Positions 1 to 64,000 of a stretch of 64,000 nucleotides of DNA are shown piece after piece. Source of the DNA: Actinomyces sp. oral taxon 414 (GTDB lineage: Bacteria; Actinomycetota; Actinomycetes; Actinomycetales; Actinomycetaceae); the NCBI RefSeq assembly GCF_001278845.1, contig NZ_CP012590.1, positions 248,001 to 312,000 on the forward strand, given 5' to 3'. A model generated the notes under the pieces. That model searched no databases and was not told the DNA's origin. It saw only the letters and a list, made by a program, of their open reading frames with translations. The translations under genes and the position numbers were made by a program. The number at the start of each line of letters is the position of its first letter. Positions within the stretch are counted from its first letter, which is position 1.

Positions 1-77
1 CCGGACGGGGCGCCCGGCACCGATCGTGCCGGACGCCCTGTCCGGGCGGCATCGCCCGGAGTCGAGCAGGGGAACCA
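1..77. other. Leader region with two small hairpins before the ABC permease operon
   Basis: No coding frame is supported here. Two short inverted repeats are visible: CCGGCAC/GTGCCGG (14-20 with 26-32) and TCCGGGC/GCCCGGA (41-47 with 54-60). In sugar-importer operons a hairpin between the solute-binding protein gene and the permease genes often tapers expression, and the binding-protein gene would lie just left of the window. That function is inferred from position. A purine-rich ribosome-binding stretch (AGCAGGGGAACC) leads into the start at 78. Confidence 0.4.
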
Positions 78-923
78 ATGGAAAAGTCTCTCAAGAAGTA
101 CTTCCCGATTTTCGCCGGCCCCACGCTGATCGCCTTCCTCATCGCGTTCATCGTGCCGTTCTTCGTGGGCCTCTACCTGTCCCTCACCAAATTCACGACG
201 CTCACCAACGCCAAGTGGGTCGGCGTCGACAACTACGTCAGGGCCTTCACGGGCACCTCCGGATTCGTGCGCGCCCTCGGCTTCACGACCCTCGTCTCGG
301 CGATCTCGATCGTCACCGTCAACCTGGGGGCCTTCTGCCTCGCCTACCTGCTGACCCGCAAGCTGCGCGGCACGAACATCTTCCGCTCGGTGTTCTTCAT
401 GCCCAACCTCATTGGCGGCATCGTCCTGGGCTACACCTGGCAGGTCATGCTCAACGAGTTCCTCCAGCGCTGGGACAAGACGATCACCTATGACTGGCAC
501 CTGGGTCTGGCCGGCCTCGTCATGCTCGTCAACTGGCAGCTCATGGGCTACATGATGATCATCTACATCGCGGGCCTGCAGAATGTGCCGCCCGAACTCA
601 TTGAGGCCGCGCAGATCGACGGCGCGGGCAAGTGGCAGACGCTGCGCAGCGTCACGATCCCCATGGTCATGCCCTCGATCACGATCTGCCTGTTCCTCAC
701 CCTGGCCAATACCTTCAAGATGTACGACCAGAACCTGGCGCTGACCAACGGCGACCCGCTCAAGCAGACGCAGATGGCGGCCCTGAATATTGTGGACCTC
801 ATGTACAACCAGCCCGGCAAGCAGGGCATCGCCCAGGCCGAGGCCGTCGTCTTCTTCGTCATCGTGTCCGTCATCGCCGTGCTGCAGCTGCGCGCGACCC
901 GTTCCAAGGAGGTCGACGCGTGA
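78..923 (+). CDS. Sugar ABC transporter permease, MalF/MsmF-like
   Basis: Inner-membrane permease of a carbohydrate ABC importer, 281 aa. About six hydrophobic segments are visible. The cytoplasmic EAA loop that docks the ATPase is seen around residues 175-200 (ELIEAAQIDGAGKWQTLRS), followed by the conserved proline region of the family. The length is typical of MsmF/UgpA-type subunits that lack the extra periplasmic loop of E. coli MalF. Its stop overlaps the GTG start of the next permease by 4 bp (GTGA), so the two are translationally coupled. No ATPase or binding protein lies inside the window; in actinobacteria the ATPase (MsiK-like) is commonly encoded elsewhere. The substrate cannot be read from this sequence. 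Confidence 0.93.
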   Translation: MEKSLKKYFPIFAGPTLIAFLIAFIVPFFVGLYLSLTKFTTLTNAKWVGVDNYVRAFTGTSGFVRALGFTTLVSAISIVTVNLGAFCLAYLLTRKLRGTNIFRSVFFMPNLIGGIVLGYTWQVMLNEFLQRWDKTITYDWHLGLAGLVMLVNWQLMGYMMIIYIAGLQNVPPELIEAAQIDGAGKWQTLRSVTIPMVMPSITICLFLTLANTFKMYDQNLALTNGDPLKQTQMAALNIVDLMYNQPGKQGIAQAEAVVFFVIVSVIAVLQLRATRSKEVDA

Positions 924-1819
924 GCACCACGACCGCATCGCAGATCAAGCCCGCGCCGTCGGGCGGGACGACGGCGCCGCGCCCGCGGCAGGGTCTGGGC
1001 GGGAACCTCCTGGTGGCGGTTCTCACCGTCCTGTCCCTCATCTGGGTCATTCCGCTGATCTTCATCCTCGTCAACTCGTTCAAGGGCAGGTTCTACATCT
1101 CGGACGCCCCCTTCTCCCTGCCGACCCGGGAGACCTTCGTCGGCTTCGACAACTACGCCACCGGTCTGGCGCTGTCGGGCTTCGCCCGCGCCATCGGCTG
1201 GTCGCTGTTCGTCACCGTGGGGTCGGTGGCGCTCATTGTCCTGCTCACGGCGATGACGGCCTACTTCATCACCCGCGTCAAGACGTGGTGGACGAGCCTG
1301 ATCTACTACCTGTTCGCCTTCTCCATGATCGCGCCCTTCCAGCTGGTCATGTTCCCCACCGTCAAGATCGCCGACCTGCTGGGCCTGGCCACGCCGTGGG
1401 GCATGATCGTGCTCTACCTCGGCTTCGGCGGGGGCCTGTCGGTGTTCCTCTTCGCGGGCTTCGTCCGCTCCATTCCGCTGGAGATCGAGGAGGCCGCCTA
1501 TATGGACGGCTGCTCGCCGCTGCAGAGCTACTTCCGGGTGGTCATGCCGCTGCTCAGGCCGACGGCGGTGACGGTGGCTATCCTCAACGCCATGTGGGTG
1601 TGGAACGACTTCCTGCTGCCCAACCTCGTCATCGGCCAGGACGAGCGCTACAGGACCATCCCGATCGTCATCCAGTCCCTCATCGGTTCCAACGGCAACC
1701 GCGATATGGGCGCCCAGATGGCCATGCTCGTGCTGGCCATTATCCCGATCGTCGTCTTCTACCTCTTCGGGCAGAAGCACATTATCGAGGGCGTCGCCGC
1801 CGGCGCCGTCAAGGGCTGA
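920..1819 (+). CDS. Sugar ABC transporter permease, MalG/MsmG-like
   Basis: Second permease of the importer, 299 aa, starting at a GTG that overlaps the stop of the upstream permease. An AAGGAGG-like site inside the upstream gene's end (906-913) supports this start. The N-terminal ~30 residues are polar and cytoplasmic, followed by about six membrane segments. The EAA motif (EIEEAAYMDGCSPLQSYF) lies near residues 190-207. The C-terminus HIIEGVAAGAVKG is characteristic of MalG-like subunits. It should heterodimerise with the preceding permease. Assignment to the family is secure; the sugar is not determined. Confidence 0.94.
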   Translation: MSTTTASQIKPAPSGGTTAPRPRQGLGGNLLVAVLTVLSLIWVIPLIFILVNSFKGRFYISDAPFSLPTRETFVGFDNYATGLALSGFARAIGWSLFVTVGSVALIVLLTAMTAYFITRVKTWWTSLIYYLFAFSMIAPFQLVMFPTVKIADLLGLATPWGMIVLYLGFGGGLSVFLFAGFVRSIPLEIEEAAYMDGCSPLQSYFRVVMPLLRPTAVTVAILNAMWVWNDFLLPNLVIGQDERYRTIPIVIQSLIGSNGNRDMGAQMAMLVLAIIPIVVFYLFGQKHIIEGVAAGAVKG

Positions 1820-1965
1820 GCGCACCCGCCCGCCGGGCCCTCTTCGCCGGGGGCGGGGCGTCGGGGCGACCACGGCCGCTCCTCGTCCGGCCCCCGGCCG
1901 GCCCGGCGAGCCCCGCCGGCCGGCCGATGGCCGATGCCGACAAGCAAGCCGACAAGGAGCCGCAC

Positions 1966-2619
1966 GTGCCCGGGTTACTCCGGCTGGACTCGCCCCTCTA
2001 CCGGGCCTGGACCAGCGCCGCCGACCTCGTCATTGTCAACGCCCTCACCCTCGTGGGCTGCCTGCCGGTGCTCACGGCCGGCGCCGCCCTGACCGCCTGC
2101 GCCCGCGTGACCATGGACATGGCGCGCAACGAGGACGGCTACATCGTGCGCACCTGGTGGCGCGTCTTTCGCGGCGAGCTGCGCCAGTCGTTCGCGTGGT
2201 GGCCGCCGGTGCTCGGGGTGCTCGCACTCGCCGCCTGGGAGAGCCGCGCATTCGTCCGCCTCTCCCAAGACGACGGCGCCATGGGCGCCACCGGGCTCGG
2301 CGCGGCCTCCGGCCTGCTCCTGGCGGGCGAGGCCGTCCTCCTCGGCGCGCTCGTCTGGCTCGTCCCGCTGGTGGCGGGCTTCGAGAACACGGTCCCCGGG
2401 CACGCGGCCAATGCGATCCGCCTGGCCGTCGGCTGCCTGGGGCGCACCGTCGCGTGCCTGGCGGTGGTGGTGGCGCCCGCGGCCCTGATCCTGTGGGCGC
2501 CGCGGGCCCGAATGGCGACGGCGTGGTTCATGGTGCTGCTGGGAGTGGCCTTCCAGGGCTACCTCATGGCGCTCATCCAGCGCGGCGTCATTGACCGGCT
2601 GCGGGAGACCTCCCGCTGA
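1966..2619 (+). CDS. YesL-like DUF624 membrane protein
   Basis: Small membrane protein of 217 aa with about four to five hydrophobic segments and the N-terminal LDSPLYR..W....DL.. pattern of the YesL/DUF624 family. This family is commonly encoded beside carbohydrate ABC importers of the same type as the two preceding permeases; its molecular role is unknown. An in-frame ATG exists at 1927, but AAGGAG at 1954-1959 lies 6 nt before the GTG at 1966, and conservation begins at LLRLDSPLY, so I prefer the GTG. The 146-bp gap after the permease gene leaves room for a separate promoter or a processing site, but the gene order suggests one operon. Confidence 0.85.
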   Translation: MPGLLRLDSPLYRAWTSAADLVIVNALTLVGCLPVLTAGAALTACARVTMDMARNEDGYIVRTWWRVFRGELRQSFAWWPPVLGVLALAAWESRAFVRLSQDDGAMGATGLGAASGLLLAGEAVLLGALVWLVPLVAGFENTVPGHAANAIRLAVGCLGRTVACLAVVVAPAALILWAPRARMATAWFMVLLGVAFQGYLMALIQRGVIDRLRETSR

Positions 2620-2683
2620 ACGCGCGGCGAGGCGGAGGACGGCGGGGCGGGGGCGCCCTCCCGGTTCCCGCCGCCCCCGCGGG

Positions 2684-5600
2684 TTACATCACCGCCAGCG
2701 CCTCCGCCAGTTTGCGGAAGTACGGGTAGCGGGCCCAGGCGTCGCGGTCCCCGATGACGTACAGGCGCCGCCTGGCCCGGCTCGCCGCCACATTGACCAG
2801 GTTGAGCGAGGCCGCCGCCCGCGCCGTGGCCTCCTCCAGGTGCGGATCCCCGCCGAGCACCAGCAGGACCACATCGGCCTGGTCGTCCTGCACCGCACGG
2901 ATATCCCCCGCCCGCATGCCGTGGTACCTCGTGCGATGACTCATGAGCTCCAGGTGCTGGGCGACCTGCCGGAAGGGGGAGACGGCAATGATCTGCTCGG
3001 GCGCGACGCCGCGCCTGGTCAGGTACGCCAGCGCCTTGTCCAGGCGGGCGATCTGGTTGCTCTGGAGGTGTGTGCCCGCCTCGGTGGCCTTCTCGTCCGC
3101 CCAGGCGCTGGGCCGGATCCGCGGCCGACCGGAGGCGTCGAGGCCGAACGGGTCCTCGGCGTCGGACGCCTCGCGCCGGACCTGCGAGACCATGAGGCCG
3201 TTGTAGGCCAGGTCATTGCACAGGGAGAACATGGGGTCGTCGCAGCGCCGGTGCACGCGCAGCGGGATGCCCACCCACATCCGGCCGCCGTCGCGGGGCA
3301 GCGACGTGCCCACGTCGGAGGCCCGATCCACCAGCGTCTGTACCGAGGCCGCGGGAGCGAGCCACTCCTGGTCCACCCCGTAGGCCTCGGCGAGGGCCTC
3401 GCGCGCCCGTTCCGGGAGCGTCACCGCCGGCTGGAGCTGGAGCGGGTCGCCGACGGCGATGACCCGCTTGGCGTGCCACATGGCGCCCACCGCGCACTGG
3501 GGCGCGGCCTGCCCGGCCTCGTCGACGACCAGCCAGCCGATGCCCTCCCGGCCGACGCCGCGCAGCATGCGCGAGGCCGAGGCGAGGGTGGTGGACACGA
3601 GCGGGACGAGCAGGAAGAACAGCTGCCAGGCCGCCCTGACCGCCTCGGGATCCAGGTCCTTCGGGGCGTTGCCGCCGACCACCTCCAGGGCCGCGTTGAG
3701 GGCCGTGAGCATAATGCCGGTGTTGTTGGCGATGAAGTCGTGGTGCAGGTCCATGGCGGCGAGGAACAGCTCGGAGCGGGCCTCCTCCAGCTCCAGATCC
3801 AGCCAGGGCGCCCGCGTTTCGCGCCGCTCGGGGGCCAGGCGCGCGGGGTGGGCCTCGCCGAGCCGGTCGGCCTCGGCGTCGCGGGCGGCCGTGAGCCTGT
3901 CGATCTCGGCCTCGGTGCGGGTGAGCATCTGCTCGACGTCGACCAGGTCCGCCTTCCGGCGCGCCAGGGTGGTGCGCAGCCTCTCCGTGGTCACCGAGGC
4001 CTGGCGGAACTCGGCCTCGGCGGTCCGCAGACTGCGCGACAGGGGGAGGTGGTCGAGGCGCCACCTGCGCGAGGCGCGTCCCCGGGAGCGGATCACCGCG
4101 AAGATGCCCGGCTTGGCGGCGATGTGCTCGGCCTCGGCCAGGGCGGCCCGGTTGCGCCGGACCTCGGCCTCGGCCTGGGCGGCCAGCTGCTCGTCCACGG
4201 CCCGGCTCGCCCGCTCGACCTTCTCGCGGGCCTCGGGGACTGCGCGCTCGGAGGACGGCTTGGCCCGTTCGAGGGCCGCCAGGCGGATGAGGCGGGCCTG
4301 GGCCTCCCTGCGCTGGTCAATGAGCGCCTCGACGCGGTGCACGGCGTCGAGGAAGCGGCCGCGCGCCTCGTGCCAGGGGCGGTAGGGGGACGCTCCGCTG
4401 CGCCACGCCTTGAGCTGGGCGAACATCCTCACCGAGGGGTCGTCGTCGGCGGCGTCGTCGTCCCCGTCGCCGAACCACAGGGAGGCGCGGAAGGCCGAGC
4501 GGCGCGACAGGCGCCCCAGGCGCGCCGACACCAGGCCCCAGGCGTCCACGGGGGATTCGGCCCGCTGCGTCTCGGTCAGGACCGTCGAGGCCAGGCGGGC
4601 GAAGTAGTCGGCCTGCTCCCGCCACTTCGGGGCCAGCGCCGTGCGCTCGGGCAGTGCGGCGGCAATGCCCTCCCCCCCGGCCGTCGCGCCGTCGCGCGCC
4701 GAGGCCACCACCATCTCGAAGCCGGTCAGTTCGGGGCGCAGGCGGGGCAGTTCGCGCGAGAAGGAGTCCGTCCGCCACTGCAGGGGCTCGCCGACGAAGG
4801 CGTCCCGCGCCCGCTCCAGCTCGGCCAGCCGCCTCGCCCGGGCCACGACATTGCCCGCCAGCACGTCGCGCAGGAGCTCCTTCTTCCCGGTGCCCGGGGG
4901 GTGGAGGACGCCCATGAGACCGGCCTCGGGGGCCAGATCGGTCAGCGCGTGGTTAATGGCGAACTGCCGGCTGAGCGTGGCGGGGCGATCCGCCTCGGCC
5001 GGCCAGCGCCCCAGCGGCAGACGCTCGACCCGCACACCCTCCTCGACGGCCGCGCGCCTGCGCGCCACGTCAATGCGGATGTCGGGGTCCAGCTCGTCGT
5101 CGGGCATAAGGTAGCGGCCGAGCGCCTCGCCCACGTCCCCGGCGCGCGCCCGGTCGCGGATCCGGTGCAGATCGTCGAGGAAGAAGCTGTTGAGGAACTC
5201 CGTGCCCACGGGGCCGGCGGCCCGCCGGGCGGAGACGGCCACGGAGCGGATGCACACCTGGGGCGTGCACAGGGCGGGCCGCCCCCTGACCCCCGCGGCC
5301 TTGTGCGCCGCGGTCAGGAGCCTGCGGAGGGTCTCGCCGTCGAGCCTGGCGGCCCCGCCGTCCGGGGCGCCGCTGCCGGCGCCGTCCTCGTCCGCCGGCG
5401 TGGCGGCCATGCCGGTAATGGCCTCGGCCTGCTCCTGGAAGGCGGCGTTGGCCTCCTCGAAGTCGTCGAAGGCGGGCTCGTTGGCATCCCGGCGCTCCTG
5501 CAGCCGCCACACCGTCCACAGCGCCGAGGACAGGGTGGCGGATCCGGGGATCGGGCGTCCGTCGGGGCCGACGACGATGCCGGCGCAGGCGCCGCGCCCC

Positions 5601-5896
5601 AGCGGGCGCTCGTCGGCGGACTCGGCGTCCTGGCCGAAGGTGCGGCGCAGGATCTCGTGGGTGTCGTCAATGGCGTAAACGCCCAGGTAGACGATGTGAC
5701 GCCACGTCAGCCGCGCGCCGTCGCGCCACACGGCGCGCACGGTGTCCCAGGGCAGGGGCTTGTCCGATGTCCAGTCGACCACCTGGCTGGTCTCCGTGCG
5801 CCCCTTGCGGGGGACCTGCTGCGTGCTCAGGAGCTCCAGAAGGCGCCAGAGCTCGAGCACCCTGAGTCGCCGGTCCTCGGTCTGTGCAACGCCCAT
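2684..5896 (-). CDS. Large SF1-like (UPF1/DNA2-type) helicase with coiled-coil insert
   Basis: A 1070-aa P-loop protein. The Walker A motif reads HPPGTGKKELL near residues 328-338, where the family normally has GPPGTGK, so the first Gly is replaced by His. The Walker B/DExx box is LVVDEAGQAAPQC near residue 790, followed by a Q-rich motif III region (GDPLQLQP) and a C-terminal motif VI-like NVAASRARRRLYVIGD. The roughly 450 residues between Walker A and B are filled largely by Arg/Glu/Ala-rich coiled coil (about residues 540-720). This layout matches the AAA_11/AAA_12 branch of SF1B helicases. The ~300-residue N-terminal region is not recognised. It starts at ATG with GGGAGGA upstream and is divergent from the next gene. 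A role in nucleic-acid repair or defence is possible but not shown. Confidence 0.8.
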   Translation of the reverse strand: MGVAQTEDRRLRVLELWRLLELLSTQQVPRKGRTETSQVVDWTSDKPLPWDTVRAVWRDGARLTWRHIVYLGVYAIDDTHEILRRTFGQDAESADERPLGRGACAGIVVGPDGRPIPGSATLSSALWTVWRLQERRDANEPAFDDFEEANAAFQEQAEAITGMAATPADEDGAGSGAPDGGAARLDGETLRRLLTAAHKAAGVRGRPALCTPQVCIRSVAVSARRAAGPVGTEFLNSFFLDDLHRIRDRARAGDVGEALGRYLMPDDELDPDIRIDVARRRAAVEEGVRVERLPLGRWPAEADRPATLSRQFAINHALTDLAPEAGLMGVLHPPGTGKKELLRDVLAGNVVARARRLAELERARDAFVGEPLQWRTDSFSRELPRLRPELTGFEMVVASARDGATAGGEGIAAALPERTALAPKWREQADYFARLASTVLTETQRAESPVDAWGLVSARLGRLSRRSAFRASLWFGDGDDDAADDDPSVRMFAQLKAWRSGASPYRPWHEARGRFLDAVHRVEALIDQRREAQARLIRLAALERAKPSSERAVPEAREKVERASRAVDEQLAAQAEAEVRRNRAALAEAEHIAAKPGIFAVIRSRGRASRRWRLDHLPLSRSLRTAEAEFRQASVTTERLRTTLARRKADLVDVEQMLTRTEAEIDRLTAARDAEADRLGEAHPARLAPERRETRAPWLDLELEEARSELFLAAMDLHHDFIANNTGIMLTALNAALEVVGGNAPKDLDPEAVRAAWQLFFLLVPLVSTTLASASRMLRGVGREGIGWLVVDEAGQAAPQCAVGAMWHAKRVIAVGDPLQLQPAVTLPERAREALAEAYGVDQEWLAPAASVQTLVDRASDVGTSLPRDGGRMWVGIPLRVHRRCDDPMFSLCNDLAYNGLMVSQVRREASDAEDPFGLDASGRPRIRPSAWADEKATEAGTHLQSNQIARLDKALAYLTRRGVAPEQIIAVSPFRQVAQHLELMSHRTRYHGMRAGDIRAVQDDQADVVLLVLGGDPHLEEATARAAASLNLVNVAASRARRRLYVIGDRDAWARYPYFRKLAEALAVM

Positions 5897-6090
5897 GGAC
5901 GCAATCCTCCCCCCACGCGGCGCACCCGGTGCGGCTTTCGATGGGTTGTGCTCCCCGCGCCGGGCCGCGATCCGACCCGACGGGCTTAAGGTGAATGCTA
6001 CCCAGTGCGGTTGCGGACCCGGTGCGTTCAGACGACCTCGGGCGGCTTCCGCGACGACGACGGAGGAAAAACGCAGGACGGAGGCGGGGC

Positions 6091-7485
6091 GTGGGACGAC
6101 ATCGACTGCAAGATCGCAGGCCGCCGGGCGACGGCGATCGCCCCGCGGGGCGGCGCCGGGCCGACGCCGGCCCGGTCGAGGAGCTGGACGCCGGCCCGGG
6201 CCCGGCCGAGGATCTGGGCGTCGTCCTGAGGGGCTGGACGACCCTGGTGGAGGGCGGGCCCCGCGGGCCCCGCCTGGTGCTGCACCGCTCCGTCGTCTCC
6301 AGGGCCACGGCCCTGGTGGCCCTCGCCCTCGTCGCCGCCCTGCTGAGCTACACGGGCCTTGAGGCGCTCGCCGACCCCCTCGACCGCGACGCCAGGGTCT
6401 CCTTCGCCCTGTGCGCCGTCTTCCTCGGGACCCCCGTTGCGCTGTGGGTGATCAATATGTTCCGACGCCGCACGGTGCTCAGCGAGCGCGGCATCGAGAT
6501 GCGCCGCCTGGTGTGGACCGCCAGGAGGCCGTGGCCGGCCGCGCGCTCGGGCCTGGACATCTCGGGGCGCGTCATCAGCGGCCAGCACGGCAACGAGATC
6601 GAGCGCTACCGCCTGGCCCTGGTCGACGGCATGCCCGGCGACCTCATCAGGCTGCCGGGATGCGTCTTCGACGGGACCTTCAGGTGGAACAGCGAGAAGT
6701 CGAGGGACAAGGCGAACGCGGCCCTGAGGGGCGTGTGGGCCTTCGCGGCGCGGCGCGGCTGGATCGTCTCCGACCCGGCGGCCTACTCCGAGGACCCGCG
6801 GCTGGTGGAGGCGCGGGCCCGCGCGGCCGGGGCCGGGGGAGCGGGCGGTGCGGTCGGGACGGCCGGAACGATCCGGCCGGGCGGGACGATCGGCGCGAGC
6901 CGGCTGGCCGGCGCGGGAACTGCGGGCCGGCCGCTGGTCTACCGCGCCCCCGCCTGGCGCCGGATGTGGGAGTACCTGTGCGACGCCGGACTGTTCCTCC
7001 TGTGCCTCGGCACGTCCTTCACGGCCATCGCGGTGGGCTTCCTGCTCGATTCGGACGGCAAGGGCGAGAACATCTTCTACGCGGCGCTCGTTCTGGCGGT
7101 GGCCCTGGCGGCGCTGGGGTACTGCGCCGTCAAGCTGTTCCCGTTCCTGCGCCGCACGGTCGTGGACCGCGAGGGGATCCACGTGGGCCGGACGACCCAC
7201 CCCTGGCCGGGTTCGCGCTCCGGCCTGTACGTGGCCGGCGACCGGGTCGTCCTGGTCCACCCCGACGGGTACGCGATCCCGCTGCCGGGCACCGGCGGCG
7301 TGTGGGGCGGCTTCGTGCGCCGCGAGATGAGGGCCACCGCGCAGTGCGAGGAGATCTGGTGCTGGGGCGTGGCCAACGGCGTCGCCCGCGACGGCGGGGC
7401 CTACGTCCCCCTGCGGTGGCAGGACGGCCAGCGCGAGCGCGAGATCCATGAGCGGCGCGCCGGCACGGCCCCGGACCCGCGCTGA
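6091..7485 (+). CDS. Membrane protein with duplicated TM + PH-like module
   Basis: Unrecognised membrane protein built from two copies of one module. Each copy has two hydrophobic helices, then a charged RRTV..(E/R).GI motif, then a PWP..RSGL motif (RRPWPAARSGL in the first, THPWPGSRSGL in the second). The copies are separated by a Gly/Ala-rich linker around 6820-6930. The C-terminal part of each copy resembles bacterial PH-like domains seen in small membrane proteins; this is a weak inference. Start is uncertain: GGAGG at 6080-6084 lies 6 nt before the GTG chosen, but an in-frame ATG exists at 5995. Between 6005 and about 6160 another frame has better codon bias (DDDGGK...WDDIDCKIAGRRATAIA), so a frameshift near 6140-6165 is possible. 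Confidence 0.6.
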   Translation: MGRHRLQDRRPPGDGDRPAGRRRADAGPVEELDAGPGPAEDLGVVLRGWTTLVEGGPRGPRLVLHRSVVSRATALVALALVAALLSYTGLEALADPLDRDARVSFALCAVFLGTPVALWVINMFRRRTVLSERGIEMRRLVWTARRPWPAARSGLDISGRVISGQHGNEIERYRLALVDGMPGDLIRLPGCVFDGTFRWNSEKSRDKANAALRGVWAFAARRGWIVSDPAAYSEDPRLVEARARAAGAGGAGGAVGTAGTIRPGGTIGASRLAGAGTAGRPLVYRAPAWRRMWEYLCDAGLFLLCLGTSFTAIAVGFLLDSDGKGENIFYAALVLAVALAALGYCAVKLFPFLRRTVVDREGIHVGRTTHPWPGSRSGLYVAGDRVVLVHPDGYAIPLPGTGGVWGGFVRREMRATAQCEEIWCWGVANGVARDGGAYVPLRWQDGQREREIHERRAGTAPDPR

Positions 7486-7535
7486 GGCACGGCCCCGGAC
7501 CCGCGCAGGCGCGGGCCGGAAGGCCCCGCCCCTTA

Positions 7536-8541
7536 GGGCGTGTTGCGTAAGTCGGGTGGGGGCGGCGTGGCGTGCCGGGCGGGGCGAGGCCCTCGGGGTA
7601 TCACGGGTGGTGTGAAATCGAATCGCGATACCGGCGAAGGCCTCGGATGACGAGTATAGACGCATCCGCCCGCCATGATCTGACCGATGCCCAGTGGGCG
7701 CTGCTCGAGCCACTGCTGCCCGCCCCTCCGGTGCGGGGCAGGCCCCGCCGCTACCCGCTGCGCGCCATGATCGACGCCGTGCGGTGGCGCACCCGGGTCG
7801 GGGCGCCCTGGCGCGACGTGCCGGCCCGCTACGGGCCCTGGTGGAGGGCGTACGCCCTGTACCGCGCCTGGCAGTTGAACGGGGTGTGGGAGCGCATCGA
7901 GGCGGCCCTGGTCGCCCGGGCCGACGCCGCCGGGAAGATCGACTGGCGGGTGTCGGTGGACTCCACCGCCGTGCGCGCCCACGTCCACGCCGCCGGGGCC
8001 CGCGGGGACAGCGTCGAGCGCGTGGAGGGGGAGCCGGACGACCACGCCCTGGGACGGTCCCGGGGCGGATGGGGCACCAAGATCCACGCCGCCGTCGAGG
8101 CCGGCCTCGGAGTGATGTCCCTGCTGCTCACGGCCGGGCAGGCGGGGGACTGCCCCATGATGATCCCCGTGCTGGAGGCGATCAGTGTCAAACGGCCCGC
8201 CCGCGGACGGCCCCGCACCCGCCCGGACCGGGTTCTGGCGGACAGGGCCTACTCCTCCAGGGCCAACCGGGACTGGCTGCGCGCCCACCACATCCGCGCC
8301 ACGATCCCGGTCAAGGCCGACCAGGCCGCCAACCGCCGCCGACGCGGCGGCGCCGGGGGCAGACCGCCCGCCTTCGACCCCGACGTCTACAAGGACCGCA
8401 ACGCCGTCGAGCGCGGCTTCAGCCGCCTCAAGCACAACCGCGGTCTGGCCACCAGGTACGACAAGCTCGCCGTCCGATACCGGACCACCACCCGCATCGC
8501 CGCCATCGACCACTGGCTCAAACGACTTACATAACACGCCC
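7536..8541 (+). mobile_element. IS5-family insertion sequence, complete
   Basis: The ends are GGGCGTGTTGCGTAAGTCG (left) and the reverse complement GGGCGTGTTATGTAAGTCG (right), 19 bp with two mismatches. The element is flanked by the dinucleotide TA at 7534-7535 and 8542-8543, as expected for IS5/IS427-group target duplication. It is 1006 bp long and carries a single uninterrupted transposase gene. The right junction lies inside the stop codon of the convergent carboxylesterase-like gene; that stop (TAG, read on the minus strand from 8543-8541) uses the last base of the element. Confidence 0.92.
7647..8534 (+). CDS. IS5-family DDE transposase
   Basis: 295-aa transposase filling the IS5-type element. 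The N-terminal region (LTDAQWALLEPLLP ... RPRRYPLRAMIDAVRW) is the DUF4096 DNA-binding-like domain typical of IS427-group enzymes. Catalytic DDE residues are visible in VDSTAVRAH, VLADRAYSS and ERGFSRLKHNRG. Many relatives express this protein from two frames by programmed frameshifting; here it is one continuous frame. Both inverted repeats are present, so the copy looks intact and potentially active. The start ATG was chosen because homology begins at this point. Confidence 0.93.
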   Translation: MTSIDASARHDLTDAQWALLEPLLPAPPVRGRPRRYPLRAMIDAVRWRTRVGAPWRDVPARYGPWWRAYALYRAWQLNGVWERIEAALVARADAAGKIDWRVSVDSTAVRAHVHAAGARGDSVERVEGEPDDHALGRSRGGWGTKIHAAVEAGLGVMSLLLTAGQAGDCPMMIPVLEAISVKRPARGRPRTRPDRVLADRAYSSRANRDWLRAHHIRATIPVKADQAANRRRRGGAGGRPPAFDPDVYKDRNAVERGFSRLKHNRGLATRYDKLAVRYRTTTRIAAIDHWLKRLT

Positions 8542-10088
8542 TAGCGCCGTCGCATGTAGGAGTCCACCACGGAGGCGGCCAGGTCCGTCCCCTCCAGGTC
8601 CCCGAGGAGATCGGCGTGCGGGAAGGCGACGGTCTCCACGGCGCCGTCGGCCCGGTAGCGGGTCAGGCGCGGATCCCCCCGATCGAAGGCCGGGCGGCCG
8701 GGGATAGCCCCGTCGCGGATGAAGGCGAGCCAGTCGCGCTGGACGGCCCCGGCCACGGCCGCGTCCTCCTCGGTGACGGGGATGCGCATCCGGTCGAGGT
8801 TGCCGAAGAAGAAGGCGATCTCGGCCCCGTGGTAGGAGCCGGGCCGCCCGCCGTAGACCTTGGGCACGCCCTCGAAGCGGTAGCCGTGGACCGCGGTGAA
8901 GCGCGAGAAGCTCTTCATGAGGTCCAGCGCGGCGCCGTGGAAGACGACGAGCTCCATCATGCGGATCTGCAGGTCCACCAGGCCGTCGGCCTCGCGGCGC
9001 AGCGCGGCGGCGATGCGCCGGCCGTGCCCGCCGTAGACCTCCCGGACCCGGCGGCCCAGGTCCCGTCCCCGCGTCGCCAGGCCCATGCGCCCGTACCACA
9101 GGGGCATCTCGATCATGGAGAACTCGTCCGCCGTCGTCCCGACGAGCACGGGCACGCGCGGGAAGCGGCCCTCGCGCAGCACGGCGAGCGGGTCGACGCA
9201 GAAGAAGGGCCGCTCCATGACGGTGACCAGTCGCGCGCGCGGCAGGCGCAGCCGCGGCAGGCGCCCGGCGGGCAGCGCCCCGAGCTCCTCGCGGGTCAGG
9301 CGGTTGTCGGCGAGGAAGGCGGCGAAGGCCCGGCGCTCGGCGTCGAGGTCCAGCGGCACGGGGACGGCCCGCTGCCCGCTGGCGAGGATGAGACGGTGGA
9401 ACAGTCCGGCGTTGTCCGGATTGAGGGCCTGGTAGAGGGCGTACTGGGCGCCGCCGCAGTGACCCATGAGGGTGATATTCCCGGGGTCGCCGCCGAGCGC
9501 CCCGATATGCTCGTGCACCCACCGCAGGGCGGCCTGCTGGTCGAGCAGGGCCCGATCGCAGCTCGCCGTCCCGCCGTCGACGACGTGCAGGTGCCCGAAC
9601 GCCCCGATGCGGTAGGTGACGGTGACCACGACGACGCCCCGTCCGGCCAGGTGCGCGCCGTTGTAGACCGGCAGCGTCCCCGAGCCGCAGTCCCCGCCGT
9701 GAATGAAGACGAGGACGGGCCTGGGGGCGCCGTCCAGCGGAGTCCAGACGTTGACACGCAGGGAGTCCTCGCCGGCGACGTCGCCGCGCGGCTGCCACTC
9801 CGGCCGCAGCTGGAAGTGCCGCAGGGCGAGGTTGACCGCCCGGGGCACGAGGCGCTGGGGGAAGCAGGTGCCGTAGCCGGTGTTGATCGGCTCGCCGGTC
9901 GGCGGGGCCGCCGGGGAGCCGGCGGTCTTTCCGGACGCCTCGACGCCGGGGGCCCCGACGGGGACGGGCGGACGGAAGCGCTCCGCCCGGGCGTAGGGGA
10001 TGCCGAGGATTTGCAAGACGTCCCCGCCGTCGGGCGCGCGTCCGGCCCTCTGGGCGATGAGGCGTCCCAGCTCGGTGTCAATGATCAT
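8541..10088 (-). CDS. Carboxylesterase type B-like protein with Cys at the nucleophile position
   Basis: 515-aa alpha/beta-hydrolase of the carboxylesterase type B (PnbA-like) family. Fold markers are LGIPYA near residue 28, the oxyanion-hole region VFIHGGDCGSG near 127, and the catalytic His region SYHGAEIAFFFGN in the C-terminal half. The nucleophile elbow, normally GESAG, reads GHCGG, with TGC (Cys) at residue 211. The enzyme may therefore be a thiol hydrolase, have altered specificity, or be catalytically dead. The start overlaps the stop of the upstream TetR gene (ATGA), so the two form an operon. The stop codon is supplied by the junction with the IS5-type element; the uninterrupted site would have read TAA, so protein length is unchanged. 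Confidence 0.88.
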   Translation of the reverse strand: MIIDTELGRLIAQRAGRAPDGGDVLQILGIPYARAERFRPPVPVGAPGVEASGKTAGSPAAPPTGEPINTGYGTCFPQRLVPRAVNLALRHFQLRPEWQPRGDVAGEDSLRVNVWTPLDGAPRPVLVFIHGGDCGSGTLPVYNGAHLAGRGVVVVTVTYRIGAFGHLHVVDGGTASCDRALLDQQAALRWVHEHIGALGGDPGNITLMGHCGGAQYALYQALNPDNAGLFHRLILASGQRAVPVPLDLDAERRAFAAFLADNRLTREELGALPAGRLPRLRLPRARLVTVMERPFFCVDPLAVLREGRFPRVPVLVGTTADEFSMIEMPLWYGRMGLATRGRDLGRRVREVYGGHGRRIAAALRREADGLVDLQIRMMELVVFHGAALDLMKSFSRFTAVHGYRFEGVPKVYGGRPGSYHGAEIAFFFGNLDRMRIPVTEEDAAVAGAVQRDWLAFIRDGAIPGRPAFDRGDPRLTRYRADGAVETVAFPHADLLGDLEGTDLAASVVDSYMRRR

Positions 10089-10795
10089 GGGCGGTCTCCT
10101 GTCTCGGGGGCGGGTTCGGATGCCGGCGTCGGGCCGAGGAGCCCGGCCCAGCCCGCCAGGCGGAAGCGGGCGATCCGCTCCATGTACCGCCGGGCCTCGG
10201 GGCGGGTGAGGCGGTGCTCCAGGGCTGCGCGCAGGGCCTCGACGCCGCTGGCGGCCAGCGTGCGCACGAGGAGGCGGTCGGCCGCCGAGTCCGTGATCCC
10301 CGGCAGCCGGCGGTAGGCCTCCGCCTCGATCCGCGCCAGCTGCTCGGGCAGGCGCTCATAGCCGGTGCCCCGGGCCCGGCACAGGAGGAGCTCGAAGATC
10401 TCGACGCGCGAGTAGACGAGGTCGAGAATGCGGCCGGTGCGGTCGGCGGAGAAGGCCGCCGTTCGGTCGGCGGAGCGGCCGGTGCGGTCGGCGGAGAAGG
10501 CCGCCGTTCGGTCGGCGGAGCGGCCGGTGCGGTCGGCGGGCATGTCGGCGGGCGGCGTCCCGGCGTCGCCGTCCCGCCCGGCCGTCCACGCGGCCACGAG
10601 CTCGGCGGCGCTCTCGCCCACGAGCGCGTCGAACAGGCCCTCCTTGCTGCCGAAGTGGTTGTAGACGGCGCCGGTGGTAACCCGCGCGGCCGCGGCGATA
10701 CGGCGCAGACCCGCCCGCTCGTATCCGCGGTCGCGGAACTCGGCGAGGGCCGCCTCCAGGATGCGCGCCCTGGTCCGAGCGGGGCTGTGACCCAT
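10085..10795 (-). CDS. TetR-family regulator with an internal tandem-repeat insert
   Basis: 236-aa TetR-type repressor. The N-terminal helix-turn-helix domain spans about residues 8-55 (ARILEAALAEF ... VTTGAVYNHFGSKEGLFDAL). Between the DNA-binding domain and the ligand domain is a 15-residue unit (ADRTGRSADRTAAFS) present twice with a partial third, encoded by a 45-bp DNA repeat; it is unusual for the family and likely forms a flexible linker. The stop overlaps the start of the carboxylesterase-like gene, suggesting it controls that gene and itself. A GGACGGAG ribosome-binding site precedes the chosen ATG; a longer in-frame extension is rejected because homology begins at ARTRARILEAA. Confidence 0.87.
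   Translation of the reverse strand: MGHSPARTRARILEAALAEFRDRGYERAGLRRIAAAARVTTGAVYNHFGSKEGLFDALVGESAAELVAAWTAGRDGDAGTPPADMPADRTGRSADRTAAFSADRTGRSADRTAAFSADRTGRILDLVYSRVEIFELLLCRARGTGYERLPEQLARIEAEAYRRLPGITDSAADRLLVRTLAASGVEALRAALEHRLTRPEARRYMERIARFRLAGWAGLLGPTPASEPAPETGDRP
10431..10540. repeat. 45-bp tandem repeat inside the TetR gene
   Basis: Two identical 45-bp units (10431-10475, 10476-10520) and a partial third (10521-10540). The unit begins GCGGCCGGTGCGG and keeps the reading frame, so copy-number change by slippage would add or remove 15 amino acids between the two domains of the regulator without a frameshift. Confidence 0.95.
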
Positions 10796-10901
10796 GGTTC
10801 TCCGTCCTGCGCGCCTCGCGCCTCCAACGCCGCGACCGCCGCGCCTCCGACGAGCCGGTCCTCGCCGCCGCGTCTTCCGGCGCTCGCGGCCCGCACTGTT
10901 C

Positions 10902-10914
10902 ATAACAGTGTTAT
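10902..10914. promoter_or_regulatory. Candidate TetR operator upstream of the TetR-esterase operon
   Basis: Perfect 13-bp palindrome ATAACA-G-TGTTAT about 105 bp upstream of the TetR start, in the most AT-rich stretch of the region. A neighbouring half-site (ACTGTT at 10896) overlaps it. Position and symmetry fit an autoregulatory operator; this is inference. Confidence 0.5.
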
Positions 10915-11069
10915 CAAAGCGGGCGGGCGCCGTCAATGGGGCCCGGTCGCGTCGTCGGCGCACTCGACCCTCCGCCGTCGACGGAGCCCGGCCGCTTCGG
11001 ACGGCCACTCCCCGGAAGATCGCAATTGCCGGACCTCGGGCAACCGCGATCCGCCGCCCGCGCCTCCGG

Positions 11070-11075
11070 TAGGCT
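11070..11075 (+). promoter_or_regulatory. Probable -10 element for purA
   Basis: TAGGCT matches the actinobacterial TANNNT -10 consensus. Transcription would begin near 11082, giving a leader of about 43 nt before the purA ATG with AGGGAG as ribosome-binding site. Unlike many genes in this window, purA is therefore not leaderless. Confidence 0.5.
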
Positions 11076-11124
11076 GGCCGACGGCGCGTCCACCGTCACG
11101 CCGTCAGCCAGCCAGGGAGCAGCT

Positions 11125-12411
11125 ATGCCAGCCGTTGTGGTCGTCGGAGCCCAGTGGGGCGACGAGGGCAAGGGAAAGGCGACCGATCAGCTCGGTCAGG
11201 ACGTCGACTACGTCGTCAAGTTCAACGGCGGCAACAACGCCGGGCACACCGTCGTCATCGACGGTGAGGCCTTCGCCTTCCACCTCCTGCCGGCCGGCGT
11301 GCTCACCCCCGGCGTCACCCCCGTCATCGGCAACGGCGTGGTGGTGGACCTGGAGGTCCTCTTCTCCGAAATCGCCGAGATCGCCTCCCGCGGCAGGGAC
11401 GCCTCCGCCCTGAGGATCTCCGCCTCCGCCCACCTCATCCCCTCCTACAACCGGGTGCTGGACCGCACCACCGAGCGCTTCCTGGGCGAGCGCCGGCTGG
11501 GCACCACCGGCCGGGGCATCGGCCCCACCTACGCGGACAAGATGAACCGCGTGGGCATCCGGGTCCAGGACCTCTTCGACGAGTCGATCCTACGCCAGAA
11601 GGTCCACTTCGCCCTGGACCAGAAGAACGGTCTGTTCCTCAAGATCTTCAACCGCCCCGCCATCGACCCCGACGCCGTCGCCGACGATCTGCTGTCCTAC
11701 GCCGAGCGCGTGCGCCCCATGGTCATCGACTGCTCGCTGGTCCTCAACGAGGCCCTCGACGCCGGCAAGACCGTCCTGTTCGAGGCCGGGCAGGCCACCA
11801 TGCTCGACATCGACCACGGCACCTACCCCTTCGTCACCTCCTCCAACCCGACCGCCGGCGGGGCCTGCACCGGCACGGGGGTGGGCCCCACCCGCATTGA
11901 CGCCGTCGTCGGCGTCGTCAAGGCCTACACCACCCGCGTGGGGGAGGGGCCCTTCCCCACCGAGCTGCCCGGCGCGGCGGGGGAGCGTCTGCGCGCCGAG
12001 GGCGGGGAGTACGGGGTGACCACCGGGCGGCCGCGCCGCTGCGGCTGGCACGACGCCGTCGTCACCCGTTACGCCGCCCGCGTCAACGGCCTGACCGACC
12101 TGGTCATGACCAAGCTCGACGTCCTGACCGGCCACGAGACCATCCCCGTGTGCGTGGCCTACGACGTCGACGGCGCGGTGAGCGTGGAGATGCCGCTGAC
12201 GCAGACGGACTTCCATCACGCCCGGCCCGTCTACGAGGAGCTGCCCGGCTGGAGCGAGGACATCACCGGCGCGCGCCGCTTCGCCGACCTGCCCCGGGCG
12301 GCGCAGGACTACGTGGAACGCATCGAGGAACTGGCCCGCTGCCGCATTAGCGCCATCGGCGTCGGGCCGGGCCGGGAGGCCACCATCACCCGGCACGCGC
12401 TGCTCCGCTGA
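11125..12411 (+). CDS. purA: Adenylosuccinate synthetase
   Basis: 428-aa GTP-dependent enzyme converting IMP and aspartate to adenylosuccinate, the first committed step to AMP. The N-terminal P-loop-like motif [11 protein letters not shown] and the catalytic His region NNAGHTV are present, as are the IMP/GTP-binding segments [21 protein letters not shown] and the C-terminal [10 protein letters not shown]. Length matches the bacterial family. It is a single gene with its own promoter; five other purine genes lie 22 kb to the right. AGGGAG precedes the ATG by about 5 nt. Confidence 0.98.
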
Positions 12412-12564
12412 GCCCGCCGCCCTCGGTCCCGGCTGCGGGCCCGCGCCGCATCATGGCCGCCGCGCAGCCGGAGCGACGGCGACGGCGGCGACGGCGGAGT
12501 GGGAACGGCGGCGGCCCGGCAGCCTGCGAGCTGCCGGGCCGCGATGTCGGCGGGCGTCAGGTGG

Positions 12565-13446
12565 TCACTGGCCGCTGGGGACGTCGGGGTTGTAGGGCTG
12601 CTGCGGGTTGTAACCGGGTTGGGGCTGACCCGGTCCCGGGTAGCCGGGCTGGCCCGCCTGCGGGTTGTAGGGCTGCTGCGGGTTGTAACCGGGCTGGGGC
12701 TGACCCGGTCCCGGGTAGCCGGGCTGGCCCGCCTGCGGGTTGTAGGGCTGCTGCGGGTTGTAACCGGGCTGGGGCTGACCCATGCCCATGCCCGCTCCGG
12801 GCGCGATGCCGGCCTGCGCCCGCTTCCGGCGGATGATGAGGAAGGCCGCGACGCCTCCGCCAATGGCCGCGATGACGACGATGATGACGATGATTGTGAA
12901 CAGGGGCGAGGCGTGATCGGAGCCCTTGGCGGTGAGGTCCTTAGTCTCGTCCTGGGCGTTATTCCACGTGGCGGTGTTCCCGGACTTCTTGCCCTGTCCG
13001 GAGACCTCGGAGACGTTGCCGGGGAAGGTCACCTTGACCGTCACCTGATCGAAGGATCGGGAGGAGGAGTACATCTTGAAGGTGAAGAAGTCGCCCTCGT
13101 GCCTGATATCCGCGAGCAAGCTGCCGCTCACTTGCTTGAGGGTCAAGTCCTTGATCGTGATGGTGCAGGAATTCCCACCGTCGCCGCTCTTGGCATTGAT
13201 CTTGATGCCGTCGCCGAACCGGTCCTCGATGTTGCTGGCGTCGCAGTTTGAACTCGAGCCGGCGTCGTCGTCCCTCATCACCATGGTGAAGTCGACGGTG
13301 TCGTTCTCCTGGATCTCGAACTCGATGTTGAGCGAGGTGTCGCCGGAGGCCGCGGAGGCGATCGGTGCGAGGCCGAGGCCCGCGGCGGCCAAGAGGATGA
13401 CTGCGATGCCCGCGGCGAAGCGGCGCAGGATGGAGTGGGTGCTCAT
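12565..13446 (-). CDS. LppM-like envelope protein, paralogue 1 (PGQ-rich tail)
   Basis: 293 aa. A signal peptide with cleavage near ASAAS at residue 33 leads into an extracellular domain of about 145 residues with two cysteines (68 and 94) that could form a disulfide. The domain ends in the TFPGNVSEVSG...GNTATWNN pattern shared with LppM-domain (DUF3153-type) proteins. A single membrane helix spans about residues 181-205, followed by RRKR and a cytoplasmic tail made of a 25-residue Gly/Pro/Gln/Tyr repeat. It is the most distal of five co-oriented paralogues. The -10 hexamer TAGGGT lies exactly 6 nt before the ATG, so the mRNA is probably leaderless. An IS630-type element is inserted 6 bp upstream of that hexamer, cutting off the native upstream promoter region. 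Molecular role unknown. Confidence 0.85.
   Translation of the reverse strand: MSTHSILRRFAAGIAVILLAAAGLGLAPIASAASGDTSLNIEFEIQENDTVDFTMVMRDDDAGSSSNCDASNIEDRFGDGIKINAKSGDGGNSCTITIKDLTLKQVSGSLLADIRHEGDFFTFKMYSSSRSFDQVTVKVTFPGNVSEVSGQGKKSGNTATWNNAQDETKDLTAKGSDHASPLFTIIVIIVVIAAIGGGVAAFLIIRRKRAQAGIAPGAGMGMGQPQPGYNPQQPYNPQAGQPGYPGPGQPQPGYNPQQPYNPQAGQPGYPGPGQPQPGYNPQQPYNPDVPSGQ
12595..12780. repeat. 75-bp tandem repeat encoding the PGQ tail of LppM paralogue 1
   Basis: Units at 12595-12669 and 12670-12744 with a partial third to about 12780. Each encodes 25 residues of the cytoplasmic tail. Near-identity at DNA level indicates recent expansion or homogenisation; the frame is preserved. Confidence 0.93.
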
Positions 13447-13452
13447 GGGGCT

Positions 13453-13458
13453 ACCCTA
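13453..13458 (-). promoter_or_regulatory. Leaderless -10 hexamer of LppM paralogue 1, truncated promoter
   Basis: On the minus strand TAGGGT is followed by 6 nt (AGCCCC) and then the ATG. The same arrangement is found at paralogue 2 (16028-16033, TAGGGT), paralogue 4 (20582-20587, TAGACT), paralogue 5 (21710-21715, TAGCGT) and, with 7 nt, paralogue 3 (17773-17778, TAGACT). Here the target duplication of the IS630-type element begins 4 bp upstream, so any -35 function must now come from the element end. Confidence 0.6.
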
Positions 13459-13464
13459 CGGATA

Positions 13465-14753
13465 TAGCGGGAATAAAACGAAATCCGCGTCTGGTGCTTC
13501 GTTTTGAGTTCGGGGTCGTGGCGGTTGGTCGGGTGTGGTTCCGATTGGATTTCGGGTGTCGTTCTCCTGTATGATTGCGGTTATGGAAGCGGTAGTGGTC
13601 GAGGAGCATGAGTGGTCGGCTCTTCAAGTGCACAAGGCGGAATCCCCGTATAAGCTGATGAGGCGCAAGTCGGAGGCGATTCTCATGCTGTCGGAGGGAA
13701 TTGGCGTCGATGTCGTGGCGCGGCTGGTGGAGCGCGCCACCAGGACGGTCATGGAGTGGGCGAGGGATTGGAGGAGGGATCGGTTGTCGTCCATTTGCAC
13801 CGGGCATGTCGGCAACAACAACGCCTCCAAGATCTCCCAGGAACAGGAGAAGGAGATCCTGAAGGCGCTGTCGCGCCCCCCGTCGGAGCAGGGCATTGCG
13901 GCGGAGTTCTGGAATATTCACGATCTGGCGGGCTGGATGCACGAGCGCTTCGGCATCGAGTACGCCTCCGAATCCTCCTACCGTTCTTTGCTCCACATGG
14001 CGGGGTTGTCCTTCCACCTGCCCGAGGAGGTGGACCAGCGCCGCGCCGACGAGACCCAGGTCGAGGCCCGCATGGCGAAGATCCACGCCAAGATCGCCAA
14101 GATCAAGGGGAAGAAGCAGGACGGGCAGGACGGGCAGGAGGAGGACGAGGGGCAGCGGGGGAGTGAGAAGAATGAGTGCGAGAACGAGAAGACGGACGAT
14201 GCGGAGAAGGGAGATGCGGAGAAGGGGGATGAGGATGTCATCGTGGTGTCCGCGGACGAGGTGAGGATCGAGCACGAGGCCATTACTCGCAGGGCCTGGT
14301 GCAAGAAGGGCGCCAGGACCAGGATCAGGGTCGATCGGAAACGGCAGTCCCAGAGCTATATCGGATTCCTCCACGAGGCGGACGGGAGCGTGGACCTCAT
14401 GCGACTGGACTGGCAGAACACCTCCAACATCGTGAAGGCCCTGACCGATCTTACCCTGAAGTACCCGGACAAGACGATCGTCGTGGTGTGGGACAACGCC
14501 GGATGGCACAAGTCGAAGAAACTGAGGGAGCACCTGGGGAAGGGCAACATCCTGGAGAGGATCCATCTCATCAACCTGCCGCCCTACAGCCCCAATAAGA
14601 ACCCCATCGAACGCGTCTGGGGAGAAGGCAAGAAATCCATCAGCAACCGACAGCGCGCCCACTTCGAGGACACCCGCAACGCATTCGAGACCTTCATCAG
14701 GAGCAACAAATTCCCATACCGCCTCACAAAATGACTTTGTAAAATCGCCGCTA
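13465..14753 (+). mobile_element. IS630-family insertion sequence, copy 1
   Basis: 1289-bp element identical in length to, and as far as I can compare identical in sequence with, the copy at 49482-50770. Ends are TAGCGG...CCGCTA, flanked by TA duplications at 13463-13464 and 14754-14755, as expected for IS630/Tc1-type transposition. The boundaries were set by comparing the two copies: identity stops exactly at the TA duplications. It lies between the first two LppM paralogues, immediately upstream of the promoter hexamer of paralogue 1. Confidence 0.95.
13571..14734 (+). CDS. IS630-family transposase, copy 1
   Basis: 387-aa transposase. The N-terminal helix-turn-helix region (MRRKSEAILMLSEG ... 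RTVMEWARDW) is followed by a winged-helix-like segment. The catalytic DDE domain is seen as VVSADEVRIE, VVWDNAGWHKS and LPPYSPNKNPIERVW. Between them, about residues 155-205, is an unusual hydrophilic linker rich in Lys, Glu, Asp and Gln (QDGQDGQEEDEG and later DAEKGDAEKGDED) that most IS630 enzymes lack. Base composition is less GC-biased than neighbouring genes, consistent with recent arrival. In-frame starts upstream (GTG 13535) are possible. The protein matches the second copy residue for residue. Confidence 0.94.
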   Translation: MIAVMEAVVVEEHEWSALQVHKAESPYKLMRRKSEAILMLSEGIGVDVVARLVERATRTVMEWARDWRRDRLSSICTGHVGNNNASKISQEQEKEILKALSRPPSEQGIAAEFWNIHDLAGWMHERFGIEYASESSYRSLLHMAGLSFHLPEEVDQRRADETQVEARMAKIHAKIAKIKGKKQDGQDGQEEDEGQRGSEKNECENEKTDDAEKGDAEKGDEDVIVVSADEVRIEHEAITRRAWCKKGARTRIRVDRKRQSQSYIGFLHEADGSVDLMRLDWQNTSNIVKALTDLTLKYPDKTIVVVWDNAGWHKSKKLREHLGKGNILERIHLINLPPYSPNKNPIERVWGEGKKSISNRQRAHFEDTRNAFETFIRSNKFPYRLTK

Positions 14754-14755
14754 TA

Positions 14756-15049
14756 ACCGCCGCCGCCGGGAAATCTGAGGGGCGTGCGTCTCACGGAGCG
14801 CCGCGACCCGCCTCGCGAGCCTCCGCTCCCGGCCCCGGTCCTCTGGCTCTGAACCCGCCCCTGAGCGGGCGGGCACGCCCATGCACGTGCTATCCGCGCG
14901 TGCGCCCACGCGGCCCCGCCCCTGTGCGTGCGGGCACGCCCGCGGAACCGGCCCGGGAGGGGCCCGTCGGCGCCCGGGAACCCGGCCCCGGGCACCGGTT
15001 CGGTCCCGCAGGACCCCGTCCGACTCTGCGAGTGCTCGGACGGACCGGT
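14756..15049. other. Intergenic stretch right of IS630 copy 1
   Basis: Originally contiguous with the upstream region of LppM paralogue 1, now separated from it by the insertion. It contains small GC-rich inverted repeats such as CCGCCCCTGAGCGGGCGGG but no convincing gene. Confidence 0.5.
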
Positions 15050-16021
15050 TCAGTGCCGGCCGTAGGGGGTGTAGCCGTACGGGCCGTCGGGGTTGTAGCC
15101 CTGCTGGCCCGATTGGGGGTTGTAGGGCTGTTGACCGGGCTGGGGATGGCCCGGCTGGGTGCCGGGCCGGGTGTAGTCGGGGTATCCGGGGGCCGTTTGT
15201 CCGGGAGCGGGCTGGGGAACGCCGGGGTTGTAGGGCTGTTGACCGGGCTGGGGATAGCCGGACGGCGGCGGCCAGCCCGTGCCGGGCGCGGCGGCGGCCT
15301 TCGTCCGCTTCCCGCGGATGACGACGAAGATGATAATACCGCCGCCGATGACTGCTGCTACTGCGACGGTGATAATGACTACGAGTAGGATCGAGGAGGT
15401 GTCATGGTCCTCGTTGGAGGAACTCGAGGAACTCTTAGTCTCTGTCGCTTGCGGCGGAGTGTGGTCGGAGCCCTTGGCGGTGAGGTTTTTCGTCTCGTCC
15501 TGGACGTCATTCCAGGTGGCGGTGGTGCCGGACATCTCTCCATGCTCGGAGACTTCGAATACATTTCCGGGGAAGACCGCCTCGACTGTCACCCGACCGA
15601 AATTATCAAGACCGGAGGTTTTCATCTCGAAGGTGAACGACTCGTCTTCGTGGTCGATCTTCGCGGGCATCTTGTCATTGAACTGCTCGAGGGTGATGCC
15701 CTTGAATGACACTGTGCAGGAGGCGCCGTTGTCGCCGCTCTCGGCGTTGGCCTCGACGTCGTCGAAAACGTCATCGAAGTCGCTGGTGTCGCAGTTCAGG
15801 TTCTGACCGGCTTTCTCGTTCCTCATGGTGAGGAAGAAGTCGACGGTATCATTCTCGTGGATCTCGAATCGGAGGTTGCCCGAGCGGTCATGGGGGGAGG
15901 GGGACGCGGCGGAGGCGGTCGGGGCGAGGGCGAAGCCCTCGACGGCCATGAGGATGACCGGGATGATTGCGATGACCGGGACGATTGCGGCGAGGCGGTG
16001 CAGGGCGGAGTGGGGTCTCAT
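15050..16021 (-). CDS. LppM-like envelope protein, paralogue 2
   Basis: 323 aa with the same plan as paralogue 1: a long signal peptide ending near ASAAS, an extracellular domain with two Cys and the VFPGNVFEVSEHGEMSG...TATWND signature, a Ser-rich juxtamembrane stretch, one membrane helix (about SILLVVIITVAVAAVIGGG), and a cytoplasmic tail rich in Pro, Gly, Gln and Tyr (PGQQPYNPG repeated). It is the closest relative of paralogue 1, sharing the SGTTATWND.QDETK.LTAKGSDH core. TAGGGT lies 6 nt before the ATG, pointing to a leaderless transcript. Its function is unknown; surface exposure is inferred from topology. Confidence 0.85.
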   Translation of the reverse strand: MRPHSALHRLAAIVPVIAIIPVILMAVEGFALAPTASAASPSPHDRSGNLRFEIHENDTVDFFLTMRNEKAGQNLNCDTSDFDDVFDDVEANAESGDNGASCTVSFKGITLEQFNDKMPAKIDHEDESFTFEMKTSGLDNFGRVTVEAVFPGNVFEVSEHGEMSGTTATWNDVQDETKNLTAKGSDHTPPQATETKSSSSSSNEDHDTSSILLVVIITVAVAAVIGGGIIIFVVIRGKRTKAAAAPGTGWPPPSGYPQPGQQPYNPGVPQPAPGQTAPGYPDYTRPGTQPGHPQPGQQPYNPQSGQQGYNPDGPYGYTPYGRH

Positions 16022-16303
16022 GCTCTTACCCTAGAAGAATCGCGAATACAAGGGAACCCCCAGGACGTCGGCACGAGGAGCGAGATTCCGCGGGCCTGCG
16101 CGCGGCCCTGGGTCAGGAGAGCGGCGTGCTGTCGGGTGCGGCGGTCGGGCAGATTCAGAAGGTTATTCAGCGGGTCTTTGGCGAGTGGCTGAGTCTTTCC
16201 CGTCAGAACCGGCGGTTCAGGGGCGGGTGTGGTGCGGTGAAGGGGTGTGGGTGAGCGTGTGGTGGTGCTGGTGGGGCTCCTGTGACGGCCTGGGGCGGGG
16301 GAG

Positions 16304-16423
16304 TGTCAAAATCTGCCACAAAAGCGCCCCGGGCCGGGATCGGCTGGGAGGAGAAGCGCGGAATATCAACGATTCTCTTCCGGCGTTCCGGCTCGATCCT
16401 GGCCTTTGTGGCAGATTTGGACA
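16304..16423 (+). repeat. 120-bp palindromic element, copy A
   Basis: Bounded by TGTCAAAATCTGCCACAAA and TTTGTGGCAGATTTGGACA. The centre carries GCGGAATATCAACG, invariant or nearly so in all five copies of the window. About 45 bp left of it (GGTGGTGCTGGTGGGGCTCC...) are also shared with other copies, so the mobile or conserved unit may be ~165 bp. Confidence 0.92.
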
Positions 16424-16550
16424 TCCTGCGCCGCCACGGGGTCCGGGAGGGGCGCCAAGGGCCGGACGGCGACCACGACGGGCGCTCCGGCGAGCCAACA
16501 GGGTCCGCGGGCCGCGGCGCCGGACTCCTCGGGCGTCGCCCGGCGCCGAG

Positions 16551-16661
16551 ACGTGCACTTCGCATTCGAGAGTGCAGTTCCAACCGTCGTTCTCGAGAGC
16601 AAAATGCACCTTTCGACGAGGAGGGGATCGGTCGCGGCCGCTGCGGACTGCGGCGACAACC
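16551..16661 (+). repeat. GTGCACTTCGCA repeat, copy 1
   Basis: About 110 bp nearly identical to 40157-40267. It starts ACGTGCACTTCGCA, contains GTGCAGTTCCAACCGTC and GAGAGCAAAATGCACCT, and ends GACTGCGGCGAC. GTGCA and TGCAC blocks inside allow partial hairpin formation. Confidence 0.85.
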
Positions 16662-16739
16662 GCCCCGAAACATCTCCAGTGATCTGACGAGAAAAGCTCA
16701 TTGATTGATGACTGATGATCCAAATCAACGGCGTTTCAT

Positions 16740-17765
16740 CTAGTACTCGCTGCGGTCGTTGGGGTCGTAGCCCTGTCGGGGTTCATAGGGCCGTGGTTCC
16801 GGTCGGGCGCCGCCCTGCTGTCCATTGGGGTCGTAGCCGCTTCTCTGAGGTATCGAGAATTGCTGAGTCGACACGTGTCGTTGCGGGTCGTAGCCGTCCG
16901 TCTGGGGTGGCGCGTAGGTCGACGGCGCGGAATACTGCTGAGTAGCCCGGGGAGGCTGTCCCGGGTAATCCGGTCGAATCGGATGCTGCGGCATGGGGGA
17001 TTGTCCGAATTGGGGCGCCCCGGGATGGGCGCCCTGAATGGCGAGCTGTTTCTTGGAGTTGTTCATGACAACGGTGACTACAGTGGCGGTGATGGCCACG
17101 ATGGCGACGGCCCCGAGGACGATCCACAAGGGCAGGAGCGAGGACCCGCCGTCCTGATCCCCGTTCTGCGCCTGGCTCTGATTCTGGCCATTGCCGGATG
17201 TCCGAGTCGGGCTGGGAGTGCTGGTGGGAGCGTCGGTGTCCCTGCCCTCGGCGCGGACGGAGTCGAGGGATGTGACATTGGACCAGGTGACGGTATTTCC
17301 TTTCACCTCCGCATTGGTGTCGGCGTCGATGACCTCACCGGGGAAGATCATGGTTACGGTCGTGTTCTTGCTGTCCTTGAAGTCTTTGAAATCGCTTATC
17401 TTCGCGGTGTAGGTGCCCCCCTTGTGTTCGATGCTCATCGCCCCACCTTCTACGTCATCGATATCGGCACCGTACAAGCCCAGGGTGCAGGTGTCGCCGT
17501 CCGCCTTGACCTCGAATGAATCATTGTTGTCCAAGAGGGCCTCGGTGCAGTACAACGATGCGGGTGTACCCTCGACCTTCATGGATACGGTGAGGTCGGA
17601 GGTCTCATTATCGTAGATAACGAGTTTGATATCGACAGTCATCGAGGGGCTGGGGTCCGAGTCGGCTGCGAACGCGACGGAGGGAAGCCCTGCGCCCCCG
17701 AGAAGGACGAGGGCAATCAGAGCCACCAGCGCGCCAAGGCAGCGCAGGAGGGATGTGGTGTTCAC
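16740..17765 (-). CDS. LppM-like envelope protein, paralogue 3
   Basis: 341 aa. Signal peptide with cleavage near VAFAADS, an extracellular domain with two Cys, the IFPGEVIDADTNAEVKGNTVTWSN signature of the LppM-like domain, a Thr/Ser/Gln-rich stalk, a membrane helix (LWIVLGAVAIVAITATVV) and a cytoplasmic tail with repeated GYDPN/GYDPQ motifs. I chose the GTG at 17765, because TAGACT lies 7 nt upstream and the signal peptide then has a normal N-region; a TTG six codons earlier is the alternative. Expression is probably leaderless. Confidence 0.83.
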   Translation of the reverse strand: MNTTSLLRCLGALVALIALVLLGGAGLPSVAFAADSDPSPSMTVDIKLVIYDNETSDLTVSMKVEGTPASLYCTEALLDNNDSFEVKADGDTCTLGLYGADIDDVEGGAMSIEHKGGTYTAKISDFKDFKDSKNTTVTMIFPGEVIDADTNAEVKGNTVTWSNVTSLDSVRAEGRDTDAPTSTPSPTRTSGNGQNQSQAQNGDQDGGSSLLPLWIVLGAVAIVAITATVVTVVMNNSKKQLAIQGAHPGAPQFGQSPMPQHPIRPDYPGQPPRATQQYSAPSTYAPPQTDGYDPQRHVSTQQFSIPQRSGYDPNGQQGGARPEPRPYEPRQGYDPNDRSEY

Positions 17766-17784
17766 GCTTGCGAGTCTATACAAC

Positions 17785-17874
17785 GGCCCGACTCCGCGGG
17801 TGCGGGATCCTGCCGGGACGCGTCAGCGCCCGGGTCCATGGTGCTGGCCCGACTCCGCGGGTGCGGGATCCTGC
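17785..17874. repeat. 29-bp direct repeat upstream of LppM paralogue 3
   Basis: A 29-bp sequence beginning GGCCCGACTCCGCGGGTGCG occurs exactly at 17785-17813 and 17846-17874 (61-bp spacing). It lies just upstream of the paralogue 3 promoter and could be a paired regulator site or a duplication scar. Confidence 0.85.
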
Positions 17875-18269
17875 TTGCTGGTCGGCGAGAGACGACGCGC
17901 GCCGTCACCCGAAGGTTCTCCGTGGAGGTGGTCGTCGGCACACCGCCGGCCGACGGCGTCCAGACGTCGGCCGGGAGGTACCCGAGCCGTGTGAGCGGAC
18001 CGCCGAGGCCGCCCCGTGCTCTATCGCGGGCCGCGGATCGGCGGTGCGCCGCTCAGGACGGGAGACGCTTATCAGATGGACGATGGTCCATCGGAGTGGA
18101 CGATATAACCGTCGTCGATCGAGAGGAGGATGCCCCGGGAGTCGTAGCACTCCGCCGTAGCACTCCGCCTCGATGTGAAGGACTCAGCGAGCTTTTCTCA
18201 CCTGGAAGGTTATTCTGGGGCGTCCGAGTGGGACTGGTGGGGCTCCTGGGGCGACCCGGGGCGGGGGCG

Positions 18270-18389
18270 TGTCCAAATCTGCCACAAAGGCGCTCCGGGC
18301 CGGGATAGGTCGCGGAGGAAACCGCGGAATATCAATGATTCTTCTTGCGCGCCCCGACTCGATTGGGGCCTTTGTGGCAGATTTGGACA
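18270..18389 (+). repeat. 120-bp palindromic element, copy B
   Basis: Arms TGTCCAAATCTGCCACAAAG and CTTTGTGGCAGATTTGGACA are perfect inverted repeats. The core has GCGGAATATCAATGATTCTT. It has the same orientation and left flank (GGTGGGGCTCCTGGGGCG) as copies A and D. Confidence 0.95.
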
Positions 18390-18495
18390 CGGACCGGGTC
18401 CGGACCGGGTCCGACTGGTCCCACGCGACCCGCGCGCCCCATCTGTCTCAGGTTCCGCTTCTCGCCGCCCCTCCCGGGGCCGAACATGGCGCCCC

Positions 18496-18599
18496 GGGAG
18501 GATCGTTCCGGGGCGCACCCGACTGCGAGGCCGTCAGAACCGCGCAATCATGCGGAAACCGACGGACACACCCGGGGCGGGGGCCCGAACGATCCTCCC
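18496..18599 (+). repeat. GGGAGGATCGTTC palindromic element, copy 1
   Basis: Ends GGGAGGATCGTTC (18496-18508) and GAACGATCCTCCC (18587-18599) are perfect inverted repeats. Interior motifs GCACCCGACTGCGA and AATCATGCGGAA recur in the copy at 61978-62085. Confidence 0.88.
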
Positions 18600-18846
18600 A
18601 GGGCGCCAGAATCGGGTCCGGGCCCCGGGCCCCGCTCGCCCCCGACCCCGCCGCGGAGCGCCCGTGCAACAGATTCGGACACACCCCGCCCCACAAGCCC
18701 CATACACCCCACTCAGACACACCCAGAATAACCTTCCCGAAGGTTGAAAGTTATTCTGGGGTCGTCCGAGTGGGGCGGGCGGTCGCCCGCCTCGGTGAGG
18801 TCCATGATGTCGACACCGGCGCGGACACCCGCGCAGACGTCCCGGT

Positions 18847-18941
18847 CCGCGAGATCGCCACTTAACCCACGAGAACGTACCTCTAGCAGACGTTCTCGAG
18901 GGTTACCCGGCGATCTCGGCGGTTAAGTGGCGATCTCGCGG
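18847..18941. repeat. Nested hairpin (CGCGAGATCGCC family), copy 1
   Basis: Outer 21-bp perfect arms (18847-18867 with 18921-18941, starting CCGCGAGATCGCCACTTAAC) enclose an inner 9-bp stem CGAGAACGT/ACGTTCTCG around a CTCTAG-containing loop. Extra half-sites GGTTACCCGGCGATCTCG lie at 18901 and 18941. Related to 26041-26139. Confidence 0.88.
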
Positions 18942-19144
18942 GTTACCCGGCGATCTCGCGGACCGCGATGCCGATCCCCGGGCGCCCCGCACCACCGCCC
19001 GCTGAATAATCTTCGTTATTCGGGGGTGCAGGTGATGCGGGGTCATCAGGGGCGCGGGGGCGGCTGTGATGGTCTCCGCTCCCGTCGTCCCCTGGATCGT
19101 TCGCGCCGTGGACCACGGCGGCCCCGCCGCGCCGCCCCCGGCCC

Positions 19145-19209
19145 GTGAGCACGGGGGTTGACCCATGAGAACGAGGGTCTAGCACCCGTGCTCACGGGTC
19201 AACCCCCGT
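19145..19209. repeat. Hairpin with two alternative pairings
   Basis: GTGAGCACGGG (19145-19155) can pair with CCCGTGCTCAC (19185-19195), and ACGGGGGTTGACCC (19151-19164) with GGGTCAACCCCCGT (19196-19209). The loop motif GAGAACG...TCTAG resembles the loops of the CGCGAGATCGCC family, though stem sequences differ. Confidence 0.8.
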
Positions 19210-19437
19210 TGTCATTGGGCCCTTCTCGCCCGAAGGCGGTGACCGGGGGTGGGATCGGCATAATGGCGCGCAAGGGGCGGCACCCTCGCGGGCCCCGTGG
19301 GACCGGCGGACCCGGCGCCCGCCCCGACGACACCGCCGGACCCGCAGGAGTACCGGTCCGGGAAAGATCCCGTACACCTGGACCGCCCCCGGGGCCTCAC
19401 GCACCCCGCCGGGTCCGCCGGGACGCCCCCGATTCTC

Positions 19438-19510
19438 CGCGAACGCGTAGGTTTCCAGTCGAACGCGCAGGCGGGAGGTGCGCGTTCGACTGGAAACCTA
19501 CGCGTTCGCG
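19438..19510. repeat. 73-bp perfect hairpin (TAGGTTTCCAGTCGAACG family), copy 1
   Basis: Two perfect 32-nt arms (19438-19469 and 19479-19510) and a 9-nt loop. The arm contains GCGTAGGTTTCCAGTCGAAC. A second copy is at 39941-40013. Such a perfect stem is far stronger than needed for a terminator and is not followed by a U-tract. Confidence 0.95.
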
Positions 19511-19660
19511 AGGGAGAAGCCGGCCGGGGCGGCCATGGCGGTCAGGGCCGCGAGAAACCTGCGCGCTTGCAAGGGAGAAGCGGGAAAGCGCCCGCCGCCC
19601 CGGCCCGTGGACACGGACCGGGGCGGCGCAGAGGATGTGGAGGAGCGGATCCGTCAGTTG

Positions 19661-20575
19661 TCAGTACTGCCCGTTGGGGTTGTAACCCTGCTGCGGATTC
19701 TGACCCGGCTGGCCGGGGTACTGCTGCTGAGGGGGGTAAACCGGCTGCGCGCCCTGCTGGGGGTAGCCCGGCTGCTGGGCGGGGTACTGCTGGGGGCTGT
19801 AGGGCTGCTGGCCGGGCTGGGGGGCGTAGCCCATGGGCTGGCCCGGGTAGCCGCCGGGCGCGGTCTGCTTCTTCTTGCCGGATCTCACGACGAGGACGAT
19901 GACCACGATGATGACCAGTACGACCACCGCGCCCACGATGATCCACAGCCACGGCACACCTGCGACGCTCCCGCTGAGGACTCCCCCGCTGTCCTTGCCG
20001 ACGGCGTGGAGGGACCCCTTCTCATCCAGAACGTTGGCCCAGGTGACGGTATTGCCGTTCTTCTCGGCGTTGCCCGAGGCCTCGGTCACCTCGCCGGGGA
20101 AGGTGATCGAGATGCTGACCTCCATGTCGCCGTAGAGCTGGGTCATCTGCTGGCGCTGCGAGTCGTCCATCTCGCTCAACGGCATGGTGACGTCGTAGTG
20201 GCCGTTCTCGTGGGTGATCTTGAGCGATCCCGAGGAGCCGCTCGAACTGCTCTTGCCGTTGAACTGCGAGAGCGGGATGTTGGTCGCCTTGATCTCGCAG
20301 GCGGGGTGCCCGTCGTGCTGGGTGAAGTTGTACTTGACCTCGACGCCCTCGGGGACGTCGCTGGCCGGGTTGACCCCGGACCTGGACAGGCCGTCCTCGG
20401 AGCAGTCACTCTCGGTCATCTGGTCCTTGGAGTCCCACATGAGGATGGACTGGTCAACGGTGTCGCCGTGGATCGTCAGATCGTATTTCGTGCCGCAGGC
20501 GCCCAACAGCATGATCACCGGGATGACCATGAGGGCGCCGATACGGCGCAAGGAGGAACGGGAGGGCATACTCAT
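19661..20575 (-). CDS. LppM-like lipoprotein, paralogue 4
   Basis: 304-aa lipoprotein: lipobox LLGAC with Cys27 as the predicted lipidation site. The extracellular domain ends in ITFPGEVTEASGNAEKNGNTVTWAN, a clear LppM-type signature, and contains two further Cys. A strong membrane helix (LWIIVGAVVVLVIIVVIVLVV) and KKK precede a cytoplasmic Pro/Gln/Tyr/Gly-rich tail (QPGYPQQ, PGQNPQQGYNPN). Of the five paralogues this one and paralogue 5 have the lipobox and are closest to LppM in layout. TAGACT sits 6 nt before the ATG, so translation is probably leaderless; a second ATG two codons in is less likely. Confidence 0.88.
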   Translation of the reverse strand: MSMPSRSSLRRIGALMVIPVIMLLGACGTKYDLTIHGDTVDQSILMWDSKDQMTESDCSEDGLSRSGVNPASDVPEGVEVKYNFTQHDGHPACEIKATNIPLSQFNGKSSSSGSSGSLKITHENGHYDVTMPLSEMDDSQRQQMTQLYGDMEVSISITFPGEVTEASGNAEKNGNTVTWANVLDEKGSLHAVGKDSGGVLSGSVAGVPWLWIIVGAVVVLVIIVVIVLVVRSGKKKQTAPGGYPGQPMGYAPQPGQQPYSPQQYPAQQPGYPQQGAQPVYPPQQQYPGQPGQNPQQGYNPNGQY

Positions 20576-20773
20576 ATCGGAAGTCTACGAAAGAGCCCGC
20601 GCCAATCCAAGCCGGCAGTCGCTGCGGCAATGGGGAATACTCCCCGTCCGGCCAGGCGCCCGGGCCCTTCGCGGCGCATCCAGGCGCCGGGTCCGTCGCG
20701 GCAGCGCCGGGGAAGAAGACGACGCCGGGGCGATCGCGGCCGGGGCGAGCCGTCCGATCCGCGCCGAGGACCC

Positions 20774-21703
20774 CTACCGGTTCCGTCGGCTCCGCCCCTT
20801 CCCCTTCGGGCCGGACCGGCCCTTCGAACGGGATGAGGCCACTGAGCCGGACGAACTCTTCGAACGGGGCGGGTTCCCCGAGCCGGACCGGCCCTTCGAC
20901 CCGGACGGGGCGCGGCGACGGCGCCGGGCCGCGACGCCGATCCCCATGCCAATGCCGGCGGCGACCACGCCGCCGATAATCCACGCCGAGAAGCGGTCCC
21001 AGGCGCTCAGGCCCGCGTTGCTCGTCGCGTAGCCGGTGGCGCGCACCCCGGCCGCCAGGACGTCGGGGTCGGTCCAGGTAACGCTCGAACCGCTGGCCCG
21101 GCCCCCGCCGGCGTCGACGACCGCCCCGGGGAAGGAGACCGTCACGCGCGCGTCGACGACGCCGTTCAGCGAGCCCGTCGCCCCGGACCCCGCGCCGGCG
21201 TCTCCGGCACCCGCGCCGTCCGCCCCATTCCCGGCGGAATCGGCACCTGCGCCGTCCTCCCCGCCGGCGGCCCCGGGCACCCCGCCACCCGTCAGCCCGG
21301 CGGCCAGGGAGGTGAGATCGACGACGTACAGGTCGCCATCGCGCACCACGAGGCCGGCGTCCTGCGGGGTCTGCGAGGCCCCGGGCACCGCGACCCCGGT
21401 GATCCGCACCTCGCAGCCCACTCCGGCGTCGTCGCCGACCGATCCGACGACCTTCGAACTCACCCGCGCGCCCCGGAACTCGCCCACGAGCGCGGGATCG
21501 GCGTAGGCGGAGCAGTCCGTGTCGGCGGTGAACACCGTCCCGGTGGTGTCGCGCATCTCCATGACGACGTCGTAGGTGTCCGCCGGGGAGATGGTCATGT
21601 CCATGTGGGCGGTGCAGCCGGTGGTCAGCGCCGCGGCCGCGGCGCAGGCGGCGGCGACGGCGAGACGGCGCCGGACGGAGGGGGCGGAGAGCGGGGCGGT
21701 CAT
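20774..21703 (-). CDS. LppM-like lipoprotein, paralogue 5 (Ser/Arg/Lys-rich tail)
   Basis: 309 aa. Lipobox LTTGC with Cys30, extracellular domain with Cys residues and the VSFPGAVVDAGGGRASGSSVTWTD signature, a Gly/Ala-rich insert (about residues 150-180), one membrane helix (AWIIGGVVAAGIGMGIGVAA) and a basic tail of Ser, Arg, Lys and Gly in place of the PGQ tail of the others. The family membership is clear, but the tail chemistry has been replaced. TAGCGT lies 6 nt before the ATG (leaderless). It is the most upstream member of the five-gene series. Confidence 0.85.
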   Translation of the reverse strand: MTAPLSAPSVRRRLAVAAACAAAAALTTGCTAHMDMTISPADTYDVVMEMRDTTGTVFTADTDCSAYADPALVGEFRGARVSSKVVGSVGDDAGVGCEVRITGVAVPGASQTPQDAGLVVRDGDLYVVDLTSLAAGLTGGGVPGAAGGEDGAGADSAGNGADGAGAGDAGAGSGATGSLNGVVDARVTVSFPGAVVDAGGGRASGSSVTWTDPDVLAAGVRATGYATSNAGLSAWDRFSAWIIGGVVAAGIGMGIGVAARRRRRAPSGSKGRSGSGNPPRSKSSSGSVASSRSKGRSGPKGKGRSRRNR

Positions 21704-21922
21704 CCCCCGACGCTAGCCCACAACCCTTCACTCCTGGCGGAACCGTCCGCCGTCGGCCCCCTGAACCGCCCGGAATCGGCGTCAGACGGCGGGGATCGCG
21801 CCGCGGCGGGGGACCTCCGGGAACCCGCTGGGACCTAAGGGGGATGTGCCCCCGGAGCCGTTGTGAGAGAGGATGGCCCCGACCGCAAGAGCCAGCAAGA
21901 TTCCAAGGAAGGGACTCTACAT

Positions 21923-23770
<1,848 letters not shown>

Positions 23771-23854
23771 TCGGGGGTCTGCTCTCCTGAGCACTGATTC
23801 CTCAGGGGCTTCGGGGTCTGCTCTCCTGCAACTCCGACTCCTCAGGGACTCGAC

Positions 23855-23886
23855 GGGGGTCCCGCCGGTTCGCCGGCGGGACCCCC
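23855..23886 (+). terminator. Strong hairpin downstream of pckG
   Basis: Perfect 14-bp stem GGGGGTCCCGCCGG / CCGGCGGGACCCCC with a TTCG tetraloop. No long T-tract follows (GCTTCTT), as is usual in GC-rich actinobacteria. It lies between the convergent pckG and alcohol dehydrogenase genes and could serve both. Confidence 0.85.
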
Positions 23887-24008
23887 GCTTCTTCGCATTC
23901 TCGGCCGCCGGCCCCCGCACCGCGCGCAGCGGCGGGGCCGACGGCGCCGCGGCTTCACCGGCCGCTCGTCGCCTCCCCCCGCCACAGTGCGGGGCCGACG
24001 GCGCCGCA

Positions 24009-25070
24009 CTACTCCTCCAGCACCACGACCGGCTTAATGAGGTCGGGCCGCTTCTCGCGCATGCAGAGCAGCGCCGGCTCGACCTCCTCCCAGCCGTGGT
24101 AGATGTGCGTGGCCAGCGGGTGCACGTCCAGGCGCCCGGACGCCACCAGCGCGCCCAGCTTCTCCATGCGCAGGCGGCCGCCGGGCATCAGCCCGCCGTT
24201 GATCTGCTTGTGGCCCATGCCCACGCCCCACTCGACGCGCGGGATGCGCACGTAATCACCGGAGCCGAGGTAGTTCACGCAGCCGATCCTGCCGCCGGGC
24301 TTCACCGCCTTGACGGCCTCGATGAAGGTGTCGTTATTGCCGCCTGCGATCACCACCCTGTCCACGCCCTTGCCGTCGGTGAGCGCCAGCACCTGGTCGG
24401 CGATGGGGCCCTCCTTGTAGGAGATGAAGTCGGTGGCGCCGTAGCCCCTGGCGACCTCGATGCACTTGGGACGCGTGCCCACCGCCAGAATGCGCGACGC
24501 GCCGCGCAGGTTCGCGCCGGCCACGCTCATGAGGCCGACGGGGCCGATGCCCACGACCAGGACGACGTCGCCGAATTCCACGTCCGCCAGCTCCACGCCG
24601 TGGAAGCCAGTCGGCACCATGTCGGAGAGCATGCAGGCGTCCACCACGGACATGCCCTCGGGCAGGTGCGCGAGGTTGCCGTCGGCGTCGTTGACGTGGA
24701 ACACCTCGCCGAATACGCCGTCCTTGAAGTTGGAGAACTTCCAGCCGGCCAGCATGCCGCCGGAGTGCATGGAGTAGCCGGCCTGGGCCTCCAGGGAGCT
24801 CCAGTCCGGGGTGATGGCGGGCACCAGCACCCGGTCGCCCGGTTTGAAGTCCTTGACGAGCTCGCCGACTTCGACGACCTCGCCGCAGGCCTCGTGCCCG
24901 AGGATCATATTGTGCCTGTCGCCGATGGCGCCCTCCCACAGGGTGTGGATGTCGGAGGTGCAGATGGCGATGGCCAGCGGTTTGACTATCGCGTCCAGCG
25001 GCCCGCACTTGGGTCGTTCCTTGTCGATCCATCCGGACTCGCCGATACGGAGCATTGCGTAGCCCCTCAT
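24009..25070 (-). CDS. adh: NADP-dependent secondary alcohol dehydrogenase (T. brockii/C. beijerinckii type)
   Basis: 353-aa zinc-dependent medium-chain dehydrogenase very similar to the Thermoanaerobacter/Clostridium secondary ADHs. The catalytic zinc ligands fall at the family positions Cys37, His59 and Asp150, and the NADP-specificity residues at Gly198, Thr199 (Ser in the clostridial enzymes), Arg200 and Tyr218. The Rossmann motif is GIGPVGL. It probably interconverts ketones or aldehydes with alcohols at NADP(H) expense. AAAGGA about 6 nt before the ATG supports the start. The high similarity to Firmicute enzymes suggests ancient transfer, though codon use fits the host. Confidence 0.95.
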   Translation of the reverse strand: MRGYAMLRIGESGWIDKERPKCGPLDAIVKPLAIAICTSDIHTLWEGAIGDRHNMILGHEACGEVVEVGELVKDFKPGDRVLVPAITPDWSSLEAQAGYSMHSGGMLAGWKFSNFKDGVFGEVFHVNDADGNLAHLPEGMSVVDACMLSDMVPTGFHGVELADVEFGDVVLVVGIGPVGLMSVAGANLRGASRILAVGTRPKCIEVARGYGATDFISYKEGPIADQVLALTDGKGVDRVVIAGGNNDTFIEAVKAVKPGGRIGCVNYLGSGDYVRIPRVEWGVGMGHKQINGGLMPGGRLRMEKLGALVASGRLDVHPLATHIYHGWEEVEPALLCMREKRPDLIKPVVVLEE

Positions 25071-25346
25071 GGGTTTCCTTTCTCGCTGCCGTTCAACGAG
25101 ATGACATTCCGTGCCGTCATCTCGTCGTTGTTCTACCGGAACTTGATCCGGTGACATGCATAAGTATAGCACTTCTGAGTGCCCGCGGACAGGGGATTCA
25201 CTTTTCATGAGTCTTTCTCCGGTAGAAACGGCGGTGCGGGGTCGGGGATGGTGTGGTAGTGCCGCGGGGGTCCTGGCCGGTGGCTCTGGAGTCGCGGGAG
25301 GCCGCGCCGGGTCGTCTGCTGCGCCCACTTACCCTCCGCTACGCTC

Positions 25347-25431
25347 CTTCCCGTCTGCTACGCCCCCTCGCCCTCCGCTACGCTCCTTTTTCTCGTACAG
25401 TGGAGGGTCAAGGGGCGTAGCAGACGGGAAG
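25347..25431. repeat. Inverted repeat CTTCCCGTCTGCTACGCCCC
   Basis: Perfect 20-bp arms at 25347-25366 and 25412-25431 around a 45-nt loop; CCCTCCGCTACGCTCC is also repeated directly at 25332 and 25370. Only one copy of this family is seen in the window. Confidence 0.88.
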
Positions 25432-25880
25432 AGGCGCAGCGGACGCGGGCGTGAACGGGCCCGGCGGTATCGCTGTGAGCGGTCCCGTCATCCCACTTGC
25501 CTCTTCTGTCCCATTAGCTCCGCCCGTCTCACCGCGGACGCGGACGGGTCGGTGGGTGGGTGGTTCGGCGACTCAAAAAGGTGGCCGGCGCGTATCTTTC
25601 ACCCCCGGACCCGCACCCCTCTCGTCTCGGAGGGGCGCGATGACGCCATTTCCCGTGCGCGCGGCGTGGTCGTGCACGCGTAAAAGTACGCGGGAGCCAC
25701 TTTTTCCACGCCGCCCGACGAGCTCGCGGGTCGTCCGGCGCAGCGGGCGATCCGGCGCGCCCCCCACGGGTCCCGGAGCCCCGCGATTGCTCATCCCTAG
25801 TGATCACCGCGCTCCGGCGCGCCCCCCACGGGTCCCGGAGCCCCGGGGTCGCCAGCGGGTTCGTTGCTGCGCTCCTCCAG

Positions 25881-25953
25881 TTGGACCACTTGCGTGCGGT
25901 TGGACCACCGTATTTCGTGAATCAGGTGGTCCAACCGCACGCAAGTGGTCCAA
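25881..25953. repeat. 73-bp hairpin with 29-bp perfect arms
   Basis: Arms 25881-25909 and 25925-25953 start TTGGACCACTTGCGTGCGGT and pair perfectly, leaving a 15-nt loop (GTATTTCGTGAATCA). A degenerate relative (GCGGACCACTTGCGTTCCGC...GGTGGTCCG) is at 52815-52850. Confidence 0.93.
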
Positions 25954-26040
25954 GCGGGTCGGCGGCGTCACGACATGCGAGACGCCGTCCCACCATGCGG
26001 GACGACCGGTGGTGTGGGGTGCCCGGGGACCGGCGTCGCG

Positions 26041-26139
26041 GTCCGCGAGATCGTCACTTAACCGCCGAGCACGTCACTTAACCCGCGAGAACGTCTATTA
26101 GAGGTACGTGCTCGCGGGTTAAGTGACGTGCTCGCGGAC
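26041..26139. repeat. Nested hairpin (CGCGAGATCGCC family), copy 2
   Basis: GAGCACGTCACTTAACCCGC (26067 onwards, 28 nt) pairs with 26106-26133 with a single mismatch around the loop CTATTAGAGGT; a second CGCGAGATCG half-site lies at 26045. The layout matches 18847-18941 while stem sequences differ. Confidence 0.88.
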
Positions 26140-26258
26140 CAGGGCGCCTCCGCGCGGACCAGGCGGCGCTCCCGCGGGGCCGCCGCGGTCGTCGAAGTGG
26201 TCGCTGCGGGCGCCGCCCGGCCCGCAGCGTCCTTCCCGGGGCCCACGGCGGCGCAGGT

Positions 26259-26381
26259 TGTCCAAATTTTTTGCCACAAAGTCCCGGACCCCGCCGGGGC
26301 GCCGGAAGAGAGACGTTGATATTCCGCGCTTCTTCTCGCCGCCGATCCCGGCCCGGAGCGACTCTGTGGCAGATTTGGACA
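26259..26381 (-). repeat. 120-bp palindromic element, copy C
   Basis: Inverted relative to copies A, B and D (core reads CGTTGATATTCCGCGC on the plus strand). Its left arm carries three extra T residues (AAATTTTTTGCCACAAA), making it 123 bp. The conserved 45-bp flank (here GCCCCCGCCCCGG...CCCCAGGAACTTC) lies on its right, as expected for the opposite orientation. Confidence 0.92.
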
Positions 26382-26468
26382 CGCCCCCGCCCCGGACCGC
26401 CCCAGGAACTTCATCCGCACCATTCTTCCCATGGGGTCCGCCGGGCAGGAGCGGGGTGCCGCCCCGTG

Positions 26469-26763
26469 TCACCAGCACCAGTATTGGGCGAGCGTGTCGA
26501 AGGAGTCGATCTTGACCGTGACAGTGTTGGAGCGGCCCGTCACCTCGACGCCGTGGTCTCCGACCTGGAACAGGCGCATGAGGAATCCGTCGTTGTCGGT
26601 GAGCATACAGTCCCATCACTGGGCCGATGACGAACAGGATGATCGCCGTGACCAGCTTTCCGACGTGCGTCTGGCGGGGACGCTGCTGTCCGTAAGAGGG
26701 GACGGCCTGATATAGGTGCTGATATGGCGGCTGGTACGGGGGCTTATTCTGGGGAGTCGACAT
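26469..26763 (-). pseudogene. Chimeric fragment: membrane-protein N-terminus joined out of frame to a paralogue C-terminus
   Basis: From the ATG at 26763 the frame encodes a Pro/Gln/Tyr-rich head and one hydrophobic segment (MSTPQNKPPYQPPY ... VGKLVTAIILFVIGPVMGL). Around 26605 a different frame takes over and reads NDGFLMRLFQVGDHGVEVTG...VKIDSFDTLAQYWCW-stop, matching the C-termini of the two unknown paralogues at 30095-31432 (LLMRLFQVGDHGVKVTS) and 31559-32929 (GSFDELAELWCW). The simplest reading is a deletion that fused remnants of a PGQ-type membrane protein and of a third member of that family. Probably non-functional. Confidence 0.75.
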
Positions 26764-26844
26764 CGGTTCGTTTTCTGGGCGTGCTTCAACTGTTGTTCTA
26801 GCGTAGCAAGTCGGATTTCCTGCGAAGCGGCCTATTCCCGTACC

Positions 26845-27222
26845 TCAGCCGTTGGGCCCCTCGACGAAGGAGACTCCGTGCTCCTCGGTAGCGCAGAGCA
26901 ATCGCTTGTCGCGTGTCCACAGACGGGCGCCAGGGACCAGCATGACGGAGCCGAGCAGGTGCGCATCGACTGGGCTGAGCCCTCGGCCCCACAGTGCATG
27001 GACCGCGACCAGAGCCAGTAGCTCGTCATGTGAGAGGACCGGGAACTGGTGGAGGTGCGCCAAGTGCTTGAGGACGTCATCTCTGGCTTTGAGTGACCCC
27101 ATCGCCAGCTCCTCCGCCACGAGTGGATGGGCCCCGATCTCGTCCTCGTGCAGCAGGTTGACGAGTACTGGGTCCGAGCGGTGGAAATGATCGATCCATA
27201 CCGAGGTGTCGACAAGGATCAC
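26845..27222 (-). CDS. vapC: VapC-type PIN-domain toxin
   Basis: 125-aa PIN-domain ribonuclease. The acidic metal-binding residues appear as ILVDTSVWIDH (Asp5), the central Glu in VAEELAMGS, and the Asp residues of SPVDAHLLGS and LWTRDKRL. Such toxins cleave tRNA or rRNA when freed from their antitoxin. The GTG start overlaps the stop of the upstream antitoxin gene by 4 bp (GTGA), the usual VapBC arrangement. Complete and apparently intact. Confidence 0.93.
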   Translation of the reverse strand: MILVDTSVWIDHFHRSDPVLVNLLHEDEIGAHPLVAEELAMGSLKARDDVLKHLAHLHQFPVLSHDELLALVAVHALWGRGLSPVDAHLLGSVMLVPGARLWTRDKRLLCATEEHGVSFVEGPNG

Positions 27223-27416
27223 TGGCTGGCGCTCCGACGTCGTGGAGCGGCGCTCGCCTTCCGGTCAGAGCCGCCGAGAGCCGCAAGGCGACGTGCGCTC
27301 TCCACCCTGATCAGGGTCTCCAGGCCGGCCCGCAGCAGCTCGGTGCGCTCGGTGATGCCCGTGAGCTCCTGAGCGCTGGCAATGAGGTCATCACTGAGTG
27401 TCACAGTGGTTCGCAC
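27219..27416 (-). CDS. vapB: VapB-type ribbon-helix-helix antitoxin
   Basis: 65-aa antitoxin. The N-terminal ribbon-helix-helix domain (RTTVTLSDDLIASAQELTGITERTELLRAGLETLI) binds operator DNA; the basic, disordered C-terminus should wrap the toxin. The start is a GTG with GCAGGAGG just upstream. A -10-like TAGAAT lies at about 27457-27462 and a short palindrome at 27440-27451 overlaps the promoter, consistent with autoregulation by the VapBC complex. Confidence 0.9.
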   Translation of the reverse strand: MRTTVTLSDDLIASAQELTGITERTELLRAGLETLIRVESARRLAALGGSDRKASAAPRRRSASQ

Positions 27417-27439
27417 GATACCTCCTGCACCAGAATCGT

Positions 27440-27451
27440 CATCAGATGATG
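27440..27451. promoter_or_regulatory. Candidate VapBC operator
   Basis: CATCA-GA-TGATG, 24 bp upstream of the vapB start and next to the -10-like TAGAAT. Short but symmetric and well placed for autoregulation. Confidence 0.4.
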
Positions 27452-27561
27452 CATATTCTAGTGTGGCTCAGATGTGATGGCCAGCCCCGCCGTCGCGACC
27501 AGGGCGACCGGACCCGCACGGTGCGTGCTTCTGCCCACCATATTCTGATCTTCACGCAATA

Positions 27562-27593
27562 GCCGGGCGGGGCCACTGATGGTCCCGCCCGGC
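27562..27593 (-). terminator. Hairpin downstream of the TerD-like gene
   Basis: GCCGGGCGGGGCC / GGTCCCGCCCGGC, a 13-bp stem with one G-T-type mismatch and a 6-nt loop, 70-100 bp past the stop at 27665 and before the vapB promoter. Likely separates the two minus-strand units. Confidence 0.7.
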
Positions 27594-27664
27594 TGCGTCC
27601 GGGAAGCGAAGGCGCTGGGAGAAACGTGAAGGCAGAAGGAAGCACCCTCATGGCCGGACACGGC

Positions 27665-29986
27665 TCAGGTTACTCCGCCTGCCGACCCTCGGTGCCCCCG
27701 GCCCGCGTCGGAGGCCGCGTTCGCCGTGACCTCCGTGGAGCCCAGCAGCGCCAGGATCCGCTCGGTCTGCCACGGCAGGATCCCGCCCTCGCCGAAGACC
27801 AGCTGGGCCTCATCAGGATCCTCGACGACGTCGTCGGCCAGGAGCCCCAGCAGGTGCGCCAGCGGCATGCGCCGCCCCTCCAGCAGGTCGAGCAGGTGCG
27901 CCAGGACCCGGTTGCTGCTGCGATCCAGGTTCGCCACCTGGTGCTCACCCACCCCCACGGGCAGGTCCCACCAGATGAGGCGGCGCTCGGCGAGGTCGAT
28001 GACGAAGGGGGTCGCGTTGAAAGTGGGTGAGATCAGGTCGAGGCGCTGCATGACGGTGGAGGCCTCGAAGACCTCACCGCTCTGCGGGTCCGCGCCTCGG
28101 GCCATCGCCCCCGCCCAGCACTCGGGCACCTCACTGAGCCGGTGGTGGGAGAAGGAGTGGACCGTCATGACGACGTAGCGCCACCCCTGCCGCAGCGCCT
28201 CAGCCAGGGTGACGTCAATGAACTCGGCCGCCCCATCGGGCGCCGAGGTGAGGTCGCCGGAGTGCACGGCCGCCGTCGAACGCAGGTTGTAGTAGGCGAT
28301 CTGCTCGGTGCGTGCGAGGTCCTCGGAGACGAAGAAGGCCGACAGGTCCAGGTCCACGCGGGTCCCCCCGCTGTCCTCGGCGGCAGGAGGACCGGCAGGC
28401 CCCGGGGTCTCGGGTGGGGCCTCGGGCAGGTCGCGCCAGTGCAGGAAGAAGCGGATCGTCTCGCCCTCGGGCAGCGGCAGACGGGTGCCGCGCCCCGCCG
28501 TGCGCAGGCCCGGCGAGGCCGAGCGCAGACCCAACGGGGCCGTGTAGCCCTCATAAAGCCCCTGGTCGACGGCGATCCGCCCCAGGTGCGCCCGCTGGCG
28601 CAAGGCCTCCTCGACGACGCGAACCACCTCCGCGTCGACGGGGCCGGGGCGGCGGGTGGTGGGGATGAGCGTCGTCTTGGCGCCCGCGGCCGCCTTGATG
28701 GCGACGACCCGCCACGGCAGGGCCTCCGCTCCGGGGGAGGAGAAGTACTCCCACAGGCGCACCAGAACCGGCAGGGAGACCTCGGGCGCGACCCGGGCGA
28801 ACTCGGCGACCACGCGCTCGCGGGCGGCGTCATCGGCGCACAGTCGCAGCAGGTGGTTGAGTCGGCGGGCGAAGACCCCGGGGCGGGTGGCCAGCAGGCG
28901 AAGGGCGCCCTCGACGTCGCGGTGCGCCAGCGCCTCCTCCAGGCGGGAGGTGAAACCCGCTTCGGCGCCCCCGGAGGCGACCTGGTGCAGGAGCGCAGCG
29001 GCTCGCGGGAAGCGACGCGCGTAGTCACCGGGCCGCAGGTGACGGGCCAGGCGCTTCCACCGCTCGCAGCGCCGTGACATCTCCTCGGCGCAGTCCCGGC
29101 CGTCCTGGACCCGTCCGACGGCGTCGAGCAGTCCCAGCAGCCGGCGCCGCTGCGCGCGGGAGAAGGAGGGGAACCGGCACGGCTCGGCCAGGGAGGTGTC
29201 GCCGCCCGCCAGGGCGACCGCCAGGCGCAGCACGTCAGTGACGGTGCGGTAGGAGGCGGAGAAGTCCAGTCCGGGGAAGGTGACGGTGAGGACGGCGAGG
29301 TTCTCCTTGACCACCACGTGCGGCGCCCGAGTGGGACCGAAGTCGCGCAGGGCCGTCAGGTCCGCGCGGTCCTGGGCGCTGAAGGGGGTCGCCTGGGCGA
29401 CGAGGTCGGCCACGATCCGCTCCAGGTCCTGCACCGTGGCCAGGCCCAGCTCGGTCAGGGCGCTGTCGTCTCCCGGCAGGGGCTCACGGGGGCTGGGCCG
29501 GTAGTCCGGCAGGATCCGGACCCCGACGACGTCGCCCAGGTAGTGCAGCGCGGCATTGACCAGCAGCGTGGCCTCGGAGGCGGTGCGGACCTGTACGGGG
29601 AAGTCGGGGTAGAAGGGCCGGTAGTCGGCGGCCGGGGAGCCGGAGGTGAGGCGGGCGGCGGCGTTGACCAGTGCCCAGGCCTGCTCGGGGCGGGTGAGGG
29701 CCTCCCGGACGGGGTCGGAGAGCCGGTAGCCCAGGGCTCGCAGGGTGGCCAGGGCCGTCTCGACACCCGCATCGGTGTCCCGCTCCGGCGCGGGAGCCTC
29801 CTCCTGCGGCGAGGCGGAGGGCGACGGCGTCGGCCTGCCGACGGCCGACGGGAGATGGACGGCCCCGAGCCGGCGGATCGTCACCGCGTTGAGCTCCGCG
29901 GTGGCCTCGGTTCCAGGGGCAGGGACGGCCGCTGTGCCGGCTCCTGTGTCGGCCGCCGTCGTTGCAGGGGACTGATTGACTCCCAC
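27665..29986 (-). CDS. Large protein with C-terminal TerD-like domain (MXAN_6230/SCO0854-like)
   Basis: 773 aa. The last third (about residues 490-700) carries FFLHWRDLP, VDLDLSAFFVSEDL, YYNLRSTAAVHSGDLTSAPDGAAEFIDV and VMTVHSFSHHRLSEVPECWAG, the pattern of TerD-like domains as found in the MXAN_6230/SCO0854 group. The first ~450 residues are mostly alpha-helical and unrecognised. No RING-type Cys cluster, expected at the end of that group, is visible. The start is a GTG with AGGAGG upstream. TerD relatives take part in tellurite or stress responses; the role here is unknown. Confidence 0.75.
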   Translation of the reverse strand: MGVNQSPATTAADTGAGTAAVPAPGTEATAELNAVTIRRLGAVHLPSAVGRPTPSPSASPQEEAPAPERDTDAGVETALATLRALGYRLSDPVREALTRPEQAWALVNAAARLTSGSPAADYRPFYPDFPVQVRTASEATLLVNAALHYLGDVVGVRILPDYRPSPREPLPGDDSALTELGLATVQDLERIVADLVAQATPFSAQDRADLTALRDFGPTRAPHVVVKENLAVLTVTFPGLDFSASYRTVTDVLRLAVALAGGDTSLAEPCRFPSFSRAQRRRLLGLLDAVGRVQDGRDCAEEMSRRCERWKRLARHLRPGDYARRFPRAAALLHQVASGGAEAGFTSRLEEALAHRDVEGALRLLATRPGVFARRLNHLLRLCADDAARERVVAEFARVAPEVSLPVLVRLWEYFSSPGAEALPWRVVAIKAAAGAKTTLIPTTRRPGPVDAEVVRVVEEALRQRAHLGRIAVDQGLYEGYTAPLGLRSASPGLRTAGRGTRLPLPEGETIRFFLHWRDLPEAPPETPGPAGPPAAEDSGGTRVDLDLSAFFVSEDLARTEQIAYYNLRSTAAVHSGDLTSAPDGAAEFIDVTLAEALRQGWRYVVMTVHSFSHHRLSEVPECWAGAMARGADPQSGEVFEASTVMQRLDLISPTFNATPFVIDLAERRLIWWDLPVGVGEHQVANLDRSSNRVLAHLLDLLEGRRMPLAHLLGLLADDVVEDPDEAQLVFGEGGILPWQTERILALLGSTEVTANAASDAGRGHRGSAGGVT

Positions 29987-30094
29987 GGGACCTCCTGACG
30001 CATCGCCCTCCAGGGACTCCGCGTCCCGGAACCGGCTTGAGCCTACCGGAGCATCGCTCCTCGTACCGGGGCCGGAAGGCGGCTGGGTGACTCA

Positions 30095-31432
30095 TTAGCA
30101 TCCGTATGAGTCCTCCAGCAGTGTCTGGAAGGAGTCGATCTCAACCTCGACCTTGCTGAATCCGCTGGTCACCTTGACTCCGTGGTCCCCGACCTGGAAC
30201 AGGCGCATGAGGAGTCCGTTGTTCGTGGTACGTATTCCGTAGGGGAACCCGTAGCGCCGCTCCAGGGCCTGGGCGATCCGCCAGGCGTAGTCGGCCACGT
30301 GGCGGTCATCGAATCTTCTCGACTTCCCTTTGGGCTCGGTCACCACCTCGATACTCCAGATGCGCGTGAAGGGCGAACGCTCCGCGAGCCAGCCGTCTCC
30401 GCGCAGAATGGGGCAACACGCCCGGATGCTCGGGCGGCCGCCGAGCCGCTTGAGGACGCTCTTGATGGCGGCGCCGTCGAGGACCTGCTCGACGACGGAG
30501 AGGGTCTGGGGGATGGACAGTCCGATCCGCATCGGTACGACCTGCCAGTTCACCGCAGGCCGAGCGGGACCGCTGGGCGCGGGGGTGGAGGTGGCAAGCC
30601 TGCGAAGCTCGTCCATCGTCATCGCGCGCCCGGGCTCGTCCCGTCCCCGATCCTCCAGAAGGAACTCGATGTCGTTCTTGTCCATATCGTCCTCGTCCCC
30701 GCTGGGGCTGGCGGCGAGAAGCCCGTAGTCGCCGAAGCCCTTGGAGCCGGCGAAGCGGATATCCATGAGGGGACGCCCACCGGCGAGGCCGGCGACGACG
30801 TCGCGCATACTGATCCGGCTTCGCTCGCTGCCGAGGAGATCGCGGGGGATGAGCATCTGGTCCCCGCTGGACTCGACGGTGACCGTGAGGCCCTCGATCG
30901 TGGCGGTGAAGGAGACGAGACCCAGGCCCGAGGCGCCCATGTCCCAGCGGAGAGTAAGAGGGCGGCGCCACTGCGGCGGCATGAGGGCCAGGTTGTCGGG
31001 GAGGCCGCCGAGAGTCTTGGCCGTGGTCTCCTCGAACATGTCCCAGTTGACGATGTATGCCTCTCCGGGGCCCCAGTCATTGAACGGCGCCCTTCCCAGC
31101 TCCACCGTCCACAGGTACGGGTAGTCCGCGGCCTCGCCCCACTTGAAGCTCCGATACTCGTCGCTATCAATGGGGTACTCGGGGTTGAAGGAGTTCACGT
31201 GCAAGGATAATTCGCCAGTTAGAGAGCCGTAGTACGGTTCGATCTCGACGACCCGCTCCCCGACCCGCCAGCGGAAGCGCAAGTCGGGCCCGTACGCGGC
31301 GAAGGACTCGGTGCCCAGGATGCCGGCGGCGTCGAGCAGGAAGCGGTGCACGTCCGCCTCGGTCAGGGTGGTGCTCATCAGGGCGGCCACGCGGTCGGCC
31401 ACCTGCGCCTCGAGGTTCGCGGTGCTGTTCAC
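30095..31432 (-). CDS. Unknown protein, tandem paralogue A
   Basis: 445 aa, not recognised. Neither a signal peptide nor a membrane segment is visible. Conserved with the neighbouring paralogue B throughout: an N-terminal TLTEADVHRFLLDAAGILGT segment, a central RWDMGASGLGLVSFTATIEG block, a variable linker rich in Pro and Ala, and a C-terminal DYAWRIAQALERRYGFPYGIRT...LFQVGDHGVKV region. The start is a GTG preceded by GGAGGAG. About 90 bp upstream are also shared with paralogue B, including a CTGACG...TATTCT promoter-like pair, so the whole transcription unit was duplicated. Confidence 0.7.
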   Translation of the reverse strand: MNSTANLEAQVADRVAALMSTTLTEADVHRFLLDAAGILGTESFAAYGPDLRFRWRVGERVVEIEPYYGSLTGELSLHVNSFNPEYPIDSDEYRSFKWGEAADYPYLWTVELGRAPFNDWGPGEAYIVNWDMFEETTAKTLGGLPDNLALMPPQWRRPLTLRWDMGASGLGLVSFTATIEGLTVTVESSGDQMLIPRDLLGSERSRISMRDVVAGLAGGRPLMDIRFAGSKGFGDYGLLAASPSGDEDDMDKNDIEFLLEDRGRDEPGRAMTMDELRRLATSTPAPSGPARPAVNWQVVPMRIGLSIPQTLSVVEQVLDGAAIKSVLKRLGGRPSIRACCPILRGDGWLAERSPFTRIWSIEVVTEPKGKSRRFDDRHVADYAWRIAQALERRYGFPYGIRTTNNGLLMRLFQVGDHGVKVTSGFSKVEVEIDSFQTLLEDSYGC

Positions 31433-31558
31433 GACTCTCCTCCGTCAGTTGCCTCGCCGACCTGCTCGCCCCAGAATAGGGCGCCATCGCGCGGATTCGT
31501 CAGGGCCGCCCTCCCCATGGGTGTATTCGCTGGATAGGTGCGGGGTATCGGTTCCGCT

Positions 31559-32929
31559 TCACCAGCACCAGAGTTCGGCGAGCTCGTCGAAAGAACCGAT
31601 CTTGACCTCCACCGCGAGAGGACTGTTACCCACCTCGATACCATGGTTTCCAACCCTGAACAAGCGATCGAAGAATCCATGGTTGCCGGTGCGCATTCCG
31701 TACGGAGAGCCGTAGCACTGCTCCAGGGCCTGGGCGATCCGCCAGGCGTAGTCGGCCAGCTGACGCTCGTCGAAGCACAGCCATTCCCCGTTCTCTCTCT
31801 CCGACGTCACCACCTCGATCTTCCAGCCCCTTGAATAACCTTCCGCGAGCCAATCATCTCCTCTCAGAGCCGCCTTACCCCGCCACCGTGATCCTGGCTT
31901 CCCGCCAAGCCGCGTCAGAACATCCTCCACAGTGGCGCCCGCGATGACCTGATCGACGATGTGGAGAACTGCGGGGATGGACAGGCCGATCTTCATTGGC
32001 ACAGTCTTCCGGCACGTCTGAGACTGCTCGGGGTCTTCATCGGCGGCGTCCGCCGAGGCGGATGTGGCGGCGGGGGTGGCGGCGGGGGTGGCGGCCAGCC
32101 GCCGGAGGTCCTCCATGGTCATGGCCGGTCGGGGGTGGCCTTCCTCGTGCTCCTGGAGGAGGTACTTGACGAGCTTCTTGTCCCAGCCGGACTCGTTCCC
32201 GCTGGGTGTGGCCACATACAGGTCTTGATGGTAGACGTCGCCGAAGCCCTCGGAACCCGCGAAGCGGATGTCCGCCAGAGGCCGCCCTCCGGCGAGGCCA
32301 GCGACGACGTCGCCCATCTTCACCCGACTCCCCAGGAGCGCGCGGGGGATGAGGACCCGCTCCCCGGTGGGCTCGACGGTCACCGTGATGCCCTCGACCG
32401 TGGCAGTGAAGGAGACGAGCCCCAGGCCCGAGGCGCCCATGTCCCAGCGGAGGGTGAAGGGGCGGCGCCACTGCGGGGGCATGAGGGCCAGGTTGTCGGG
32501 CAGGGCGTGGAGGGTGACCGCAATGATCTCGTCGAACATATCCCAGGTGACCGCGTAGTAAGTGCCGGGACCGAAGGTGTTGAAGCTCTCCTTTCCGAGC
32601 TCCGCCGCCCACACATAGGGAAACTCGTAGAACTCGCAGTACTTGAATGTCCGATACTCGTCGATATCGATGCCCCGTTCGCGGTCGAAAGACTTGACAT
32701 ACAGCGAGTGGTCTCTATCCGAGGACGAGACCGGCGTGATCTCAACATAACGGTCTCCGCACGCCCAGCGGAAGAAGAGTTCCGGACCGTAGGCGGCGAA
32801 GGACTCGGTGCCCAGGATGTCGGCGGCGTCGAGCAGGAAGCGGTGCACGCCCTCCTCAGTGAGCGTTGTGCCCAGGAGCGAGGCCACGCGGTCGGCCACC
32901 TGCGCCTCGGGGTTCACGGTGCGGTTCAC
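31559..32929 (-). CDS. Unknown protein, tandem paralogue B
   Basis: 456 aa, about half identical to paralogue A by eye (HRFLLDAADILGTESFAAYGP, MPPQWRRPFTLRWDMGASGLG, DYAWRIAQALEQCYGSPYG). The central linker contains an Ala/Thr/Asp-rich low-complexity segment (ATPAATPAATSASADAAD). GTG start with GGAGGAG upstream; a longer Arg-rich extension (to 32983) is rejected. The upstream region duplicates that of paralogue A. A third, truncated C-terminus of this family survives at 26469-26605. Likely a cytoplasmic protein of an accessory system; function unknown. Confidence 0.7.
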   Translation of the reverse strand: MNRTVNPEAQVADRVASLLGTTLTEEGVHRFLLDAADILGTESFAAYGPELFFRWACGDRYVEITPVSSSDRDHSLYVKSFDRERGIDIDEYRTFKYCEFYEFPYVWAAELGKESFNTFGPGTYYAVTWDMFDEIIAVTLHALPDNLALMPPQWRRPFTLRWDMGASGLGLVSFTATVEGITVTVEPTGERVLIPRALLGSRVKMGDVVAGLAGGRPLADIRFAGSEGFGDVYHQDLYVATPSGNESGWDKKLVKYLLQEHEEGHPRPAMTMEDLRRLAATPAATPAATSASADAADEDPEQSQTCRKTVPMKIGLSIPAVLHIVDQVIAGATVEDVLTRLGGKPGSRWRGKAALRGDDWLAEGYSRGWKIEVVTSERENGEWLCFDERQLADYAWRIAQALEQCYGSPYGMRTGNHGFFDRLFRVGNHGIEVGNSPLAVEVKIGSFDELAELWCW

Positions 32930-33153
32930 GTCTCTCCTCCGTCTCCTGTCGGCCGATCTGCTCGCCCCAGCATATGGCGCCATCGCGCGGATTCGTCAGG
33001 GTCGATCTCCCCATGGGGGCCTGCCGGGCGGGTGCGGGCCACTGCCCGCCGGACCCGCCGCCCATCGCCGACGGCCCCGGGCCGTCGGTATCGGACGCGC
33101 TGCAATTCCCGGGTCGGAGGGGGGATACGGCATTCATCATCTAGGCTGGCGCC

Positions 33154-34407
33154 GTGAAGATCCTGCTTCTGGGTTCCGGCGCGCGCGAGCACGCCCTGGC
33201 CCGCGCCCTCGTTGCTGACCCTGCCACCACCGAACTCGTCGTCGTCCCCGGCAACCCCGGCATCGCCGAGATCGCCACGACCTTCAAGGCCGACCCCTCC
33301 TCCGCCTCCGACGTGACCGCCCTCGCCGCCGAGATGGGGGCCGAGCTCGTCGTCGTCGGCCCCGAGGCGCCGCTGGTCGCCGGTGTCGCCGACGCCCTGC
33401 GCGAGGCCGGCATCCCCGTCTTCGGGCCGGGCGCCAAGGCCGCCCGCCTGGAGGGCTCGAAGGCCTTCGCCAAGGAGGTCATGGCCGCCGCGGGCGTGCC
33501 CACCGCCGAGGCCGCCGTGTGCTCCACCTTCGCCGAGTTCGACGCCGCCCTCGACCGCTTCGGCGCCCCCCACGTCGTCAAGGACGACGGCCTGGCCGCC
33601 GGCAAGGGCGTCGTCGTCACCTCCGACCGCAACGAGGCCCTCGCCCACGGCCTGGCCTGCCTGGCCCGGGAGGGCGGGCGCGTCCTCGTCGAGGACTACC
33701 TCGACGGGCCGGAGATCTCCCTGTTCTGCGTGTGCGACGGCGCCACCGTCGTCCCCCTGGCGCCCGCCCAGGACTACAAGCGCCTGGGCGACGGCGACGC
33801 CGGCCCCAACACCGGCGGCATGGGCTCCTACAGCCCGCTGACCTGGGCGCCGCAGGACCTGACCGAGCAGGTCGTCACGACCATCGCCCAGCCGGTCGTC
33901 GACGAGATGGCCCGGCGCGGCGCCACCTTCATCGGCCTGCTCTACTGCGGCCTGGCCCTGACCGGGCAGGGCCTGAGGGTCGTGGAGTTCAATGTGCGCT
34001 TCGGGGACCCTGAGACCCAGGCGGTCCTGGCGCGCCTGACCTCCCCCCTGGCCGGGCTCCTCCACGCCGCCGCCACCGGCCGCCTCCACGAGGCACCCGC
34101 CCCCACCTGGTCGGACGACGCCGCCGTCGACGTCGTCCTGGCCGCCCCCGGCTACCCCGGCGAGGTCGACCGGGGCGGGCGGATCACCGGCGTCGGCCAG
34201 GCCCAGGCCGTCCCCGGCGTCCACGTCCTGCACGCCGGCACGGGCCGGGACTACCGCGGCCGGCTCATCGCCACCGGCGGGCGGGTCCTGTCCGTCGTGG
34301 CCACGGGGCAGAGCGTCGCCGCCGCCCGCACCCGCGCCTACGAGGCCATCGGCCTCATCCACCTCGACGGCGCCCAGGTGCGCACCGACATCGCCGCGGA
34401 CCGCTGA
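33154..34407 (+). CDS. purD: Phosphoribosylamine-glycine ligase (GAR synthetase)
   Basis: 417-aa ATP-grasp enzyme, second step of purine synthesis. The N-terminal [13 protein letters not shown], the central [20 protein letters not shown], the ATP-binding [13 protein letters not shown] and the C-terminal [13 protein letters not shown] motifs are all present. The GTG start is preceded by TAGGCT exactly 6 nt upstream and no ribosome-binding site, so the mRNA is probably leaderless. The next gene, purC, follows after 30 bp but has its own -10-like CAGGAT. Confidence 0.97.
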
Positions 34408-34437
34408 GCGGCCGGGCGCCGGTGGCAGGATGGGCCC

Positions 34438-35376
34438 ATGAGCGACAGCGCCCCTCCCGTCCTCCCCGACGCCCCGCCCCTGCCCGGCTGGCGGCACCGC
34501 TCCAGCGGCAAGGTCCGCGACGTCTACGTCCCCGCCGACGACGGGCCGTGGACCGGGCGGGACGTCCTGCTCGTCGTCGCCTCCGACCGCATCAGCGCCT
34601 ACGACCACGTCCTGCCCACCCCCGTCCCGGACAAGGGCCGGGTGCTCACCGCCATGTCCCTCTGGTGGCTGGAGCGGCTGGGGGGCGTCGTCGCCAACCA
34701 CCTGGTCTGCCTGGACGTCCCCCGGGAGGTGGCCGGGCGCGCCATGATCTGCCGCCGCCTGGAGATGCACCCGGTCGAGTGCGTGGCCCGCGGCTACCTC
34801 ACCGGCTCCGGCCTGGCCGAGTACCGGCGCGGCCGATCCGTGTGCGGCGTCGCGCTGCCGGAGGGCCTGACGGAGGCCTCCAGGCTCCCCGAGCCGATCT
34901 TCACCCCCGCCGCCAAGGCCGCCGTGGGCGCCCACGACGAGAACATCGACTTCGAGCGAGTCGTCGATATGGTCGGCGCCGACGTCGCCGCCGCCCTGCG
35001 CGCCACCACCCTGGAGCTGTACTCGCGCGCCGCCGCCATCGCCCGCGAGCGCAGCATCATCCTGGCGGACACCAAGTTCGAGTTCGGCGCCGGGGCCGAC
35101 GGCGGGCTCGTCCTGGGCGACGAGGTCCTCACCCCCGACTCCTCCCGCTTCTGGCCCGCCGACGCCTGGGTCCCGGGCCGCCCCGCCCCCTCCTTCGACA
35201 AGCAGTACCTGCGCGACTGGCTGACCTCCCCGGCCTCCGGCTGGGACCGGGCCTCGGGGCAGGCGCCGCCCGCCCTGCCCGCCGACGTCGTCGAGCGCAC
35301 CCGGGCCCGCTACCTGGAGGCCTACGAGCGTCTCACCGGCGCCCCCCTGGCGGACGATTGGCCGGGACACGCCTGA
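34438..35376 (+). CDS. purC: SAICAR synthetase
   Basis: 312-aa phosphoribosylaminoimidazole-succinocarboxamide synthase of the longer, eukaryote-like/actinobacterial form. Motifs: SSGKVRDVY near the N-terminus, ASDRISAYDHVLPTPVPDKG, ECVARGYLTGSG, DTKFEFG and LTPDSSRFWPA. It joins aspartate to CAIR. ATG with CAGGAT 6 nt upstream suggests it can be read from its own leaderless transcript in addition to readthrough from purD. Confidence 0.97.
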   Translation: MSDSAPPVLPDAPPLPGWRHRSSGKVRDVYVPADDGPWTGRDVLLVVASDRISAYDHVLPTPVPDKGRVLTAMSLWWLERLGGVVANHLVCLDVPREVAGRAMICRRLEMHPVECVARGYLTGSGLAEYRRGRSVCGVALPEGLTEASRLPEPIFTPAAKAAVGAHDENIDFERVVDMVGADVAAALRATTLELYSRAAAIARERSIILADTKFEFGAGADGGLVLGDEVLTPDSSRFWPADAWVPGRPAPSFDKQYLRDWLTSPASGWDRASGQAPPALPADVVERTRARYLEAYERLTGAPLADDWPGHA

Positions 35377-35429
35377 GGCGGCCGGGTAGTGTGGGCGCGG
35401 ACGCTTCCACCCCGCACCCAGGAGGACCG

Positions 35430-35696
35430 ATGGGACGCATTGTCGTCGAGGTCATGCCCAAGCCCGAGATCCTCGACCCCCAGGGCAAGGCCGTCGTCGC
35501 CGGCCTGCCGCGTCTGGGCTTCGACCAGTTCACCGCCGTGCGTCAGGGGCGCCGCTTCGAGCTGAGCGTCGACGGGCCGGTGACGCGGGCCCATCTCGAC
35601 GCGGCCGAGCGGGCCGCCCAGACGCTCCTGTCCAATCCGATTATCGAGGACGTCGTGGCCGTGCGCGCCGACGAGTCCGAGGGGGCGTCGGAGTGA
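35430..35696 (+). CDS. purS: FGAM synthase subunit PurS
   Basis: 88-aa small subunit of the PurSQL complex that bridges PurL and PurQ and helps channel ammonia. Typical [17 protein letters not shown] opening. AGGAGG lies 5 nt before the ATG. The stop overlaps the GTG of purQ (GTGA), so S and Q are translationally coupled. Confidence 0.95.
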
Positions 35697-36391
35697 CCCG
35701 CATCGGCGTCATCACCTTCCCCGGCACCCTTGACGACGTCGACGCGCTGCGGGCCGTGCGCCTGGCGGGCGCCGAGCCGGTGCCCCTGTGGCACAAGGAC
35801 GCGGACCTGCGCGGCGTGGACGGCGTCGTCGTGCCCGGCGGCTTCTCCTACGGCGATTACCTGCGCTGCGGCGCGATCGCCCGCTTCGCCCCGGTCATGG
35901 ACGAGGTGGTCGGGGCCGCCGGGCGGGGCATGCCGGTGCTGGGCATCTGCAACGGGTTCCAGATCCTCACCGAGGCGCACCTGCTGCCCGGCGCCCTCAT
36001 CCGCAACGACCGCCAGAGGTTCATCTGCCGTGAGCAGCGCCTGCGCGTGGAGTCGACGACGACCTCCTGGACGGGCCTGTTCGAGGTCGGCGAGGAGATC
36101 GTGGTGCCGCTCAAGAACGGGGAGGGCAATTTCGTGGCCACTCCGCGGGAGGTCGAGCGCCTGGAGGGCGAGGGGCTCGTCGTCTTCCGCTATGTGGGGG
36201 ACAACCCCAATGGCTCGGTGCACGGCATCGCGGGCGTGCGCAACGCGCGCGGCAATGTCGTGGGCCTCATGCCGCACCCCGAGCACGCCGTCGAGCCGGG
36301 GTTCGGCCCGGACTCCGCGGCGGGGCCGCGCACGGGTACCGACGGGCTGCGCCTGTTCGGCTCGGTCATCGGTTCGTTGGTGGGGGCCTGA
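35693..36391 (+). CDS. purQ: FGAM synthase subunit PurQ (glutaminase)
   Basis: 232-aa class I glutamine amidotransferase. The catalytic Cys is in GICNGFQ, and the His/Glu pair is in PHPEHAVE near the C-terminus; [15 protein letters not shown] is the PurQ signature. It supplies ammonia to PurL. Its PurL partner is not adjacent but 4.3 kb downstream, separated by a glycosyltransferase, a TM2 gene and a repeat island. Confidence 0.97.
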
Positions 36392-36925
36392 GCGGTCCCG
36401 GCGGCCGGAGGCGCGGCCCGCAGAATTGCCCACATGGGGCCGACTGCCTGTGGATAACTGTTTCGTCCTGCGAGGATCCGGGGTGCGGATCCGGCGTCCG
36501 CCTCCCGGTCGTCATGCGCTCCGGGGGCGAGGGCGGGGCGAATGGCGGGATGGCGCCGTCCGCCGTCGGGCCGATTCCGCGGGGCGCGCCGGTGCGCCCG
36601 GGATTCCAACGATTTGACGGGGTGGCTCGACGTCTGCTAAAGGGCGCGGGCGGTGCGGAGACCGGCTCCGAATCCCCGCGCCGGCGGCCCGGAGCGGTGC
36701 GGAGACCGGCGTCCACAGGCCGAACGGCGGTATCTCCGGCGGCGCGCTCCCGTGTGCACAAGGCTGTGGACACAGCCTGTGGATAACTGTCCGGCGGCGA
36801 GGGCGCGGGGCTGGCCGGCGTCGCCGCGGCCCTCCCACTGCGCCCCGCCGCGGCCCTCCCACTGCGCCCCGCCGCGGCCCTCCCACTGCGCCCCGCCGCG
36901 GCCCTCCCACTGCGCCCCGCCGCTC
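36392..36925. other. Intergenic region with DnaA-box-like sites and a 24-bp minisatellite
   Basis: No gene supported. Two perfect TGTGGATAA sites (36449-36457, 36778-36786), a near-match TGTGGACAC (36765-36773), GTGTGCACAAGG (36752) and a four-copy 24-bp tandem repeat (36823-36918) lie here. purQ ends at its left and a convergent glycosyltransferase gene at its right. Confidence 0.7.
36823..36918. repeat. 24-bp tandem repeat, four exact copies
   Basis: Four consecutive units starting GCCGCGGCCCTCCCACTGCG, ending 7 bp before the stop codon of the minus-strand glycosyltransferase gene. Likely slippage-prone and useful as a strain-typing locus. Confidence 0.97.
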
Positions 36926-38353
36926 CTACTCCGAGGCGCGGCCAATGGCGTCGAGGACCTCCAGGAGGTGGCGGTCGGGCAGGAAGCGGCGGCGCACCGC
37001 CTCGTGGGCGACGTCGCCCATCTCCTTGGCCCGCTCGGTGAACAGCAGCAGGTCCCGCACGGCCTCGGCCCAGGCCGGGGCGTCCAGCGGGTCCACGAGC
37101 ATGCCCGACACGCCGTCCTCAATCTGGTCCTGGATGCCGCCGACCGCCGAGGCGACCACCGGCGCCTTCTTCCACATCGCCTCGGCCACCGTCAGCCCGA
37201 AGGCCTCCACCAGCGAGCGCTGCGTGACGACGGCGCTGATGCGCTGGATCGCGTTGATAATGGTGGCGTTGACCTCCCGGTCCGTCGTCGGCACCGCCAG
37301 CACGTGGATGCGCTGGGCCGCGGCGTGCGGCAGCGTGCCCGCGCGCGAGACGATCTCGCCCAGGACCCTGGCGGCGGCGGCCTCCCGGGACGGGTCGGGC
37401 CTGGGGCCCACGAGCACCAGGTGGGCGTCGGCGGGCAGGGTGTCGATCTGCGAGGCGAAGGCCTCGACGAGCTCCAGGCCGCCCTTGAGCCGGTCCCAGC
37501 GCTGGACCTGGGTGACGATCCGCGCGCCCTGGGGCACCGGGGAGCCGAAGCCCGCGTCCGCGTCGTCGTCCTGCAGCCCCCGGAAGGCGTCCGGGCGCCC
37601 GTCCTCGCGGATGAAGGGCACGGCGTCGAAGGGGGCCTGGCCGTCGAAGAAGCCGCTCAGGCGCGCCACCGACCAGGAGTCGTCCAGGTCCAGCACCCGG
37701 TTCTTGGGCGAGTCCGGGTTGATGGAGGGGGTGAGGATGGAGCAGCGGGCCTCCTCGATGTAGGGCGGCAGGTACTCGGGGCGGGAGGCGACGACCAGGT
37801 CGACGTCCTCCAGGTAGCGGTCCAGGAAGGCCCAGGCCCGCTGCCCCTCCTCGCCGGTCTGCGCCGCGCCCACGTGGCACCGCCAGATGACGACGGCGCC
37901 CGCCCGCGTGAAGGCCTTGGCTAGGCCGGCCGTGGGCGGGTCGTGGAGGATGACGACGTCGTTCTCGCGGACCTCGTCGACGACGTTGTCCGCGTTGGAG
38001 GCCAGGACGTGCTCGTAGATGTCGCGCTGCTTGTCGGCGAGCCTGCCGCCGTCGCCGCGATCGCCGTGCATGGCGGCGTGCAGGCGGGAGGAGATGGTGA
38101 GGAATTCGGCCGGGGCGTCCAGCGTCAACCAGCGGGCGTTGACCCCCAGGCCCCGGGCGTAGCCGACGAGCGGCGCCACGATCTCGGCGGGGCCGGAGCC
38201 GGCGGCGGCCGAGGGCGTGACCGTCCAGATGGTCCGGCCCTCCAGCAGCCCGCGTGCGGCGTCGATGCCGTCGCGCAAACGGCGTACGGCGACCTCATCG
38301 AGGTGACTCTCCAGATCGGACAGGGGCAGCGGGGCGAGATCGATGGTTCTCAT
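36926..38353 (-). CDS. GT4-family glycosyltransferase, TreT-like trehalose synthase
   Basis: 475 aa, two Rossmann-like halves. The N-terminal part (IWTVTPSAAAGSGPAEIVAPLVGYARGLG) and the C-terminal nucleotide-sugar-binding part (VLVGPRPDP; SLVEAFGLTVAEAMWKKAPVVAS with the EX7E motif; GGIQDQIEDGVSGMLVDP) match the trehalose glycosyltransferring synthase group, which joins NDP-glucose and glucose. In the typical motif HVNSTxxGGGVAE the His/Asn/Gly residues are altered here, so substrate specificity is uncertain. ATG 38353 has CAGGAT 6 nt upstream and no ribosome-binding site (leaderless). Confidence 0.82.
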   Translation of the reverse strand: MRTIDLAPLPLSDLESHLDEVAVRRLRDGIDAARGLLEGRTIWTVTPSAAAGSGPAEIVAPLVGYARGLGVNARWLTLDAPAEFLTISSRLHAAMHGDRGDGGRLADKQRDIYEHVLASNADNVVDEVRENDVVILHDPPTAGLAKAFTRAGAVVIWRCHVGAAQTGEEGQRAWAFLDRYLEDVDLVVASRPEYLPPYIEEARCSILTPSINPDSPKNRVLDLDDSWSVARLSGFFDGQAPFDAVPFIREDGRPDAFRGLQDDDADAGFGSPVPQGARIVTQVQRWDRLKGGLELVEAFASQIDTLPADAHLVLVGPRPDPSREAAAARVLGEIVSRAGTLPHAAAQRIHVLAVPTTDREVNATIINAIQRISAVVTQRSLVEAFGLTVAEAMWKKAPVVASAVGGIQDQIEDGVSGMLVDPLDAPAWAEAVRDLLLFTERAKEMGDVAHEAVRRRFLPDRHLLEVLDAIGRASE

Positions 38354-38539
38354 GCTCTGATCCTGCCCCGAACGTTTGTGGGGCGCAGCGCCTTGGGCCC
38401 CTGGAGTGTCGCGCCGCGCCTTGCGGGCGGGCGATCTGCTCGCTGACGGGTAGTTGTCCTCCTTGCTCCGAGTCCGCTGAAGTACCACGATGGGGGTGTC
38501 TCCGGGCCGATGTCGAGGCCCGCAGTCGATGGAGGACTC

Positions 38540-39075
38540 ATGACTACACCATCTCCTTACGGCCAGCCCGCCAACCCCGGCCCCTACGGCGCCGGCTACA
38601 ACCAGTCCATCTACCCCCCCCCGCAGCGGGCCAGCCCTACGCCCCCGCCTACGGCCAGCCCGCCAACCCCGGCCCCTACGGCGCCGGCTACAACCAACCC
38701 GTCTACCTCGCGGCGGGTCAGCCCTACGTCCTCGCCTACGGCCAGCCCTACGTCGTCCCCAAGTCCAAGACCGCTGCCGCGCTTTTGGCCTTCTTCCTGG
38801 GCTGGATCGGTGCCCACAACTTCTACCGCGGACAGGTGGGGCGCGGCTTCGGACACATAGCGCTTGACATTGTCGCCATTATCTGCGTCGTCATAGCCAT
38901 GGCCATGACGATGAACGCCGCGGACCTCCCAGTCTACGCCACTATGAGCGACACTGAAGTCGCGAGCCTCGCCGGCGCGTCCGCCCTCGTCTGGCTGGTC
39001 AACGCCGTGAACGGGATCTGGGTATTCATCGAATTCATTATGATCCTCGTGTCCAAGGACGGCTCGCTCCAGTAG
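38540..39075 (+). pseudogene. TM2-domain protein interrupted by a C9 tract (phase-variable or broken)
   Basis: The ATG at 38540, with GGAGGA just upstream, opens a Tyr/Pro/Gly-rich head (MTTPSPYGQPANPGPYGAGY...IYPPP). At the run of nine C residues (about 38614-38622) the frame is lost; the continuation (AAGQPYAPAYGQPANPGPYG ... YVVPKSKTAAALLAFFLG) lies in another frame and contains a full TM2 domain (FFLGWIGAHNFYRG) and four hydrophobic segments to the stop at 39073. Ten or seven Cs would restore one ~178-aa protein. The head duplicates YGQPANPGPYGAGYNQ. Homopolymer slippage or a sequencing error are both possible. Confidence 0.8.
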
Positions 39076-39245
39076 GGCTGCACCTCTGGGCTCCGTCGCC
39101 GGGCGCGGGCTCGATTTTCTTGTGCCCCCAGGGGGTCGGATCAGAATCGAGGCGCTTGCTTGGGCGGCTCAATACTCTCTGCGTCCCTGGGGGCGAATTG
39201 GTGCCGGGGTCGGGCGGCCCCTGGGCCTGCTCGGTTCTGCGCCTC

Positions 39246-39381
39246 CGGGGGAGTCGAATTGGTGATGTCACCTCAGCTCGCATTGTGCGAGCTGAGCTCG
39301 CACGAATCGAGCTCAGGTGGATTTCGGTGAGCTGAGCTCACATCGTGCGAGCTGAGGTGGATTTTGTCGAGCTGAGCTCGC
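39246..39381 (+). repeat. GAGCTC-rich inverted repeat, left copy
   Basis: Starts CGGGGGAGTCGAATTGGTGA and continues with tandem variants of GAGCTGAGGTGGATTT and GAGCTGAGCTC. Its reverse complement recurs at 40326-40460 with only scattered differences. It is itself full of short palindromes (GAGCTC, AGCT). Confidence 0.93.
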
Positions 39382-39603
39382 GTTGAGATCTATCTCACCA
39401 GAATCGACGGCCCAGAGCCAGGGATCGACGCGGTGGTGCGGGAGGGAATGGGTGAGGTGTGGTGCGCGCGGGGGCCGGTCCGGGATAGTGGGCCTTTCTC
39501 GCTGGGAACAGTGGTCCGTGGGTCCGGGCCGGCGTGGTGAGAGGGATGGGTGGGCGTGGGGGTGGTGCTGGTGGGGTTCCTGTGGCGCCCCGGGGCGGGG
39601 GCG

Positions 39604-39723
39604 TGTCCAAATCTGCCACAAAGGCGCTCCGGGCCGGTGTCGGCTATGAGCGGAGGCGCGGAATATCAACGTTTCTTCTCGTGCGCTCCGGCTTGGTCGG
39701 GGTCTTTGTGGCAGATTTGGACA
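39604..39723 (+). repeat. 120-bp palindromic element, copy D
   Basis: Arms TGTCCAAATCTGCCACAAAG and TTTGTGGCAGATTTGGACA; core GCGGAATATCAACGTTTCTT. Same orientation and left flank (GGTGGTGCTGGTGGGGTTCC) as copies A and B. Confidence 0.95.
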
Positions 39724-39940
39724 ATCCGCCGGCGTGGGCCGGTCGGGGAGGGCGGCCGCGGGTCGGGCGGCGGGCGGGGCGGGCGCCCCGACGATCGCGG
39801 TGACCACTTCGACGACCCCGCTGGGCCCGTGGGAGCACTGGTCCGGGAAGGACCCCGTCACCCAGCCCGGTCCTGGCCGCCCGGGCCGGTCCTGGGGGTC
39901 TCGCCCATCCCCGGGCCCCGCCAGCCCGTCCCCGACCCTT

Positions 39941-40013
39941 CGCGAGCGCGTAGGTTTCTAGTCGAACGCGCACCTCCCGTCTGCGCGTTCGACTGGAAAT
40001 CTACGCGCTCGCG
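39941..40013. repeat. 73-bp hairpin (TAGGTTTCCAGTCGAACG family), copy 2
   Basis: 32-nt arms 39941-39972 and 39982-40013, 9-nt loop whose reverse complement resembles that of copy 1, so it is in the opposite orientation. Relative to copy 1 one stem pair changed on both sides (CGCGAACGCG/CGCGTTCGCG to CGCGAGCGCG/CGCGCTCGCG), keeping the pairing. Confidence 0.93.
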
Positions 40014-40156
40014 GAAGAACGACGGGCCGGGGGTCGGCGAACCGGCCGCAGAATGCGCTCTCCCCGCCGGCCTCGCCCCGACCGCTCCCCGATGAGAAGG
40101 ACTCGGCGCCCCCGGACGTCCCCGGGATAACCTTCCTGGCGCCGAAAGACGCCGAA

Positions 40157-40267
40157 ACGTGCACTTCGCACTCGAAAGTGCAGTTCCAACCGTCATTCTC
40201 GAGAGCAAAATGCACCTCTCGGCGAAGAAGCGGGCCGGCCGCGGCCGTCGTGGACTGCGGCGACGAC
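40157..40267 (+). repeat. GTGCACTTCGCA repeat, copy 2
   Basis: Nearly identical to 16551-16661 and in the same orientation. Preceded by GGGATAACCTTCC (40124-40136), a variant of the end motif of the MITE-like unit. Confidence 0.85.
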
Positions 40268-40325
40268 CCTGCGGTCCACGACGGCCCCGACCTCCAGGCC
40301 GCCGCTTCTGGTGAGAGGGGCTCGA

Positions 40326-40460
40326 TGTGAGCTCAGCTCGCCGAAATCCACCTCAGCTCGCACGATGTGAGCTCAGCTTGACAAAATCCACCTGAGCTCG
40401 ATTCGTGCGAGCTCACCTCGCACAATGTGAGCTGAGGTGACATCACCAATTCGACTCCCC
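40326..40460 (-). repeat. GAGCTC-rich inverted repeat, right copy
   Basis: Inverted partner of 39246-39381; ends CACCAATTCGACTCCCCC. Together they frame the island upstream of purL. Confidence 0.93.
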
Positions 40461-40580
40461 CAGGGGGCGGAGCGCGCCGTGCGGCGGGTGCATGCAGGGC
40501 GCACCAGGCGCCTCACCCCGGAGTGGAATGCGCCGTGCGGGCGGTGTGGTGGCGGGTGGGCCGCCGGATTCGGCTCTCTC

Positions 40581-40648
40581 GGGCGCACCGGGCCTCTGGG
40601 CGCGCCGGGCCTCTGGGCGCGCCGGGCCTCTGGGTGCGCCGGGCCCCG
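40581..40648. repeat. 17-bp minisatellite upstream of purL
   Basis: Four units of GGGCGCGCCGGGCCTCT (first with one change, last degenerate), 26 bp before the TATCTT element of purL. Confidence 0.9.
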
Positions 40649-40716
40649 GGCGCGCCGACGCCGTCGGGCGCGGGTATCTTGGGGCGCGGTCCTTCCGTCC
40701 CCATCCAGGAGCACCC

Positions 40717-43149
40717 ATGGCCGTCGAGCAGCCGCAGCCCCCCGAGCCCTCCGTCGACCCCGCCGCCCGATCCGCCGGGGCGCGGGCCCCCCGGCCCGTC
40801 GAGCACCCCGACACCGTCGCCGACGCCGCCGCCACGCCCGAGCGGGCCATGCCCCACCGCGAGCTCGGCCTCAAGGACGAGGAGTACGCCTCCATCAAGG
40901 AGCTGCTGGGCCGGCGCCCCACCAACGCCGAGCTGGCCATGTACTCGGTCATGTGGTCCGAGCACTGCTCCTACAAGTCCTCCAAGATCCACCTGCGCCA
41001 GTTCGCGGACAAGACCACCCCGGACATGCGCGAGCACCTGCTGGTCGGCATGGGCCAGAACGCCGGCGTCGTCGACATCGGGGGCGGCTGGGCCGTGACC
41101 TTCAAGGTCGAGTCCCACAACCACCCCAGCTACGTCGAGCCCTACCAGGGGGCGGCCACCGGCGTGGGCGGCATCGTGCGCGACATCATCTCCATGGGGG
41201 CGCGGCCCGTGGCCGTCATGGACCAGCTGCGCTTCGGGGCCGCGGACCACCCCGACACCGCCCGCGTGGTCCACGGCGTCGTGGCCGGCGTGGGCGGCTA
41301 CGGCAACTGCCTGGGCCTGCCCAATATCGGCGGCGAGACCGAGTTCGACCCCTCCTACCAGGAGAACCCGCTGGTCAACGCCCTGTGCGTGGGCGTGCTG
41401 CGCCACGAGGACATCCACCTGGCCAACGCCTCGGGCGCGGGCAACAAGGTGGTGCTGTTCGGGGCGCGCACCGGCGGCGACGGCATCGGCGGGGCCTCCA
41501 TCCTGGCGTCGGAGTCCTTCGAGGACGGCATGCCCGCCAAGCGCCCGTCCGTCCAGGTGGGCGACCCCTTCATGGAGAAGGTCCTCATCGAGTGCTGCCT
41601 GGAGCTGTTCGACGGCGGCCTCGTCCTGGGTATCCAGGACCTGGGGGCCGCCGGCATCTCCTGCGCCACGTCCGAACTGGCCTCCAACGGCGACGGCGGC
41701 ATGCACGTGGACCTGGAGAGGGTCCTGCTGCGCGACCCGTCCCTCACCGCCGGCGAGATCCTCATGAGCGAGTCCCAGGAGCGCATGATGGCCGTCGTCG
41801 CCCCCGAGCACCTGGACGCCTTCATGGCCGTCATCGACAAGTGGGACGTCGAGGCCTCCGTCATCGGCGAGGTCAACGGTTCGGGCCGGCTGACCATCGA
41901 CCACTTCGGGCAGCGCATCGTCGACGTCGACCCGCGCACCGTGGCCCACGAGGGCCCCGCCTACGAGCGCCCCTACGCCCGCCCCGCCTGGCAGGACGAG
42001 CTCAACGCCGACTCCTCCGCGCGCCTGCCCCGCCCGGCCACCGCCGCCGAGCTGGCCGACCAGGTCCTCGCCGTCGTCGCCGACCCCAACCAGGCCCCGC
42101 CCGCCTGGGTCACCGACCAGTACGACCGCTTCGTGCGCGGCAACACCGCCCTGGCCCAGCCTGACGACGCCGGCGTCATCCGCGTCGACGAGGCCACCGG
42201 CCGGGGCGTGGCCATCTCCACCGACGCCAACGGCCGCTTCGCCAAGCTCGACCCGGCCACCGGCGCCGCCGCCGCCCTGGCCGAGTCCTACCGCAATGTG
42301 TGCACCGCGGGCGCCCGCCCCCTGGCCGTGACCGACTGCCTCAACGTCGGCTCCCCGGAGGACCCCGACGCCATGTGGCAGCTCGTGGAGATCATCACCG
42401 GCCTGGCCGACGCCTGCGCCGCCATGGGCGTGCCGGTGACCGGCGGCAACGTCTCGCTGTACAACTCCCACGGCAGGGTCAAGGGGCTGCCCGACTCCTC
42501 CATCAACCCCACCCCCGTCGTCGGCGTGCTGGGCGTCATGGACGACGTGCGCCGCGCCAACCCCTCGGGCTGGTTCGAGGAGGGCCTGGCCGTCATCGCC
42601 CTGGGCTCCACGCGCGAGGAGCTGGACGGCTCGGCCTGGGCGCGCGCGGTCCACGACCACCTGGGCGGCCTGCCGCCCGCCGTCGACCTGGAGGCGGAGA
42701 TGGCGCTGGGGCGGGTGCTGCTGGCCCTCTCCGAGGCGGACGGGCCGGGCGGTGAGCGGCTCGTGCGCGCCGCCCACGACCTGTCCGCCGGCGGGCTCAT
42801 CCAGTCCCTGGTCGACGCCGTCGTGCGTCACGGCGTGGGGGCCAGCATCGACCTGACCCGGCTCCAGGGCAACGACGGCGTCGACGACTTCACCGCCCTG
42901 CTCTCCGAGTCCGGGGCGCGGGCCCTGGTGGCCGTGCCCGAGTGGGCCGTGGCCGCCGTGGCCGCCGCGGCCGAGGCCGAGGGCGTCGCCTGGGCGCGCC
43001 TGGGCACCACCGGCGGCGACATGCTCGTGGTCTCCGGCACCGACCTGCTCGCCGAGGGCGGGGAGGGGCCGGGGGGCGGCCCGCTCGTTTTCGACCTGGC
43101 CGAGTTGCGCGAGAGGATCGGGGCGACCCTGCCCGCCCTGTTCGGGTGA
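40717..43149 (+). CDS. purL: FGAM synthase subunit PurL
   Basis: 810-aa ATP-dependent synthetase subunit of the PurSQL complex. Motifs: [56 protein letters not shown] and TGGNVSLYN. The length is that of the small PurL that needs separate PurS and PurQ, both present upstream. A Pro/Ala-rich N-terminal extension of ~40 residues precedes the conserved region. AGGAG is 6-7 nt before the ATG. Separated from purQ by 4.3 kb, so the three subunits are not in one operon. Confidence 0.97.
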
Positions 43150-43214
43150 GCGGCCCCGCTCGCCAGTCGGGCGCGCGGGGCCGCCGCGCCGATCCATGCG
43201 ACTAGAGTGACGGC

Positions 43215-43613
43215 ATGATCGATCACATCAGTGTCAGTGTCAGCGATCCGGCGGCCTCGAAGGCCTTCTACGAGGCGGCCCTGGCGCCGCTGGGCTACCG
43301 CGTGGTCATGGAGTTCGGTCCTGTCACCGCCTTGGGCGGACCGATGCCCGGTGCGCCGGAGGACGCCCCTGTGCCCCCGGACCTGTGGCTGACCCCGACC
43401 AAGGACCCGACGCCCTGCCACATCGCCGTGTCGGCCTCCTCCGCCGAGCAGGTGGACGCCTTCCACCGGGCGGCCCTGGCGGCGGGCGGCACCGACAACG
43501 GGGGGCCGGGGGAGCGGGCGCACTACCACCCCGGCTACTACGCCGCCTTCGTCCGTGACCCCGACGGGCACAACCTCGAGGCCGTCTTCCACGGCGCCGG
43601 CGGCGGGGAGTAG
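43215..43613 (+). CDS. VOC-family (glyoxalase-like) protein
   Basis: 132-aa vicinal-oxygen-chelate fold protein. MIDHISVSVSDPAASKAFYEAAL is the typical first beta-alpha unit, and the C-terminal FVRDPDGHNLEAVFHG carries a conserved metal-ligand Glu. CHIAVSASSAEQVDAFHRAAL is the second half. The subgroup resembles uncharacterised lactoylglutathione-lyase-like proteins; the substrate is unknown. TAGAGT lies 6 nt before the ATG (leaderless). Confidence 0.9.
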   Translation: MIDHISVSVSDPAASKAFYEAALAPLGYRVVMEFGPVTALGGPMPGAPEDAPVPPDLWLTPTKDPTPCHIAVSASSAEQVDAFHRAALAAGGTDNGGPGERAHYHPGYYAAFVRDPDGHNLEAVFHGAGGGE

Positions 43614-43720
43614 ACCCGGCGGGCGCCGCGGGGGGGGGCTCCCGCCCCGGCGGTCCTGCGACCAGTGGCGGGCGGGATCCGCGGCGGGCGCGCGACGGTC
43701 CCGCGCTCCCCGGGTCGGGC

Positions 43721-44260
43721 TCAGCGGGCGGCGCTGCGGCGCAGCTCGACGATCGAGACGGCGAGCACGATCACCGGGCAGACGCCCATGAGAAGGCCGC
43801 CCCACCACACCTCCTGGCGGACGGGGCTATCGAACAGCAGGACGATCCAGTTGTTCAGGAAGACGGACAGGGCCAGTCCGGCCAGGACGATATTCACGAT
43901 GGCGGCGCTGATCCTCCTCCTGCCGGGCTCAGTGGCCACGAGCGCCAGCGCGGCCAGAGCCCCGATGATCGCCAGGAGGAACTCCACCCCTGCCGTCGCG
44001 TAGACGACGTCGATGTAGAAGCCGACGTTGTCGTGCGACGACCAGGACACGTCCACGTCCACGGGTGACTCCACAGTGTGGACGAACCGGGCGAATACCG
44101 CAGCGAGCACCCAGAAGATCAGGGCGACTGCGGTGGGCGCGGACGGGTGCAAGGGGTCCGAGCCCCCGGAGCCCGTGTTCGAGGAGCCCTTCAAGTTGTA
44201 CAGGTTGTCGATATCGATGTCGTCGGGATCCGACTCGTGCGTCGAGGCGCGGTGGGACAT
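43721..44260 (-). CDS. Four-helix membrane protein, paralogue of the protein at 54652-55218
   Basis: 179 aa. An acidic N-terminus (SDPDDIDIDN) and four hydrophobic segments. The last helix region (VWWGGLLMGVCPVIVLAVSIVELRR) matches the end of the protein at 54652-55218 (WWAGGLLIDACLTMVLGASIAEIRR), so the two are paralogues. Function unknown. TACTCT lies 6 nt before the ATG, suggesting leaderless expression. Confidence 0.78.
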   Translation of the reverse strand: MSHRASTHESDPDDIDIDNLYNLKGSSNTGSGGSDPLHPSAPTAVALIFWVLAAVFARFVHTVESPVDVDVSWSSHDNVGFYIDVVYATAGVEFLLAIIGALAALALVATEPGRRRISAAIVNIVLAGLALSVFLNNWIVLLFDSPVRQEVWWGGLLMGVCPVIVLAVSIVELRRSAAR

Positions 44261-44331
44261 TTCCGCAGAGTAACCGGCCGGTGCGCGCGGGACGCGGGTC
44301 GTTTGGCCCGCTGGCGCTCGCAGATCACGGG

Positions 44332-45006
44332 TTATCGGCGCGAACGCGGTGCTTCAGAGTCGACTTTCCGTTGGGATGATGCTTGAAAGTCGGGGGGATT
44401 CTGGTTCTGGTCGGTCGCGTCCGCGCCCGAATCCGGCTCGGTCGCGGACGCCTCCCGCAGCCGGTCGATCTGGGCGGTCATGGCCGCCGTGGCCTCCGAC
44501 GCGCTCAGGGCGCCGACGAGGACGTGCTGGGTCAGCCCGGCGCTCATGCCGAGCAGGGTGGTGGCCAGATCCTCCGGGGCGCCACCGGCCCGAAGCAGCG
44601 AGCGCACCTCCTCGTGGGTCCCCTGCGCGGCCCGCCTCACGATCTCCCCGATTCCCGGATCCACGACGGCGCGGGCCATGTAGGCGTACCAGACCGCTGC
44701 CCCCATCCGGAAGGCGGCGGTCGTCGGAATCGACTGGGTGAGTAGATCGGCGAGTGCCCGCCAGGGGTCGGACTCGCGGGTCCGGTCTCGGTAGCCCGCC
44801 TCGGCCATGTCCACGATGGCCTGGCATCCCGCCTGCACGAGGTCCTGCTTGGAGGCGAAGTAGTGCTGGATGCGCCCCACCGAGACCCCGGCCGCGCGGG
44901 CCACCGTCATCAGGCTCGCGCCCTCGGTCCCCCGCTCGCTGATGACTTCCCACAGTGCGCCGATGATCTCGGCCCGGCGCTGGTCGTGGTCGACAACCTT
45001 CGGCAT
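44332..45006 (-). CDS. TetR-family regulator divergent from an alpha/beta hydrolase
   Basis: 224 aa. Helix-turn-helix domain at about residues 8-55 (RRAEIIGALWEVISERGTEGASLMTVARAAGVSVGRIQHYFASK), followed by a TetR C-terminal domain (AcrR/BetI-like) and a hydrophilic tail. Chosen ATG has TACCGT 6 nt upstream and no ribosome-binding site. It diverges from the hydrolase gene 38 bp away, with overlapping operator-like sites between them, so it very probably represses the hydrolase and itself. Confidence 0.9.
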   Translation of the reverse strand: MPKVVDHDQRRAEIIGALWEVISERGTEGASLMTVARAAGVSVGRIQHYFASKQDLVQAGCQAIVDMAEAGYRDRTRESDPWRALADLLTQSIPTTAAFRMGAAVWYAYMARAVVDPGIGEIVRRAAQGTHEEVRSLLRAGGAPEDLATTLLGMSAGLTQHVLVGALSASEATAAMTAQIDRLREASATEPDSGADATDQNQNPPDFQASSQRKVDSEAPRSRR

Positions 45007-45012
45007 GTCTTT

Positions 45013-45046
45013 ACGGTACAACCATACCGTGATATTTTTACAGTAT
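45013..45046. promoter_or_regulatory. Divergent promoters and operator of the TetR-hydrolase pair
   Basis: ACGGTA (45013-45018) and TACCGT (45025-45030) form an inverted repeat with 6-nt spacing; a third half-site, ACAGTAT, lies at 45040. The first half-site coincides with the -10 (TACCGT on the minus strand) of the TetR gene, and the hydrolase -10 TATTTT (45033-45038) lies between the second and third. A dimeric repressor here would block both promoters. Confidence 0.65.
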
Positions 45047-46151
45047 GAATGTATCGCAAAACGATGGTTCCCGCTCCGAGCCGGACGCGCCCCAGGACAC
45101 CATGACTGATCCCTCCTCGCCCGCCGACTCCTCCTCGCCCAAGCCCCCCGCGCCCAGGGCGGCCTCCCGCTGGCGCAGATGGGGGCGTCGGGTCAGGCGG
45201 GTACTCGTCGTCGTCCTGGTGGTCGTCGGCGTCTGGAGCATCGGGAGCGCCGTGTTCGGTCCGCCCGGGGTCGGCCACTTCCGCTCGGCCGCAGGAAGAG
45301 CCGCGTACGTCGAGGCCTACGACCAGGCCATGGCGCTGCTCCCGGAACCCACCGCCCAGTACGACATCCACACCGACTTCGGGGTCGTGCGGGCCTATGA
45401 GTGGAGCACGGATAAGACCGCCCAGACGACGCCGGTCGTGCTTCTGCCCGGCCGTTCCTCCGGGGTGCCCATGTGGTCGGTCAACCTCGCTGGCTTCGCG
45501 GCCGGCCACCGGGTCATCGCCTTCGATGCGCTCGGCGACGCCGGCATGTCGGTCCAGTCCTCCCCGCTGACCTCCATGGCGGATCAGGCCGAGTGGATCG
45601 ACCAGGTGCTCCGGGTCCTGGCCCCCGACGGCGTCCACCTCGTCGGTCACTCCTTCGGCGGGGCGACCGCCACCGCCTACGCCCGCTTCCACCCCGAACG
45701 CGTCCGCTCGCTCGCGCTGCTCGAACCGGTCTTCACCTTCGGCCACCCTCCGACACGGTTCATGGCCTGGGCGATGGTCGCCTCCCTGCCGCTGATCCCG
45801 GAGGGTATGCGGGAGCACGCCCTGGGCAAGATCGGCGGGGCTGACGGCGAAGCCGAGAGCCAGGACCCGATGGCGGTGATGATCAGGACTGGCACCCGGC
45901 ACTACTCGGCGGATCTGCCCACCCCATCGCTCTTGTCGGAGGATGAGGCCTTGACGATGACGATGCCGGTCTACGTCGCCATCGCCGAGCACGAATCCCT
46001 GGCGGGCGGTGAGCGGGCCGCCCAGCGAGCGCGCGAGCTCCTTCCCCGGGCAACGGTCAAGATCTGGCCGGACACCACCCACTCCCTGCCCATGCAGGAG
46101 CCCGAGGCCCTGGGGAACGAGCTCGAGGGATTCTGGAGCGCAGCCGGGTAG
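45045..46151 (+). CDS. Membrane-anchored alpha/beta hydrolase
   Basis: 368 aa. A disordered Pro/Ser-rich N-terminus and a basic stretch (RWRRWGRRVRRV) precede one membrane helix (about residues 52-68); the rest should lie outside the membrane. Catalytic motifs: LLPGRSSGVPMW near the oxyanion hole, nucleophile elbow GHSFGGA, an Asp after the strand LALLEPVF and the final His in DTTHSLPMQEP. Related to haloalkane-dehalogenase/epoxide-hydrolase-like alpha/beta hydrolases; substrate unknown. The leaderless-type -10 TATTTT lies 6 nt before the ATG. Confidence 0.87.
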   Translation: MNVSQNDGSRSEPDAPQDTMTDPSSPADSSSPKPPAPRAASRWRRWGRRVRRVLVVVLVVVGVWSIGSAVFGPPGVGHFRSAAGRAAYVEAYDQAMALLPEPTAQYDIHTDFGVVRAYEWSTDKTAQTTPVVLLPGRSSGVPMWSVNLAGFAAGHRVIAFDALGDAGMSVQSSPLTSMADQAEWIDQVLRVLAPDGVHLVGHSFGGATATAYARFHPERVRSLALLEPVFTFGHPPTRFMAWAMVASLPLIPEGMREHALGKIGGADGEAESQDPMAVMIRTGTRHYSADLPTPSLLSEDEALTMTMPVYVAIAEHESLAGGERAAQRARELLPRATVKIWPDTTHSLPMQEPEALGNELEGFWSAAG

Positions 46152-46292
46152 AGGGCCGAGCCAATGCGCCTGATGGGGCCTTGTGGCTCCGCCGTCGCCC
46201 CGCCGGCCGGCCCGACCGGTGTGAGCAGAACCTCCCGGCCGGAGCGGGCCGCGATCAGCCCGCGCTCAGACTCCGATGCCACCATGCCCGGC

Positions 46293-48641
46293 ATGTCTGC
46301 TATCACCGCACTCGATGAGACCACCTGGGCCGACGCCGACTGGCCGCTCGGCACCCACCTGCGGGCCGACGGCACCACCTTCGCCGTCTACGCCCCCGCC
46401 GCCACCCGCGTCCAGCTGGAGATCTACCCCGAGGCGCTCGGCGCCACCGCCTCGGCCGTCTTCCTGCCCGCCCGCGGCGCCGACGGCATATGGCGCGCCC
46501 GACTGGGCGGCCTGGAGCCCGGAGCCCTCGTCGGCTTCCGCGTCTGGGGCCCCAACTGGCCCTACGACGAGGCCTGGACCCCCGGCTCCGACGCCGGCTT
46601 CATCGCCGACTTCGACGAGCAGGGCAACCGATTCAACCCCAACAAGGTCCTCTTCGACCCCTACTCCCGTGAGATCACCCACAACGTCTACACCGACGCC
46701 CTGGGCCGCCTCGGCGTCAACGACGGGGTCCTGGGCACCGGCGGCGAGCTCGTCGACGGCGTGCCGCGCCGTCGGATCGACACCGCCCCCTACGCCCCCA
46801 AGGGCATCGTCATCGCCGAGAGCGCCGCGCCCGCCGACAAGCCGCAGCTGCCGCCCGAGCAGGCCATCATCTACGAGGCCGGCGTCACCCAGCTCACCGG
46901 CCACCCCTCCGCGGCCCGCCTGGCCGACCTGCTGGCCGGCGAGCCCGGCTTCGAGGGCGTGACCGACATCCCCGCCCAGTACCAGGGCACCTACAAGGGC
47001 GCGGGCCTCCTGGCCCCCTACCTCAAGGCCGCCGGCGTCACCACCGTCGAGCTCCTGCCCGTCCACGAGACCAACGCCTCCGAGACCGGACGGGCCGGCG
47101 CCACCAACGCCTGGGGCTACATGACCCTGTCGTTCTTCGCCCCCAACCGCCGGTACGCGGCCGACAAGAGCCGGGGCGGACCCACCCGCGAATTCAAGGA
47201 GATGATCCGCGCCTTCCACGACGCCGGCCTGGAGGTATACCTCGACGTCGTCTACAACCACACCGCCGAGGGCGGCAACTGGAACGGCGACGTGAACACC
47301 ACCGGCTTCACGTCCCTGGGCGGCTTCGCCACCGCCGAGTACTACCAGATGACGCGCGACAAGATCCTCGTCGACGGCGCCACGGGGACCTCCAACCAGA
47401 TCAACTACTCCTCCGCGGCGGCCCGCCAACTGGTGCTGGACTCGCTGCACTACTGGAGCCACGACATGGGGGTCGACGGCTTCCGCTTCGACCTGGCCAC
47501 CGTGCTGGGCCGCAGCCCCCACGACGCCGAGCCCGACGACTGGGGCGCCCAGAAGCGCTTCTTCAACGAGCACCCGCTGCTCACGGGCATCGCCGCCCTG
47601 GCCGAGAAGGAGAACCTCGAGGTCATCGCCGAGGCCTGGGACCTGTGGGGCTACGAGGTGGGCAACTTCCCCCGCGGCTGGGGCGAGTGGAACGGCCGCT
47701 ACCGCGACGCCGTCCGCCGCTTCACCAAGGGCGACGGCAACACCGCCGACTTCCTCGACATGATCAACGGCGACTACCACCACTTCGAGGACAACGGCGG
47801 CCCCCAGAAGTCGATCAACTTCATTGTCGCCCACGACGGCTTCAACCTGGCCGACCTCGTCAGCTACCAGACGAAGGACAACAACCAGCCCTACCCCTTC
47901 GGCCCCTCCGACGGCGGCAGCGACGACAATATGTCGTGGGACTCCGGGGGCGACCCGGGACTGCGGCGCCAGCGGCTGCGCAACCTGTGGACGATCCTCA
48001 TGCTCTCGCGCGGCGTGCCCATGGTGGTGGCCGGCGACGAGTTCGGCCGCACCCAGAACGGCAACAACAACCCGTGGGCGCTGGACTCGTTGGCCATGCG
48101 CAACAACTACGCCATGATCGCCACCAACGCCCCCCAGCGGGTCGCCGTCGAGGACGGCACGGGCGCCGCCTACCACGACAACCTGGGCGTGTTCGACAGC
48201 CGCGACGAGCGGGTGAACCCGCTGTTCCGCTTCGCCACCTTCCTCATGCGGCTGCGCCACCGCCACCCCGCGCTGCACCAGGCCGCCTGGGGCGACCTGG
48301 AGGCCGGCGGCGAGGACGTCTCCTACCTGTTCCGCACGCCCGACGGCGACGGCTCCCCCCGCGAGGGCGACCGGGCGCTCGCGGTGCACATCGATGCGCC
48401 CGACGACGGCTTCTGGGTCATGATCAATATGAGCCCGGCCCCGGTCGACTTCCGGGTGCCCGCGGCCGGCGGGGGCGACGTGTGGCGGCGCCTGGTCGAC
48501 ACCGCCGTGGGGTCGGAGAAGGACGACAACTGCTGGCCCGAGGGCGAGGGCGAGATCGTCGCCGACGGCGTCGCGGTGCAGCCGTGGTCGGTCGTCGTGT
48601 GGCACAGGAGCCCGAGCCCGCGGCCCGGCGCCGCGCGCTGA
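46293..48641 (+). CDS. glgX: Glycogen debranching enzyme (GlgX/isoamylase type, GH13)
   Basis: 782-aa enzyme cleaving alpha-1,6 branches of glycogen. An N-terminal CBM48-like domain (WPLGTHLRADGTTFAVYAPAATRVQLEIY) is followed by the TIM barrel with DVVYNHTAEG, the nucleophile Asp in DGFRFDLATVLG, the acid/base Glu in VIAEAWD and the third Asp in IVAHDGFNLAD. The length is in the upper range because of an insert around residues 120-200. An ATG three codons earlier (46284) is equally possible. A 42-bp tandem duplication spans the stop codon (CGCCGCGCGCTGA at 48629 and 48671). Confidence 0.95.
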   Translation: MSAITALDETTWADADWPLGTHLRADGTTFAVYAPAATRVQLEIYPEALGATASAVFLPARGADGIWRARLGGLEPGALVGFRVWGPNWPYDEAWTPGSDAGFIADFDEQGNRFNPNKVLFDPYSREITHNVYTDALGRLGVNDGVLGTGGELVDGVPRRRIDTAPYAPKGIVIAESAAPADKPQLPPEQAIIYEAGVTQLTGHPSAARLADLLAGEPGFEGVTDIPAQYQGTYKGAGLLAPYLKAAGVTTVELLPVHETNASETGRAGATNAWGYMTLSFFAPNRRYAADKSRGGPTREFKEMIRAFHDAGLEVYLDVVYNHTAEGGNWNGDVNTTGFTSLGGFATAEYYQMTRDKILVDGATGTSNQINYSSAAARQLVLDSLHYWSHDMGVDGFRFDLATVLGRSPHDAEPDDWGAQKRFFNEHPLLTGIAALAEKENLEVIAEAWDLWGYEVGNFPRGWGEWNGRYRDAVRRFTKGDGNTADFLDMINGDYHHFEDNGGPQKSINFIVAHDGFNLADLVSYQTKDNNQPYPFGPSDGGSDDNMSWDSGGDPGLRRQRLRNLWTILMLSRGVPMVVAGDEFGRTQNGNNNPWALDSLAMRNNYAMIATNAPQRVAVEDGTGAAYHDNLGVFDSRDERVNPLFRFATFLMRLRHRHPALHQAAWGDLEAGGEDVSYLFRTPDGDGSPREGDRALAVHIDAPDDGFWVMINMSPAPVDFRVPAAGGGDVWRRLVDTAVGSEKDDNCWPEGEGEIVADGVAVQPWSVVVWHRSPSPRPGAAR

Positions 48642-48901
48642 GCGGCGGTAGCGCCGGCACCTGAGTCCCGCGCCGCGCGCTGAACGCCGGTAGTGCCGGC
48701 AGTGCCGGGCTCCTTCTCCGCTTCCGCGGCGAGGGGGCCCGGCACCCGCGTTCGAATGGGAATCGAATGATGGGGCCGCCCCGCGGGGCTTCCGATTGAT
48801 GGCTCTTCGCATTTGAGGGTGTAGTAGGCGGGGCCTGCGCGACGGGACGCGGCAGGGGCGGGGACGCGGCCGAGGGGCTGTAGAAACGGTGTGAGGGAAG
48901 G

Positions 48902-49455
48902 ATGCGCAGGATGATGCGGCGGACGGGACTCGTATCGAGGCGCGGGGCGGTGGTCATGCTCGCGGTCGCGCTCGCGGCAGCGGCCTGCTGATAGCCGACG
49001 ACAGGGGCGCCCCCTCGGCCCTGTGGGAGTACCCCAACGGCCACTACGCCGCCGTGCGCCCCAGCGTCCCGGCCGCCGCCAGCACCGCGCAGGACCGCAG
49101 CGCCGCCACAGACGACGCCATCGCCATTCTCACCCGGATCGCCCCCCAGCTGCCCGCCACCGCCGCCCTGCCCGAGATCCTCGAATCCTCCTACCCCCTC
49201 GAAACGGATCGGCACGCGACCACCACGACGCCCAACCCCCGGCGCACACCCGCCATCCTCACCGCGGCACTGGCACTGACCTGCGCCGCGGCCTACCGAC
49301 TCGCACTCGCCCGCCCCCGGACCAAGGCCCGAACCCGTCCCCGCTGGATAACCTTACTCCTTCCGGGCGCGAATACGGACGTCTCGTCGCCAGGGCGGAA
49401 TACCGTCATCACCGACGACACGATGTTCGCGCTCATTGACGGCGGCCGCCGGTGA
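48902..49455 (+). pseudogene. Frameshifted lipoprotein-like gene
   Basis: ATG 48902, preceded by GAGGGAAGG, opens a basic N-region and hydrophobic core ending in a lipobox (VALAAAAC). Immediately after the Cys codon come two stops (TGATAG). A different frame from about 48991 continues without a stop to 49455: IADDRGAPSALWEYPNGHYAAVRP ... AAATDDAIAILTRIAPQLPATAALPEILESSYPLE, then a second hydrophobic stretch (PAILTAALALTCAAAYRLALA). It reads as one small lipoprotein broken by a one-base loss (or two-base gain) at the Cys codon. Function unknown. Confidence 0.65.
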
Positions 49456-49481
49456 TGGCTCCGCTCCGGCCCGCGAACTTA

Positions 49482-50770
49482 TAGCGGGAATAAAACGAAA
49501 TCCGCGTCTGGTGCTTCGTTTTGAGTTCGGGGTCGTGGCGGTTGGTCGGGTGTGGTTCCGATTGGATTTCGGGTGTCGTTCTCCTGTATGATTGCGGTTA
49601 TGGAAGCGGTAGTGGTCGAGGAGCATGAGTGGTCGGCTCTTCAAGTGCACAAGGCGGAATCCCCGTATAAGCTGATGAGGCGCAAGTCGGAGGCGATTCT
49701 CATGCTGTCGGAGGGAATTGGCGTCGATGTCGTGGCGCGGCTGGTGGAGCGCGCCACCAGGACGGTCATGGAGTGGGCGAGGGATTGGAGGAGGGATCGG
49801 TTGTCGTCCATTTGCACCGGGCATGTCGGCAACAACAACGCCTCCAAGATCTCCCAGGAACAGGAGAAGGAGATCCTGAAGGCGCTGTCGCGCCCCCCGT
49901 CGGAGCAGGGCATTGCGGCGGAGTTCTGGAATATTCACGATCTGGCGGGCTGGATGCACGAGCGCTTCGGCATCGAGTACGCCTCCGAATCCTCCTACCG
50001 TTCTTTGCTCCACATGGCGGGGTTGTCCTTCCACCTGCCCGAGGAGGTGGACCAGCGCCGCGCCGACGAGACCCAGGTCGAGGCCCGCATGGCGAAGATC
50101 CACGCCAAGATCGCCAAGATCAAGGGGAAGAAGCAGGACGGGCAGGACGGGCAGGAGGAGGACGAGGGGCAGCGGGGGAGTGAGAAGAATGAGTGCGAGA
50201 ACGAGAAGACGGACGATGCGGAGAAGGGAGATGCGGAGAAGGGGGATGAGGATGTCATCGTGGTGTCCGCGGACGAGGTGAGGATCGAGCACGAGGCCAT
50301 TACTCGCAGGGCCTGGTGCAAGAAGGGCGCCAGGACCAGGATCAGGGTCGATCGGAAACGGCAGTCCCAGAGCTATATCGGATTCCTCCACGAGGCGGAC
50401 GGGAGCGTGGACCTCATGCGACTGGACTGGCAGAACACCTCCAACATCGTGAAGGCCCTGACCGATCTTACCCTGAAGTACCCGGACAAGACGATCGTCG
50501 TGGTGTGGGACAACGCCGGATGGCACAAGTCGAAGAAACTGAGGGAGCACCTGGGGAAGGGCAACATCCTGGAGAGGATCCATCTCATCAACCTGCCGCC
50601 CTACAGCCCCAATAAGAACCCCATCGAACGCGTCTGGGGAGAAGGCAAGAAATCCATCAGCAACCGACAGCGCGCCCACTTCGAGGACACCCGCAACGCA
50701 TTCGAGACCTTCATCAGGAGCAACAAATTCCCATACCGCCTCACAAAATGACTTTGTAAAATCGCCGCTA
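49482..50770 (+). mobile_element. IS630-family insertion sequence, copy 2
   Basis: 1289 bp, same ends and length as copy 1 (13465-14753), TA duplications at 49480-49481 and 50771-50772. It interrupts the 3' end of a minus-strand membrane-protein gene. Sequence identity of the two copies indicates recent transposition or gene conversion. Confidence 0.95.
49588..50751 (+). CDS. IS630-family transposase, copy 2
   Basis: 387 aa, identical in translation to copy 1, with the same DDE motifs (VVSADEVRIE, VVWDNAGWHKS, LPPYSPNKNPIERVW) and the same Lys/Glu/Asp-rich linker. Both copies appear intact, so trans-mobilisation is possible. As in copy 1, the chosen ATG is 36 nt inside the longest open frame. 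Confidence 0.94.
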   Translation: MIAVMEAVVVEEHEWSALQVHKAESPYKLMRRKSEAILMLSEGIGVDVVARLVERATRTVMEWARDWRRDRLSSICTGHVGNNNASKISQEQEKEILKALSRPPSEQGIAAEFWNIHDLAGWMHERFGIEYASESSYRSLLHMAGLSFHLPEEVDQRRADETQVEARMAKIHAKIAKIKGKKQDGQDGQEEDEGQRGSEKNECENEKTDDAEKGDAEKGDEDVIVVSADEVRIEHEAITRRAWCKKGARTRIRVDRKRQSQSYIGFLHEADGSVDLMRLDWQNTSNIVKALTDLTLKYPDKTIVVVWDNAGWHKSKKLREHLGKGNILERIHLINLPPYSPNKNPIERVWGEGKKSISNRQRAHFEDTRNAFETFIRSNKFPYRLTK

Positions 50771-51344
50771 TATTGATGTGGGCGCACAGGAAGAGCGCCG
50801 CGAACAGATGGAGGCCGGCGAGCGCGTAGAACGGGTTGGTGTTTGTGGAACCGGCATCGAAGGCCGCCCCCGCGATGGTGGAGATGGTCCCGGCCACCGC
50901 CGCCATGGCGACGCCGAAGACGGCCACGCCGATATCCTCCCGTGAGCCCCACAGCATGAGGCACACGAACAGCCCGGCCATGGAGGTGAGCGCGCCCGTC
51001 GACAGGGCCGGCAGGCACAGGAAGTCGGAAAAGCCCGTGGGACGCTTCGAGATCTCGGACCAGTCCCCGGCGAGCAGATGGCCGGTGGAGATCAGGGCGC
51101 ACAGCCAGCAGATGGCGGCGCACGCCAGCCGGCCCACTGGGGCGCGACGCTCGACCGGAGCCGCGGCCGCGGACCCGTGCCCCAATTCTCGCGGGGCGCG
51201 TCCGGTGCGGGCGGAGGACTCGTCGGAAGAGCCGGTCGGGACCGCCGTTCGCGGGGTGGGGTCGCCGTCGGGGGCGCCGGGTGCACCGCCTTTACGGTTG
51301 TCAGGGGCATGGCCTTCGCGCTCGTCAGGGGCTTCGTCGCTCAT
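50601..51344 (-). pseudogene. Membrane protein with its C-terminus replaced by IS630 sequence
   Basis: From ATG 51344 a hydrophilic Pro/Ser-rich N-terminus leads to four or so hydrophobic segments (LACAAICWLCALISTGHLLAG; ALTSMAGLFVCLMLWG; GVAVFGVAMAAVAGTISTIAGAA; FYALAGLHLFAALFLCAH). At 50772 the frame runs into the IS and gains an alien ~58-residue tail. Removing the IS and one TA restores HINKFAGRSGAITGGRRQ followed by a stop near 49437, so the native protein was only about 14 residues longer than the break. All membrane segments survive; partial function is conceivable. GACCCT lies 6 nt before the ATG. Confidence 0.8.
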
Positions 51345-51371
51345 GAAGGTAGGGTCGCAGGCGGCGCGGCC

Positions 51372-52001
51372 TCAGTCCAGTAGCGCGAGCAGGTCCCTCA
51401 GGCTCGCGACGACCAGTGCGCCGGGGGCGTCGTCGGGCAGGGTGACCGAGGTGCCCGGGCGCACCAGCAGCGACGCGGCCATCCCGGCGGCGCGCGCGGC
51501 CATCACGTCGATGGGCCGGTCCCCCACGCACAGCACCTCGGCGGGGTCCAGCCCGTGGCGCTCGGCCAGGAGGAGGTTCATGGCGGGGCTCGGCTTGCGC
51601 GCGATCCCGTCGGGGGCGCAGACCATGTCGTCCACCGTGAGGTCCAGGGCCCGCAGCAGGTCCGTGGCGCTGGCCCGGTCGCGGTGGGTGGCCACGAGGT
51701 TGAGGCCGCCGAGTCCGCTCACCCGCGCCATCACCTCGCGGGCCCCGTCCATGACGGGGGCGGGGCGGCGGCGCCAGCGCTCCTTGAGCCCGGCGTAGGC
51801 CTCCTCGAAGACCCGCGGTGCGAGGTCGTGCTCGACGGCGAGGGTGGCGATGGCGTGGGCGATCGAATGGCGGGTCAGGGAGGTCACGTGCCTGACGTGC
51901 TCGGGCTCGGCGTCGGCGAAGGCCGCTTCGCACAGGACGCGGTCGACCTCGGGGTAGGTGTTGACGAGAGTGCCGCCCATGTCCCAGATGATGTGACGCA
52001 T
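51372..52001 (-). CDS. HAD-superfamily hydrolase
   Basis: 209 aa. Motif I is WDMGGTLVNTYP, in which the first Asp is retained and the usual second Asp (DxDGT) is replaced by Gly (DMGGT), as in some HAD phosphatase-like subgroups. Motif II VATHRD, motif III Lys in ARKPSP and motif IV VGDRPIDVMAARAAGM are present. The cap domain is the small helical type between motifs I and II. Substrate unknown. GACAAT lies 6 nt before the ATG, again leaderless. The 27-bp gap to the membrane-protein gene downstream on the same strand suggests they were co-transcribed. Confidence 0.88.
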   Translation of the reverse strand: MRHIIWDMGGTLVNTYPEVDRVLCEAAFADAEPEHVRHVTSLTRHSIAHAIATLAVEHDLAPRVFEEAYAGLKERWRRRPAPVMDGAREVMARVSGLGGLNLVATHRDRASATDLLRALDLTVDDMVCAPDGIARKPSPAMNLLLAERHGLDPAEVLCVGDRPIDVMAARAAGMAASLLVRPGTSVTLPDDAPGALVVASLRDLLALLD

Positions 52002-52120
52002 GGCTCCATTGTCGCTGGAAATCCTCCGCCTCACCGGCCGTTGGGCCCCTTGATCCGGCAGCCCTCCAGATCCTCGCCCGGCGTTGATCCTTGTCTCGAC
52101 GCCCCCGTACACTTCCCCGT

Positions 52121-52417
52121 GTGGAGGACCTGCGGATCGACGCCTCGCGCCTGGCCGAGTTGTGCCGGCGCTACGGCATCGCGCGCCTGGAGGTCTTCGG
52201 GTCTGTCGCCCGGGGGGAGCAGCGCCCGGACAGCGATGTGGACCTGCTGTACACGCTGGAGGGGGGGCGCGCGCTCGGCTGGGAGGTCGAGGACCTCGTC
52301 GAGTCTCTGACGGAGGTCTTCCACAGGCCCGTCGACCTGGTCTCGCGGCGCTCGCTCCATCCCATGATTCGCGACCGGGTCATGGCGGAGGCCGAGACGC
52401 TCTATGCGGCGGCCTGA
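52121..52417 (+). CDS. mntA: MntA-type nucleotidyltransferase antitoxin
   Basis: 98-aa minimal nucleotidyltransferase. The signature GS-X10-DXD is exact: GSVARGEQRPDSDVD. Members of this family neutralise HepT by adding AMP residues to a tyrosine next to the HEPN active site. The GTG start has TACACT 7 nt upstream and no ribosome-binding site. The gene overlaps the following HEPN gene by 14 bp, the usual arrangement. Confidence 0.92.
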   Translation: MEDLRIDASRLAELCRRYGIARLEVFGSVARGEQRPDSDVDLLYTLEGGRALGWEVEDLVESLTEVFHRPVDLVSRRSLHPMIRDRVMAEAETLYAAA

Positions 52418-52757
52418 GTACCTGTACCTCCATGAGATGCGCGACGCCGTCGTGCGGATCATCGACATCGTCGGAACGTCGAGTCGCGCCGAGATCGAGC
52501 AGGATCACAACAGGGCCGACGCCCTCATGTGGAACTACACGGTTCTCGGCGAGGCCGCCGCCGGACTGCCTCAGGAGTTCCGGGATCGGCATGCCGACAT
52601 CGCCTGGCGCCGTCCCATTGGTCTGCGTAACCGGATCGTTCACGGCTACTGGTCCGTTGACATGGAGATTCTGGTTGTGACCGCTGCGAACGACCTGCCC
52701 GATCTTCTGACGCGGTTGAACGGGATCATGTCGGCCCTGGACCCGGGGGGCCAGTGA
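52404..52757 (+). CDS. hepT: HepT-type HEPN ribonuclease toxin
   Basis: 117-aa HEPN protein. The Rx4HxY motif needed for RNase activity and for inactivation by AMPylation is intact: RNRIVHGY near residues 76-83. The N-terminal LYLHEMRDAVVRIIDIV helix fits the family. It overlaps the antitoxin gene by 14 bp. Together they form a complete MntA-HepT module lying next to an IS-damaged region, typical of accessory DNA. Confidence 0.92.
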   Translation: MRRPEYLYLHEMRDAVVRIIDIVGTSSRAEIEQDHNRADALMWNYTVLGEAAAGLPQEFRDRHADIAWRRPIGLRNRIVHGYWSVDMEILVVTAANDLPDLLTRLNGIMSALDPGGQ

Positions 52758-52763
52758 GGCTCA

Positions 52764-53115
52764 CCGGGAAGGTTATTCAGTGGGCTCATGGTGGCGCTCT
52801 CCTGTGCGGACCACTTGCGTTCCGCTGGACCACGGTGGTCCGACCGTCGTTCCCGGGGGCGGAGTGCGCGTCTCGGCGTCCGGGGCGCGTCACGACATGC
52901 GAGACGCCGTCCCGCCATGCGAGATGCGCTATCGGGGCGAAGCGGGGGCGGGGCGCCGGAACCGCCCCCGACGCCGCCCGGACCGCCCCCGACGACCGCA
53001 CCGGCCGATCCCGCCGCGCCCGACCCCACCGACGCGCCCGGAGGTGACCCGAGCAGACCGCCACCACGATCTTCACGCCCCACGTCTTCAAAACCACCCC
53101 TGAATAACCTTCCGG
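52764..53115. repeat. ~350-bp unit with GGAAGGTTATTCAG inverted ends (MITE-like)
   Basis: CCGGGAAGGTTATTCAG at 52764-52780 and CTGAATAACCTTCCGGG at 53100-53116 are inverted repeats (14 bp perfect). The interior includes a degenerate GGACCACTTGCG hairpin. The left end overlaps the region just after the hepT stop. No transposase inside. Confidence 0.6.
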
Positions 53116-53270
53116 GTTCCGGGGCGGCACAGCCCCTTCCCTTCTCGGGCCGCTTGCGGGAGTGTTGCACATTGGAGAGCGGCGCTCCCGTGGGCCCGCC
53201 CGGCCGATCGGGGCGCCCGCCGCGGCCGCCGCCCGGCCCGTGGGCCCCTCTCGGGGCCCGCGGTGACGTT

Positions 53271-53390
53271 TGTCCAAATCTGCCACAAAGGCCCCGATCG
53301 ACCCGGAGCGCCGGAAGAGAATCGTTGATATTCCGCGCTTCTTCTCGCCGTCGATTCCGCCGCGGGGCGCCTTTGTGGCAGATTTGGACA
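53271..53390 (-). repeat. 120-bp palindromic element, copy E
   Basis: Perfect arms TGTCCAAATCTGCCACAAAG / CTTTGTGGCAGATTTGGACA, core in the inverted orientation (CGTTGATATTCCGCGC). The conserved flank is on the right (CGTCCCCGCTCCGGGCCGTC). Confidence 0.95.
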
Positions 53391-53601
53391 CGTCCCCGCT
53401 CCGGGCCGTCCCAGGAGCCCCACGCGCACCACTCCGCGTCCATTCCTCCCACGCCGCCGCGCCGATCCCCGCCCATGGGTCGCCGTGCCCCGAAGACGCA
53501 CTCAACCGCACCGAATAATCTCCCCGTGCGGGTGCGGGTCATCACCGGGCGGCGATGACCGTCACAACCCTCCACCGGACTCGTATGCATACTATGCGGT
53601 C

Positions 53602-54624
53602 ATGCCCCTCTCGTCCCCACGGCCGTCGCAATGGTCCGCGCGCTCGTCGTCGGCGCCGACCCGCCGCTCCCGAGCCGATTCGAGGCAGCGGAGCGCAGCC
53701 TCCCGGGCGTCGGACGGACGCCGGGCGGCGTCGGGAGGGCGCCGGGCGGCGGGCAGGCGGGCGCGGCGTCGCCGGCTCGTCCTGGTCGCGCCCTGGAAAC
53801 TCGTGCGTGCCGTCGTGCTCCTCGTGGCCCTTGTGGCCCTCGTCGGTTTCGCGACGCACAAGTGGATCGATCGCGGCGGGGACGCCCGGACGGTGACCGC
53901 CGCCCCCGCGGCGACGCAGACCCTGCCGGAGACCACGGCCTCCGCATCCGCCGCGGTTTCCGCATCCGCGACGGCCGCCGCCCCCACCGCGACCCCCGCC
54001 GCCACGGCGACCGCCGGGCCCAGCGCCAGCCCCACTCAGACCCCCGCTCCGCGCGTCGACGAGCAGGGCTTCTCCCACAGCGACGTCGTCGGCGACGGCA
54101 CCTGGACGATCGCCGATCCGGTGGCCCCGTCCCAGCCGGGCGCCGCCACGGTCTACCGCTACGTGCTGCGCGTCGAGGGCGGTACGAGCGTCGACGCCGC
54201 GGCGGCCGCCGTCGTTGTCGAGAACGTTCTCAACGACGACCGCGGTTGGCGCGGCACGGAGGGCGTCTCCTTCGAGCAGGTGGCCGACCCCGCCGCGGCG
54301 GACTTCGTCCTGTCCATCGCCACGCCGACGACGACCAACGCGCTGTGCGCCCCGCTGGAGACCGTCGGCATGTGGAACTGCCGCAACGGGGACAACGTCG
54401 TGCTCAACTCCGACCGCTGGACCTACGGTTCCCCCACCTTCTCCAGCGTCGACGCCTACCACATCTACGAGATCAACCACGAGGTCGGCCACTTCCTCGG
54501 GCACGAGCACGAGTACTGCGCCGGCGCCGGTCTCACCTCGCCCGTCATGGCGCAGCAGAGCCGCGTCCGCGAGGGCGGCTGCACGGAGAACGGCTGGCCC
54601 ACCCGGGACAACCAGGCCCCCTGA
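53602..54624 (+). CDS. DUF3152 membrane-anchored metalloprotease-like protein
   Basis: 340 aa. A long basic, Ala/Arg/Ser-rich cytoplasmic head (about 65 residues), one membrane helix (VLLVALVALVGFATHKW), an Ala/Thr/Pro-rich stalk, then an extracytoplasmic DUF3152 domain with the zinc-binding pattern INHEVGHFLGHEHEYC. Two Cys in LCAPLETVGMWNC and two more in YC...GGC probably form disulfides. Widespread in actinobacteria; the peptidase activity is inferred from the HExxH-like motif (HEVGH). TACTAT lies 6 nt before the ATG (leaderless). Confidence 0.88.
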   Translation: MPLSSPRPSQWSARSSSAPTRRSRADSRQRSAASRASDGRRAASGGRRAAGRRARRRRLVLVAPWKLVRAVVLLVALVALVGFATHKWIDRGGDARTVTAAPAATQTLPETTASASAAVSASATAAAPTATPAATATAGPSASPTQTPAPRVDEQGFSHSDVVGDGTWTIADPVAPSQPGAATVYRYVLRVEGGTSVDAAAAAVVVENVLNDDRGWRGTEGVSFEQVADPAAADFVLSIATPTTTNALCAPLETVGMWNCRNGDNVVLNSDRWTYGSPTFSSVDAYHIYEINHEVGHFLGHEHEYCAGAGLTSPVMAQQSRVREGGCTENGWPTRDNQAP

Positions 54625-54651
54625 GGCGGCGGGGTCCCCGGCCAACACGTG

Positions 54652-55218
54652 TCATTTCCGCTGGTTTCGCGGGCTGCTGAGTCGGCGGATCTCCGCGATC
54701 GAAGCGCCGAGCACCATTGTCAGGCACGCGTCGATCAGGAGCCCGCCCGCCCACCAGTACTCCCAGCTGTGGGGCCACAGCACATAGGACCACAGCGCCG
54801 ATATAACGTTCCAGCCGCTGAGCGAAACCGCCAGGGCGATCCCGGCGAGCGCGGCACTGGCGATGGCCGCGCCGGTCTTCCACCGGCTCAGGACGAGCGC
54901 CAGGGCGACCGCGGTTCCGATCATGGCCAGGACGAGCCCGATCAAGGTGGTTGACTCCATGAGGTCAACAGTGATCCAGCGGTCCTCGAAGGACCTCGAC
55001 GTCCCCCGCTGGAAGGATTCCGACCAGCGGGTGGACAGGGTGAGCGCCACGGCGAGCAGCCATCCCCCGACCATGAGCGAAGCCGCCCACGGCCGGTAGC
55101 CGAGGTCGGGGTCAGGCGGATCCGGGATGAGGTCGGTCCGGTCGCTCGACGACGTGAGTGAGAAGAACCTGTCGGCGTAGCGATCAGGATCCACCTGTTC
55201 AGGACGGGGCCAGGACAT
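54652..55218 (-). CDS. Four-helix membrane protein, paralogue of the protein at 43721-44260
   Basis: 188 aa with four hydrophobic segments (AASLMVGGWLLAVALTL; LIGLVLAMIGTAVALALVL; AAIASAALAGIALAVSL; WWAGGLLIDACLTMVLGASIA). It shares its C-terminal helix pattern and overall topology with the 179-aa protein 11 kb away. Unknown function. CAGAAT is 6 nt before the ATG. Confidence 0.78.
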   Translation of the reverse strand: MSWPRPEQVDPDRYADRFFSLTSSSDRTDLIPDPPDPDLGYRPWAASLMVGGWLLAVALTLSTRWSESFQRGTSRSFEDRWITVDLMESTTLIGLVLAMIGTAVALALVLSRWKTGAAIASAALAGIALAVSLSGWNVISALWSYVLWPHSWEYWWAGGLLIDACLTMVLGASIAEIRRLSSPRNQRK

Positions 55219-55402
55219 GCCCCGATTCTGACAGTGCGCGGCACCGCAGGCCAGTGGCCACGACGGCGCGCGTGCGGTTGCGCCCGCCGGTGGCCGACCG
55301 GGTTCGGCGCAGTCGCGTCATAGGCCTTGAGTCGGAGACGCGGGCGGCCGGGCTGCCGTACGATGCGCGAATCACTCACTGTGCCCCGACTGAAGGTATC
55401 CT

Positions 55403-56161
55403 GTGACAACCGCCAACCCCGACATCCCGGCCCGAGACGCTCAAGGCGCCCCGGCGTCCCGCCCATCCAGTCTGCTCGCCTGGAGCGTTCACACCCTGAC
55501 AATGTCCGGCCTGGTCTTCGCCAGCCTCGCCATGCTCTCCGTCATTCATGACGAGATCCGCTGGATGTGGCTATGGCTCGCCCTGGCCATGATCGTCGAC
55601 GGCGTCGACGGCACCTGCGCCCGCCGCGCCCGCGTCAAGGAGGTCATTCCCTGGTTCGACGGCGGAGTCCTCGACATCCTCATCGACTACCTCACCTGGA
55701 CCTTCATTCCGGCGCTGTTCATGTACCTGTGGCTGCCCATGGGACCCAAGCCCGTCGCCGGCGCCCTCATGATCCTGGTGCTGGTCTCCTCCACGTTCTG
55801 CTACGCCAACGAGGGCGAGAAGTCGACCGACAACTACTTCGTCGGCTTCCCGGCGGCCTGGAACATCGTCGCCGTCATGATGTGGGTGCTCGCCCTGCCC
55901 GGCTGGCTCAATATCGCGCTGACCATTCTCCTGTCGGTGCTGACCCTCGTGCCCACCCACTACGTCCACCCGGCCCGCGTCACACGCTTCCGCACGCTCA
56001 ATATCGCGGCCGTCGGCGTGTGGCTCGTGGGCACCGTGTGGCTCGTCATCGTCCACCCGGCCCGCCCCATCGCGGCCTTGGTCATGTCGGTGGGCGGCGG
56101 GGTCTGGCTCCTCGTGGCCGGGGGCCTGAGGACGGCCCGCGGAGTCGACACCCCGAGCTGA
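55403..56161 (+). CDS. pcs: Phosphatidylcholine synthase-like CDP-alcohol phosphatidyltransferase
   Basis: 252-aa integral membrane enzyme with about seven to eight hydrophobic segments. The CDP-alcohol phosphatidyltransferase motif appears as MIVDGVDGTCARRARV...GGVLDILIDYLTW, in the modified spacing characteristic of bacterial phosphatidylcholine synthases, which condense choline with CDP-diacylglycerol. EGEKSTDNYFVGFPAAWN is a second conserved stretch of that group. The GTG start has GAAGG 6 nt upstream. If the assignment holds, this organism can make phosphatidylcholine from host choline. The next gene is convergent. Confidence 0.82.
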   Translation: MTTANPDIPARDAQGAPASRPSSLLAWSVHTLTMSGLVFASLAMLSVIHDEIRWMWLWLALAMIVDGVDGTCARRARVKEVIPWFDGGVLDILIDYLTWTFIPALFMYLWLPMGPKPVAGALMILVLVSSTFCYANEGEKSTDNYFVGFPAAWNIVAVMMWVLALPGWLNIALTILLSVLTLVPTHYVHPARVTRFRTLNIAAVGVWLVGTVWLVIVHPARPIAALVMSVGGGVWLLVAGGLRTARGVDTPS

Positions 56162-56326
56162 GCCGGACCCGGGCTGAGCCGGACCCGGGCGACCGGACCC
56201 GGGCGATCGCCGACGTTCGTCACCGTGGACGACACCGGTTGAGCCGCTGCCGCTTGGGGGCGGGCCGAGCTGTTCCGCACCCGAGCCCCGGGGGCGGGCC
56301 GCGCCGTTCCGCCGCCGAATCGGTTC

Positions 56327-57307
56327 TCAGAACGGCGTCGCCTCCTCCAGCCCCCGCACGATCACCCGGTCGCGCCACCAGCGCACGGCTTCCAAGCCCG
56401 CGCTGCCCACGATCATGAGCACGACGATCGCCAGCACCCCCGGCGGGGAGTCGCGCCCGTGGATCCAGAAGTAGACGTAGGGGGCGAGGAAGGTGAACAG
56501 CGTCGTCGCCAGTCCCAGCAGCCGCCATCGCAGCCGGCGGCCCGCCACCATCTCGACAATGCCCCAGGTGTAGGGGATCGCGGTGAGGATGTCGATGAGC
56601 CACAGCACCCACCACTGGCCGCGGAAGCCGGGCACGAAGGCCACCGGCAGCGCCCGCAGCGAGGAGTAGATGAAGACGACGACGTAGGCCAGGGCCACCG
56701 GGTTGCGCGCCAGGCGGATGGTGGCCGGGCGCTCCATGACGGCCACGCCCGCCGCACGCAGCGCCGCGATCGCCCGGTGGGGGCAGCGCAGCGTGTCCAC
56801 GCCCTCCAGCACCTCCCGCAGGTACCCGCGGGAGGCCTCGGAGCGCCCGGCCAGGGACAGGACGAGCTCGAGCGGGCTGACGGCGATGACGGCGGTGGCG
56901 CCGGACCCGTCTGAGCCATCGGACCCGACTGCGCCGTCGGGCCAGGGGCCGAAGGAGACGACGTGGACGAGGTCCTCGCCCAGGACGGCGGCGATCCGTC
57001 CGGTGGCGTCCCGGTCCACCTCGCACAGCCACAGCCTCACCCCGTGCTCCAGGGCGTGCGCGAGGCTGTGCCCGAGGTGCCAGCCGACGTCGTCGGGGGC
57101 CAGCAGATCGGCGGCAGTGGTGGAGGCGAGATCGGACAGGACCGACGGGGTCGCCACCTGGCGGACGGTCAGGTCCCCGCAGCGGGCCATCCCCGCCAGA
57201 TCGCGGATCTGCGCGGCGTCGAGGGGGTGGCGGCGAACCTGCGGGTGGTCGAGCACGGACCGCGCGGTCAGGAGGCGGGTGAGCGGGGTGGGGCGGGGCG
57301 GGAGCAC
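56327..57307 (-). CDS. Membrane protein of unknown function
   Basis: 326 aa. The first ~190 residues are soluble, with mixed alpha/beta character; the last ~130 hold four to five hydrophobic segments (ALAYVVVFIYSSLRALPVAFV; VLWLIDILTAIPYTWGIVEM; LLGLATTLFTFLAPYVYFWI; LAIVVLMIVGSAGLEAV). Not recognised. A Ser/Gly/Asp repeat (VGSDGSDGSGATA) lies in the soluble part. The GTG start has CAGGCT 6 nt upstream. Convergent with the phosphatidylcholine synthase-like gene. Confidence 0.7.
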   Translation of the reverse strand: MLPPRPTPLTRLLTARSVLDHPQVRRHPLDAAQIRDLAGMARCGDLTVRQVATPSVLSDLASTTAADLLAPDDVGWHLGHSLAHALEHGVRLWLCEVDRDATGRIAAVLGEDLVHVVSFGPWPDGAVGSDGSDGSGATAVIAVSPLELVLSLAGRSEASRGYLREVLEGVDTLRCPHRAIAALRAAGVAVMERPATIRLARNPVALAYVVVFIYSSLRALPVAFVPGFRGQWWVLWLIDILTAIPYTWGIVEMVAGRRLRWRLLGLATTLFTFLAPYVYFWIHGRDSPPGVLAIVVLMIVGSAGLEAVRWWRDRVIVRGLEEATPF

Positions 57308-57472
57308 GGGGGCAGCCTGTCAGATGGCGGTCGCTCATGTCGCGTCGTGGCGGGGCGGCGGGGGGAGGAACCGGTCTCAGCCGCTGTTCGGATCGATCTG
57401 ATGCGGTCGGTCCCGGCGGTTGGTTCCCTCAGCTGGTCCCCGCGGTCGGTCCCCGCTCGATAAAGAGGAGGG

Positions 57473-58315
57473 TCAGGGCCGGGCGAGGATCTCGCCGTGG
57501 ACGACGACGTACCAGCCGTCGGGCGCCGCGGCCCACTCCCGCCAGGCCGCCGCCATCTCCTCCAGCTCCGCCGCGCTGGTCAGCCCCAGCTCGACCGCCC
57601 GCGGTCCGAAGGACGTCAGGCACCGCTCCGCCCAGGTCCCGCCCCACCACGAGCGCAGCTCGGGCGTGGCGTAGCACCAGGTCGAGGCCGAGGGCTCCAC
57701 CTCCCGCAGTCCCGCGGCCCGCGCCCAGGACAGCAGGCGGCTGCCGGCGTCGGGCTCGCCCCCGTTGGCCCGGGCCGTCGCCATGTAGACCTCCCGCCAG
57801 CGCTCCAGGGCCGGGGGCTGCGGGAACCAGGCCTTGGCCGAGTACACCGAGTCGCGCGCCGCCACGATCCCGCCCGGCCGGGTCACCCGGGCCATCTCGC
57901 GCAGCGCCGCCACCGGGTCGGCCACGTGCTGGAGCACCTGATGGGCGTGGACGACGTCGAAGCTGTCGTCCGCGAAGGGCAGGGCGTGCACGTCCCCGCG
58001 CACGAGTTCGACGGCGTCGGCCAGGTCGCGCCCGCGCAGGGTGGCCTGCGCCGCGGCGATCGCCGCCGGGGCGCCGTCGAGCGCGACGACGCGCCCGGGC
58101 GCGACGGCCCCGGCCAGATCCGCGGTGATGGTGGCGGGTCCGCAGCCGACGTCGAGCAGGTCCAGGCCCGCCCGCAGGCGGGGCAGGAGGTAGGCGGCGG
58201 AGTCGGCGGCCGTGCGGCGGGAGTGCCCCGCCAGGACGGCGGAGCCGTGTCCGTGGGTGTATCTGGCGGCGGGGGAGCCGCCCGGGGCCGGGGCCGGGGC
58301 CGGGGTGCTGGTCAT
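57473..58315 (-). CDS. Class I SAM-dependent methyltransferase
   Basis: 280 aa. Motif I is [12 protein letters not shown] (about residues 52-63), followed by [14 protein letters not shown] (motif post I), [24 protein letters not shown] and the RPGG loop after motif III, a UbiE/COQ5-like Rossmann methyltransferase layout. The N-terminus is Pro/Ala-rich. Substrate unknown. TAGCGT lies 6 nt before the ATG, so probably leaderless. Confidence 0.9.
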
Positions 58316-58786
58316 GGCGGGACGCTACGGCCCGGGGCCGACGCGGCGCGCGGCGGTCCGCCTGGTGGCCGGGGCCGTGCTCGTCCCGGTCGGGGAGGGG
58401 CGTCGCGTCGGGCCCGGTCGGGGAGGGGCGTCCGGTCCATCAACGACACCCCGGGACGGGCCCGGTCGGGCGCGGGGTGACTGGTGATTCTCGGCGGGGT
58501 CGGACTGGCTGGTACTGGAGGTGCTGCTGTAGCTGTTGAGGTAGTATAGCGAACAGGGTGTCACGTTACGCGTTTGCTGCAAGGCCCTCCAACGCCGACC
58601 TTTCGGCATGGCGTCGTTGGAAGTTGGCGCGCGGAGGGCTCTGAGGGCCGTCGGTGGCGCTTGGCGTGATTCCGCCATTATGTGCTACTCTGGGCCCGGT
58701 GCTGGCCGGTCCGGAGGGGTGCTCCCGGGGCCGGTGGCGCTCCGGGCCCTCGAAGTGGCGTCATACCGCCGCTCCCGAGGGCAGGG

Positions 58787-58973
58787 GTCAGGGAGCACCA
58801 CGCACCTGTAGGTGCATTGAGACGGGGCTAGGCTACAGATAAACTCGTACCCTCCCCAGGTCAGGGAGCACCACGCACCTGTAGGTGCATTGAGACAGCT
58901 ATTTTCAGCGGGCGTTAGCCCTTGTCCGGGCGGCATGTCAGGGAGCACCACGCACCTGTAGGTGCATTGAGCC
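58787..58973 (+). CRISPR. Short orphan CRISPR array: three repeats, two spacers
   Basis: Repeats start GTCAGGGAGCACCACGCACC and end AGGTGCATTGAGAC at 58787-58823, 58860-58896 and 58937-58973 (the last degenerate, GAGCC in place of GAGAC). An internal GCACCT-GT-AGGTGC palindrome gives the repeat hairpin. Spacers are 36 nt (58824-58859) and 40 nt (58897-58936) and unrelated to each other. The degenerate terminal repeat puts the leader on the left (58480-58786), so transcription is rightward. No cas gene lies in the window; the type cannot be assigned with certainty, although the ATTGAGAC end resembles class 1 repeats ending ATTGAAAC. Confidence 0.88.
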
Positions 58974-59222
58974 TCTCCCGCCGGGGTCGGGGGCCCGGTA
59001 TCGGCGTGGTGGGGGCGGCCTCCCGCGGGGTTCGGGCGGGGTCGGGCTCCCGGTGGGGTTCTGCCGGAAGGGCTCTGCCGGAGGGTTGCTCCCGGGCGGG
59101 CCGGGCTCTTCCCGGCCCGTGCGGTGGTGTTGCACATTGGAGAGGGTTGCTCCCGCGGGCCGACTCCGAGTTTCCGCACGATTCCGGGGCTCTTTCTAGA
59201 ATGCTGGTTTCCAGTGGGTGGG

Positions 59223-59258
59223 CTCCCATGTGCAGGGCGGCCCCTCTGCACATGGGAG
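59223..59258. repeat. Hairpin CTCCCATGTGCAG / CTGCACATGGGAG
   Basis: 13-bp perfect arms at 59223-59235 and 59246-59258 with a 10-nt loop. Single copy in the window. Flanked on both sides by inverted TTTCCGCANGATTCCG-type blocks. It could be a terminator-like structure, but no gene points into it closely. Confidence 0.8.
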
Positions 59259-59275
59259 GATTTCAACGGCGTTGA

Positions 59276-61564
<2,289 letters not shown>

Positions 61565-62306
61565 GGCCGCCGGCCGCCCCGGGGGTGTCGCCCCTCGGGG
61601 GTCAGGGTCCCCGGTCCTTAGGCCCTTGCACGCCCCTCGCGACGCCTCCTTCTCATCCGCCGGGTCCGCCCGGCCGCCGATGCGCGCACCGGTGGCCGGG
61701 CGGACCCGGCGCTCCGTTCGTGCGGGGCGCCCGTGGTCGACGAGGAGGGGGCGCGCGGGCCTGGCTGCCGGCGCTCCGTTCGCGCGGGGCGCCCGCCGCC
61801 GGCGCTCATGCGGACCGCGGGTGCGGTGCCGGGCGTCGTCCAAGGAGTCGATCTTCCGTGGGCTCGAGGATGGTGCGGTGCCCCGACTCGGCCCCGGGTC
61901 CTCGCTCCGAAGTTCACCGGGTTCGGTCCGGGGGTCCGGAAGGAGAGGAATGAGGAGCGACCATGGAAAATGGCGTTCTGGGAGGATCGTTCCGTCCCGC
62001 ACCCGACTGCGACTTCACCGAAACCGCGGAATCATGCGGAATTCGTAGAGCTCATCCGGGGTGCCCGCGCGAACGATCCTCCCAGAGCGCCAAAAACCGA
62101 CCCTCCGCCCGGTGGTCGGGCCGCCGGGTCCGCGGCGGGGCCCGCTGCGGGCGTCGTCTGGGGAGGGCCGTCGCGGGAACGGGGCCCGCCCGCCGGCGGA
62201 CACCGCCCGGCGCGCGATGGGCGACGGCCTGGAATCTCGTCCATGACGGGCGCGACGCATCGCCCGACGCGCGCAACGATCGCCGGCGCTCCGCTAGGCT
62301 CGGCGC
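61565..62306. other. Intergenic region with a palindromic element
   Basis: No supported gene. It contains imperfect direct repeats of CGGGCGGACCCGGCGCTCCG-type sequence (61675-61800), the second copy of the GGGAGGATCGTTC element (61978-62085), and the -10 TAGGCT (62295-62300) of the next gene. Confidence 0.65.
61978..62085 (+). repeat. GGGAGGATCGTTC palindromic element, copy 2
   Basis: Perfect 15-bp inverted ends CTGGGAGGATCGTTC (61978-61992) and GAACGATCCTCCCAG (62071-62085). Interior shares CGCACCCGACTGCGA and GCGGAATCATGCGGAA with the copy at 18496-18599, in the same orientation. Confidence 0.9.
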
Positions 62307-62708
62307 ATGGCCGCACGACGTCGCATCGATCCCGCCGCCGGAGCACAGGCCGTGCGCGACTGGGCCGCCGGCCTGGACCGCGGGGGCGCGCCCGCGAGCC
62401 CGGCCGAGCGCGCGGCCCGGCGCCGCACCCTGGCCACCGCCGTCCGCTTCACCCTCGAGGAGCTGGCCGCCTGCGCCCCGGGTCGGTCCGTCGAGGTCCG
62501 CGTCCCGCCCTTCGGGGCGACCCAGGCGGTGGCGGGCACGGTCCATAGGAGGGGGACCCCGCCCTCGGTGGTGGAGACCGACGGCGCCACCTGGCTGGCG
62601 CTGGCCACCGGCCGCCTGAGCTGGGAGCGGGCGCTGGCCGACGGCGCGCTGCGCGCCTCGGGCGAGCGCTGCGACATCTCGTCCCACCTGCCCCTCATGC
62701 GCGCCTGA
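62307..62708 (+). CDS. Sterol-carrier-like (SCP_3-type) protein
   Basis: 133-aa protein of the actinobacterial SCP-ortholog family: RRTLATAVRFTLEELAACAPGRSVEVRVPPFGATQAV, followed by VVETDGATWLALATGRLSWERALADGALRASGERCDIS. In many actinobacteria this gene lies near purine genes such as purF; here purA, D, C, S, Q and L are in the same window but not adjacent. Ligand unknown. TAGGCT lies exactly 6 nt before the ATG (leaderless). Confidence 0.85.
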   Translation: MAARRRIDPAAGAQAVRDWAAGLDRGGAPASPAERAARRRTLATAVRFTLEELAACAPGRSVEVRVPPFGATQAVAGTVHRRGTPPSVVETDGATWLALATGRLSWERALADGALRASGERCDISSHLPLMRA

Positions 62709-62768
62709 GACCCGCACCCCCGCCGCGCTCTGCCCGCTCGCACATCCCGGATCTCCTCAATGCCCGAA

Positions 62769-62787
62769 CGGACATTTAAAATGTCCG
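62769..62787. promoter_or_regulatory. Candidate operator of the DeoR-fruK operon
   Basis: CGGACATTT-A-AAATGTCCG, a 19-bp palindrome about 130 bp before the DeoR start; GCCCGAACGG half-site-like sequences flank it at 62762 and 62835. A -10-like TACGAT lies at 62827-62832. Likely bound by the DeoR protein itself. Confidence 0.6.
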
Positions 62788-62917
62788 ATCACGGGTTTAC
62801 CTCTTCCTTTTCCGTCCGAACCGACGTACGATATTGCCCGAACGGGCGCTCGGCCGACGGTGGAGTGCTCTTCATCACCAAGCCGCGCCATCGACGTCGT
62901 CAAAGAGGGGAGGGGCC

Positions 62918-63688
62918 GTGAAGGCACAGGACCGCCACAGCCGGATCCTCGCGGCCCTGGCGCGCGAGGGCCGCGTCAGCGTCACCGAGCTCGCCCGCGC
63001 CCATGACGTCACCGTCGAGACCATCCGCCGGGACCTCACCGTCCTCGACCGCGCCGGGGCCCTGCGCAAGATCCACGGCGGGGCCCTGCCCGCCCCCGTG
63101 CTGGCCGCCCCCGAGACCGGCGTCCTCCAGCGCGAGCGGGACCACGCCGAGGCCAAGGCCCGCATCGCCCGCGCGGCCCTGGCCGCCCTCGACCCGCACG
63201 AGGGCGCCGCCCTCCTCATCGACTCCGGCACCACCACCGGAGCCTTCGCCCGGCTCCTGCCCGAGCACCTGGACCTGACCGTCCTGACCAACTCCGTCCT
63301 CATCGCCGCCGCCCTCGCCGCCCGCCCGGGCTGCCGCGTGCACATCATCGGAGGGCTGGTCCGGGGCCTGACGCAGGCCGCCGTCGGACCCGAGGCCCTC
63401 GCCCAGCTCGCCCCGCTGCGCGCCGACATCGCCGTCATGGGCTCCAACGGGCTCACGGCCCGGCACGGCCTGTCCACCCCCGATCCCGACGAGGCCGCCG
63501 TCAAGCGCGCCATGGTCGCCTCCGCCCACCGCGTCGTCGCCCTCGTCGACGCCTCCAAGATCGGCCAGGAGCACCTGGTCTCCTTCGCCGACGCCGACGA
63601 CGTCGATCTCCTCGTCACCGACGCCACCATCACCGGCCACCTGGCCGCCCGCCTCACTGACTCTGGAACCGAGGTTATCCCCGCATGA
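62918..63688 (+). CDS. DeoR-family sugar-metabolism repressor
   Basis: 256 aa. N-terminal winged helix (RHSRILAALAREGRVSVTELARAHDVTVETIRRDLTVLDRAGALRKIHGGAL) and a C-terminal sugar-phosphate-sensing domain with LLIDSGTTTGAFARLL, VHIIGGLVRGLTQAAVGPEAL and HLVSFADADDVDLLVTD. The GTG start with GAGGGGAGGGG upstream is preferred to an earlier in-frame start. The stop overlaps the fruK start (ATGA). The effector is likely a fructose phosphate, by analogy with FruR-type DeoR repressors next to fruK. Confidence 0.92.
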   Translation: MKAQDRHSRILAALAREGRVSVTELARAHDVTVETIRRDLTVLDRAGALRKIHGGALPAPVLAAPETGVLQRERDHAEAKARIARAALAALDPHEGAALLIDSGTTTGAFARLLPEHLDLTVLTNSVLIAAALAARPGCRVHIIGGLVRGLTQAAVGPEALAQLAPLRADIAVMGSNGLTARHGLSTPDPDEAAVKRAMVASAHRVVALVDASKIGQEHLVSFADADDVDLLVTDATITGHLAARLTDSGTEVIPA

Positions 63689-64000
63689 TCACCACTCTGA
63701 CCCCCAACCCATCGCTCGACCGCACCGTCTCCCTGCCCGGGGAGCTGATCCGCGGCGGCGTCAACCGGCTCACCGGCGTCACCATCGAACCGGGCGGCAA
63801 GGGCCTCAACGTCGCCCGCGTCCTGGTGGGCGCCGGCCAGACGGTCACCGCCGTCCTGCCGGCCTCCACCCACGACCCCCTCCTGCGCGCGCTCGACGCC
63901 GTCGCCGCCGACGGCCTGCGCGTGCGACCCGTCGCCGTCGCCGGCTCCGCCCGGATCAACACCGCCGTCACCGAGCCCGACGGCACCACCACCAAGCTCA
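63685..64000 (+). CDS. fruK: 1-phosphofructokinase, PfkB family (partial, runs off the window)
   Basis: The first 105 residues are present: ITTLTPNPSLDRTVSLPG, GGVNRLTGVTIEPGGKGLNVARVL and the start of the next strands, all typical of FruK/PfkB ribokinase-fold sugar kinases. It phosphorylates fructose 1-phosphate made by the fructose PTS. The ATG overlaps the DeoR stop by 4 bp. The catalytic GAGD motif lies beyond the window edge. A PTS fruA gene downstream would be expected. Confidence 0.92.
   Translation, partial: MITTLTPNPSLDRTVSLPGELIRGGVNRLTGVTIEPGGKGLNVARVLVGAGQTVTAVLPASTHDPLLRALDAVAADGLRVRPVAVAGSARINTAVTEPDGTTTKL

What the first reader, a model, noticed from the sequence alone, without database searches (positions are those of the whole stretch)
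16304..53390. Five-copy family of palindromic intergenic elements, 120 bp in four copies
Copies at 16304-16423, 18270-18389, 26259-26381, 39604-39723 and 53271-53390 share inverted arms TGTCCAAATCTGCCACAAAG / CTTTGTGGCAGATTTGGACA and a central GCGGAATATCAACG. Four are 120 bp long, and a further ~45 bp on one side (GGTGGGGCTCCTGGGGCG) is conserved too, giving orientation: three plus, two minus. None carries a gene and all lie in non-coding islands. The strict length and conserved core argue for a selected structure or a non-autonomous mobile unit, not random repeats. I do not recognise the family.
Basis: partly seen in the sequence, partly recalled or inferred. Interest (0 to 1): 0.85.

Follow-up and report, generated by a model that had tools for sequence, protein, structure and literature searches.

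The report
Fixed-geometry 120-bp intergenic element family
The five copies belong to a family of 120-base DNA elements of one bacterial genus and a sister genus, in which two inverted end sequences are kept at a fixed distance while the DNA between them drifts, copies replace one another at fixed sites, and an endonuclease-like gene lying between two copies is a suspected but unproven partner.

Summary
In the window's own genome the core word occurs 122 times. Of 112 compiled copies, 71 lie beside one of two unrelated IS5-type transposon ends, 41 beside neither. The 120-bp unit ("E") is wider than those carriers: by a strict pattern 23 of 49 genomes of the genus (Actinomyces) and 2 of 2 of a sister genus carry it, 162 others of the family do not. 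E is two inverted ~20-bp arms (TGTCCAAATC-N6-AAAG) around a core (CCGCATGATTCC). Spacers drift, length does not: in one genome 44 of 46 copies found by single arms are exactly 120 bp. In 85 copies from other genomes spacers fold like shuffles; in this genome there is a slight excess (mean z -0.56). So duplex-DNA geometry, not an RNA hairpin, is the better reading. Arm types are lineage-specific; orthologous loci show replaced halves or whole interiors. In ten genomes of two genera two E copies bracket a gene for a DUF559/MTES_1575 endonuclease-like protein, as REPINs bracket RAYT genes. Best reading: a REPIN-like element recognised in trans as duplex DNA; the protein is only a candidate. No autonomous copy, target duplication of E or catalysis was shown.

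The parts
16304..16423 (+). E copy 1, 120 bp; left arm TGTCAAAATC variant
18270..18389 (+). E copy 2, 120 bp
26259..26381 (-). E copy 3, 123 bp, 3 extra bases in one arm
39604..39723 (+). E copy 4, 120 bp
53271..53390 (-). E copy 5, 120 bp
16190..16700 (+). 511-bp carrier of copy 1 with inverted ends like TGAGCCTTTCTC / GAGAAAGGCTCA (up to 2 mismatches each)
   Evidence: family of ends
18205..18736 (+). 532-bp carrier of copy 2 with inverted ends GAAGGTTATTC / GAATAACCTTC
   Evidence: family of ends
16553..16609 (+). second palindromic repeat (E2) inside the carrier of copy 1

Best explanation
E is a small REPIN-like repeated DNA element: two inverted arms and a central core at fixed spacing, read as double-stranded DNA by a protein supplied in trans. 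Shown here: the architecture; constant spacing with drifting spacers; lineage-specific arm types; replacement of halves or whole interiors between copies at fixed loci; and, in this genome, carriage of most compiled copies beside two kinds of IS5-type ends. Inferred: that a trans-acting protein reads the arms and that exchange and spread outside the carriers follow from it. Candidate, not shown: the wHTH-like/DUF559-MTES_1575 endonuclease-like protein encoded between two E copies in two genera; cutting at E followed by repair from another copy would explain the swaps and the shared arm types.
For: Single-arm search in G460: all 46 plus arms have a partner, 44 at exactly 120 bp, one 118, one 121; three minus arms unpaired. 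In 79 ortholog-like pairs differences per site are 0.147 in spacers, 0.042 core, 0.041 AAAG, 0.241 at arm positions 13-14. 34 such pairs: 0 gaps in E, 160 gaps for 1036 substitutions in flanks (but see against). Arm types by genome. Replaced halves and interiors with kept flanks. E present in 8 and absent in at least 2 species (G027, G438) at one orthologous gene pair. E-gene-E in G010, G430, G006, G003, G025, G001, G011, G338, G028 and, in the sister genus, G460; same E orientation in 9 of 9 checked; 28 of 29 relatives match MTES_1575 and 25 of 29 DUF559. Carriers: 56 plus 15 of 112, DDE_Tnp_4 in an 880-bp and a 974-bp unit with the same ends.
Against: No autonomous E-bounded transposon, no target duplication at E and no catalysis were found. 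The candidate gene was not seen within about 1.5 kb of the compiled copies of this genome nor in the A. dentalis loci fetched, two E-rich genomes; it was not searched genome-wide. Its Pfam match in A. oris is below the curated cut-off (24 against 38.2 bits), and within the A. oris group the E-gene-E unit is one inherited locus. The gap test favours ungapped pairs; at one locus G006 and G010 do differ by one base inside E. Arms agree within a copy more than within a genome (425 of 480 letters, shuffles mean 386, highest 407), which base pairing would also give. In this genome arm differences are mostly of wobble type (28 against 5, with 9 transversions; 26 of the 28 are G against A at positions 21 and 6, in related copies) and spacers fold slightly better than shuffles.
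Confidence: 0.5

Rival explanations
1. E is an ordinary MITE: the arms are the terminal inverted repeats of an unseen DDE transposon and the core is a relic.
For: TG...CA ends, inverted arms, variable copy number, presence or absence at a site; matching arms within a copy.
Against: Lone arms are rare where counted (3 of 95 in G460), so no longer element with these ends is seen there; spacers of copies in one genome are unrelated outside the IS5-carried sets; core is conserved; no target duplication seen by eye.
Confidence: 0.22
2. E is a host site: a multi-contact binding platform for a chromosomal or regulatory protein, kept by selection for the host.
For: Constant spacing, conserved core and arms, copies kept at orthologous loci; at locus A a species without E (G022) has a T-flanked hairpin like a two-way terminator there.
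Against: About half of the species lack E by the strict pattern; copy number runs from 1 to more than 100; no preference for convergent or divergent gene pairs against a control (22 of 89 against 26 of 157, p 0.13; 24 of 89 against 41 of 157, p 0.88), although a smaller set looked convergent (17 of 36).
Confidence: 0.16
3. E is an RNA or single-stranded hairpin under selection, such as a small RNA, terminator or classical REPIN.
For: 21 arm pairs in a consensus, 7 with changes on both sides; six copies of this genome fold along their length; slight excess over shuffles here (mean z -0.56); wobble-type bias here.
Against: 85 copies elsewhere: mean z -0.22, no wobble bias (32 against 28, with 28 transversions); at arm position 5 in G460 the two arms combine nearly at random (20 CC, 18 mixed, 8 AA; expected 18.3, 21.4, 6.3); no Rfam match.
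Confidence: 0.07
4. E is an integron-like recombination site with cassettes between copies.
For: Replacement of one half from core to arm (group J); toxin-antitoxin genes between copies and all four flank combinations at locus O; the core resembles a recombinase core by eye.
Against: Both flanks stay in the swaps, which one crossover cannot give. Locus N is not polymorphic: G003 has the gene too, apart from its E by an inserted IS-like gene. No tyrosine-recombinase motif in 450 loci, 1.94 Mb (no positive control run, not genome-wide).
Confidence: 0.05

Closest known systems
REPINs and RAYT transposases (Bertels and Rainey 2011, PMC3116915; passages seen)
   Same: Two conserved inverted ends at constant distance, variable spacer, many intergenic copies, strain-specific types, and a gene flanked by copies.
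   Different: E has a conserved core and longer span (120 bp); spacers outside this genome show no hairpin; arms lack GTAG or CGTC tags; the flanked gene is endonuclease-like, not a Y1 transposase.
IS5-family MITEs
   Same: Carriers of most copies here have inverted ends shared with units encoding DDE_Tnp_4 transposases.
   Different: E arms differ from both kinds of carrier ends, and E occurs without them in other species.
ERIC, Correia/NEMIS, RUP and other small palindromic repeats (recalled, no call)
   Same: Intergenic palindromic repeats of about 100-160 bp confined to a group of bacteria.
   Different: Sequence and geometry differ; not compared by any search.
Integron attC sites (recalled, no call)
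   Same: Imperfect palindromes beside gene ends, exchange between copies.
   Different: No integrase seen, ends differ from R/L boxes, swaps keep both flanks.

Membership tests
REPIN | two conserved inverted ends at fixed distance with variable spacer | tested here: met
REPIN | spacer able to form a hairpin | tested here: not met
   85 copies of other genomes, mean z -0.22; slight excess in this genome, mean z -0.56
REPIN | REP tag GTAG (or CGTC) at the ends | tested here: not met
   arm consensus TGTCCAAATC-N6-AAAG, read directly
REPIN | RAYT (Y1 transposase) linked to copies | tested here: inconclusive
   motif scan of fetched loci found none, without positive control and not genome-wide
IS5-family MITE (carriers) | inverted ends shared with a resident IS5-type transposon | tested here: met
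   DDE_Tnp_4 above cut-off, NCBIfam IS5 model matched below its cut-off
IS5-family MITE (carriers) | short target duplications | tested here: inconclusive
   3-base repeats by eye at several ends, absent at others
MITE with E arms as terminal repeats | autonomous element with the same ends | tested here: inconclusive
   G460 arms almost all in 120-bp pairs; G007, G028, G438 and G026 listed with one mismatch allowed but not paired by script
integron attC | linked integrase | tested here: inconclusive
   no motif in loci, no genome-wide search
Rfam RNA family | match at the gathering score | tested here: not met
   window and four loci of relatives

The most novel reading that the evidence does not exclude
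E and the DUF559/MTES_1575 protein form a two-part selfish system analogous to REPIN and RAYT but built on a duplex-DNA endonuclease: the protein reads the arm hexamers and cuts other E alleles, repair from a sister copy converts them, and arm specificity and protein evolve together across species.
Probability: 0.25. Interest if true: 0.86.

Novelty: new variant of a known kind. Interest (0 to 1): 0.66.

Why it matters
If the reading holds, long-lived REPIN-like populations are not tied to single-stranded hairpins and tyrosine transposases; another enzyme class could support the same life style in Actinobacteria. The lineage-specific arm types give a direct test of co-evolution between an enzyme and dispersed DNA sites. 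In oral Actinomyces the copies also mark places of exchange and rearrangement.

Tried and rejected
RNA or hairpin reading: tested on 85 copies elsewhere and 99 here; weak here, absent elsewhere. Integron reading: not supported. My first claim that locus N varies by presence of a gene was wrong: the G003 stretch was too short and an IS-like gene lies between. Preference for gene ends looked strong in a small set and was not significant against a control. The first test of the DUF559 gene found it in only 3 of 38 loci printed (L214-L251, two of them overlapping stretches of one locus); the link rests on the later loci. Outside the family: L354 and L376 were read and are not E; two viral loci hold lone arms; plasmids and phages no match; G059, G071, G403 lone arms. 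The strict pattern undercounts: G460 has 15 by pattern and 46 by arms, and G034, zero by pattern, has BLAST matches to E, so 'without E' means by that pattern.

Literature: searches for such repeats or their letters listed no paper that I recognised as describing this family; listings with abstract starts only. Passages of three papers were read; two of them do not name Actinomyces in the main text. Two further searches on REPIN/RAYT and DUF559, listings only. Structure prediction did not run: the machine was busy twice. One weak PDB sequence match of the last domain, 3hrl 'Endonuclease-Like Protein', E 0.0094.

Full report
Observation. The five copies are as described. The window is G000:C1:248001-312000 of a 3.84-Mb genome in one contig. 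The arm word occurs 92 plus 95 times, reversed control 0; the core word occurs 122 times with at most one mismatch. I compiled 112 copies with both arms, 110 of them 120 bp; half copies and the 123-bp window copy were left out. 96 have the TGCCAC arm type and 16 the TGTTGC type. None of 112 overlaps a gene called by my simple caller.

Carriers in this genome. In 56 of 112 copies the end GAAGGTTATTC lies about 120 bases before the core, in 15 the end TGAGCCTTTCTC (up to 2 mismatches) lies about 168 before it, 9 of these with the matching right end; none has both, 41 have neither. GAAGGTTATTC occurs 165 times, TGAGCCTTTCTC 74 times. An 880-bp unit with the first ends and a 974-bp unit with the second encode DDE_Tnp_4 proteins; IS5 models of NCBIfam match below their cut-offs. 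Four 989-bp units with the second ends were seen but not scanned. Units of about 180 bp with those ends lack E. So two unrelated carriers hold the same E. A second palindromic repeat lies downstream of E in carriers of the second kind.

E beyond this genome. With pattern TGTCCRAATC-N95..125-GATTYGGACA 25 of 213 family genomes match: 23 of 49 in the genus, own included, and 2 of 2 of a sister genus; reversed control 0. The pattern undercounts. A 19-mer search of 396 genomes of the order gave matches in 7; the three outside the genus are lone arms.

Architecture. In 70 copies of 120 bp from other genomes the arms and the core are conserved and the spacers are not; the first and last ten bases are fixed by the search. 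To avoid that bias I searched single arms in G460: 46 plus, 49 minus; every plus arm has a partner, 44 of 46 at exactly 120 bp. Rates in 79 ortholog-like pairs, chosen by spacer similarity: spacers 0.147, core 0.042, AAAG 0.041, positions 13-14 0.241. In 34 such pairs E has 0 gaps against 160 in flanks; the choice favours ungapped pairs, and one one-base difference is known at locus D.

Pairing. A 20-sequence consensus folds only the arms, 7 of 21 pairs with changes on both sides. Double changes also follow if one factor reads both arms. Spacers of 85 copies fold like shuffles (mean z -0.22); 99 copies of this genome slightly better (mean z -0.56, 13% below -2). At position 5 in G460 the arms combine nearly at random. 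Wobble-type differences are not in excess elsewhere (32 against 28) but are here (28 against 5), mostly at positions 21 and 6 of related copies.

Turnover. Arms agree within a copy more than expected within a genome and much more than across genomes. A. oris CCUG 34288 has mostly GGAYAC, A. dentalis TGTTGC on both arms in 25 of 28 copies of the loci shown, the sister genus CCGTCC in all 25 listed copies. Among 100 copies outside this genome 113 pairs share at least one flank, 65 both; of these 44 keep both halves and 21 do not. The 21 are not independent (seven are one event at locus A) and one is only a one-base shift. Group J keeps flanks and left half and changes the right half from core to arm; groups B and L change the interior with flanks kept; at locus A the left flank changed too. 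At locus A, E is absent in G027 and G438. Locus O shows all four combinations of two left and two right flanks.

A linked gene. In A. oris and kin a gene for about 285-300 residues lies between two E copies; its 3' end runs into the E arm. Both copies were found in G003, G006, G010, G025, G430, G001, G011, G338, G028 and, at 52% identity in the sister genus, G460; in G007 the second copy has one mismatch in each arm, in G438 one copy was found. The two E have the same orientation in 9 of 9 loci checked. Neighbouring genes in G028 look different from those in A. oris (by eye). Relatives are named 'endonuclease domain-containing protein' in some records. The last domain keeps Asp220, Glu230, Asp232 and His237 of the A. 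oris protein in nearly all 29 relatives aligned. tblastn of the fetched loci did not find it near the copies of this genome.

Judgement. IS5-type carriage here is near certain; constraint on duplex geometry likely; recognition in trans more likely than not; this particular protein about one in four.

Noticed in passing
window 13535-14734 and 49552-50751: Two 399-aa frames with the same composition; the first matches the IS630 transposase model. The second was not scanned.
   Followed up: partly
window 15050-16021, 16740-17783, 19661-20575 (minus): Three neighbouring LppM-domain genes around E copies 1 and 2.
   Followed up: no
window 26845-27222 (minus): PIN-domain gene beside E copy 3.
   Followed up: no
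window 16553-16609; L209: Second palindromic repeat E2 (GTGCAC...GTGCAGTTCCAACCGTC...TGCAC); also in a 258-bp TGAG-ended unit without E.
   Followed up: partly
L303 (G022), site orthologous to locus A: Where E is absent the convergent gene pair has a T-flanked hairpin like a two-way intrinsic terminator.
   Followed up: no
L255 and L256 (G006, G003), locus O: HigB-like toxin and HTH antitoxin-like genes between two E copies.
   Followed up: partly
G000:C1:2991466 (L145) and several loci of G027 and G028: E appears inverted relative to its conserved flank, seen by eye.
   Followed up: partly
L376 (Pseudomonadota MAG) 2267-2383: Unrelated palindromic repeat with TGTCCAAATCTAGCCAT ends caught by the pattern.
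   Followed up: no
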